Positions 1 through 59,695 of a DNA stretch of 59,695 bases are shown here, piece after piece (the stretch's first letter is position 1; each line of letters starts with the position of its first letter). The position numbers and the translations under genes are program-made. Below the pieces are notes generated by a model. It ran no database searches, was not told the origin of the DNA, and worked only from the letters and a program-made list of their open reading frames with translations. Origin of the DNA: Utricularia gibba (lineage: Eukaryota > Streptophyta > Magnoliopsida > Lamiales > Lentibulariaceae); assembly GCA_002189035.1 (NCBI GenBank), contig NEEC01000037.1, positions 1 to 59,695 of the forward strand, read 5' to 3'.

Positions 1-2091
1 TTGTCTTCAGACCGGAATGTCCTTCTTCGAGGTTCACTTCATTGTGGTGCACTCGGGTTGTTCCGCTTGTATTTCCTCACGAGAGGAGATACGTTTGTGT
101 CCTCCTTCACTTCATGGAAAGATGTGGGAGCACGCAGCAGATTATGGAGATTTGAAACAGAACACACATCACGAGGCAACCTAACGACGCAGCAACCAGC
201 CCGACCTCGGTCTACCTGGAGCACCATCAATGAGCATGGCGTTGGAAGTGGCATACTCTACATGCAAAACGTAACCACCACCTCCTCTGACGTATGCTCG
301 GTTCTCCTTGTAGGTGGAGTGGATGGTGGTCCCGATGACGCGCCTCCTACATGCACCTCGAACCACGCAGGTAATGCAAGCACACGCAACATCATGCGTC
401 TTCACTCCACAGCAGGAGGCTCCATGCATGTTTCTAACAGCATCGATCATTCGCTCCCCTTCATTTCGAGCTTCACGAGATGGCTGGAATACCATCGAAA
501 CCCTGCATATCTTTCCTGGAGCACCCGCCCAAGTGCGACAAAGCTCCTATTTTCTTAGGACATCCGCGTCATGGCCATTCTTCGTCTCAACTTGTTTTCC
601 CAGAGTGGGCTCGAAGGCGACGATCCGTTAACATGCAGCAAAGGAAGCCAACACTCGCCAACAGAAGGTCACGCTTTGCGGAAACCATGCTCTCTAAAAG
701 GCATTGCATAACAATCCGAACGAGCTCACCAGCAGGAACTCAGGGAACGTGAGTTGGGACATGATGAAAGGGAAGTATGAGGCGAATTCGCATTCCAATG
801 TTATCACTATTTGCGATCCCAAAATTGAATGCAAAAGTTCGTAGCAGAGAGGCTGCAAAAAACTACAGAAATCGGTTCTCGAAGGCCGTACCAGCATTCC
901 AACATGAGGGGCACACGCAAAGGGATCCTTGGAGCAACAAACGGTGGTACGCATACGCGACCAGGGTTGCGCCCAAAGTCATCGATCCTGGATCGCGGCG
1001 TTGTGAACGTCGTTTTCACAATCGTGTAGCTGTGTAGAACCATTCAAGCTGTAGAATGCAAGGTGCGCCTACATGTCCGGTGGTTCGAAGGAGCGTTCAT
1101 CCGCATGAGGTTTCTGCGAGTCCAAGGGTTGGAATGCAGTCAATTAGCCATGGGAGTAAGAAAAAAAGACGAACAAGTCGAGAAACCCTCCAAAAGGGCG
1201 CGGTGTCTAGAACACCTCCTTTGAGAATGGAGGGCGGATGGAACTTGCTCCACATGCCGCGAATGGAGATATGCATACGAAAAAACACCAACATCGGGTC
1301 ACCGACGTCGTTGCCAAGGAACTCTCTACAAGCACCGTGTGACGACCTCCTTTGCAGCTATTGGATCCCCCTGCGGAGTGTCTCCGTACCTCGAAAAAAC
1401 GAGCTTTCTACGGTAGCTCGTTTTCAGGAGCGCATGGCTCTTGAAACTCAGCACATGGATTCGCAATGATGGCAAGGGAGAGCACGTCCAATGGCGTAGT
1501 TACCGCGCCGCAATCGCATTCGAGGAGAAAAGAAGTTGTTTGGAAAAGAATTGGGCATCAAGGAAGACCGTTCAAATAGGCTCACGAAATTTGGAATTGG
1601 AGCAGCAGTACGTGTGACTTGTGTTGCTCCACCATTATGTGCGTCGATGGGTGTAGCGTGTTTGCGCAGTTTCACAAGGATACAGGGTGGCGAACAGTAG
1701 TTTGCAATAAGCATGAAGCGGGGGTACCGCTTGTGCACAAAAAGCTATAAAAGCTGTCCTTGTATAATTTCCCATGGGTATGAACCAGGTGCCGGGTTCA
1801 CACGCAAGCCTTCAGGTGAATCTACGTGACGATATTCATTCCAAGCTCCGTCGGATAGTGCCACCCTCGATAGCCAGCATATCAATGCTATCTTGACAGG
1901 CTGCTGACGGGAATCGACAGTCCCCGAGCTCACTTTTTGCTACATGGATTTAAAGAAGTTGAGTAGCTTATGTTTGTATGCAGAACACGAGAAGTCCCCA
2001 TCCGTCGCAGAAAAGGGGCGTGGATAGATGTGAGTGTTGCCACTCCCTTCTCTATGACCTTAAAATCGTGTATTTGTGTGCTTCTTGCGGT
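1..2091 (+). repeat. Repeat copy 1, edge variant
   Basis: Full-length copy of 2,091 bp. It differs from the consensus in two visible ways. Base 831 is G where nearly all other copies have C, a variant shared only with copy 29. The G run at 1720-1724 has five G rather than six, which is shared with copy 27. At unit position 1102 it has the majority C. The window begins inside the 223-codon ORF of this unit, so only its last 185 codons (1-558) are present here. Confidence 0.95.
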
Positions 2092-4182
2092 TTGTCTTCA
2101 GACCGGAATGTCCTTCTTCGAGGTTCACTTCATTGTGGTGCACTCGGGTTGTTCCGCTTGTATTTCCTCACGAGAGGAGATACGTTTGTGTCCTCCTTCA
2201 CTTCATGGAAAGATGTGGGAGCACGCAGCAGATTATGGAGATTTGAAACAGAACACACATCACGAGGCAACCTAACGACGCAGCAACCAGCCCGACCTCG
2301 GTCTACCTGGAGCACCATCAATGAGCATGGCGTTGGAAGTGGCATACTCTACATGCAAAACGTAACCACCACCTCCTCTGACGTATGCTCGGTTCTCCTT
2401 GTAGGTGGAGTGGATGGTGGTCCCGATGACGCGCCTCCTACATGCACCTCGAACCACGCAGGTAATGCAAGCACACGCAACATCATGCGTCTTCACTCCA
2501 CAGCAGGAGGCTCCATGCATGTTTCTAACAGCATCGATCATTCGCTCCCCTTCATTTCGAGCTTCACGAGATGGCTGGAATACCATCGAAACCCTGCATA
2601 TCTTTCCTGGAGCACCCGCCCAAGTGCGACAAAGCTCCTATTTTCTTAGGACATCCGCGTCATGGCCATTCTTCGTCTCAACTTGTTTTCCCAGAGTGGG
2701 CTCGAAGGCGACGATCCGTTAACATGCAGCAAAGGAAGCCAACACTCGCCAACAGAAGGTCACGCTTTGCGGAAACCATGCTCTCTAAAAGGCATTGCAT
2801 AACAATCCGAACGAGCTCACCAGCAGGAACTCAGGGAACGTGAGTTGGGACATGATGAAAGGGAAGTATGAGGCGAATTCGCATTCCAATGTTATCACTA
2901 TTTGCGATCCCAAAATTGAATCCAAAAGTTCGTAGCAGAGAGGCTGCAAAAAACTACAGAAATCGGTTCTCGAAGGCCGTACCAGCATTCCAACATGAGG
3001 GGCACACGCAAAGGGATCCTTGGAGCAACAAACGGTGGTACGCATACGCGACCAGGGTTGCGCCCAAAGTCATCGATCCTGGATCGCGGCGTTGTGAACG
3101 TCGTTTTCACAATCGTGTAGCTGTGTAGAACCATTCAAGCTGTAGAATGCAAGGTGCGCCTACATGTCCGGTGGTTCGAAGGAGCGTTCATCGCATGAGG
3201 TTTCTGCGAGTCCAAGGGTTGGAATGCAGTCAATTAGCCATGGGAGTAAGAAAAAAAGACGAACAAGTCGAGAAACCCTCCAAAAGGGCGCGGTGTCTAG
3301 AACACCTCCTTTGAGAATGGAGGGCGGATGGAACTTGCTCCACATGCCGCGAATGGAGATATGCATACGAAAAAACACCAACATCGGGTCACCGACGTCG
3401 TTGCCAAGGAACTCTCTACAAGCACCGTGTGACGACCTCCTTTGCAGCTATTGGATCCCCCTGCGGAGTGTCTCCGTACCTCGAAAAAACGAGCTTTCTA
3501 CGGTAGCTCGTTTTCAGGAGCGCATGGCTCTTGAAACTCAGCACATGGATTCGCAATGATGGCAAGGGAGAGCACGTCCAATGGCGTAGTTACCGCGCCG
3601 CAATCGCATTCGAGGAGAAAAGAAGTTGTTTGGAAAAGAATTGGGCATCAAGGAAGACCGTTCAAATAGGCTCACGAAATTTGGAATTGGAGCAGCAGTA
3701 CGTGTGACTTGTGTTGCTCCACCATTATGTGCGTCGATGGGTGTAGCGTGTTTGCGCAGTTTCACAAGGATACAGGGTGGCGAACAGTAGTTTGCAATAA
3801 GCATGAAGCGGGGGGTACCGCTTGTGCACAAAAAGCTATAAAAGCTGTCCTTGTATAATTTCCCATGGGTATGAACCAGGTGCCGGGTTCACACGCAAGC
3901 CTTCAGGTGAATCTACGTGACGATATTCATTCCAAGCTCCGTCGGATAGTGCCACCCTCGATAGCCAGCATATCAATGCTATCTTGACAGGCTGCTGACG
4001 GGAATCGACAGTCCCCGAGCTCACTTTTTGCTACATGGATTTAAAGAAGTTGAGTAGCTTATGTTTGTATGCAGAACACGAGAAGTCCCCATCCGTCGCA
4101 GAAAAGGGGCGTGGATAGATGTGAGTGTTGCCACTCCCTTCTCTATGACCTTAAAATCGTGTATTTGTGTGCTTCTTGCGGT
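2092..4182 (+). repeat. Repeat copy 2, one-base deletion type
   Basis: Length 2,091. One C is missing near 3192-3193 (CATCGCATG instead of CATCCGCATG), the same allele as copies 4 and 5. The deletion moves the upstream frame of the downstream ORF. That ORF now opens at 3164 and runs 131 codons instead of opening at the equivalent of 5238 with 137 codons. The opposite-strand ORF lengthens from 65 to 74 codons. Confidence 0.95.
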
Positions 4183-5164
4183 TTGTCTTCAGACCGGAAT
4201 GTCCTTCTTCGAGGTTCACTTCATTGTGGTGCACTCGGGTTGTTCCGCTTGTATTTCCTCACGAGAGGAGATACGTTTGTGTCCTCCTTCACTTCATGGA
4301 AAGATGTGGGAGCACGCAGCAGATTATGGAGATTTGAAACAGAACACACATCACGAGGCAACCTAACGACGCAGCAACCAGCCCGACCTCGGTCTACCTG
4401 GAGCACCATCAATGAGCATGGCGTTGGAAGTGGCATACTCTACATGCAAAACGTAACCACCACCTCCTCTGACGTATGCTCGGTTCTCCTTGTAGGTGGA
4501 GTGGATGGTGGTCCCGATGACGCGCCTCCTACATGCACCTCGAACCACGCAGGTAATGCAAGCACACGCAACATCATGCGTCTTCACTCCACAGCAGGAG
4601 GCTCCATGCATGTTTCTAACAGCATCGATCATTCGCTCCCCTTCATTTCGAGCTTCACGAGATGGCTGGAATACCATCGAAACCCTGCATATCTTTCCTG
4701 GAGCACCCGCCCAAGTGCGACAAAGCTCCTATTTTCTTAGGACATCCGCGTCATGGCCATTCTTCGTCTCAACTTGTTTTCCCAGAGTGGGCTCGAAGGC
4801 GACGATCCGTTAACATGCAGCAAAGGAAGCCAACACTCGCCAACAGAAGGTCACGCTTTGCGGAAACCATGCTCTCTAAAAGGCATTGCATAACAATCCG
4901 AACGAGCTCACCAGCAGGAACTCAGGGAACGTGAGTTGGGACATGATGAAAGGGAAGTATGAGGCGAATTCGCATTCCAATGTTATCACTATTTGCGATC
5001 CCAAAATTGAATCCAAAAGTTCGTAGCAGAGAGGCTGCAAAAAACTACAGAAATCGGTTCTCGAAGGCCGTACCAGCATTCCAACATGAGGGGCACACGC
5101 AAAGGGATCCTTGGAGCAACAAACGGTGGTACGCATACGCGACCAGGGTTGCGCCCAAAGTCAT

Positions 5165-5177
5165 CGATCCTGGATCG
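5165..5177. repeat. 13-bp interrupted palindrome
   Basis: CGATCC, one T, then GGATCG form a perfect six-pair dyad around a single central base. It lies six bases before the hairpin at 5183. It might be a protein-binding dyad, but no function is implied by the sequence alone. Present in every copy that reaches this position. Confidence 0.5.
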
Positions 5178-5182
5178 CGGCG

Positions 5183-5203
5183 TTGTGAACGTCGTTTTCA
5201 CAA
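5183..5203. repeat. Hairpin, 7-bp stem and 7-base loop
   Basis: TTGTGAA (5183-5189) and TTCACAA (5197-5203) are perfectly complementary around the loop CGTCGTT. A flanking G-T pair could extend the stem by one wobble. The stem is AT-rich, so it is weak as RNA. Together with the palindrome at 5165-5177 it makes a compact 39-bp dyad region. It could be a cruciform or binding site, or chance. Confidence 0.45.
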
Positions 5204-5237
5204 TCGTGTAGCTGTGTAGAACCATTCAAGCTGTAGA

Positions 5238-5651
5238 ATGCAAGGTGCGCCTACATGTCCGGTGGTTCGAAGGAGCGTTCATCCGCATGAGGTTTCTGCG
5301 AGTCCAAGGGTTGGAATGCAGTCAATTAGCCATGGGAGTAAGAAAAAAAGACGAACAAGTCGAGAAACCCTCCAAAAGGGCGCGGTGTCTAGAACACCTC
5401 CTTTGAGAATGGAGGGCGGATGGAACTTGCTCCACATGCCGCGAATGGAGATATGCATACGAAAAAACACCAACATCGGGTCACCGACGTCGTTGCCAAG
5501 GAACTCTCTACAAGCACCGTGTGACGACCTCCTTTGCAGCTATTGGATCCCCCTGCGGAGTGTCTCCGTACCTCGAAAAAACGAGCTTTCTACGGTAGCT
5601 CGTTTTCAGGAGCGCATGGCTCTTGAAACTCAGCACATGGATTCGCAATGA
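5238..5651 (+). CDS. Doubtful 137-aa ORF spanning two hairpin clusters
   Basis: It opens at ATG 5238 and stops at TGA 5649-5651. I do not recognise it. Residues near 33-40 (GSKKKRRTSR) would read as a nuclear-localisation-like basic cluster, but the DNA there is an A-rich tract with seven A in a row, so the Lys run may be only compositional. In copies 2, 4 and 5 one missing C swaps the N-terminal 14 or so residues for a different frame starting MSGGSKERSS (131 codons) while leaving the rest open. In copies 25 and 29 Pro becomes Arg near residue 16. The frame contains both hairpin clusters (5368-5415 and 5554-5624). Tolerance of a frame change and overlap with structure argue against coding. 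Confidence 0.1.
   Translation: MQGAPTCPVVRRSVHPHEVSASPRVGMQSISHGSKKKRRTSRETLQKGAVSRTPPLRMEGGWNLLHMPRMEICIRKNTNIGSPTSLPRNSLQAPCDDLLCSYWIPLRSVSVPRKNELSTVARFQERMALETQHMDSQ
5368..5415. other. Cluster of three short hairpins, two mutually exclusive
   Basis: Three dyads lie nearly end to end. CCCT/AGGG spans 5368-5380 with a five-base loop. GGTGT/ACACC spans 5384-5398 around CTAGA, almost a palindrome over an XbaI site. CCTCC/GGAGG spans 5397-5415 with a nine-base loop. The last two share CC at 5397-5398, so an RNA could fold one or the other. Stems of four or five pairs are common by chance. The clustering just upstream of the stronger hairpins at 5554-5624 is what makes it worth recording. Confidence 0.3.
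5554..5624 (+). terminator. Terminator-like cluster of three hairpins with A and T tracts
   Basis: Hairpin 1 (5554-5570) has a seven-pair stem with one G-T and the triloop TGT. Hairpin 2 (5578-5606) is a perfect ten-pair stem AAAACGAGCT/AGCTCGTTTT with a nine-base loop TTCTACGGT. Its A tract and T tract would make it look like a bidirectional factor-independent terminator, and TTTT could also stop RNA polymerase III. Hairpin 3 (5608-5624) has six pairs with one G-T and the loop GCATG. TACGG in loop 2 is complementary to CCGTA in the 3' arm of hairpin 1, so competing pairing is possible. From the TATA box of one unit this cluster lies about 1.74 kb downstream, near the end of a unit-length transcript. 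Function is inferred. The dyads are seen directly. Confidence 0.4.
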
Positions 5652-5928
5652 TGGCAAGGGAGAGCACGTCCAATGGCGTAGTTACCGCGCCGCAATCGCA
5701 TTCGAGGAGAAAAGAAGTTGTTTGGAAAAGAATTGGGCATCAAGGAAGACCGTTCAAATAGGCTCACGAAATTTGGAATTGGAGCAGCAGTACGTGTGAC
5801 TTGTGTTGCTCCACCATTATGTGCGTCGATGGGTGTAGCGTGTTTGCGCAGTTTCACAAGGATACAGGGTGGCGAACAGTAGTTTGCAATAAGCATGAAG
5901 CGGGGGGTACCGCTTGTGCACAAAAAGC
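5652..5928. other. Spacer between hairpin cluster and TATA box
   Basis: About 280 bp with only a 97-codon open frame on the minus strand (5630-5923), which has no recognisable product. Purine-rich on the + strand at 5704-5750. The G run at 5902-5907 varies in length, with six G in most copies and five in copies 1 and 27. I see no gene. Confidence 0.5.
5914..5923. promoter_or_regulatory. 10-bp perfect palindrome just upstream of the TATA box
   Basis: TTGTGCACAA is a perfect 10-bp palindrome ending six bases before TATAAAAG. It is also close to a second small palindrome, GGTACC, in the G-rich tract at 5902-5910. A dyad at this place could be a dimeric factor site, but I know no matching factor and a 10-mer palindrome can occur by chance. 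It recurs in every complete copy. Confidence 0.25.
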
Positions 5929-5936
5929 TATAAAAG
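5929..5936 (+). promoter_or_regulatory. TATA-box-like element, one per repeat
   Basis: TATAAAAG in the context AGCTATAAAAGCTG matches the classical RNA polymerase II TATA consensus. It would place initiation roughly 25-35 bases downstream (about 5955-5970), at or just past the first ATG at 5957, and about 225 bp before the 223-codon ORF. It recurs in each complete copy (1746, 3837, 5929 and so on to 58217), 28 times in all, and is intact even in copy 28. A TATAAT string follows at 5946-5951, but no bacterial -35 box is at a suitable distance. Promoter activity is inferred. An 8-mer of this kind is not rare by chance. Confidence 0.35.
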
Positions 5937-5956
5937 CTGTCCTTGTATAATTTCCC

Positions 5957-6079
5957 ATGGGTATGAACCAGGTGCCGGGTTCACACGCAAGCCTTCAGGT
6001 GAATCTACGTGACGATATTCATTCCAAGCTCCGTCGGATAGTGCCACCCTCGATAGCCAGCATATCAATGCTATCTTGA
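5957..6079 (+). CDS. Candidate 40-aa ORF immediately downstream of the TATA box
   Basis: It starts at ATG in CCCATGGG, a good eukaryotic initiation context, with a second in-frame ATG two codons later, and stops at TGA 6077-6079. The predicted peptide begins MGMNQVPGSH and ends SISMLS. It is basic in the middle (KLRR) with no signal peptide or known motif. It is the first ATG after the TATA box and lies wholly upstream of the 223-codon ORF, so it could be a short coding sequence, an upstream ORF, or nothing. In copy 26 it loses two codons in frame. In copy 28 the middle is rewritten. The opposite strand carries an overlapping 62-codon frame (5928-6116), so openness alone is weak evidence. Recurs in each complete copy. 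Confidence 0.15.
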   Translation: MGMNQVPGSHASLQVNLRDDIHSKLRRIVPPSIASISMLS

Positions 6080-6160
6080 CAGGCTGCTGACGGGAATCGA
6101 CAGTCCCCGAGCTCACTTTTTGCTACATGGATTTAAAGAAGTTGAGTAGCTTATGTTTGT
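6080..6160. other. Leader before the 223-aa ORF, deleted in copy 28
   Basis: This stretch holds GACGGGAATCGACAGTCCCC, in which GGGA and TCCC can pair, then a T5 run and ATTTAAAG. In copy 28 almost all of the matching segment, together with the ORF start codon, is replaced by six bases at 58356-58361. No promoter or RNA gene is evident beyond the TATA box farther upstream. Confidence 0.35.
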
Positions 6161-6832
6161 ATGCAGAACACGAGAAGTCCCCATCCGTCGCAGAAAAGGG
6201 GCGTGGATAGATGTGAGTGTTGCCACTCCCTTCTCTATGACCTTAAAATCGTGTATTTGTGTGCTTCTTGCGGTTTGTCTTCAGACCGGAATGTCCTTCT
6301 TCGAGGTTCACTTCATTGTGGTGCACTCGGGTTGTTCCGCTTGTATTTCCTCACGAGAGGAGATACGTTTGTGTCCTCCTTCACTTCATGGAAAGATGTG
6401 GGAGCACGCAGCAGATTATGGAGATTTGAAACAGAACACACATCACGAGGCAACCTAACGACGCAGCAACCAGCCCGACCTCGGTCTACCTGGAGCACCA
6501 TCAATGAGCATGGCGTTGGAAGTGGCATACTCTACATGCAAAACGTAACCACCACCTCCTCTGACGTATGCTCGGTTCTCCTTGTAGGTGGAGTGGATGG
6601 TGGTCCCGATGACGCGCCTCCTACATGCACCTCGAACCACGCAGGTAATGCAAGCACACGCAACATCATGCGTCTTCACTCCACAGCAGGAGGCTCCATG
6701 CATGTTTCTAACAGCATCGATCATTCGCTCCCCTTCATTTCGAGCTTCACGAGATGGCTGGAATACCATCGAAACCCTGCATATCTTTCCTGGAGCACCC
6801 GCCCAAGTGCGACAAAGCTCCTATTTTCTTAG
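6161..6832 (+). CDS. Longest ORF of the unit: unrecognised 223-aa protein with a CxxC-x12-CxxC motif
   Basis: I do not recognise this protein. Residues 18-21 and 34-37 form C-x2-C-x12-C-x2-C followed by Gly, with the hydrophobic stretch YDLKIVYL before the second knuckle. This arrangement resembles a zinc ribbon, but there is no family match. The rest is rich in Ser, Thr and Arg and has no clear transmembrane segment. Its ATG is at 6161; an in-frame TGA lies at 6143-6145. At 50% GC an open run of this length has a chance of only a few per thousand per unit. However, a 101-codon frame (6153-6458) and a 105-codon frame (6588-6905) on this strand, and 71- and 104-codon frames on the other, are open here too, so few stops may be compositional. 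Intact starts are at 1978, 4069, 6161, 8252, 10343 and 12435, then every 2,092 bp to 52183, and 54269 (26 copies). A partial lies at 1-558. Confidence 0.22.
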   Translation: MQNTRSPHPSQKRGVDRCECCHSLLYDLKIVYLCASCGLSSDRNVLLRGSLHCGALGLFRLYFLTRGDTFVSSFTSWKDVGARSRLWRFETEHTSRGNLTTQQPARPRSTWSTINEHGVGSGILYMQNVTTTSSDVCSVLLVGGVDGGPDDAPPTCTSNHAGNASTRNIMRLHSTAGGSMHVSNSIDHSLPFISSFTRWLEYHRNPAYLSWSTRPSATKLLFS

Positions 6833-8365
6833 GACATCCGCGTCATGGCCATTCTTCGTCTCAACTTGTTTTCCCAGAGTGGGCTCGAAGGCGACGATCC
6901 GTTAACATGCAGCAAAGGAAGCCAACACTCGCCAACAGAAGGTCACGCTTTGCGGAAACCATGCTCTCTAAAAGGCATTGCATAACAATCCGAACGAGCT
7001 CACCAGCAGGAACTCAGGGAACGTGAGTTGGGACATGATGAAAGGGAAGTATGAGGCGAATTCGCATTCCAATGTTATCACTATTTGCGATCCCAAAATT
7101 GAATCCAAAAGTTCGTAGCAGAGAGGCTGCAAAAAACTACAGAAATCGGTTCTCGAAGGCCGTACCAGCATTCCAACATGAGGGGCACACGCAAAGGGAT
7201 CCTTGGAGCAACAAACGGTGGTACGCATACGCGACCAGGGTTGCGCCCAAAGTCATCGATCCTGGATCGCGGCGTTGTGAACGTCGTTTTCACAATCGTG
7301 TAGCTGTGTAGAACCATTCAAGCTGTAGAATGCAAGGTGCGCCTACATGTCCGGTGGTTCGAAGGAGCGTTCATCGCATGAGGTTTCTGCGAGTCCAAGG
7401 GTTGGAATGCAGTCAATTAGCCATGGGAGTAAGAAAAAAAGACGAACAAGTCGAGAAACCCTCCAAAAGGGCGCGGTGTCTAGAACACCTCCTTTGAGAA
7501 TGGAGGGCGGATGGAACTTGCTCCACATGCCGCGAATGGAGATATGCATACGAAAAAACACCAACATCGGGTCACCGACGTCGTTGCCAAGGAACTCTCT
7601 ACAAGCACCGTGTGACGACCTCCTTTGCAGCTATTGGATCCCCCTGCGGAGTGTCTCCGTACCTCGAAAAAACGAGCTTTCTACGGTAGCTCGTTTTCAG
7701 GAGCGCATGGCTCTTGAAACTCAGCACATGGATTCGCAATGATGGCAAGGGAGAGCACGTCCAATGGCGTAGTTACCGCGCCGCAATCGCATTCGAGGAG
7801 AAAAGAAGTTGTTTGGAAAAGAATTGGGCATCAAGGAAGACCGTTCAAATAGGCTCACGAAATTTGGAATTGGAGCAGCAGTACGTGTGACTTGTGTTGC
7901 TCCACCATTATGTGCGTCGATGGGTGTAGCGTGTTTGCGCAGTTTCACAAGGATACAGGGTGGCGAACAGTAGTTTGCAATAAGCATGAAGCGGGGGGTA
8001 CCGCTTGTGCACAAAAAGCTATAAAAGCTGTCCTTGTATAATTTCCCATGGGTATGAACCAGGTGCCGGGTTCACACGCAAGCCTTCAGGTGAATCTACG
8101 TGACGATATTCATTCCAAGCTCCGTCGGATAGTGCCACCCTCGATAGCCAGCATATCAATGCTATCTTGACAGGCTGCTGACGGGAATCGACAGTCCCCG
8201 AGCTCACTTTTTGCTACATGGATTTAAAGAAGTTGAGTAGCTTATGTTTGTATGCAGAACACGAGAAGTCCCCATCCGTCGCAGAAAAGGGGCGTGGATA
8301 GATGTGAGTGTTGCCACTCCCTTCTCTATGACCTTAAAATCGTGTATTTGTGTGCTTCTTGCGGT
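6275..8365 (+). repeat. Repeat copy 4, one-base deletion type
   Basis: Length 2,091. It carries the same missing C as copy 2 (near 7375-7376) and otherwise reads like the consensus. It is separated from copy 2 by a copy with the majority allele, so the deletion allele is interspersed rather than contiguous. Confidence 0.95.
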
Positions 8366-10456
8366 TTGTCTTCAGACCGGAATGTCCTTCTTCGAGGTTC
8401 ACTTCATTGTGGTGCACTCGGGTTGTTCCGCTTGTATTTCCTCACGAGAGGAGATACGTTTGTGTCCTCCTTCACTTCATGGAAAGATGTGGGAGCACGC
8501 AGCAGATTATGGAGATTTGAAACAGAACACACATCACGAGGCAACCTAACGACGCAGCAACCAGCCCGACCTCGGTCTACCTGGAGCACCATCAATGAGC
8601 ATGGCGTTGGAAGTGGCATACTCTACATGCAAAACGTAACCACCACCTCCTCTGACGTATGCTCGGTTCTCCTTGTAGGTGGAGTGGATGGTGGTCCCGA
8701 TGACGCGCCTCCTACATGCACCTCGAACCACGCAGGTAATGCAAGCACACGCAACATCATGCGTCTTCACTCCACAGCAGGAGGCTCCATGCATGTTTCT
8801 AACAGCATCGATCATTCGCTCCCCTTCATTTCGAGCTTCACGAGATGGCTGGAATACCATCGAAACCCTGCATATCTTTCCTGGAGCACCCGCCCAAGTG
8901 CGACAAAGCTCCTATTTTCTTAGGACATCCGCGTCATGGCCATTCTTCGTCTCAACTTGTTTTCCCAGAGTGGGCTCGAAGGCGACGATCCGTTAACATG
9001 CAGCAAAGGAAGCCAACACTCGCCAACAGAAGGTCACGCTTTGCGGAAACCATGCTCTCTAAAAGGCATTGCATAACAATCCGAACGAGCTCACCAGCAG
9101 GAACTCAGGGAACGTGAGTTGGGACATGATGAAAGGGAAGTATGAGGCGAATTCGCATTCCAATGTTATCACTATTTGCGATCCCAAAATTGAATCCAAA
9201 AGTTCGTAGCAGAGAGGCTGCAAAAAACTACAGAAATCGGTTCTCGAAGGCCGTACCAGCATTCCAACATGAGGGGCACACGCAAAGGGATCCTTGGAGC
9301 AACAAACGGTGGTACGCATACGCGACCAGGGTTGCGCCCAAAGTCATCGATCCTGGATCGCGGCGTTGTGAACGTCGTTTTCACAATCGTGTAGCTGTGT
9401 AGAACCATTCAAGCTGTAGAATGCAAGGTGCGCCTACATGTCCGGTGGTTCGAAGGAGCGTTCATCGCATGAGGTTTCTGCGAGTCCAAGGGTTGGAATG
9501 CAGTCAATTAGCCATGGGAGTAAGAAAAAAAGACGAACAAGTCGAGAAACCCTCCAAAAGGGCGCGGTGTCTAGAACACCTCCTTTGAGAATGGAGGGCG
9601 GATGGAACTTGCTCCACATGCCGCGAATGGAGATATGCATACGAAAAAACACCAACATCGGGTCACCGACGTCGTTGCCAAGGAACTCTCTACAAGCACC
9701 GTGTGACGACCTCCTTTGCAGCTATTGGATCCCCCTGCGGAGTGTCTCCGTACCTCGAAAAAACGAGCTTTCTACGGTAGCTCGTTTTCAGGAGCGCATG
9801 GCTCTTGAAACTCAGCACATGGATTCGCAATGATGGCAAGGGAGAGCACGTCCAATGGCGTAGTTACCGCGCCGCAATCGCATTCGAGGAGAAAAGAAGT
9901 TGTTTGGAAAAGAATTGGGCATCAAGGAAGACCGTTCAAATAGGCTCACGAAATTTGGAATTGGAGCAGCAGTACGTGTGACTTGTGTTGCTCCACCATT
10001 ATGTGCGTCGATGGGTGTAGCGTGTTTGCGCAGTTTCACAAGGATACAGGGTGGCGAACAGTAGTTTGCAATAAGCATGAAGCGGGGGGTACCGCTTGTG
10101 CACAAAAAGCTATAAAAGCTGTCCTTGTATAATTTCCCATGGGTATGAACCAGGTGCCGGGTTCACACGCAAGCCTTCAGGTGAATCTACGTGACGATAT
10201 TCATTCCAAGCTCCGTCGGATAGTGCCACCCTCGATAGCCAGCATATCAATGCTATCTTGACAGGCTGCTGACGGGAATCGACAGTCCCCGAGCTCACTT
10301 TTTGCTACATGGATTTAAAGAAGTTGAGTAGCTTATGTTTGTATGCAGAACACGAGAAGTCCCCATCCGTCGCAGAAAAGGGGCGTGGATAGATGTGAGT
10401 GTTGCCACTCCCTTCTCTATGACCTTAAAATCGTGTATTTGTGTGCTTCTTGCGGT
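8366..10456 (+). repeat. Repeat copy 5, one-base deletion type
   Basis: Length 2,091 with the missing-C allele near 9466-9467. It is the last copy of the variable left edge. From here the array enters the uniform block. Confidence 0.95.
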
Positions 10457-13400
10457 TTGTCTTCAGACCGGAATGTCCTTCTTCGAGGTTCACTTCATTG
10501 TGGTGCACTCGGGTTGTTCCGCTTGTATTTCCTCACGAGAGGAGATACGTTTGTGTCCTCCTTCACTTCATGGAAAGATGTGGGAGCACGCAGCAGATTA
10601 TGGAGATTTGAAACAGAACACACATCACGAGGCAACCTAACGACGCAGCAACCAGCCCGACCTCGGTCTACCTGGAGCACCATCAATGAGCATGGCGTTG
10701 GAAGTGGCATACTCTACATGCAAAACGTAACCACCACCTCCTCTGACGTATGCTCGGTTCTCCTTGTAGGTGGAGTGGATGGTGGTCCCGATGACGCGCC
10801 TCCTACATGCACCTCGAACCACGCAGGTAATGCAAGCACACGCAACATCATGCGTCTTCACTCCACAGCAGGAGGCTCCATGCATGTTTCTAACAGCATC
10901 GATCATTCGCTCCCCTTCATTTCGAGCTTCACGAGATGGCTGGAATACCATCGAAACCCTGCATATCTTTCCTGGAGCACCCGCCCAAGTGCGACAAAGC
11001 TCCTATTTTCTTAGGACATCCGCGTCATGGCCATTCTTCGTCTCAACTTGTTTTCCCAGAGTGGGCTCGAAGGCGACGATCCGTTAACATGCAGCAAAGG
11101 AAGCCAACACTCGCCAACAGAAGGTCACGCTTTGCGGAAACCATGCTCTCTAAAAGGCATTGCATAACAATCCGAACGAGCTCACCAGCAGGAACTCAGG
11201 GAACGTGAGTTGGGACATGATGAAAGGGAAGTATGAGGCGAATTCGCATTCCAATGTTATCACTATTTGCGATCCCAAAATTGAATCCAAAAGTTCGTAG
11301 CAGAGAGGCTGCAAAAAACTACAGAAATCGGTTCTCGAAGGCCGTACCAGCATTCCAACATGAGGGGCACACGCAAAGGGATCCTTGGAGCAACAAACGG
11401 TGGTACGCATACGCGACCAGGGTTGCGCCCAAAGTCATCGATCCTGGATCGCGGCGTTGTGAACGTCGTTTTCACAATCGTGTAGCTGTGTAGAACCATT
11501 CAAGCTGTAGAATGCAAGGTGCGCCTACATGTCCGGTGGTTCGAAGGAGCGTTCATCCGCATGAGGTTTCTGCGAGTCCAAGGGTTGGAATGCAGTCAAT
11601 TAGCCATGGGAGTAAGAAAAAAAGACGAACAAGTCGAGAAACCCTCCAAAAGGGCGCGGTGTCTAGAACACCTCCTTTGAGAATGGAGGGCGGATGGAAC
11701 TTGCTCCACATGCCGCGAATGGAGATATGCATACGAAAAAACACCAACATCGGGTCACCGACGTCGTTGCCAAGGAACTCTCTACAAGCACCGTGTGACG
11801 ACCTCCTTTGCAGCTATTGGATCCCCCTGCGGAGTGTCTCCGTACCTCGAAAAAACGAGCTTTCTACGGTAGCTCGTTTTCAGGAGCGCATGGCTCTTGA
11901 AACTCAGCACATGGATTCGCAATGATGGCAAGGGAGAGCACGTCCAATGGCGTAGTTACCGCGCCGCAATCGCATTCGAGGAGAAAAGAAGTTGTTTGGA
12001 AAAGAATTGGGCATCAAGGAAGACCGTTCAAATAGGCTCACGAAATTTGGAATTGGAGCAGCAGTACGTGTGACTTGTGTTGCTCCACCATTATGTGCGT
12101 CGATGGGTGTAGCGTGTTTGCGCAGTTTCACAAGGATACAGGGTGGCGAACAGTAGTTTGCAATAAGCATGAAGCGGGGGGTACCGCTTGTGCACAAAAA
12201 GCTATAAAAGCTGTCCTTGTATAATTTCCCATGGGTATGAACCAGGTGCCGGGTTCACACGCAAGCCTTCAGGTGAATCTACGTGACGATATTCATTCCA
12301 AGCTCCGTCGGATAGTGCCACCCTCGATAGCCAGCATATCAATGCTATCTTGACAGGCTGCTGACGGGAATCGACAGTCCCCGAGCTCACTTTTTGCTAC
12401 ATGGATTTAAAGAAGTTGAGTAGCTTATGTTTGTATGCAGAACACGAGAAGTCCCCATCCGTCGCAGAAAAGGGGCGTGGATAGATGTGAGTGTTGCCAC
12501 TCCCTTCTCTATGACCTTAAAATCGTGTATTTGTGTGCTTCTTGCGGTTTGTCTTCAGACCGGAATGTCCTTCTTCGAGGTTCACTTCATTGTGGTGCAC
12601 TCGGGTTGTTCCGCTTGTATTTCCTCACGAGAGGAGATACGTTTGTGTCCTCCTTCACTTCATGGAAAGATGTGGGAGCACGCAGCAGATTATGGAGATT
12701 TGAAACAGAACACACATCACGAGGCAACCTAACGACGCAGCAACCAGCCCGACCTCGGTCTACCTGGAGCACCATCAATGAGCATGGCGTTGGAAGTGGC
12801 ATACTCTACATGCAAAACGTAACCACCACCTCCTCTGACGTATGCTCGGTTCTCCTTGTAGGTGGAGTGGATGGTGGTCCCGATGACGCGCCTCCTACAT
12901 GCACCTCGAACCACGCAGGTAATGCAAGCACACGCAACATCATGCGTCTTCACTCCACAGCAGGAGGCTCCATGCATGTTTCTAACAGCATCGATCATTC
13001 GCTCCCCTTCATTTCGAGCTTCACGAGATGGCTGGAATACCATCGAAACCCTGCATATCTTTCCTGGAGCACCCGCCCAAGTGCGACAAAGCTCCTATTT
13101 TCTTAGGACATCCGCGTCATGGCCATTCTTCGTCTCAACTTGTTTTCCCAGAGTGGGCTCGAAGGCGACGATCCGTTAACATGCAGCAAAGGAAGCCAAC
13201 ACTCGCCAACAGAAGGTCACGCTTTGCGGAAACCATGCTCTCTAAAAGGCATTGCATAACAATCCGAACGAGCTCACCAGCAGGAACTCAGGGAACGTGA
13301 GTTGGGACATGATGAAAGGGAAGTATGAGGCGAATTCGCATTCCAATGTTATCACTATTTGCGATCCCAAAATTGAATCCAAAAGTTCGTAGCAGAGAGG

Positions 13401-16400
13401 CTGCAAAAAACTACAGAAATCGGTTCTCGAAGGCCGTACCAGCATTCCAACATGAGGGGCACACGCAAAGGGATCCTTGGAGCAACAAACGGTGGTACGC
13501 ATACGCGACCAGGGTTGCGCCCAAAGTCATCGATCCTGGATCGCGGCGTTGTGAACGTCGTTTTCACAATCGTGTAGCTGTGTAGAACCATTCAAGCTGT
13601 AGAATGCAAGGTGCGCCTACATGTCCGGTGGTTCGAAGGAGCGTTCATCCGCATGAGGTTTCTGCGAGTCCAAGGGTTGGAATGCAGTCAATTAGCCATG
13701 GGAGTAAGAAAAAAAGACGAACAAGTCGAGAAACCCTCCAAAAGGGCGCGGTGTCTAGAACACCTCCTTTGAGAATGGAGGGCGGATGGAACTTGCTCCA
13801 CATGCCGCGAATGGAGATATGCATACGAAAAAACACCAACATCGGGTCACCGACGTCGTTGCCAAGGAACTCTCTACAAGCACCGTGTGACGACCTCCTT
13901 TGCAGCTATTGGATCCCCCTGCGGAGTGTCTCCGTACCTCGAAAAAACGAGCTTTCTACGGTAGCTCGTTTTCAGGAGCGCATGGCTCTTGAAACTCAGC
14001 ACATGGATTCGCAATGATGGCAAGGGAGAGCACGTCCAATGGCGTAGTTACCGCGCCGCAATCGCATTCGAGGAGAAAAGAAGTTGTTTGGAAAAGAATT
14101 GGGCATCAAGGAAGACCGTTCAAATAGGCTCACGAAATTTGGAATTGGAGCAGCAGTACGTGTGACTTGTGTTGCTCCACCATTATGTGCGTCGATGGGT
14201 GTAGCGTGTTTGCGCAGTTTCACAAGGATACAGGGTGGCGAACAGTAGTTTGCAATAAGCATGAAGCGGGGGGTACCGCTTGTGCACAAAAAGCTATAAA
14301 AGCTGTCCTTGTATAATTTCCCATGGGTATGAACCAGGTGCCGGGTTCACACGCAAGCCTTCAGGTGAATCTACGTGACGATATTCATTCCAAGCTCCGT
14401 CGGATAGTGCCACCCTCGATAGCCAGCATATCAATGCTATCTTGACAGGCTGCTGACGGGAATCGACAGTCCCCGAGCTCACTTTTTGCTACATGGATTT
14501 AAAGAAGTTGAGTAGCTTATGTTTGTATGCAGAACACGAGAAGTCCCCATCCGTCGCAGAAAAGGGGCGTGGATAGATGTGAGTGTTGCCACTCCCTTCT
14601 CTATGACCTTAAAATCGTGTATTTGTGTGCTTCTTGCGGTTTGTCTTCAGACCGGAATGTCCTTCTTCGAGGTTCACTTCATTGTGGTGCACTCGGGTTG
14701 TTCCGCTTGTATTTCCTCACGAGAGGAGATACGTTTGTGTCCTCCTTCACTTCATGGAAAGATGTGGGAGCACGCAGCAGATTATGGAGATTTGAAACAG
14801 AACACACATCACGAGGCAACCTAACGACGCAGCAACCAGCCCGACCTCGGTCTACCTGGAGCACCATCAATGAGCATGGCGTTGGAAGTGGCATACTCTA
14901 CATGCAAAACGTAACCACCACCTCCTCTGACGTATGCTCGGTTCTCCTTGTAGGTGGAGTGGATGGTGGTCCCGATGACGCGCCTCCTACATGCACCTCG
15001 AACCACGCAGGTAATGCAAGCACACGCAACATCATGCGTCTTCACTCCACAGCAGGAGGCTCCATGCATGTTTCTAACAGCATCGATCATTCGCTCCCCT
15101 TCATTTCGAGCTTCACGAGATGGCTGGAATACCATCGAAACCCTGCATATCTTTCCTGGAGCACCCGCCCAAGTGCGACAAAGCTCCTATTTTCTTAGGA
15201 CATCCGCGTCATGGCCATTCTTCGTCTCAACTTGTTTTCCCAGAGTGGGCTCGAAGGCGACGATCCGTTAACATGCAGCAAAGGAAGCCAACACTCGCCA
15301 ACAGAAGGTCACGCTTTGCGGAAACCATGCTCTCTAAAAGGCATTGCATAACAATCCGAACGAGCTCACCAGCAGGAACTCAGGGAACGTGAGTTGGGAC
15401 ATGATGAAAGGGAAGTATGAGGCGAATTCGCATTCCAATGTTATCACTATTTGCGATCCCAAAATTGAATCCAAAAGTTCGTAGCAGAGAGGCTGCAAAA
15501 AACTACAGAAATCGGTTCTCGAAGGCCGTACCAGCATTCCAACATGAGGGGCACACGCAAAGGGATCCTTGGAGCAACAAACGGTGGTACGCATACGCGA
15601 CCAGGGTTGCGCCCAAAGTCATCGATCCTGGATCGCGGCGTTGTGAACGTCGTTTTCACAATCGTGTAGCTGTGTAGAACCATTCAAGCTGTAGAATGCA
15701 AGGTGCGCCTACATGTCCGGTGGTTCGAAGGAGCGTTCATCCGCATGAGGTTTCTGCGAGTCCAAGGGTTGGAATGCAGTCAATTAGCCATGGGAGTAAG
15801 AAAAAAAGACGAACAAGTCGAGAAACCCTCCAAAAGGGCGCGGTGTCTAGAACACCTCCTTTGAGAATGGAGGGCGGATGGAACTTGCTCCACATGCCGC
15901 GAATGGAGATATGCATACGAAAAAACACCAACATCGGGTCACCGACGTCGTTGCCAAGGAACTCTCTACAAGCACCGTGTGACGACCTCCTTTGCAGCTA
16001 TTGGATCCCCCTGCGGAGTGTCTCCGTACCTCGAAAAAACGAGCTTTCTACGGTAGCTCGTTTTCAGGAGCGCATGGCTCTTGAAACTCAGCACATGGAT
16101 TCGCAATGATGGCAAGGGAGAGCACGTCCAATGGCGTAGTTACCGCGCCGCAATCGCATTCGAGGAGAAAAGAAGTTGTTTGGAAAAGAATTGGGCATCA
16201 AGGAAGACCGTTCAAATAGGCTCACGAAATTTGGAATTGGAGCAGCAGTACGTGTGACTTGTGTTGCTCCACCATTATGTGCGTCGATGGGTGTAGCGTG
16301 TTTGCGCAGTTTCACAAGGATACAGGGTGGCGAACAGTAGTTTGCAATAAGCATGAAGCGGGGGGTACCGCTTGTGCACAAAAAGCTATAAAAGCTGTCC

Positions 16401-19400
16401 TTGTATAATTTCCCATGGGTATGAACCAGGTGCCGGGTTCACACGCAAGCCTTCAGGTGAATCTACGTGACGATATTCATTCCAAGCTCCGTCGGATAGT
16501 GCCACCCTCGATAGCCAGCATATCAATGCTATCTTGACAGGCTGCTGACGGGAATCGACAGTCCCCGAGCTCACTTTTTGCTACATGGATTTAAAGAAGT
16601 TGAGTAGCTTATGTTTGTATGCAGAACACGAGAAGTCCCCATCCGTCGCAGAAAAGGGGCGTGGATAGATGTGAGTGTTGCCACTCCCTTCTCTATGACC
16701 TTAAAATCGTGTATTTGTGTGCTTCTTGCGGTTTGTCTTCAGACCGGAATGTCCTTCTTCGAGGTTCACTTCATTGTGGTGCACTCGGGTTGTTCCGCTT
16801 GTATTTCCTCACGAGAGGAGATACGTTTGTGTCCTCCTTCACTTCATGGAAAGATGTGGGAGCACGCAGCAGATTATGGAGATTTGAAACAGAACACACA
16901 TCACGAGGCAACCTAACGACGCAGCAACCAGCCCGACCTCGGTCTACCTGGAGCACCATCAATGAGCATGGCGTTGGAAGTGGCATACTCTACATGCAAA
17001 ACGTAACCACCACCTCCTCTGACGTATGCTCGGTTCTCCTTGTAGGTGGAGTGGATGGTGGTCCCGATGACGCGCCTCCTACATGCACCTCGAACCACGC
17101 AGGTAATGCAAGCACACGCAACATCATGCGTCTTCACTCCACAGCAGGAGGCTCCATGCATGTTTCTAACAGCATCGATCATTCGCTCCCCTTCATTTCG
17201 AGCTTCACGAGATGGCTGGAATACCATCGAAACCCTGCATATCTTTCCTGGAGCACCCGCCCAAGTGCGACAAAGCTCCTATTTTCTTAGGACATCCGCG
17301 TCATGGCCATTCTTCGTCTCAACTTGTTTTCCCAGAGTGGGCTCGAAGGCGACGATCCGTTAACATGCAGCAAAGGAAGCCAACACTCGCCAACAGAAGG
17401 TCACGCTTTGCGGAAACCATGCTCTCTAAAAGGCATTGCATAACAATCCGAACGAGCTCACCAGCAGGAACTCAGGGAACGTGAGTTGGGACATGATGAA
17501 AGGGAAGTATGAGGCGAATTCGCATTCCAATGTTATCACTATTTGCGATCCCAAAATTGAATCCAAAAGTTCGTAGCAGAGAGGCTGCAAAAAACTACAG
17601 AAATCGGTTCTCGAAGGCCGTACCAGCATTCCAACATGAGGGGCACACGCAAAGGGATCCTTGGAGCAACAAACGGTGGTACGCATACGCGACCAGGGTT
17701 GCGCCCAAAGTCATCGATCCTGGATCGCGGCGTTGTGAACGTCGTTTTCACAATCGTGTAGCTGTGTAGAACCATTCAAGCTGTAGAATGCAAGGTGCGC
17801 CTACATGTCCGGTGGTTCGAAGGAGCGTTCATCCGCATGAGGTTTCTGCGAGTCCAAGGGTTGGAATGCAGTCAATTAGCCATGGGAGTAAGAAAAAAAG
17901 ACGAACAAGTCGAGAAACCCTCCAAAAGGGCGCGGTGTCTAGAACACCTCCTTTGAGAATGGAGGGCGGATGGAACTTGCTCCACATGCCGCGAATGGAG
18001 ATATGCATACGAAAAAACACCAACATCGGGTCACCGACGTCGTTGCCAAGGAACTCTCTACAAGCACCGTGTGACGACCTCCTTTGCAGCTATTGGATCC
18101 CCCTGCGGAGTGTCTCCGTACCTCGAAAAAACGAGCTTTCTACGGTAGCTCGTTTTCAGGAGCGCATGGCTCTTGAAACTCAGCACATGGATTCGCAATG
18201 ATGGCAAGGGAGAGCACGTCCAATGGCGTAGTTACCGCGCCGCAATCGCATTCGAGGAGAAAAGAAGTTGTTTGGAAAAGAATTGGGCATCAAGGAAGAC
18301 CGTTCAAATAGGCTCACGAAATTTGGAATTGGAGCAGCAGTACGTGTGACTTGTGTTGCTCCACCATTATGTGCGTCGATGGGTGTAGCGTGTTTGCGCA
18401 GTTTCACAAGGATACAGGGTGGCGAACAGTAGTTTGCAATAAGCATGAAGCGGGGGGTACCGCTTGTGCACAAAAAGCTATAAAAGCTGTCCTTGTATAA
18501 TTTCCCATGGGTATGAACCAGGTGCCGGGTTCACACGCAAGCCTTCAGGTGAATCTACGTGACGATATTCATTCCAAGCTCCGTCGGATAGTGCCACCCT
18601 CGATAGCCAGCATATCAATGCTATCTTGACAGGCTGCTGACGGGAATCGACAGTCCCCGAGCTCACTTTTTGCTACATGGATTTAAAGAAGTTGAGTAGC
18701 TTATGTTTGTATGCAGAACACGAGAAGTCCCCATCCGTCGCAGAAAAGGGGCGTGGATAGATGTGAGTGTTGCCACTCCCTTCTCTATGACCTTAAAATC
18801 GTGTATTTGTGTGCTTCTTGCGGTTTGTCTTCAGACCGGAATGTCCTTCTTCGAGGTTCACTTCATTGTGGTGCACTCGGGTTGTTCCGCTTGTATTTCC
18901 TCACGAGAGGAGATACGTTTGTGTCCTCCTTCACTTCATGGAAAGATGTGGGAGCACGCAGCAGATTATGGAGATTTGAAACAGAACACACATCACGAGG
19001 CAACCTAACGACGCAGCAACCAGCCCGACCTCGGTCTACCTGGAGCACCATCAATGAGCATGGCGTTGGAAGTGGCATACTCTACATGCAAAACGTAACC
19101 ACCACCTCCTCTGACGTATGCTCGGTTCTCCTTGTAGGTGGAGTGGATGGTGGTCCCGATGACGCGCCTCCTACATGCACCTCGAACCACGCAGGTAATG
19201 CAAGCACACGCAACATCATGCGTCTTCACTCCACAGCAGGAGGCTCCATGCATGTTTCTAACAGCATCGATCATTCGCTCCCCTTCATTTCGAGCTTCAC
19301 GAGATGGCTGGAATACCATCGAAACCCTGCATATCTTTCCTGGAGCACCCGCCCAAGTGCGACAAAGCTCCTATTTTCTTAGGACATCCGCGTCATGGCC

Positions 19401-22400
19401 ATTCTTCGTCTCAACTTGTTTTCCCAGAGTGGGCTCGAAGGCGACGATCCGTTAACATGCAGCAAAGGAAGCCAACACTCGCCAACAGAAGGTCACGCTT
19501 TGCGGAAACCATGCTCTCTAAAAGGCATTGCATAACAATCCGAACGAGCTCACCAGCAGGAACTCAGGGAACGTGAGTTGGGACATGATGAAAGGGAAGT
19601 ATGAGGCGAATTCGCATTCCAATGTTATCACTATTTGCGATCCCAAAATTGAATCCAAAAGTTCGTAGCAGAGAGGCTGCAAAAAACTACAGAAATCGGT
19701 TCTCGAAGGCCGTACCAGCATTCCAACATGAGGGGCACACGCAAAGGGATCCTTGGAGCAACAAACGGTGGTACGCATACGCGACCAGGGTTGCGCCCAA
19801 AGTCATCGATCCTGGATCGCGGCGTTGTGAACGTCGTTTTCACAATCGTGTAGCTGTGTAGAACCATTCAAGCTGTAGAATGCAAGGTGCGCCTACATGT
19901 CCGGTGGTTCGAAGGAGCGTTCATCCGCATGAGGTTTCTGCGAGTCCAAGGGTTGGAATGCAGTCAATTAGCCATGGGAGTAAGAAAAAAAGACGAACAA
20001 GTCGAGAAACCCTCCAAAAGGGCGCGGTGTCTAGAACACCTCCTTTGAGAATGGAGGGCGGATGGAACTTGCTCCACATGCCGCGAATGGAGATATGCAT
20101 ACGAAAAAACACCAACATCGGGTCACCGACGTCGTTGCCAAGGAACTCTCTACAAGCACCGTGTGACGACCTCCTTTGCAGCTATTGGATCCCCCTGCGG
20201 AGTGTCTCCGTACCTCGAAAAAACGAGCTTTCTACGGTAGCTCGTTTTCAGGAGCGCATGGCTCTTGAAACTCAGCACATGGATTCGCAATGATGGCAAG
20301 GGAGAGCACGTCCAATGGCGTAGTTACCGCGCCGCAATCGCATTCGAGGAGAAAAGAAGTTGTTTGGAAAAGAATTGGGCATCAAGGAAGACCGTTCAAA
20401 TAGGCTCACGAAATTTGGAATTGGAGCAGCAGTACGTGTGACTTGTGTTGCTCCACCATTATGTGCGTCGATGGGTGTAGCGTGTTTGCGCAGTTTCACA
20501 AGGATACAGGGTGGCGAACAGTAGTTTGCAATAAGCATGAAGCGGGGGGTACCGCTTGTGCACAAAAAGCTATAAAAGCTGTCCTTGTATAATTTCCCAT
20601 GGGTATGAACCAGGTGCCGGGTTCACACGCAAGCCTTCAGGTGAATCTACGTGACGATATTCATTCCAAGCTCCGTCGGATAGTGCCACCCTCGATAGCC
20701 AGCATATCAATGCTATCTTGACAGGCTGCTGACGGGAATCGACAGTCCCCGAGCTCACTTTTTGCTACATGGATTTAAAGAAGTTGAGTAGCTTATGTTT
20801 GTATGCAGAACACGAGAAGTCCCCATCCGTCGCAGAAAAGGGGCGTGGATAGATGTGAGTGTTGCCACTCCCTTCTCTATGACCTTAAAATCGTGTATTT
20901 GTGTGCTTCTTGCGGTTTGTCTTCAGACCGGAATGTCCTTCTTCGAGGTTCACTTCATTGTGGTGCACTCGGGTTGTTCCGCTTGTATTTCCTCACGAGA
21001 GGAGATACGTTTGTGTCCTCCTTCACTTCATGGAAAGATGTGGGAGCACGCAGCAGATTATGGAGATTTGAAACAGAACACACATCACGAGGCAACCTAA
21101 CGACGCAGCAACCAGCCCGACCTCGGTCTACCTGGAGCACCATCAATGAGCATGGCGTTGGAAGTGGCATACTCTACATGCAAAACGTAACCACCACCTC
21201 CTCTGACGTATGCTCGGTTCTCCTTGTAGGTGGAGTGGATGGTGGTCCCGATGACGCGCCTCCTACATGCACCTCGAACCACGCAGGTAATGCAAGCACA
21301 CGCAACATCATGCGTCTTCACTCCACAGCAGGAGGCTCCATGCATGTTTCTAACAGCATCGATCATTCGCTCCCCTTCATTTCGAGCTTCACGAGATGGC
21401 TGGAATACCATCGAAACCCTGCATATCTTTCCTGGAGCACCCGCCCAAGTGCGACAAAGCTCCTATTTTCTTAGGACATCCGCGTCATGGCCATTCTTCG
21501 TCTCAACTTGTTTTCCCAGAGTGGGCTCGAAGGCGACGATCCGTTAACATGCAGCAAAGGAAGCCAACACTCGCCAACAGAAGGTCACGCTTTGCGGAAA
21601 CCATGCTCTCTAAAAGGCATTGCATAACAATCCGAACGAGCTCACCAGCAGGAACTCAGGGAACGTGAGTTGGGACATGATGAAAGGGAAGTATGAGGCG
21701 AATTCGCATTCCAATGTTATCACTATTTGCGATCCCAAAATTGAATCCAAAAGTTCGTAGCAGAGAGGCTGCAAAAAACTACAGAAATCGGTTCTCGAAG
21801 GCCGTACCAGCATTCCAACATGAGGGGCACACGCAAAGGGATCCTTGGAGCAACAAACGGTGGTACGCATACGCGACCAGGGTTGCGCCCAAAGTCATCG
21901 ATCCTGGATCGCGGCGTTGTGAACGTCGTTTTCACAATCGTGTAGCTGTGTAGAACCATTCAAGCTGTAGAATGCAAGGTGCGCCTACATGTCCGGTGGT
22001 TCGAAGGAGCGTTCATCCGCATGAGGTTTCTGCGAGTCCAAGGGTTGGAATGCAGTCAATTAGCCATGGGAGTAAGAAAAAAAGACGAACAAGTCGAGAA
22101 ACCCTCCAAAAGGGCGCGGTGTCTAGAACACCTCCTTTGAGAATGGAGGGCGGATGGAACTTGCTCCACATGCCGCGAATGGAGATATGCATACGAAAAA
22201 ACACCAACATCGGGTCACCGACGTCGTTGCCAAGGAACTCTCTACAAGCACCGTGTGACGACCTCCTTTGCAGCTATTGGATCCCCCTGCGGAGTGTCTC
22301 CGTACCTCGAAAAAACGAGCTTTCTACGGTAGCTCGTTTTCAGGAGCGCATGGCTCTTGAAACTCAGCACATGGATTCGCAATGATGGCAAGGGAGAGCA

Positions 22401-25400
22401 CGTCCAATGGCGTAGTTACCGCGCCGCAATCGCATTCGAGGAGAAAAGAAGTTGTTTGGAAAAGAATTGGGCATCAAGGAAGACCGTTCAAATAGGCTCA
22501 CGAAATTTGGAATTGGAGCAGCAGTACGTGTGACTTGTGTTGCTCCACCATTATGTGCGTCGATGGGTGTAGCGTGTTTGCGCAGTTTCACAAGGATACA
22601 GGGTGGCGAACAGTAGTTTGCAATAAGCATGAAGCGGGGGGTACCGCTTGTGCACAAAAAGCTATAAAAGCTGTCCTTGTATAATTTCCCATGGGTATGA
22701 ACCAGGTGCCGGGTTCACACGCAAGCCTTCAGGTGAATCTACGTGACGATATTCATTCCAAGCTCCGTCGGATAGTGCCACCCTCGATAGCCAGCATATC
22801 AATGCTATCTTGACAGGCTGCTGACGGGAATCGACAGTCCCCGAGCTCACTTTTTGCTACATGGATTTAAAGAAGTTGAGTAGCTTATGTTTGTATGCAG
22901 AACACGAGAAGTCCCCATCCGTCGCAGAAAAGGGGCGTGGATAGATGTGAGTGTTGCCACTCCCTTCTCTATGACCTTAAAATCGTGTATTTGTGTGCTT
23001 CTTGCGGTTTGTCTTCAGACCGGAATGTCCTTCTTCGAGGTTCACTTCATTGTGGTGCACTCGGGTTGTTCCGCTTGTATTTCCTCACGAGAGGAGATAC
23101 GTTTGTGTCCTCCTTCACTTCATGGAAAGATGTGGGAGCACGCAGCAGATTATGGAGATTTGAAACAGAACACACATCACGAGGCAACCTAACGACGCAG
23201 CAACCAGCCCGACCTCGGTCTACCTGGAGCACCATCAATGAGCATGGCGTTGGAAGTGGCATACTCTACATGCAAAACGTAACCACCACCTCCTCTGACG
23301 TATGCTCGGTTCTCCTTGTAGGTGGAGTGGATGGTGGTCCCGATGACGCGCCTCCTACATGCACCTCGAACCACGCAGGTAATGCAAGCACACGCAACAT
23401 CATGCGTCTTCACTCCACAGCAGGAGGCTCCATGCATGTTTCTAACAGCATCGATCATTCGCTCCCCTTCATTTCGAGCTTCACGAGATGGCTGGAATAC
23501 CATCGAAACCCTGCATATCTTTCCTGGAGCACCCGCCCAAGTGCGACAAAGCTCCTATTTTCTTAGGACATCCGCGTCATGGCCATTCTTCGTCTCAACT
23601 TGTTTTCCCAGAGTGGGCTCGAAGGCGACGATCCGTTAACATGCAGCAAAGGAAGCCAACACTCGCCAACAGAAGGTCACGCTTTGCGGAAACCATGCTC
23701 TCTAAAAGGCATTGCATAACAATCCGAACGAGCTCACCAGCAGGAACTCAGGGAACGTGAGTTGGGACATGATGAAAGGGAAGTATGAGGCGAATTCGCA
23801 TTCCAATGTTATCACTATTTGCGATCCCAAAATTGAATCCAAAAGTTCGTAGCAGAGAGGCTGCAAAAAACTACAGAAATCGGTTCTCGAAGGCCGTACC
23901 AGCATTCCAACATGAGGGGCACACGCAAAGGGATCCTTGGAGCAACAAACGGTGGTACGCATACGCGACCAGGGTTGCGCCCAAAGTCATCGATCCTGGA
24001 TCGCGGCGTTGTGAACGTCGTTTTCACAATCGTGTAGCTGTGTAGAACCATTCAAGCTGTAGAATGCAAGGTGCGCCTACATGTCCGGTGGTTCGAAGGA
24101 GCGTTCATCCGCATGAGGTTTCTGCGAGTCCAAGGGTTGGAATGCAGTCAATTAGCCATGGGAGTAAGAAAAAAAGACGAACAAGTCGAGAAACCCTCCA
24201 AAAGGGCGCGGTGTCTAGAACACCTCCTTTGAGAATGGAGGGCGGATGGAACTTGCTCCACATGCCGCGAATGGAGATATGCATACGAAAAAACACCAAC
24301 ATCGGGTCACCGACGTCGTTGCCAAGGAACTCTCTACAAGCACCGTGTGACGACCTCCTTTGCAGCTATTGGATCCCCCTGCGGAGTGTCTCCGTACCTC
24401 GAAAAAACGAGCTTTCTACGGTAGCTCGTTTTCAGGAGCGCATGGCTCTTGAAACTCAGCACATGGATTCGCAATGATGGCAAGGGAGAGCACGTCCAAT
24501 GGCGTAGTTACCGCGCCGCAATCGCATTCGAGGAGAAAAGAAGTTGTTTGGAAAAGAATTGGGCATCAAGGAAGACCGTTCAAATAGGCTCACGAAATTT
24601 GGAATTGGAGCAGCAGTACGTGTGACTTGTGTTGCTCCACCATTATGTGCGTCGATGGGTGTAGCGTGTTTGCGCAGTTTCACAAGGATACAGGGTGGCG
24701 AACAGTAGTTTGCAATAAGCATGAAGCGGGGGGTACCGCTTGTGCACAAAAAGCTATAAAAGCTGTCCTTGTATAATTTCCCATGGGTATGAACCAGGTG
24801 CCGGGTTCACACGCAAGCCTTCAGGTGAATCTACGTGACGATATTCATTCCAAGCTCCGTCGGATAGTGCCACCCTCGATAGCCAGCATATCAATGCTAT
24901 CTTGACAGGCTGCTGACGGGAATCGACAGTCCCCGAGCTCACTTTTTGCTACATGGATTTAAAGAAGTTGAGTAGCTTATGTTTGTATGCAGAACACGAG
25001 AAGTCCCCATCCGTCGCAGAAAAGGGGCGTGGATAGATGTGAGTGTTGCCACTCCCTTCTCTATGACCTTAAAATCGTGTATTTGTGTGCTTCTTGCGGT
25101 TTGTCTTCAGACCGGAATGTCCTTCTTCGAGGTTCACTTCATTGTGGTGCACTCGGGTTGTTCCGCTTGTATTTCCTCACGAGAGGAGATACGTTTGTGT
25201 CCTCCTTCACTTCATGGAAAGATGTGGGAGCACGCAGCAGATTATGGAGATTTGAAACAGAACACACATCACGAGGCAACCTAACGACGCAGCAACCAGC
25301 CCGACCTCGGTCTACCTGGAGCACCATCAATGAGCATGGCGTTGGAAGTGGCATACTCTACATGCAAAACGTAACCACCACCTCCTCTGACGTATGCTCG

Positions 25401-28400
25401 GTTCTCCTTGTAGGTGGAGTGGATGGTGGTCCCGATGACGCGCCTCCTACATGCACCTCGAACCACGCAGGTAATGCAAGCACACGCAACATCATGCGTC
25501 TTCACTCCACAGCAGGAGGCTCCATGCATGTTTCTAACAGCATCGATCATTCGCTCCCCTTCATTTCGAGCTTCACGAGATGGCTGGAATACCATCGAAA
25601 CCCTGCATATCTTTCCTGGAGCACCCGCCCAAGTGCGACAAAGCTCCTATTTTCTTAGGACATCCGCGTCATGGCCATTCTTCGTCTCAACTTGTTTTCC
25701 CAGAGTGGGCTCGAAGGCGACGATCCGTTAACATGCAGCAAAGGAAGCCAACACTCGCCAACAGAAGGTCACGCTTTGCGGAAACCATGCTCTCTAAAAG
25801 GCATTGCATAACAATCCGAACGAGCTCACCAGCAGGAACTCAGGGAACGTGAGTTGGGACATGATGAAAGGGAAGTATGAGGCGAATTCGCATTCCAATG
25901 TTATCACTATTTGCGATCCCAAAATTGAATCCAAAAGTTCGTAGCAGAGAGGCTGCAAAAAACTACAGAAATCGGTTCTCGAAGGCCGTACCAGCATTCC
26001 AACATGAGGGGCACACGCAAAGGGATCCTTGGAGCAACAAACGGTGGTACGCATACGCGACCAGGGTTGCGCCCAAAGTCATCGATCCTGGATCGCGGCG
26101 TTGTGAACGTCGTTTTCACAATCGTGTAGCTGTGTAGAACCATTCAAGCTGTAGAATGCAAGGTGCGCCTACATGTCCGGTGGTTCGAAGGAGCGTTCAT
26201 CCGCATGAGGTTTCTGCGAGTCCAAGGGTTGGAATGCAGTCAATTAGCCATGGGAGTAAGAAAAAAAGACGAACAAGTCGAGAAACCCTCCAAAAGGGCG
26301 CGGTGTCTAGAACACCTCCTTTGAGAATGGAGGGCGGATGGAACTTGCTCCACATGCCGCGAATGGAGATATGCATACGAAAAAACACCAACATCGGGTC
26401 ACCGACGTCGTTGCCAAGGAACTCTCTACAAGCACCGTGTGACGACCTCCTTTGCAGCTATTGGATCCCCCTGCGGAGTGTCTCCGTACCTCGAAAAAAC
26501 GAGCTTTCTACGGTAGCTCGTTTTCAGGAGCGCATGGCTCTTGAAACTCAGCACATGGATTCGCAATGATGGCAAGGGAGAGCACGTCCAATGGCGTAGT
26601 TACCGCGCCGCAATCGCATTCGAGGAGAAAAGAAGTTGTTTGGAAAAGAATTGGGCATCAAGGAAGACCGTTCAAATAGGCTCACGAAATTTGGAATTGG
26701 AGCAGCAGTACGTGTGACTTGTGTTGCTCCACCATTATGTGCGTCGATGGGTGTAGCGTGTTTGCGCAGTTTCACAAGGATACAGGGTGGCGAACAGTAG
26801 TTTGCAATAAGCATGAAGCGGGGGGTACCGCTTGTGCACAAAAAGCTATAAAAGCTGTCCTTGTATAATTTCCCATGGGTATGAACCAGGTGCCGGGTTC
26901 ACACGCAAGCCTTCAGGTGAATCTACGTGACGATATTCATTCCAAGCTCCGTCGGATAGTGCCACCCTCGATAGCCAGCATATCAATGCTATCTTGACAG
27001 GCTGCTGACGGGAATCGACAGTCCCCGAGCTCACTTTTTGCTACATGGATTTAAAGAAGTTGAGTAGCTTATGTTTGTATGCAGAACACGAGAAGTCCCC
27101 ATCCGTCGCAGAAAAGGGGCGTGGATAGATGTGAGTGTTGCCACTCCCTTCTCTATGACCTTAAAATCGTGTATTTGTGTGCTTCTTGCGGTTTGTCTTC
27201 AGACCGGAATGTCCTTCTTCGAGGTTCACTTCATTGTGGTGCACTCGGGTTGTTCCGCTTGTATTTCCTCACGAGAGGAGATACGTTTGTGTCCTCCTTC
27301 ACTTCATGGAAAGATGTGGGAGCACGCAGCAGATTATGGAGATTTGAAACAGAACACACATCACGAGGCAACCTAACGACGCAGCAACCAGCCCGACCTC
27401 GGTCTACCTGGAGCACCATCAATGAGCATGGCGTTGGAAGTGGCATACTCTACATGCAAAACGTAACCACCACCTCCTCTGACGTATGCTCGGTTCTCCT
27501 TGTAGGTGGAGTGGATGGTGGTCCCGATGACGCGCCTCCTACATGCACCTCGAACCACGCAGGTAATGCAAGCACACGCAACATCATGCGTCTTCACTCC
27601 ACAGCAGGAGGCTCCATGCATGTTTCTAACAGCATCGATCATTCGCTCCCCTTCATTTCGAGCTTCACGAGATGGCTGGAATACCATCGAAACCCTGCAT
27701 ATCTTTCCTGGAGCACCCGCCCAAGTGCGACAAAGCTCCTATTTTCTTAGGACATCCGCGTCATGGCCATTCTTCGTCTCAACTTGTTTTCCCAGAGTGG
27801 GCTCGAAGGCGACGATCCGTTAACATGCAGCAAAGGAAGCCAACACTCGCCAACAGAAGGTCACGCTTTGCGGAAACCATGCTCTCTAAAAGGCATTGCA
27901 TAACAATCCGAACGAGCTCACCAGCAGGAACTCAGGGAACGTGAGTTGGGACATGATGAAAGGGAAGTATGAGGCGAATTCGCATTCCAATGTTATCACT
28001 ATTTGCGATCCCAAAATTGAATCCAAAAGTTCGTAGCAGAGAGGCTGCAAAAAACTACAGAAATCGGTTCTCGAAGGCCGTACCAGCATTCCAACATGAG
28101 GGGCACACGCAAAGGGATCCTTGGAGCAACAAACGGTGGTACGCATACGCGACCAGGGTTGCGCCCAAAGTCATCGATCCTGGATCGCGGCGTTGTGAAC
28201 GTCGTTTTCACAATCGTGTAGCTGTGTAGAACCATTCAAGCTGTAGAATGCAAGGTGCGCCTACATGTCCGGTGGTTCGAAGGAGCGTTCATCCGCATGA
28301 GGTTTCTGCGAGTCCAAGGGTTGGAATGCAGTCAATTAGCCATGGGAGTAAGAAAAAAAGACGAACAAGTCGAGAAACCCTCCAAAAGGGCGCGGTGTCT

Positions 28401-31400
28401 AGAACACCTCCTTTGAGAATGGAGGGCGGATGGAACTTGCTCCACATGCCGCGAATGGAGATATGCATACGAAAAAACACCAACATCGGGTCACCGACGT
28501 CGTTGCCAAGGAACTCTCTACAAGCACCGTGTGACGACCTCCTTTGCAGCTATTGGATCCCCCTGCGGAGTGTCTCCGTACCTCGAAAAAACGAGCTTTC
28601 TACGGTAGCTCGTTTTCAGGAGCGCATGGCTCTTGAAACTCAGCACATGGATTCGCAATGATGGCAAGGGAGAGCACGTCCAATGGCGTAGTTACCGCGC
28701 CGCAATCGCATTCGAGGAGAAAAGAAGTTGTTTGGAAAAGAATTGGGCATCAAGGAAGACCGTTCAAATAGGCTCACGAAATTTGGAATTGGAGCAGCAG
28801 TACGTGTGACTTGTGTTGCTCCACCATTATGTGCGTCGATGGGTGTAGCGTGTTTGCGCAGTTTCACAAGGATACAGGGTGGCGAACAGTAGTTTGCAAT
28901 AAGCATGAAGCGGGGGGTACCGCTTGTGCACAAAAAGCTATAAAAGCTGTCCTTGTATAATTTCCCATGGGTATGAACCAGGTGCCGGGTTCACACGCAA
29001 GCCTTCAGGTGAATCTACGTGACGATATTCATTCCAAGCTCCGTCGGATAGTGCCACCCTCGATAGCCAGCATATCAATGCTATCTTGACAGGCTGCTGA
29101 CGGGAATCGACAGTCCCCGAGCTCACTTTTTGCTACATGGATTTAAAGAAGTTGAGTAGCTTATGTTTGTATGCAGAACACGAGAAGTCCCCATCCGTCG
29201 CAGAAAAGGGGCGTGGATAGATGTGAGTGTTGCCACTCCCTTCTCTATGACCTTAAAATCGTGTATTTGTGTGCTTCTTGCGGTTTGTCTTCAGACCGGA
29301 ATGTCCTTCTTCGAGGTTCACTTCATTGTGGTGCACTCGGGTTGTTCCGCTTGTATTTCCTCACGAGAGGAGATACGTTTGTGTCCTCCTTCACTTCATG
29401 GAAAGATGTGGGAGCACGCAGCAGATTATGGAGATTTGAAACAGAACACACATCACGAGGCAACCTAACGACGCAGCAACCAGCCCGACCTCGGTCTACC
29501 TGGAGCACCATCAATGAGCATGGCGTTGGAAGTGGCATACTCTACATGCAAAACGTAACCACCACCTCCTCTGACGTATGCTCGGTTCTCCTTGTAGGTG
29601 GAGTGGATGGTGGTCCCGATGACGCGCCTCCTACATGCACCTCGAACCACGCAGGTAATGCAAGCACACGCAACATCATGCGTCTTCACTCCACAGCAGG
29701 AGGCTCCATGCATGTTTCTAACAGCATCGATCATTCGCTCCCCTTCATTTCGAGCTTCACGAGATGGCTGGAATACCATCGAAACCCTGCATATCTTTCC
29801 TGGAGCACCCGCCCAAGTGCGACAAAGCTCCTATTTTCTTAGGACATCCGCGTCATGGCCATTCTTCGTCTCAACTTGTTTTCCCAGAGTGGGCTCGAAG
29901 GCGACGATCCGTTAACATGCAGCAAAGGAAGCCAACACTCGCCAACAGAAGGTCACGCTTTGCGGAAACCATGCTCTCTAAAAGGCATTGCATAACAATC
30001 CGAACGAGCTCACCAGCAGGAACTCAGGGAACGTGAGTTGGGACATGATGAAAGGGAAGTATGAGGCGAATTCGCATTCCAATGTTATCACTATTTGCGA
30101 TCCCAAAATTGAATCCAAAAGTTCGTAGCAGAGAGGCTGCAAAAAACTACAGAAATCGGTTCTCGAAGGCCGTACCAGCATTCCAACATGAGGGGCACAC
30201 GCAAAGGGATCCTTGGAGCAACAAACGGTGGTACGCATACGCGACCAGGGTTGCGCCCAAAGTCATCGATCCTGGATCGCGGCGTTGTGAACGTCGTTTT
30301 CACAATCGTGTAGCTGTGTAGAACCATTCAAGCTGTAGAATGCAAGGTGCGCCTACATGTCCGGTGGTTCGAAGGAGCGTTCATCCGCATGAGGTTTCTG
30401 CGAGTCCAAGGGTTGGAATGCAGTCAATTAGCCATGGGAGTAAGAAAAAAAGACGAACAAGTCGAGAAACCCTCCAAAAGGGCGCGGTGTCTAGAACACC
30501 TCCTTTGAGAATGGAGGGCGGATGGAACTTGCTCCACATGCCGCGAATGGAGATATGCATACGAAAAAACACCAACATCGGGTCACCGACGTCGTTGCCA
30601 AGGAACTCTCTACAAGCACCGTGTGACGACCTCCTTTGCAGCTATTGGATCCCCCTGCGGAGTGTCTCCGTACCTCGAAAAAACGAGCTTTCTACGGTAG
30701 CTCGTTTTCAGGAGCGCATGGCTCTTGAAACTCAGCACATGGATTCGCAATGATGGCAAGGGAGAGCACGTCCAATGGCGTAGTTACCGCGCCGCAATCG
30801 CATTCGAGGAGAAAAGAAGTTGTTTGGAAAAGAATTGGGCATCAAGGAAGACCGTTCAAATAGGCTCACGAAATTTGGAATTGGAGCAGCAGTACGTGTG
30901 ACTTGTGTTGCTCCACCATTATGTGCGTCGATGGGTGTAGCGTGTTTGCGCAGTTTCACAAGGATACAGGGTGGCGAACAGTAGTTTGCAATAAGCATGA
31001 AGCGGGGGGTACCGCTTGTGCACAAAAAGCTATAAAAGCTGTCCTTGTATAATTTCCCATGGGTATGAACCAGGTGCCGGGTTCACACGCAAGCCTTCAG
31101 GTGAATCTACGTGACGATATTCATTCCAAGCTCCGTCGGATAGTGCCACCCTCGATAGCCAGCATATCAATGCTATCTTGACAGGCTGCTGACGGGAATC
31201 GACAGTCCCCGAGCTCACTTTTTGCTACATGGATTTAAAGAAGTTGAGTAGCTTATGTTTGTATGCAGAACACGAGAAGTCCCCATCCGTCGCAGAAAAG
31301 GGGCGTGGATAGATGTGAGTGTTGCCACTCCCTTCTCTATGACCTTAAAATCGTGTATTTGTGTGCTTCTTGCGGTTTGTCTTCAGACCGGAATGTCCTT

Positions 31401-34400
31401 CTTCGAGGTTCACTTCATTGTGGTGCACTCGGGTTGTTCCGCTTGTATTTCCTCACGAGAGGAGATACGTTTGTGTCCTCCTTCACTTCATGGAAAGATG
31501 TGGGAGCACGCAGCAGATTATGGAGATTTGAAACAGAACACACATCACGAGGCAACCTAACGACGCAGCAACCAGCCCGACCTCGGTCTACCTGGAGCAC
31601 CATCAATGAGCATGGCGTTGGAAGTGGCATACTCTACATGCAAAACGTAACCACCACCTCCTCTGACGTATGCTCGGTTCTCCTTGTAGGTGGAGTGGAT
31701 GGTGGTCCCGATGACGCGCCTCCTACATGCACCTCGAACCACGCAGGTAATGCAAGCACACGCAACATCATGCGTCTTCACTCCACAGCAGGAGGCTCCA
31801 TGCATGTTTCTAACAGCATCGATCATTCGCTCCCCTTCATTTCGAGCTTCACGAGATGGCTGGAATACCATCGAAACCCTGCATATCTTTCCTGGAGCAC
31901 CCGCCCAAGTGCGACAAAGCTCCTATTTTCTTAGGACATCCGCGTCATGGCCATTCTTCGTCTCAACTTGTTTTCCCAGAGTGGGCTCGAAGGCGACGAT
32001 CCGTTAACATGCAGCAAAGGAAGCCAACACTCGCCAACAGAAGGTCACGCTTTGCGGAAACCATGCTCTCTAAAAGGCATTGCATAACAATCCGAACGAG
32101 CTCACCAGCAGGAACTCAGGGAACGTGAGTTGGGACATGATGAAAGGGAAGTATGAGGCGAATTCGCATTCCAATGTTATCACTATTTGCGATCCCAAAA
32201 TTGAATCCAAAAGTTCGTAGCAGAGAGGCTGCAAAAAACTACAGAAATCGGTTCTCGAAGGCCGTACCAGCATTCCAACATGAGGGGCACACGCAAAGGG
32301 ATCCTTGGAGCAACAAACGGTGGTACGCATACGCGACCAGGGTTGCGCCCAAAGTCATCGATCCTGGATCGCGGCGTTGTGAACGTCGTTTTCACAATCG
32401 TGTAGCTGTGTAGAACCATTCAAGCTGTAGAATGCAAGGTGCGCCTACATGTCCGGTGGTTCGAAGGAGCGTTCATCCGCATGAGGTTTCTGCGAGTCCA
32501 AGGGTTGGAATGCAGTCAATTAGCCATGGGAGTAAGAAAAAAAGACGAACAAGTCGAGAAACCCTCCAAAAGGGCGCGGTGTCTAGAACACCTCCTTTGA
32601 GAATGGAGGGCGGATGGAACTTGCTCCACATGCCGCGAATGGAGATATGCATACGAAAAAACACCAACATCGGGTCACCGACGTCGTTGCCAAGGAACTC
32701 TCTACAAGCACCGTGTGACGACCTCCTTTGCAGCTATTGGATCCCCCTGCGGAGTGTCTCCGTACCTCGAAAAAACGAGCTTTCTACGGTAGCTCGTTTT
32801 CAGGAGCGCATGGCTCTTGAAACTCAGCACATGGATTCGCAATGATGGCAAGGGAGAGCACGTCCAATGGCGTAGTTACCGCGCCGCAATCGCATTCGAG
32901 GAGAAAAGAAGTTGTTTGGAAAAGAATTGGGCATCAAGGAAGACCGTTCAAATAGGCTCACGAAATTTGGAATTGGAGCAGCAGTACGTGTGACTTGTGT
33001 TGCTCCACCATTATGTGCGTCGATGGGTGTAGCGTGTTTGCGCAGTTTCACAAGGATACAGGGTGGCGAACAGTAGTTTGCAATAAGCATGAAGCGGGGG
33101 GTACCGCTTGTGCACAAAAAGCTATAAAAGCTGTCCTTGTATAATTTCCCATGGGTATGAACCAGGTGCCGGGTTCACACGCAAGCCTTCAGGTGAATCT
33201 ACGTGACGATATTCATTCCAAGCTCCGTCGGATAGTGCCACCCTCGATAGCCAGCATATCAATGCTATCTTGACAGGCTGCTGACGGGAATCGACAGTCC
33301 CCGAGCTCACTTTTTGCTACATGGATTTAAAGAAGTTGAGTAGCTTATGTTTGTATGCAGAACACGAGAAGTCCCCATCCGTCGCAGAAAAGGGGCGTGG
33401 ATAGATGTGAGTGTTGCCACTCCCTTCTCTATGACCTTAAAATCGTGTATTTGTGTGCTTCTTGCGGTTTGTCTTCAGACCGGAATGTCCTTCTTCGAGG
33501 TTCACTTCATTGTGGTGCACTCGGGTTGTTCCGCTTGTATTTCCTCACGAGAGGAGATACGTTTGTGTCCTCCTTCACTTCATGGAAAGATGTGGGAGCA
33601 CGCAGCAGATTATGGAGATTTGAAACAGAACACACATCACGAGGCAACCTAACGACGCAGCAACCAGCCCGACCTCGGTCTACCTGGAGCACCATCAATG
33701 AGCATGGCGTTGGAAGTGGCATACTCTACATGCAAAACGTAACCACCACCTCCTCTGACGTATGCTCGGTTCTCCTTGTAGGTGGAGTGGATGGTGGTCC
33801 CGATGACGCGCCTCCTACATGCACCTCGAACCACGCAGGTAATGCAAGCACACGCAACATCATGCGTCTTCACTCCACAGCAGGAGGCTCCATGCATGTT
33901 TCTAACAGCATCGATCATTCGCTCCCCTTCATTTCGAGCTTCACGAGATGGCTGGAATACCATCGAAACCCTGCATATCTTTCCTGGAGCACCCGCCCAA
34001 GTGCGACAAAGCTCCTATTTTCTTAGGACATCCGCGTCATGGCCATTCTTCGTCTCAACTTGTTTTCCCAGAGTGGGCTCGAAGGCGACGATCCGTTAAC
34101 ATGCAGCAAAGGAAGCCAACACTCGCCAACAGAAGGTCACGCTTTGCGGAAACCATGCTCTCTAAAAGGCATTGCATAACAATCCGAACGAGCTCACCAG
34201 CAGGAACTCAGGGAACGTGAGTTGGGACATGATGAAAGGGAAGTATGAGGCGAATTCGCATTCCAATGTTATCACTATTTGCGATCCCAAAATTGAATCC
34301 AAAAGTTCGTAGCAGAGAGGCTGCAAAAAACTACAGAAATCGGTTCTCGAAGGCCGTACCAGCATTCCAACATGAGGGGCACACGCAAAGGGATCCTTGG

Positions 34401-37400
34401 AGCAACAAACGGTGGTACGCATACGCGACCAGGGTTGCGCCCAAAGTCATCGATCCTGGATCGCGGCGTTGTGAACGTCGTTTTCACAATCGTGTAGCTG
34501 TGTAGAACCATTCAAGCTGTAGAATGCAAGGTGCGCCTACATGTCCGGTGGTTCGAAGGAGCGTTCATCCGCATGAGGTTTCTGCGAGTCCAAGGGTTGG
34601 AATGCAGTCAATTAGCCATGGGAGTAAGAAAAAAAGACGAACAAGTCGAGAAACCCTCCAAAAGGGCGCGGTGTCTAGAACACCTCCTTTGAGAATGGAG
34701 GGCGGATGGAACTTGCTCCACATGCCGCGAATGGAGATATGCATACGAAAAAACACCAACATCGGGTCACCGACGTCGTTGCCAAGGAACTCTCTACAAG
34801 CACCGTGTGACGACCTCCTTTGCAGCTATTGGATCCCCCTGCGGAGTGTCTCCGTACCTCGAAAAAACGAGCTTTCTACGGTAGCTCGTTTTCAGGAGCG
34901 CATGGCTCTTGAAACTCAGCACATGGATTCGCAATGATGGCAAGGGAGAGCACGTCCAATGGCGTAGTTACCGCGCCGCAATCGCATTCGAGGAGAAAAG
35001 AAGTTGTTTGGAAAAGAATTGGGCATCAAGGAAGACCGTTCAAATAGGCTCACGAAATTTGGAATTGGAGCAGCAGTACGTGTGACTTGTGTTGCTCCAC
35101 CATTATGTGCGTCGATGGGTGTAGCGTGTTTGCGCAGTTTCACAAGGATACAGGGTGGCGAACAGTAGTTTGCAATAAGCATGAAGCGGGGGGTACCGCT
35201 TGTGCACAAAAAGCTATAAAAGCTGTCCTTGTATAATTTCCCATGGGTATGAACCAGGTGCCGGGTTCACACGCAAGCCTTCAGGTGAATCTACGTGACG
35301 ATATTCATTCCAAGCTCCGTCGGATAGTGCCACCCTCGATAGCCAGCATATCAATGCTATCTTGACAGGCTGCTGACGGGAATCGACAGTCCCCGAGCTC
35401 ACTTTTTGCTACATGGATTTAAAGAAGTTGAGTAGCTTATGTTTGTATGCAGAACACGAGAAGTCCCCATCCGTCGCAGAAAAGGGGCGTGGATAGATGT
35501 GAGTGTTGCCACTCCCTTCTCTATGACCTTAAAATCGTGTATTTGTGTGCTTCTTGCGGTTTGTCTTCAGACCGGAATGTCCTTCTTCGAGGTTCACTTC
35601 ATTGTGGTGCACTCGGGTTGTTCCGCTTGTATTTCCTCACGAGAGGAGATACGTTTGTGTCCTCCTTCACTTCATGGAAAGATGTGGGAGCACGCAGCAG
35701 ATTATGGAGATTTGAAACAGAACACACATCACGAGGCAACCTAACGACGCAGCAACCAGCCCGACCTCGGTCTACCTGGAGCACCATCAATGAGCATGGC
35801 GTTGGAAGTGGCATACTCTACATGCAAAACGTAACCACCACCTCCTCTGACGTATGCTCGGTTCTCCTTGTAGGTGGAGTGGATGGTGGTCCCGATGACG
35901 CGCCTCCTACATGCACCTCGAACCACGCAGGTAATGCAAGCACACGCAACATCATGCGTCTTCACTCCACAGCAGGAGGCTCCATGCATGTTTCTAACAG
36001 CATCGATCATTCGCTCCCCTTCATTTCGAGCTTCACGAGATGGCTGGAATACCATCGAAACCCTGCATATCTTTCCTGGAGCACCCGCCCAAGTGCGACA
36101 AAGCTCCTATTTTCTTAGGACATCCGCGTCATGGCCATTCTTCGTCTCAACTTGTTTTCCCAGAGTGGGCTCGAAGGCGACGATCCGTTAACATGCAGCA
36201 AAGGAAGCCAACACTCGCCAACAGAAGGTCACGCTTTGCGGAAACCATGCTCTCTAAAAGGCATTGCATAACAATCCGAACGAGCTCACCAGCAGGAACT
36301 CAGGGAACGTGAGTTGGGACATGATGAAAGGGAAGTATGAGGCGAATTCGCATTCCAATGTTATCACTATTTGCGATCCCAAAATTGAATCCAAAAGTTC
36401 GTAGCAGAGAGGCTGCAAAAAACTACAGAAATCGGTTCTCGAAGGCCGTACCAGCATTCCAACATGAGGGGCACACGCAAAGGGATCCTTGGAGCAACAA
36501 ACGGTGGTACGCATACGCGACCAGGGTTGCGCCCAAAGTCATCGATCCTGGATCGCGGCGTTGTGAACGTCGTTTTCACAATCGTGTAGCTGTGTAGAAC
36601 CATTCAAGCTGTAGAATGCAAGGTGCGCCTACATGTCCGGTGGTTCGAAGGAGCGTTCATCCGCATGAGGTTTCTGCGAGTCCAAGGGTTGGAATGCAGT
36701 CAATTAGCCATGGGAGTAAGAAAAAAAGACGAACAAGTCGAGAAACCCTCCAAAAGGGCGCGGTGTCTAGAACACCTCCTTTGAGAATGGAGGGCGGATG
36801 GAACTTGCTCCACATGCCGCGAATGGAGATATGCATACGAAAAAACACCAACATCGGGTCACCGACGTCGTTGCCAAGGAACTCTCTACAAGCACCGTGT
36901 GACGACCTCCTTTGCAGCTATTGGATCCCCCTGCGGAGTGTCTCCGTACCTCGAAAAAACGAGCTTTCTACGGTAGCTCGTTTTCAGGAGCGCATGGCTC
37001 TTGAAACTCAGCACATGGATTCGCAATGATGGCAAGGGAGAGCACGTCCAATGGCGTAGTTACCGCGCCGCAATCGCATTCGAGGAGAAAAGAAGTTGTT
37101 TGGAAAAGAATTGGGCATCAAGGAAGACCGTTCAAATAGGCTCACGAAATTTGGAATTGGAGCAGCAGTACGTGTGACTTGTGTTGCTCCACCATTATGT
37201 GCGTCGATGGGTGTAGCGTGTTTGCGCAGTTTCACAAGGATACAGGGTGGCGAACAGTAGTTTGCAATAAGCATGAAGCGGGGGGTACCGCTTGTGCACA
37301 AAAAGCTATAAAAGCTGTCCTTGTATAATTTCCCATGGGTATGAACCAGGTGCCGGGTTCACACGCAAGCCTTCAGGTGAATCTACGTGACGATATTCAT

Positions 37401-40400
37401 TCCAAGCTCCGTCGGATAGTGCCACCCTCGATAGCCAGCATATCAATGCTATCTTGACAGGCTGCTGACGGGAATCGACAGTCCCCGAGCTCACTTTTTG
37501 CTACATGGATTTAAAGAAGTTGAGTAGCTTATGTTTGTATGCAGAACACGAGAAGTCCCCATCCGTCGCAGAAAAGGGGCGTGGATAGATGTGAGTGTTG
37601 CCACTCCCTTCTCTATGACCTTAAAATCGTGTATTTGTGTGCTTCTTGCGGTTTGTCTTCAGACCGGAATGTCCTTCTTCGAGGTTCACTTCATTGTGGT
37701 GCACTCGGGTTGTTCCGCTTGTATTTCCTCACGAGAGGAGATACGTTTGTGTCCTCCTTCACTTCATGGAAAGATGTGGGAGCACGCAGCAGATTATGGA
37801 GATTTGAAACAGAACACACATCACGAGGCAACCTAACGACGCAGCAACCAGCCCGACCTCGGTCTACCTGGAGCACCATCAATGAGCATGGCGTTGGAAG
37901 TGGCATACTCTACATGCAAAACGTAACCACCACCTCCTCTGACGTATGCTCGGTTCTCCTTGTAGGTGGAGTGGATGGTGGTCCCGATGACGCGCCTCCT
38001 ACATGCACCTCGAACCACGCAGGTAATGCAAGCACACGCAACATCATGCGTCTTCACTCCACAGCAGGAGGCTCCATGCATGTTTCTAACAGCATCGATC
38101 ATTCGCTCCCCTTCATTTCGAGCTTCACGAGATGGCTGGAATACCATCGAAACCCTGCATATCTTTCCTGGAGCACCCGCCCAAGTGCGACAAAGCTCCT
38201 ATTTTCTTAGGACATCCGCGTCATGGCCATTCTTCGTCTCAACTTGTTTTCCCAGAGTGGGCTCGAAGGCGACGATCCGTTAACATGCAGCAAAGGAAGC
38301 CAACACTCGCCAACAGAAGGTCACGCTTTGCGGAAACCATGCTCTCTAAAAGGCATTGCATAACAATCCGAACGAGCTCACCAGCAGGAACTCAGGGAAC
38401 GTGAGTTGGGACATGATGAAAGGGAAGTATGAGGCGAATTCGCATTCCAATGTTATCACTATTTGCGATCCCAAAATTGAATCCAAAAGTTCGTAGCAGA
38501 GAGGCTGCAAAAAACTACAGAAATCGGTTCTCGAAGGCCGTACCAGCATTCCAACATGAGGGGCACACGCAAAGGGATCCTTGGAGCAACAAACGGTGGT
38601 ACGCATACGCGACCAGGGTTGCGCCCAAAGTCATCGATCCTGGATCGCGGCGTTGTGAACGTCGTTTTCACAATCGTGTAGCTGTGTAGAACCATTCAAG
38701 CTGTAGAATGCAAGGTGCGCCTACATGTCCGGTGGTTCGAAGGAGCGTTCATCCGCATGAGGTTTCTGCGAGTCCAAGGGTTGGAATGCAGTCAATTAGC
38801 CATGGGAGTAAGAAAAAAAGACGAACAAGTCGAGAAACCCTCCAAAAGGGCGCGGTGTCTAGAACACCTCCTTTGAGAATGGAGGGCGGATGGAACTTGC
38901 TCCACATGCCGCGAATGGAGATATGCATACGAAAAAACACCAACATCGGGTCACCGACGTCGTTGCCAAGGAACTCTCTACAAGCACCGTGTGACGACCT
39001 CCTTTGCAGCTATTGGATCCCCCTGCGGAGTGTCTCCGTACCTCGAAAAAACGAGCTTTCTACGGTAGCTCGTTTTCAGGAGCGCATGGCTCTTGAAACT
39101 CAGCACATGGATTCGCAATGATGGCAAGGGAGAGCACGTCCAATGGCGTAGTTACCGCGCCGCAATCGCATTCGAGGAGAAAAGAAGTTGTTTGGAAAAG
39201 AATTGGGCATCAAGGAAGACCGTTCAAATAGGCTCACGAAATTTGGAATTGGAGCAGCAGTACGTGTGACTTGTGTTGCTCCACCATTATGTGCGTCGAT
39301 GGGTGTAGCGTGTTTGCGCAGTTTCACAAGGATACAGGGTGGCGAACAGTAGTTTGCAATAAGCATGAAGCGGGGGGTACCGCTTGTGCACAAAAAGCTA
39401 TAAAAGCTGTCCTTGTATAATTTCCCATGGGTATGAACCAGGTGCCGGGTTCACACGCAAGCCTTCAGGTGAATCTACGTGACGATATTCATTCCAAGCT
39501 CCGTCGGATAGTGCCACCCTCGATAGCCAGCATATCAATGCTATCTTGACAGGCTGCTGACGGGAATCGACAGTCCCCGAGCTCACTTTTTGCTACATGG
39601 ATTTAAAGAAGTTGAGTAGCTTATGTTTGTATGCAGAACACGAGAAGTCCCCATCCGTCGCAGAAAAGGGGCGTGGATAGATGTGAGTGTTGCCACTCCC
39701 TTCTCTATGACCTTAAAATCGTGTATTTGTGTGCTTCTTGCGGTTTGTCTTCAGACCGGAATGTCCTTCTTCGAGGTTCACTTCATTGTGGTGCACTCGG
39801 GTTGTTCCGCTTGTATTTCCTCACGAGAGGAGATACGTTTGTGTCCTCCTTCACTTCATGGAAAGATGTGGGAGCACGCAGCAGATTATGGAGATTTGAA
39901 ACAGAACACACATCACGAGGCAACCTAACGACGCAGCAACCAGCCCGACCTCGGTCTACCTGGAGCACCATCAATGAGCATGGCGTTGGAAGTGGCATAC
40001 TCTACATGCAAAACGTAACCACCACCTCCTCTGACGTATGCTCGGTTCTCCTTGTAGGTGGAGTGGATGGTGGTCCCGATGACGCGCCTCCTACATGCAC
40101 CTCGAACCACGCAGGTAATGCAAGCACACGCAACATCATGCGTCTTCACTCCACAGCAGGAGGCTCCATGCATGTTTCTAACAGCATCGATCATTCGCTC
40201 CCCTTCATTTCGAGCTTCACGAGATGGCTGGAATACCATCGAAACCCTGCATATCTTTCCTGGAGCACCCGCCCAAGTGCGACAAAGCTCCTATTTTCTT
40301 AGGACATCCGCGTCATGGCCATTCTTCGTCTCAACTTGTTTTCCCAGAGTGGGCTCGAAGGCGACGATCCGTTAACATGCAGCAAAGGAAGCCAACACTC

Positions 40401-43400
40401 GCCAACAGAAGGTCACGCTTTGCGGAAACCATGCTCTCTAAAAGGCATTGCATAACAATCCGAACGAGCTCACCAGCAGGAACTCAGGGAACGTGAGTTG
40501 GGACATGATGAAAGGGAAGTATGAGGCGAATTCGCATTCCAATGTTATCACTATTTGCGATCCCAAAATTGAATCCAAAAGTTCGTAGCAGAGAGGCTGC
40601 AAAAAACTACAGAAATCGGTTCTCGAAGGCCGTACCAGCATTCCAACATGAGGGGCACACGCAAAGGGATCCTTGGAGCAACAAACGGTGGTACGCATAC
40701 GCGACCAGGGTTGCGCCCAAAGTCATCGATCCTGGATCGCGGCGTTGTGAACGTCGTTTTCACAATCGTGTAGCTGTGTAGAACCATTCAAGCTGTAGAA
40801 TGCAAGGTGCGCCTACATGTCCGGTGGTTCGAAGGAGCGTTCATCCGCATGAGGTTTCTGCGAGTCCAAGGGTTGGAATGCAGTCAATTAGCCATGGGAG
40901 TAAGAAAAAAAGACGAACAAGTCGAGAAACCCTCCAAAAGGGCGCGGTGTCTAGAACACCTCCTTTGAGAATGGAGGGCGGATGGAACTTGCTCCACATG
41001 CCGCGAATGGAGATATGCATACGAAAAAACACCAACATCGGGTCACCGACGTCGTTGCCAAGGAACTCTCTACAAGCACCGTGTGACGACCTCCTTTGCA
41101 GCTATTGGATCCCCCTGCGGAGTGTCTCCGTACCTCGAAAAAACGAGCTTTCTACGGTAGCTCGTTTTCAGGAGCGCATGGCTCTTGAAACTCAGCACAT
41201 GGATTCGCAATGATGGCAAGGGAGAGCACGTCCAATGGCGTAGTTACCGCGCCGCAATCGCATTCGAGGAGAAAAGAAGTTGTTTGGAAAAGAATTGGGC
41301 ATCAAGGAAGACCGTTCAAATAGGCTCACGAAATTTGGAATTGGAGCAGCAGTACGTGTGACTTGTGTTGCTCCACCATTATGTGCGTCGATGGGTGTAG
41401 CGTGTTTGCGCAGTTTCACAAGGATACAGGGTGGCGAACAGTAGTTTGCAATAAGCATGAAGCGGGGGGTACCGCTTGTGCACAAAAAGCTATAAAAGCT
41501 GTCCTTGTATAATTTCCCATGGGTATGAACCAGGTGCCGGGTTCACACGCAAGCCTTCAGGTGAATCTACGTGACGATATTCATTCCAAGCTCCGTCGGA
41601 TAGTGCCACCCTCGATAGCCAGCATATCAATGCTATCTTGACAGGCTGCTGACGGGAATCGACAGTCCCCGAGCTCACTTTTTGCTACATGGATTTAAAG
41701 AAGTTGAGTAGCTTATGTTTGTATGCAGAACACGAGAAGTCCCCATCCGTCGCAGAAAAGGGGCGTGGATAGATGTGAGTGTTGCCACTCCCTTCTCTAT
41801 GACCTTAAAATCGTGTATTTGTGTGCTTCTTGCGGTTTGTCTTCAGACCGGAATGTCCTTCTTCGAGGTTCACTTCATTGTGGTGCACTCGGGTTGTTCC
41901 GCTTGTATTTCCTCACGAGAGGAGATACGTTTGTGTCCTCCTTCACTTCATGGAAAGATGTGGGAGCACGCAGCAGATTATGGAGATTTGAAACAGAACA
42001 CACATCACGAGGCAACCTAACGACGCAGCAACCAGCCCGACCTCGGTCTACCTGGAGCACCATCAATGAGCATGGCGTTGGAAGTGGCATACTCTACATG
42101 CAAAACGTAACCACCACCTCCTCTGACGTATGCTCGGTTCTCCTTGTAGGTGGAGTGGATGGTGGTCCCGATGACGCGCCTCCTACATGCACCTCGAACC
42201 ACGCAGGTAATGCAAGCACACGCAACATCATGCGTCTTCACTCCACAGCAGGAGGCTCCATGCATGTTTCTAACAGCATCGATCATTCGCTCCCCTTCAT
42301 TTCGAGCTTCACGAGATGGCTGGAATACCATCGAAACCCTGCATATCTTTCCTGGAGCACCCGCCCAAGTGCGACAAAGCTCCTATTTTCTTAGGACATC
42401 CGCGTCATGGCCATTCTTCGTCTCAACTTGTTTTCCCAGAGTGGGCTCGAAGGCGACGATCCGTTAACATGCAGCAAAGGAAGCCAACACTCGCCAACAG
42501 AAGGTCACGCTTTGCGGAAACCATGCTCTCTAAAAGGCATTGCATAACAATCCGAACGAGCTCACCAGCAGGAACTCAGGGAACGTGAGTTGGGACATGA
42601 TGAAAGGGAAGTATGAGGCGAATTCGCATTCCAATGTTATCACTATTTGCGATCCCAAAATTGAATCCAAAAGTTCGTAGCAGAGAGGCTGCAAAAAACT
42701 ACAGAAATCGGTTCTCGAAGGCCGTACCAGCATTCCAACATGAGGGGCACACGCAAAGGGATCCTTGGAGCAACAAACGGTGGTACGCATACGCGACCAG
42801 GGTTGCGCCCAAAGTCATCGATCCTGGATCGCGGCGTTGTGAACGTCGTTTTCACAATCGTGTAGCTGTGTAGAACCATTCAAGCTGTAGAATGCAAGGT
42901 GCGCCTACATGTCCGGTGGTTCGAAGGAGCGTTCATCCGCATGAGGTTTCTGCGAGTCCAAGGGTTGGAATGCAGTCAATTAGCCATGGGAGTAAGAAAA
43001 AAAGACGAACAAGTCGAGAAACCCTCCAAAAGGGCGCGGTGTCTAGAACACCTCCTTTGAGAATGGAGGGCGGATGGAACTTGCTCCACATGCCGCGAAT
43101 GGAGATATGCATACGAAAAAACACCAACATCGGGTCACCGACGTCGTTGCCAAGGAACTCTCTACAAGCACCGTGTGACGACCTCCTTTGCAGCTATTGG
43201 ATCCCCCTGCGGAGTGTCTCCGTACCTCGAAAAAACGAGCTTTCTACGGTAGCTCGTTTTCAGGAGCGCATGGCTCTTGAAACTCAGCACATGGATTCGC
43301 AATGATGGCAAGGGAGAGCACGTCCAATGGCGTAGTTACCGCGCCGCAATCGCATTCGAGGAGAAAAGAAGTTGTTTGGAAAAGAATTGGGCATCAAGGA

Positions 43401-46400
43401 AGACCGTTCAAATAGGCTCACGAAATTTGGAATTGGAGCAGCAGTACGTGTGACTTGTGTTGCTCCACCATTATGTGCGTCGATGGGTGTAGCGTGTTTG
43501 CGCAGTTTCACAAGGATACAGGGTGGCGAACAGTAGTTTGCAATAAGCATGAAGCGGGGGGTACCGCTTGTGCACAAAAAGCTATAAAAGCTGTCCTTGT
43601 ATAATTTCCCATGGGTATGAACCAGGTGCCGGGTTCACACGCAAGCCTTCAGGTGAATCTACGTGACGATATTCATTCCAAGCTCCGTCGGATAGTGCCA
43701 CCCTCGATAGCCAGCATATCAATGCTATCTTGACAGGCTGCTGACGGGAATCGACAGTCCCCGAGCTCACTTTTTGCTACATGGATTTAAAGAAGTTGAG
43801 TAGCTTATGTTTGTATGCAGAACACGAGAAGTCCCCATCCGTCGCAGAAAAGGGGCGTGGATAGATGTGAGTGTTGCCACTCCCTTCTCTATGACCTTAA
43901 AATCGTGTATTTGTGTGCTTCTTGCGGTTTGTCTTCAGACCGGAATGTCCTTCTTCGAGGTTCACTTCATTGTGGTGCACTCGGGTTGTTCCGCTTGTAT
44001 TTCCTCACGAGAGGAGATACGTTTGTGTCCTCCTTCACTTCATGGAAAGATGTGGGAGCACGCAGCAGATTATGGAGATTTGAAACAGAACACACATCAC
44101 GAGGCAACCTAACGACGCAGCAACCAGCCCGACCTCGGTCTACCTGGAGCACCATCAATGAGCATGGCGTTGGAAGTGGCATACTCTACATGCAAAACGT
44201 AACCACCACCTCCTCTGACGTATGCTCGGTTCTCCTTGTAGGTGGAGTGGATGGTGGTCCCGATGACGCGCCTCCTACATGCACCTCGAACCACGCAGGT
44301 AATGCAAGCACACGCAACATCATGCGTCTTCACTCCACAGCAGGAGGCTCCATGCATGTTTCTAACAGCATCGATCATTCGCTCCCCTTCATTTCGAGCT
44401 TCACGAGATGGCTGGAATACCATCGAAACCCTGCATATCTTTCCTGGAGCACCCGCCCAAGTGCGACAAAGCTCCTATTTTCTTAGGACATCCGCGTCAT
44501 GGCCATTCTTCGTCTCAACTTGTTTTCCCAGAGTGGGCTCGAAGGCGACGATCCGTTAACATGCAGCAAAGGAAGCCAACACTCGCCAACAGAAGGTCAC
44601 GCTTTGCGGAAACCATGCTCTCTAAAAGGCATTGCATAACAATCCGAACGAGCTCACCAGCAGGAACTCAGGGAACGTGAGTTGGGACATGATGAAAGGG
44701 AAGTATGAGGCGAATTCGCATTCCAATGTTATCACTATTTGCGATCCCAAAATTGAATCCAAAAGTTCGTAGCAGAGAGGCTGCAAAAAACTACAGAAAT
44801 CGGTTCTCGAAGGCCGTACCAGCATTCCAACATGAGGGGCACACGCAAAGGGATCCTTGGAGCAACAAACGGTGGTACGCATACGCGACCAGGGTTGCGC
44901 CCAAAGTCATCGATCCTGGATCGCGGCGTTGTGAACGTCGTTTTCACAATCGTGTAGCTGTGTAGAACCATTCAAGCTGTAGAATGCAAGGTGCGCCTAC
45001 ATGTCCGGTGGTTCGAAGGAGCGTTCATCCGCATGAGGTTTCTGCGAGTCCAAGGGTTGGAATGCAGTCAATTAGCCATGGGAGTAAGAAAAAAAGACGA
45101 ACAAGTCGAGAAACCCTCCAAAAGGGCGCGGTGTCTAGAACACCTCCTTTGAGAATGGAGGGCGGATGGAACTTGCTCCACATGCCGCGAATGGAGATAT
45201 GCATACGAAAAAACACCAACATCGGGTCACCGACGTCGTTGCCAAGGAACTCTCTACAAGCACCGTGTGACGACCTCCTTTGCAGCTATTGGATCCCCCT
45301 GCGGAGTGTCTCCGTACCTCGAAAAAACGAGCTTTCTACGGTAGCTCGTTTTCAGGAGCGCATGGCTCTTGAAACTCAGCACATGGATTCGCAATGATGG
45401 CAAGGGAGAGCACGTCCAATGGCGTAGTTACCGCGCCGCAATCGCATTCGAGGAGAAAAGAAGTTGTTTGGAAAAGAATTGGGCATCAAGGAAGACCGTT
45501 CAAATAGGCTCACGAAATTTGGAATTGGAGCAGCAGTACGTGTGACTTGTGTTGCTCCACCATTATGTGCGTCGATGGGTGTAGCGTGTTTGCGCAGTTT
45601 CACAAGGATACAGGGTGGCGAACAGTAGTTTGCAATAAGCATGAAGCGGGGGGTACCGCTTGTGCACAAAAAGCTATAAAAGCTGTCCTTGTATAATTTC
45701 CCATGGGTATGAACCAGGTGCCGGGTTCACACGCAAGCCTTCAGGTGAATCTACGTGACGATATTCATTCCAAGCTCCGTCGGATAGTGCCACCCTCGAT
45801 AGCCAGCATATCAATGCTATCTTGACAGGCTGCTGACGGGAATCGACAGTCCCCGAGCTCACTTTTTGCTACATGGATTTAAAGAAGTTGAGTAGCTTAT
45901 GTTTGTATGCAGAACACGAGAAGTCCCCATCCGTCGCAGAAAAGGGGCGTGGATAGATGTGAGTGTTGCCACTCCCTTCTCTATGACCTTAAAATCGTGT
46001 ATTTGTGTGCTTCTTGCGGTTTGTCTTCAGACCGGAATGTCCTTCTTCGAGGTTCACTTCATTGTGGTGCACTCGGGTTGTTCCGCTTGTATTTCCTCAC
46101 GAGAGGAGATACGTTTGTGTCCTCCTTCACTTCATGGAAAGATGTGGGAGCACGCAGCAGATTATGGAGATTTGAAACAGAACACACATCACGAGGCAAC
46201 CTAACGACGCAGCAACCAGCCCGACCTCGGTCTACCTGGAGCACCATCAATGAGCATGGCGTTGGAAGTGGCATACTCTACATGCAAAACGTAACCACCA
46301 CCTCCTCTGACGTATGCTCGGTTCTCCTTGTAGGTGGAGTGGATGGTGGTCCCGATGACGCGCCTCCTACATGCACCTCGAACCACGCAGGTAATGCAAG

Positions 46401-49400
46401 CACACGCAACATCATGCGTCTTCACTCCACAGCAGGAGGCTCCATGCATGTTTCTAACAGCATCGATCATTCGCTCCCCTTCATTTCGAGCTTCACGAGA
46501 TGGCTGGAATACCATCGAAACCCTGCATATCTTTCCTGGAGCACCCGCCCAAGTGCGACAAAGCTCCTATTTTCTTAGGACATCCGCGTCATGGCCATTC
46601 TTCGTCTCAACTTGTTTTCCCAGAGTGGGCTCGAAGGCGACGATCCGTTAACATGCAGCAAAGGAAGCCAACACTCGCCAACAGAAGGTCACGCTTTGCG
46701 GAAACCATGCTCTCTAAAAGGCATTGCATAACAATCCGAACGAGCTCACCAGCAGGAACTCAGGGAACGTGAGTTGGGACATGATGAAAGGGAAGTATGA
46801 GGCGAATTCGCATTCCAATGTTATCACTATTTGCGATCCCAAAATTGAATCCAAAAGTTCGTAGCAGAGAGGCTGCAAAAAACTACAGAAATCGGTTCTC
46901 GAAGGCCGTACCAGCATTCCAACATGAGGGGCACACGCAAAGGGATCCTTGGAGCAACAAACGGTGGTACGCATACGCGACCAGGGTTGCGCCCAAAGTC
47001 ATCGATCCTGGATCGCGGCGTTGTGAACGTCGTTTTCACAATCGTGTAGCTGTGTAGAACCATTCAAGCTGTAGAATGCAAGGTGCGCCTACATGTCCGG
47101 TGGTTCGAAGGAGCGTTCATCCGCATGAGGTTTCTGCGAGTCCAAGGGTTGGAATGCAGTCAATTAGCCATGGGAGTAAGAAAAAAAGACGAACAAGTCG
47201 AGAAACCCTCCAAAAGGGCGCGGTGTCTAGAACACCTCCTTTGAGAATGGAGGGCGGATGGAACTTGCTCCACATGCCGCGAATGGAGATATGCATACGA
47301 AAAAACACCAACATCGGGTCACCGACGTCGTTGCCAAGGAACTCTCTACAAGCACCGTGTGACGACCTCCTTTGCAGCTATTGGATCCCCCTGCGGAGTG
47401 TCTCCGTACCTCGAAAAAACGAGCTTTCTACGGTAGCTCGTTTTCAGGAGCGCATGGCTCTTGAAACTCAGCACATGGATTCGCAATGATGGCAAGGGAG
47501 AGCACGTCCAATGGCGTAGTTACCGCGCCGCAATCGCATTCGAGGAGAAAAGAAGTTGTTTGGAAAAGAATTGGGCATCAAGGAAGACCGTTCAAATAGG
47601 CTCACGAAATTTGGAATTGGAGCAGCAGTACGTGTGACTTGTGTTGCTCCACCATTATGTGCGTCGATGGGTGTAGCGTGTTTGCGCAGTTTCACAAGGA
47701 TACAGGGTGGCGAACAGTAGTTTGCAATAAGCATGAAGCGGGGGGTACCGCTTGTGCACAAAAAGCTATAAAAGCTGTCCTTGTATAATTTCCCATGGGT
47801 ATGAACCAGGTGCCGGGTTCACACGCAAGCCTTCAGGTGAATCTACGTGACGATATTCATTCCAAGCTCCGTCGGATAGTGCCACCCTCGATAGCCAGCA
47901 TATCAATGCTATCTTGACAGGCTGCTGACGGGAATCGACAGTCCCCGAGCTCACTTTTTGCTACATGGATTTAAAGAAGTTGAGTAGCTTATGTTTGTAT
48001 GCAGAACACGAGAAGTCCCCATCCGTCGCAGAAAAGGGGCGTGGATAGATGTGAGTGTTGCCACTCCCTTCTCTATGACCTTAAAATCGTGTATTTGTGT
48101 GCTTCTTGCGGTTTGTCTTCAGACCGGAATGTCCTTCTTCGAGGTTCACTTCATTGTGGTGCACTCGGGTTGTTCCGCTTGTATTTCCTCACGAGAGGAG
48201 ATACGTTTGTGTCCTCCTTCACTTCATGGAAAGATGTGGGAGCACGCAGCAGATTATGGAGATTTGAAACAGAACACACATCACGAGGCAACCTAACGAC
48301 GCAGCAACCAGCCCGACCTCGGTCTACCTGGAGCACCATCAATGAGCATGGCGTTGGAAGTGGCATACTCTACATGCAAAACGTAACCACCACCTCCTCT
48401 GACGTATGCTCGGTTCTCCTTGTAGGTGGAGTGGATGGTGGTCCCGATGACGCGCCTCCTACATGCACCTCGAACCACGCAGGTAATGCAAGCACACGCA
48501 ACATCATGCGTCTTCACTCCACAGCAGGAGGCTCCATGCATGTTTCTAACAGCATCGATCATTCGCTCCCCTTCATTTCGAGCTTCACGAGATGGCTGGA
48601 ATACCATCGAAACCCTGCATATCTTTCCTGGAGCACCCGCCCAAGTGCGACAAAGCTCCTATTTTCTTAGGACATCCGCGTCATGGCCATTCTTCGTCTC
48701 AACTTGTTTTCCCAGAGTGGGCTCGAAGGCGACGATCCGTTAACATGCAGCAAAGGAAGCCAACACTCGCCAACAGAAGGTCACGCTTTGCGGAAACCAT
48801 GCTCTCTAAAAGGCATTGCATAACAATCCGAACGAGCTCACCAGCAGGAACTCAGGGAACGTGAGTTGGGACATGATGAAAGGGAAGTATGAGGCGAATT
48901 CGCATTCCAATGTTATCACTATTTGCGATCCCAAAATTGAATCCAAAAGTTCGTAGCAGAGAGGCTGCAAAAAACTACAGAAATCGGTTCTCGAAGGCCG
49001 TACCAGCATTCCAACATGAGGGGCACACGCAAAGGGATCCTTGGAGCAACAAACGGTGGTACGCATACGCGACCAGGGTTGCGCCCAAAGTCATCGATCC
49101 TGGATCGCGGCGTTGTGAACGTCGTTTTCACAATCGTGTAGCTGTGTAGAACCATTCAAGCTGTAGAATGCAAGGTGCGCCTACATGTCCGGTGGTTCGA
49201 AGGAGCGTTCATCCGCATGAGGTTTCTGCGAGTCCAAGGGTTGGAATGCAGTCAATTAGCCATGGGAGTAAGAAAAAAAGACGAACAAGTCGAGAAACCC
49301 TCCAAAAGGGCGCGGTGTCTAGAACACCTCCTTTGAGAATGGAGGGCGGATGGAACTTGCTCCACATGCCGCGAATGGAGATATGCATACGAAAAAACAC

Positions 49401-50204
49401 CAACATCGGGTCACCGACGTCGTTGCCAAGGAACTCTCTACAAGCACCGTGTGACGACCTCCTTTGCAGCTATTGGATCCCCCTGCGGAGTGTCTCCGTA
49501 CCTCGAAAAAACGAGCTTTCTACGGTAGCTCGTTTTCAGGAGCGCATGGCTCTTGAAACTCAGCACATGGATTCGCAATGATGGCAAGGGAGAGCACGTC
49601 CAATGGCGTAGTTACCGCGCCGCAATCGCATTCGAGGAGAAAAGAAGTTGTTTGGAAAAGAATTGGGCATCAAGGAAGACCGTTCAAATAGGCTCACGAA
49701 ATTTGGAATTGGAGCAGCAGTACGTGTGACTTGTGTTGCTCCACCATTATGTGCGTCGATGGGTGTAGCGTGTTTGCGCAGTTTCACAAGGATACAGGGT
49801 GGCGAACAGTAGTTTGCAATAAGCATGAAGCGGGGGGTACCGCTTGTGCACAAAAAGCTATAAAAGCTGTCCTTGTATAATTTCCCATGGGTATGAACCA
49901 GGTGCCGGGTTCACACGCAAGCCTTCAGGTGAATCTACGTGACGATATTCATTCCAAGCTCCGTCGGATAGTGCCACCCTCGATAGCCAGCATATCAATG
50001 CTATCTTGACAGGCTGCTGACGGGAATCGACAGTCCCCGAGCTCACTTTTTGCTACATGGATTTAAAGAAGTTGAGTAGCTTATGTTTGTATGCAGAACA
50101 CGAGAAGTCCCCATCCGTCGCAGAAAAGGGGCGTGGATAGATGTGAGTGTTGCCACTCCCTTCTCTATGACCTTAAAATCGTGTATTTGTGTGCTTCTTG
50201 CGGT
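10457..50204 (+). repeat. Uniform block: repeat copies 6-24, 19 consensus-type units
   Basis: Nineteen consecutive units of exactly 2,092 bp start at 10457, 12549, 14641, 16733, 18825, 20917, 23009, 25101, 27193, 29285, 31377, 33469, 35561, 37653, 39745, 41837, 43929, 46021 and 48113. All have the majority state at every site that varies elsewhere: C at unit position 831, C at 1102, a six-G run at 1720-1725, and an intact GCCGGG at 1792-1797. Overlapping ORFs on both strands cover nearly the whole unit and translate identically in each copy, so even silent changes in one frame would usually show in another. This is strong but indirect evidence of identity. I did not align every base. Confidence 0.93.
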
Positions 50205-52296
50205 TTGTCTTCAGACCGGAATGTCCTTCTTCGAGGTTCACTTCATTGTGGTGCACTCGGGTTGTTCCGCTTGTATTTCCTCACGAGAGGAGATACGTTT
50301 GTGTCCTCCTTCACTTCATGGAAAGATGTGGGAGCACGCAGCAGATTATGGAGATTTGAAACAGAACACACATCACGAGGCAACCTAACGACGCAGCAAC
50401 CAGCCCGACCTCGGTCTACCTGGAGCACCATCAATGAGCATGGCGTTGGAAGTGGCATACTCTACATGCAAAACGTAACCACCACCTCCTCTGACGTATG
50501 CTCGGTTCTCCTTGTAGGTGGAGTGGATGGTGGTCCCGATGACGCGCCTCCTACATGCACCTCGAACCACGCAGGTAATGCAAGCACACGCAACATCATG
50601 CGTCTTCACTCCACAGCAGGAGGCTCCATGCATGTTTCTAACAGCATCGATCATTCGCTCCCCTTCATTTCGAGCTTCACGAGATGGCTGGAATACCATC
50701 GAAACCCTGCATATCTTTCCTGGAGCACCCGCCCAAGTGCGACAAAGCTCCTATTTTCTTAGGACATCCGCGTCATGGCCATTCTTCGTCTCAACTTGTT
50801 TTCCCAGAGTGGGCTCGAAGGCGACGATCCGTTAACATGCAGCAAAGGAAGCCAACACTCGCCAACAGAAGGTCACGCTTTGCGGAAACCATGCTCTCTA
50901 AAAGGCATTGCATAACAATCCGAACGAGCTCACCAGCAGGAACTCAGGGAACGTGAGTTGGGACATGATGAAAGGGAAGTATGAGGCGAATTCGCATTCC
51001 AATGTTATCACTATTTGCGATCCCAAAATTGAATCCAAAAGTTCGTAGCAGAGAGGCTGCAAAAAACTACAGAAATCGGTTCTCGAAGGCCGTACCAGCA
51101 TTCCAACATGAGGGGCACACGCAAAGGGATCCTTGGAGCAACAAACGGTGGTACGCATACGCGACCAGGGTTGCGCCCAAAGTCATCGATCCTGGATCGC
51201 GGCGTTGTGAACGTCGTTTTCACAATCGTGTAGCTGTGTAGAACCATTCAAGCTGTAGAATGCAAGGTGCGCCTACATGTCCGGTGGTTCGAAGGAGCGT
51301 TCATCGGCATGAGGTTTCTGCGAGTCCAAGGGTTGGAATGCAGTCAATTAGCCATGGGAGTAAGAAAAAAAGACGAACAAGTCGAGAAACCCTCCAAAAG
51401 GGCGCGGTGTCTAGAACACCTCCTTTGAGAATGGAGGGCGGATGGAACTTGCTCCACATGCCGCGAATGGAGATATGCATACGAAAAAACACCAACATCG
51501 GGTCACCGACGTCGTTGCCAAGGAACTCTCTACAAGCACCGTGTGACGACCTCCTTTGCAGCTATTGGATCCCCCTGCGGAGTGTCTCCGTACCTCGAAA
51601 AAACGAGCTTTCTACGGTAGCTCGTTTTCAGGAGCGCATGGCTCTTGAAACTCAGCACATGGATTCGCAATGATGGCAAGGGAGAGCACGTCCAATGGCG
51701 TAGTTACCGCGCCGCAATCGCATTCGAGGAGAAAAGAAGTTGTTTGGAAAAGAATTGGGCATCAAGGAAGACCGTTCAAATAGGCTCACGAAATTTGGAA
51801 TTGGAGCAGCAGTACGTGTGACTTGTGTTGCTCCACCATTATGTGCGTCGATGGGTGTAGCGTGTTTGCGCAGTTTCACAAGGATACAGGGTGGCGAACA
51901 GTAGTTTGCAATAAGCATGAAGCGGGGGGTACCGCTTGTGCACAAAAAGCTATAAAAGCTGTCCTTGTATAATTTCCCATGGGTATGAACCAGGTGCCGG
52001 GTTCACACGCAAGCCTTCAGGTGAATCTACGTGACGATATTCATTCCAAGCTCCGTCGGATAGTGCCACCCTCGATAGCCAGCATATCAATGCTATCTTG
52101 ACAGGCTGCTGACGGGAATCGACAGTCCCCGAGCTCACTTTTTGCTACATGGATTTAAAGAAGTTGAGTAGCTTATGTTTGTATGCAGAACACGAGAAGT
52201 CCCCATCCGTCGCAGAAAAGGGGCGTGGATAGATGTGAGTGTTGCCACTCCCTTCTCTATGACCTTAAAATCGTGTATTTGTGTGCTTCTTGCGGT
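50205..52296 (+). repeat. Repeat copy 25, single substitution
   Basis: Length 2,092. Base 51306 is G instead of C (CATCGGCATG). Only copy 29 shares this third allele at unit position 1102. It changes Pro to Arg in the 137-codon frame and Gly to Arg at the end of the opposing 65-codon frame. It is the first departure from consensus after the uniform block. Confidence 0.95.
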
Positions 52297-54382
52297 TTGT
52301 CTTCAGACCGGAATGTCCTTCTTCGAGGTTCACTTCATTGTGGTGCACTCGGGTTGTTCCGCTTGTATTTCCTCACGAGAGGAGATACGTTTGTGTCCTC
52401 CTTCACTTCATGGAAAGATGTGGGAGCACGCAGCAGATTATGGAGATTTGAAACAGAACACACATCACGAGGCAACCTAACGACGCAGCAACCAGCCCGA
52501 CCTCGGTCTACCTGGAGCACCATCAATGAGCATGGCGTTGGAAGTGGCATACTCTACATGCAAAACGTAACCACCACCTCCTCTGACGTATGCTCGGTTC
52601 TCCTTGTAGGTGGAGTGGATGGTGGTCCCGATGACGCGCCTCCTACATGCACCTCGAACCACGCAGGTAATGCAAGCACACGCAACATCATGCGTCTTCA
52701 CTCCACAGCAGGAGGCTCCATGCATGTTTCTAACAGCATCGATCATTCGCTCCCCTTCATTTCGAGCTTCACGAGATGGCTGGAATACCATCGAAACCCT
52801 GCATATCTTTCCTGGAGCACCCGCCCAAGTGCGACAAAGCTCCTATTTTCTTAGGACATCCGCGTCATGGCCATTCTTCGTCTCAACTTGTTTTCCCAGA
52901 GTGGGCTCGAAGGCGACGATCCGTTAACATGCAGCAAAGGAAGCCAACACTCGCCAACAGAAGGTCACGCTTTGCGGAAACCATGCTCTCTAAAAGGCAT
53001 TGCATAACAATCCGAACGAGCTCACCAGCAGGAACTCAGGGAACGTGAGTTGGGACATGATGAAAGGGAAGTATGAGGCGAATTCGCATTCCAATGTTAT
53101 CACTATTTGCGATCCCAAAATTGAATCCAAAAGTTCGTAGCAGAGAGGCTGCAAAAAACTACAGAAATCGGTTCTCGAAGGCCGTACCAGCATTCCAACA
53201 TGAGGGGCACACGCAAAGGGATCCTTGGAGCAACAAACGGTGGTACGCATACGCGACCAGGGTTGCGCCCAAAGTCATCGATCCTGGATCGCGGCGTTGT
53301 GAACGTCGTTTTCACAATCGTGTAGCTGTGTAGAACCATTCAAGCTGTAGAATGCAAGGTGCGCCTACATGTCCGGTGGTTCGAAGGAGCGTTCATCCGC
53401 ATGAGGTTTCTGCGAGTCCAAGGGTTGGAATGCAGTCAATTAGCCATGGGAGTAAGAAAAAAAGACGAACAAGTCGAGAAACCCTCCAAAAGGGCGCGGT
53501 GTCTAGAACACCTCCTTTGAGAATGGAGGGCGGATGGAACTTGCTCCACATGCCGCGAATGGAGATATGCATACGAAAAAACACCAACATCGGGTCACCG
53601 ACGTCGTTGCCAAGGAACTCTCTACAAGCACCGTGTGACGACCTCCTTTGCAGCTATTGGATCCCCCTGCGGAGTGTCTCCGTACCTCGAAAAAACGAGC
53701 TTTCTACGGTAGCTCGTTTTCAGGAGCGCATGGCTCTTGAAACTCAGCACATGGATTCGCAATGATGGCAAGGGAGAGCACGTCCAATGGCGTAGTTACC
53801 GCGCCGCAATCGCATTCGAGGAGAAAAGAAGTTGTTTGGAAAAGAATTGGGCATCAAGGAAGACCGTTCAAATAGGCTCACGAAATTTGGAATTGGAGCA
53901 GCAGTACGTGTGACTTGTGTTGCTCCACCATTATGTGCGTCGATGGGTGTAGCGTGTTTGCGCAGTTTCACAAGGATACAGGGTGGCGAACAGTAGTTTG
54001 CAATAAGCATGAAGCGGGGGGTACCGCTTGTGCACAAAAAGCTATAAAAGCTGTCCTTGTATAATTTCCCATGGGTATGAACCAGGTTTCACACGCAAGC
54101 CTTCAGGTGAATCTACGTGACGATATTCATTCCAAGCTCCGTCGGATAGTGCCACCCTCGATAGCCAGCATATCAATGCTATCTTGACAGGCTGCTGACG
54201 GGAATCGACAGTCCCCGAGCTCACTTTTTGCTACATGGATTTAAAGAAGTTGAGTAGCTTATGTTTGTATGCAGAACACGAGAAGTCCCCATCCGTCGCA
54301 GAAAAGGGGCGTGGATAGATGTGAGTGTTGCCACTCCCTTCTCTATGACCTTAAAATCGTGTATTTGTGTGCTTCTTGCGGT
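52297..54382 (+). repeat. Repeat copy 26, 6-bp deletion
   Basis: Length 2,086. GCCGGG (unit 1792-1797) is missing between 54087 and 54088, giving CCAGGTTTCACACG. The loss is a multiple of three. The 40-codon + strand ORF loses Pro-Gly (Val-Pro-Gly becomes Val), and the opposing 62-codon frame drops to 60 codons without a frameshift. The rest reads as consensus. Confidence 0.95.
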
Positions 54383-56473
54383 TTGTCTTCAGACCGGAAT
54401 GTCCTTCTTCGAGGTTCACTTCATTGTGGTGCACTCGGGTTGTTCCGCTTGTATTTCCTCACGAGAGGAGATACGTTTGTGTCCTCCTTCACTTCATGGA
54501 AAGATGTGGGAGCACGCAGCAGATTATGGAGATTTGAAACAGAACACACATCACGAGGCAACCTAACGACGCAGCAACCAGCCCGACCTCGGTCTACCTG
54601 GAGCACCATCAATGAGCATGGCGTTGGAAGTGGCATACTCTACATGCAAAACGTAACCACCACCTCCTCTGACGTATGCTCGGTTCTCCTTGTAGGTGGA
54701 GTGGATGGTGGTCCCGATGACGCGCCTCCTACATGCACCTCGAACCACGCAGGTAATGCAAGCACACGCAACATCATGCGTCTTCACTCCACAGCAGGAG
54801 GCTCCATGCATGTTTCTAACAGCATCGATCATTCGCTCCCCTTCATTTCGAGCTTCACGAGATGGCTGGAATACCATCGAAACCCTGCATATCTTTCCTG
54901 GAGCACCCGCCCAAGTGCGACAAAGCTCCTATTTTCTTAGGACATCCGCGTCATGGCCATTCTTCGTCTCAACTTGTTTTCCCAGAGTGGGCTCGAAGGC
55001 GACGATCCGTTAACATGCAGCAAAGGAAGCCAACACTCGCCAACAGAAGGTCACGCTTTGCGGAAACCATGCTCTCTAAAAGGCATTGCATAACAATCCG
55101 AACGAGCTCACCAGCAGGAACTCAGGGAACGTGAGTTGGGACATGATGAAAGGGAAGTATGAGGCGAATTCGCATTCCAATGTTATCACTATTTGCGATC
55201 CCAAAATTGAATCCAAAAGTTCGTAGCAGAGAGGCTGCAAAAAACTACAGAAATCGGTTCTCGAAGGCCGTACCAGCATTCCAACATGAGGGGCACACGC
55301 AAAGGGATCCTTGGAGCAACAAACGGTGGTACGCATACGCGACCAGGGTTGCGCCCAAAGTCATCGATCCTGGATCGCGGCGTTGTGAACGTCGTTTTCA
55401 CAATCGTGTAGCTGTGTAGAACCATTCAAGCTGTAGAATGCAAGGTGCGCCTACATGTCCGGTGGTTCGAAGGAGCGTTCATCCGCATGAGGTTTCTGCG
55501 AGTCCAAGGGTTGGAATGCAGTCAATTAGCCATGGGAGTAAGAAAAAAAGACGAACAAGTCGAGAAACCCTCCAAAAGGGCGCGGTGTCTAGAACACCTC
55601 CTTTGAGAATGGAGGGCGGATGGAACTTGCTCCACATGCCGCGAATGGAGATATGCATACGAAAAAACACCAACATCGGGTCACCGACGTCGTTGCCAAG
55701 GAACTCTCTACAAGCACCGTGTGACGACCTCCTTTGCAGCTATTGGATCCCCCTGCGGAGTGTCTCCGTACCTCGAAAAAACGAGCTTTCTACGGTAGCT
55801 CGTTTTCAGGAGCGCATGGCTCTTGAAACTCAGCACATGGATTCGCAATGATGGCAAGGGAGAGCACGTCCAATGGCGTAGTTACCGCGCCGCAATCGCA
55901 TTCGAGGAGAAAAGAAGTTGTTTGGAAAAGAATTGGGCATCAAGGAAGACCGTTCAAATAGGCTCACGAAATTTGGAATTGGAGCAGCAGTACGTGTGAC
56001 TTGTGTTGCTCCACCATTATGTGCGTCGATGGGTGTAGCGTGTTTGCGCAGTTTCACAAGGATACAGGGTGGCGAACAGTAGTTTGCAATAAGCATGAAG
56101 CGGGGGTACCGCTTGTGCACAAAAAGCTATAAAAGCTGTCCTTGTATAATTTCCCATGGGTATGAACCAGGTGCCGGGTTCACACGCAAGCCTTCAGGTG
56201 AATCTACGTGACGATATTCATTCCAAGCTCCGTCGGATAGTGCCACCCTCGATAGCCAGCATATCAATGCTATCTTGACAGGCTGCTGACGGGAATCGAC
56301 AGTCCCCGAGCTCACTTTTTGCTACATGGATTTAAAGAAGTTGAGTAGCTTATGTTTGTATGCAGAACACGAGAAGTCCCCATCCGTCGCAGAAAAGGGG
56401 CGTGGATAGATGTGAGTGTTGCCACTCCCTTCTCTATGACCTTAAAATCGTGTATTTGTGTGCTTCTTGCGGT
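54383..56473 (+). repeat. Repeat copy 27, five-G variant
   Basis: Length 2,091. The G run at 56102-56106 has five G, as in copy 1. No other difference from the consensus was noticed. The 223-codon ORF that starts in the tail of this copy (56360) runs into the damaged copy 28. Confidence 0.95.
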
Positions 56474-56911
56474 TTGTCTTCAGACCGGAATGTCCTTCTT
56501 CGAGGTTCACTTCATTGTGGTGCACTCGGGTTGTTCCGCTTGTATTTCCTCACGAGAGGAGATACGTTTGTGTCCTCCTTCACTTCATGGAAAGATGTGG
56601 GAGCACGCAGCAGATTATGGAGATTTGAAACAGAACACACATCACGAGGCAACCTAACGACGCAGCAACCAGCCCGACCTCGGTCTACCTGGAGCACCAT
56701 CAATGAGCATGGCGTTGGAAGTGGCATACTCTACATGCAAAACGTAACCACCACCTCCTCTGACGTATGCTCGGTTCTCCTTGTAGGTGGAGTGGATGGT
56801 GGTCCCGATGACGCGCCTCCTACATGCACCTCGAACCACGCAGGTAATGCAAGCACACGCAAACATCATGCGTCTTCACTCCACAGCAGGAGGCTCCATG
56901 CATGTTTCTAA
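56360..56911 (+). pseudogene. Frameshifted copy of the 223-aa ORF
   Basis: The start and first 167 codons match the intact ORF. An extra A at 56861-56863 then shifts the frame and it ends after 183 codons. Downstream in the same copy a missing C and a missing GC add further shifts. If the ORF is a gene this copy is broken. If copy 28 is low-quality consensus, the break is a sequencing error. Confidence 0.25.
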
Positions 56912-58465
56912 CAGCATCGATCATTCGCTCCCTTCATTTCGAGCTTCACGAGATGGCTGGAATACCATCGAAACCCTGCATATCTTTCCTGGAGCACCCG
57001 CCCAAGTGCGACAAAGCTCCTATTTTCTTAGGACATCCGCGTCATGGCCATTCTTCGTCTCAACTTGTTTTCCCAGAGTGGGCTCGAAGGCGACGATCCG
57101 TTAACATGCAGCAAAGGAAGCCAACACTCGCCAACAGAAGGTCACTTTGCGGAAACCATGCTCTCTAAAAGGCATTGCATAACAATCCGAACGAGCTCAC
57201 CAGCAGGAACTCAGGGAACGTGAGTTGGGACATGATGAAAGGGAAGTATGAGGCGAATTCGCATTCCAATGTTATCACTATTTGCGATCCCAAAATTGAA
57301 TCAAAAGTTCGTAGCAGAGAGGCTGCAAAAAACTACAGAAATCGGTTCTCGAAGGCCGTACCAGCATTCCAACATGAGGGGCACACGCAAAGGGATCCTT
57401 GGAGCAACAAACGGTGGTACGCATACGCGACCAGGGTTGCGCCCAAAGTCATCGATCCTGGATCGCGGCGTTGTGAACGTCGTTTTCACAATCGTGTAGC
57501 TGTGTAGAACCATTCAAGCTGTAGAATGCAAGGTGCGCCTACATGTCCGGTGGTTCGAAGGAGCGTTCATCCGCATGAGGTTTCTGCGAGTCCAAGGGTT
57601 GGAATGCAGTCAATTAGCCATGGGAGTAAGAAAAAAAGACGAACAAGTCGAGAAACCCTCCAAAAGGGCGCGGTGTCTAGAACACCTCCTTTGAGAATGG
57701 AGGGCGGATGGAACTTGCTCCACATGCCGCGAATGGAGATATGCATACGAAAAAACACCAACATCGGGTCACCGACGTCGTTGCCAAGGAACTCTCTACA
57801 AGCACCGTGTGACGACCTCCTTTGCAGCTATTGGATCCCCCTGCGGAGTGTCTCCGTACCTCGAAAAAACGAGCTTTCTACGGTAGCTCGTTTTCAGGAG
57901 CGCATGGCTCTTGAAACTCAGCACATGGATTCGCAATGATGGCAAGGGAGAGCACGTCCAATGGCGTAGTTACCGCGCCGCAATCGCATTCGAGGAGAAA
58001 AGAAGTTGTTTGGAAAAGAATTGGGCATCAAGGAAGACCGTTCAAATAGGCTCACGAAATTTGGAATTGGAGCAGCAGTACGTGTGACTTGTGTTGCTCC
58101 ACCATTATGTGCGTCGATGGGTGTAGCGTGTTTGCGCAGTTTCACAAGGATACAGGGTGGCGAACAGTAGTTTGCAATAAGCATGAAGCGGGGGGTACCG
58201 CTTGTGCACAAAAAGCTATAAAAGCTGTCCTTGTATAATTTCCCATGGGTATGAACCAGGTTCCGACAAAGCCTTCAGGTGAATCTACGTGACGATATTC
58301 ATTCCAAGCTCCGTCGGATAGTGCCACCCTCGATAGCCAGCATATCAATGCTATCACTTAGCACGAGAAGTCCCCATCCGTCGCAGAAGGGGCGTGGATA
58401 GATGTGAGTGTTGCCACTCCCTTCTCTATGACCTTAAAATCGTGTATTTGTGTGCTTCTTGCGGT
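56474..58465 (+). repeat. Repeat copy 28, indel-rich degenerate copy
   Basis: Length 1,992, a net loss of 100 bp that I can account for fully. Changes are +1 A at 56861-56863, -1 C at 56930-56932, -2 (GC) after 57145, and -1 C at 57302. At 58261-58269 nine bases replace seventeen. At 58356-58361 six bases (ACTTAG) replace 93. At 58387-58388 there is AA instead of AAAA. Four are one- or two-base indels in or beside short runs, which is also the signature of uncorrected long-read error near a contig end. The two larger replacements are harder to explain that way. Real decay at an array edge and poor consensus quality cannot be separated from this sequence alone. Confidence 0.93.
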
Positions 58466-59023
58466 TTGTCTTCAGACCGGAATGTCCTTCTTCGAGGTTC
58501 ACTTCATTGTGGTGCACTCGGGTTGTTCCGCTTGTATTTCCTCACGAGAGGAGATACGTTTGTGTCCTCCTTCACTTCATGGAAAGATGTGGGAGCACGC
58601 AGCAGATTATGGAGATTTGAAACAGAACACACATCACGAGGCAACCTAACGACGCAGCAACCAGCCCGACCTCGGTCTACCTGGAGCACCATCAATGAGC
58701 ATGGCGTTGGAAGTGGCATACTCTACATGCAAAACGTAACCACCACCTCCTCTGACGTATGCTCGGTTCTCCTTGTAGGTGGAGTGGATGGTGGTCCCGA
58801 TGACGCGCCTCCTACATGCACCTCGAACCACGCAGGTAATGCAAGCACACGCAACATCATGCGTCTTCACTCCACAGCAGGAGGCTCCATGCATGTTTCT
58901 AACAGCATCGATCATTCGCTCCCCTTCATTTCGAGCTTCACGAGATGGCTGGAATACCATCGAAACCCTGCATATCTTTCCTGGAGCACCCGCCCAAGTG
59001 CGACAAAGCTCCTATTTTCTTAG
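58394..59023 (+). CDS. Copy of the 223-aa ORF with its 5' end replaced
   Basis: The net 87-bp loss at 58356-58361 removes the usual ATG and the leader, and a second loss of two A follows. The frame from Val15 (GTG at 58394) onward, including both CxxC pairs, is unchanged to the normal stop, 209 codons. Without the usual ATG the frame has no evident eukaryotic start near its 5' end, so this is best read as a 5'-damaged copy. Confidence 0.2.
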   Translation: MDRCECCHSLLYDLKIVYLCASCGLSSDRNVLLRGSLHCGALGLFRLYFLTRGDTFVSSFTSWKDVGARSRLWRFETEHTSRGNLTTQQPARPRSTWSTINEHGVGSGILYMQNVTTTSSDVCSVLLVGGVDGGPDDAPPTCTSNHAGNASTRNIMRLHSTAGGSMHVSNSIDHSLPFISSFTRWLEYHRNPAYLSWSTRPSATKLLFS

Positions 59024-59695
59024 GACATCCGCGTCATGGCCATTCTTCGTCTCAACTTGTTTTTCCCAGAGTGGGCTCGAAGGCGACGATCCGTTAACAT
59101 GCAGCAAAGGAAGCCAACACTCGCCAACAGAAGGTCACGCTTTGCGGAAACCATGCTCTCTAAAAGGCATTGCATAACAATCCGAACGAGCTCACCAGCA
59201 GGAACTCAGGGAACGTGAGTTGGGACATGATGAAAGGGAAGTATGAGGCGAATTCGCATTCCAATGTTATCACTATTTGCGATCCCAAAATTGAATGCAA
59301 AAGTTCGTAGCAGAGAGGCTGCAAAAAACTACAGAAATCGGTTCTCGAAGGCCGTACCAGCATTCCAACATGAGGGGCACACGCAAAGGGATCCTTGGAG
59401 CAACAAACGGTGGTACGCATACGCGACCAGGGTTGCGCCCAAAGTCATCGATCCTGGATCGCGGCGTTGTGAACGTCGTTTTCACAATCGTGTAGCTGTG
59501 TAGAACCATTCAAGCTGTAGAATGCAAGGTGCGCCTACATGTCCGGTGGTTCGAAGGAGCGTTCATCGGCATGAGGTTTCTGCGAGTCCAAGGGTTGGAA
59601 TGCAGTCAATTAGCCATGGGAGTAAGAAAAAAAGACGAACAAGTCGAGAAACCCTCCAAAAGGGCGCGGTGTCTAGAACACCTCCTTTGAGAATG
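58466..59695 (+). repeat. Repeat copy 29, partial, cut by the window end
   Basis: The first 1,230 bases of a unit. It has an extra T at about 59060-59064 (five T before CCCAGAG instead of four), G at 59297 (unit 831, otherwise only in copy 1) and G at 59568 (unit 1102, otherwise only in copy 25). Sharing separate variants with different distant copies points to exchange among copies or to reads from more than one array. The array probably continues beyond the window. Confidence 0.93.

What the first reader, a model, noticed from the sequence alone, without database searches (positions are those of the whole stretch)
1..59695. A 2.09-kb macrosatellite-like array of at least 28.5 near-identical units with no recognisable gene
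The unit is far longer than typical satellite monomers, has about 50% GC and undepleted CpG, yet contains no known gene, rRNA or transposon part. Near-perfect identity over about 58 kb needs recent amplification or efficient homogenisation. The window holds no unique flank, so the true array is larger.
Basis: partly seen in the sequence, partly recalled or inferred. Interest (0 to 1): 0.7.

Follow-up and report, generated by a model that had tools for sequence, protein, structure and literature searches.

The report
Long-unit tandem satellite DNA contig
The whole stretch is one 2,092-letter DNA unit repeated about 28.6 times head to tail with no recognisable gene, most likely an ordinary long-unit satellite repeat from an unidentified, probably eukaryotic, genome, and its flawless middle and its copy number may owe more to the assembly than to biology.

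Summary
The window is entirely a head-to-tail array: 28 full units plus a 1,230-bp partial; 20 of 28 full units are letter-for-letter the 2,092-bp consensus. GC is 50.3%, CpG observed/expected 0.94. No gene was recognised: nothing in Pfam or NCBIfam at E up to 1, nothing in Rfam at gathering score, a chance-level PHROGs score, no period-3 signal. No relative turned up in the plasmid, phage, E. coli, viral-contig or prokaryote-genome searches made. No eukaryote collection, repeat library, reads or own genome was available, so the source is unidentified.

One point qualifies 'near-perfect identity over 58 kb': all differences lie in the outer five units at each end, while bases 9466-51305 are a perfect block of exactly 20.0 periods, bounded on both sides at one variable site. 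Unit 28 carries ten differences resembling read error. The window's ends are not array ends, so this looks like consensus smoothing or a repeat-graph cycle; recent block amplification is not excluded. Best reading: a long-monomer satellite, a known kind, with unreliable copy number. An unrolled small circle is a rival.

The parts
1..59695 (.). Head-to-tail array of a 2,092-bp unit: 28 full units and a 1,230-bp partial unit; no unique flank. The phase is arbitrary (unit 1 is taken to start at base 1).
4183..6274 (.). One exact consensus unit (unit 3), 2,092 bp; 20 of 28 full units have exactly this sequence.
9466..51305 (.). Perfect block: 41,840 bp, exactly 20.0 periods, without a single difference at lag 2,092; bounded on the left by a deletion at alignment column 1103 (unit 5) and on the right by a substitution at neighbouring column 1104 (unit 25).
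1..10456 (.). Left outer units 1-5; units 1, 2, 4 and 5 carry variants (alignment column 833 C>G in unit 1; column 1103 deletion in units 2, 4 and 5; column 1722 deletion in a run of G in unit 1). Unit 3 is clean.
50205..59695 (.). Right outer units 25-29, all carrying variants (column 1104 C>G in units 25 and 29, 6-bp deletion in unit 26, column 1722 deletion in unit 27, ten differences in unit 28, column 833 C>G and one inserted T in unit 29).
56474..58465 (.). Unit 28, 1,992 bp: ten separate differences, including an 88-base stretch reduced to one base and several 1-2 base indels; looks like poor consensus or a damaged copy.
1978..2649 (+). Longest ATG frame (223 aa), spanning the arbitrary unit junction; judged to be chance.

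Best explanation
The window is a stretch made wholly of a long-monomer (2,092-bp), apparently non-coding satellite (macrosatellite-like) repeat of an unidentified, probably eukaryotic genome. Shown: the tandem arrangement, the pattern of identity, and the lack of recognisable genes. Inferred: the array spread and is kept uniform by the usual recombination-based turnover of tandem repeats (unequal exchange, gene conversion, or excision and re-insertion of circles), so it needs no encoded activity of its own; if it has a role, it is as a heterochromatin or chromosome-structure element. Also inferred: the perfect 20-period middle is largely a product of assembly (reads shorter than the block, consensus smoothing, or a repeat-graph cycle entered and left at alignment columns 1103/1104 of the unit). 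The 28.6 copies are therefore not a biological count.
For: 29 anchors at a regular spacing. 20 of 28 full units exactly equal to the consensus; all nine variant-bearing units lie among the outer ten, and 1e-5 of 200,000 random orders gave a clean run of 19 or more. Perfect block of exactly 20.0 periods bounded at one site. Columns 1103/1104 differ in 5 of 10 outer units and 0 of 19 inner units. The same substitution appears in units far apart (833G in units 1 and 29; 1104G in units 25 and 29), which suggests a real repeat family with variants. No protein or RNA family at a meaningful score; the highest period-3 value of any 351-base window is 2.4, against a mean shuffled maximum of 2.41.
Against: The source organism and chromosomal place are unknown, and no reads were available. 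No repeat library or eukaryote collection was searched, so 'satellite' rests on architecture alone. A recent biological amplification of one 20-unit block would also give an unbroken identical stretch. TpA depletion (72 seen against 128.7 expected) is strong and unexplained. The longest open frame, 228 codons stop to stop, was reached in only 6 of 300 dinucleotide shuffles.
Confidence: 0.66

Rival explanations
1. A small circular molecule of 2.09 kb (plasmid, organelle minicircle or extrachromosomal circle), unrolled by the assembler or replicated as a rolling-circle concatemer.
For: Nearly constant period, perfect middle, no unique flank. Long-read assemblers are reported to stitch small plasmids into concatemers, two successive copies in the passages that I read, and sometimes to circularise small contigs made of repeats (PMC10589936, passages).
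Against: No replication protein recognised in any frame and no DNA match in 72,556 plasmid or 50,697 phage records. Substitutions shared between distant units imply several molecule types, which one clonal circle would not give. 28.6 copies is far more than the doublings described in the passages.
Confidence: 0.2
2. The middle is truly identical: a block of about 20 units of the satellite amplified so recently that no mutation has accumulated, with more varied units on both sides. (Not exclusive of the satellite reading; it replaces only its assembly part.)
For: The perfect block is long and sharply bounded. Stronger homogenisation between nearby units, and very recent expansions giving virtually identical segments, are described for Drosophila (PMC12400953, passages).
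Against: The varied units coincide with the ends of the window, which are not array ends; several variants are run-length or small indels, and unit 28 looks error-ridden.
Confidence: 0.25
3. A tandem gene array whose product (a lineage-specific protein of about 223 aa, spliced short exons, or an RNA) is not in any searched family library.
For: The 228-codon open stretch is longer than the longest in 294 of 300 shuffles. Strong TpA depletion over the first 1,566 bp of the unit, and a TATAAA site at unit position 1747.
Against: No period-3 signal: 1.17 over the frame, and no 351-base window above 2.4, against a mean shuffled maximum of 2.41. No relatives in the collections searched, no Rfam match at gathering score, and no strongly folded stretch: lowest z -2.71 of 84 windows, mean -0.53.
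Confidence: 0.07

Closest known systems
Long-monomer plant satellites (Vicia faba, 17 families with monomers of 687-2033 bp)
   Same: Tandem units about as long as this one (PMC5895790, passages).
   Different: The majority of the V. faba satellites have elevated AT content (same passages), whereas this unit has 50.3% GC. No sequence comparison was possible; chromosomal place unknown here.
Macrosatellites such as human D4Z4 (8 to over 100 units of 3.3 kb)
   Same: Kilobase-scale units in tens of tandem copies (PMC13138017, abstract start in the search listing).
   Different: D4Z4 carries the DUX4 frame (recalled, from no call); no gene was recognised here. Sequences were not compared.
Tandem gene arrays homogenised by local recombination (Drosophila histone cluster)
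   Same: Repeat units kept alike over many copies; hard to assemble (PMC12400953, passages).
   Different: Those units encode genes; none was recognised here.
Assembler concatemers of small plasmids
   Same: Head-to-tail copies of one molecule with no flank (PMC10589936, passages).
   Different: The passages describe two successive copies; here 28.6, with shared variants and no recognised plasmid gene.

Membership tests
Satellite DNA / macrosatellite | Head-to-tail tandem units in a long array | tested here: met
   28 full units plus a partial one
Satellite DNA / macrosatellite | High similarity between units | tested here: met
   20 of 28 full units identical to the consensus; possibly enhanced by assembly
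Satellite DNA / macrosatellite | Non-coding unit (satellite in the strict sense) | tested here: inconclusive
   No family match and no period-3 signal, but the longest frame was reached in only 6 of 300 shuffles
Satellite DNA / macrosatellite | Chromosomal location | not testable with these tools
   No own genome held; no flank in the window
Small circular replicon unrolled | Replication initiator gene | tested here: not met
   No Pfam or NCBIfam match in six frames, PHROGs at chance level only
Small circular replicon unrolled | All units clonal | tested here: inconclusive
   Middle clonal, but shared substitutions between distant outer units
rDNA repeat | rRNA gene in the repeat | tested here: not met
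   No Rfam match at gathering score in the whole window
Toxoplasma B1-type tandem repeat | Sequence similarity to the B1 amplicon (recalled letters) | tested here: not met
   Best local score 23; the best of 100 shuffles scored 30

The most novel reading that the evidence does not exclude
A genuine, very recent amplification of a block of about 20 identical 2.09-kb units of a previously undescribed macrosatellite (TpA-depleted, CpG not depleted), possibly carrying a lineage-specific transcribed element, with homogenisation acting so fast that no mutation has survived over 42 kb.
Probability: 0.12. Interest if true: 0.45.

Novelty: new member of a known kind. Interest (0 to 1): 0.25.

Why it matters
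Arrays of long units are hard to assemble. This window shows how the uniformity and the copy number of such an array could be read wrongly off an assembly: variants cluster at its ends, and the perfect block is a whole number of periods bounded at one site. If the identity were real, it would mark a very recent or very fast homogenisation event.

Tried and rejected
Toxoplasma B1 repeat: rejected. rDNA or other known RNA: no Rfam match at gathering score in the window; in 1-4400 at E up to 5 the only matches were snoZ122 at E 4.1, 23.8 bits against a gathering score of 38, once in each of two units. tRNA: none in 1-6500. Ancestral half-unit duplication: half-against-half score 14, reached by 14 of 60 shuffles; the best ungapped circular lag, 714, gave 28.7% identity against a mean of 25.0% and sd 1.0% over 1,046 lags, not followed further. 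Coding potential: period-3 values inside the range of mononucleotide shuffles. PHROGs 12098 at E 0.55-0.56: chance level. Circovirus-type nonanucleotide, ARS and Pol III B box: none better than 2 mismatches; CENP-B core: none better than 4; motif strings recalled. Telomere, spliced-leader, kinetoplast-minicircle and poly-A signal strings: none found exactly (strings recalled). Bacterial promoter scan: 2 found, 1.4 expected; terminator scan: 4 found, 1.9 expected, sd 1.4. Paper searches on the unit length: two papers for '2092 bp' with 'tandem repeat', off topic by their listing, none for 'macrosatellite' with '2.1 kb' and 'tandem'. Wider searches gave long lists of which only the top was shown; a TpA/dinoflagellate search gave one off-topic listing. 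I make no claim that the unit is unpublished. I made no firm guess at the organism.

Full report
What is there. The window is one head-to-tail array. An anchor at the unit start occurs 29 times; 21 of 28 spacings are 2,092 bases. Aligning all 29 pieces gives a 2,092-bp consensus with 50.3% GC and CpG observed/expected 0.94; 20 of the 28 full units equal it exactly. The last piece is a partial unit of 1,230 bases. There is no unique flank. Tandem Repeats Finder returned nothing; its period limit is 500. Sites below are columns of the alignment, which run two ahead of the consensus position after column 596.

Where the differences lie. Nine of 29 units carry a difference: 1, 2, 4, 5 and 25-29. 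Units 6-24 carry none. Nine variant units all falling in the outer ten positions has a chance of about 1e-6, and a clean run of 19 or more arose in 1e-5 of 200,000 shuffled orders; the choice of 'outer ten' was made after seeing the data. The stretch 9466-51305 matches itself at lag 2,092 without a break: 41,840 bases, exactly 20.0 periods. It is a whole number of periods because the bounding variants sit at neighbouring columns of one site, a deletion at 1103 in unit 5 and a substitution at 1104 in unit 25. That site differs in 5 of 10 outer units and 0 of 19 inner ones. Unit 28 has ten separate differences, including several 1-2 base indels and a net loss of 87 bases in one place.

What this means. 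The ends of the window are not the ends of the array, since both run on in the repeat. Variation that rises just at these ends therefore points to the assembly (if, as the odd length suggests but no call shows, the window is a whole contig): fewer reads, less polishing, or a graph cycle repeated from one entry and exit site. Against a purely technical reading, the same substitutions recur in units far apart (833G in units 1 and 29, 1104G in units 25 and 29), which suggests a real family of variant units. A real recent block amplification remains possible; very recent expansions giving virtually identical, hard-to-resolve segments are described in Drosophila (PMC12400953, passages). In either case the figure of 28.6 copies should not be taken as a biological count.

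What it encodes. Nothing recognisable. Ten of the 14 distinct ATG/GTG/TTG frames of 60 aa or more that one search lists for the first unit gave no Pfam family at E up to 1. All six frames of about one and a half units, with X at stops, gave none in Pfam or NCBIfam, and only a 10-bit PHROGs score at E 0.55. Rfam gave nothing at gathering score in the whole window and a chance-level snoRNA score in each of two units. ARAGORN gave no tRNA in 1-6500. The longest stop-to-stop frame is 228 codons, reached by 6 of 300 dinucleotide shuffles, which is mildly unusual; but it has no period-3 signal and no match among solved structures or plasmids. In viral contigs no stretch matched its patterns; in prokaryote genomes 35 stretches did, and none encodes a relative. 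A second frame (137 aa) had 5 pattern matches in viral contigs, none a relative. There is no clear internal sub-repeat and no strong RNA structure: lowest z -2.71 among 84 windows, mean -0.53.

Where it comes from. No own genome is held. Blastn searches of plasmids and phages (distant mode) and of E. coli genomes (near mode) found nothing, nor did one exact pattern each in viral contigs and prokaryote genomes. A eukaryotic source is inferred from this silence and the architecture; it is not shown. TpA is strongly depleted (72 seen against 128.7 expected), which may be a clue to the organism but was not resolved.

Comparison. Satellites with monomers of 687-2033 bp are known in Vicia faba (PMC5895790, passages); a paper on Lathyrus sativus states that monomers can reach over 5 kb (PMC7004042, passages); the human macrosatellite D4Z4 has 3.3-kb units (PMC13138017, search listing). 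By architecture this is a new member of a known kind. An unrolled small circle has a published analogue in doubled plasmids (PMC10589936, passages), but no replication gene was recognised here and it does not explain the shared variants. The confidences of the rivals overlap: a truly identical middle would leave the satellite reading standing and replace only its assembly part.

Noticed in passing
window 52297-54382 and 56474-58465: Units 26 and 28 carry different changes at the same spot of the unit (alignment columns 1794-1808), a possible hotspot of rearrangement or of sequencing error.
   Followed up: partly
each unit, positions 1-1566 against 1567-2088: TpA is depleted to 0.40-0.55 of expectation over the first three quarters of the unit, but only to about 0.8 in the last quarter, which also holds a TATAAA site at 1747.
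   Followed up: partly
window 1-2092 (any unit): Identical 7-mers recur more often within the unit than in mononucleotide shuffles (207 pairs against a mean of 134); no spacing bin exceeded its maximum in 200 shuffles.
   Followed up: partly
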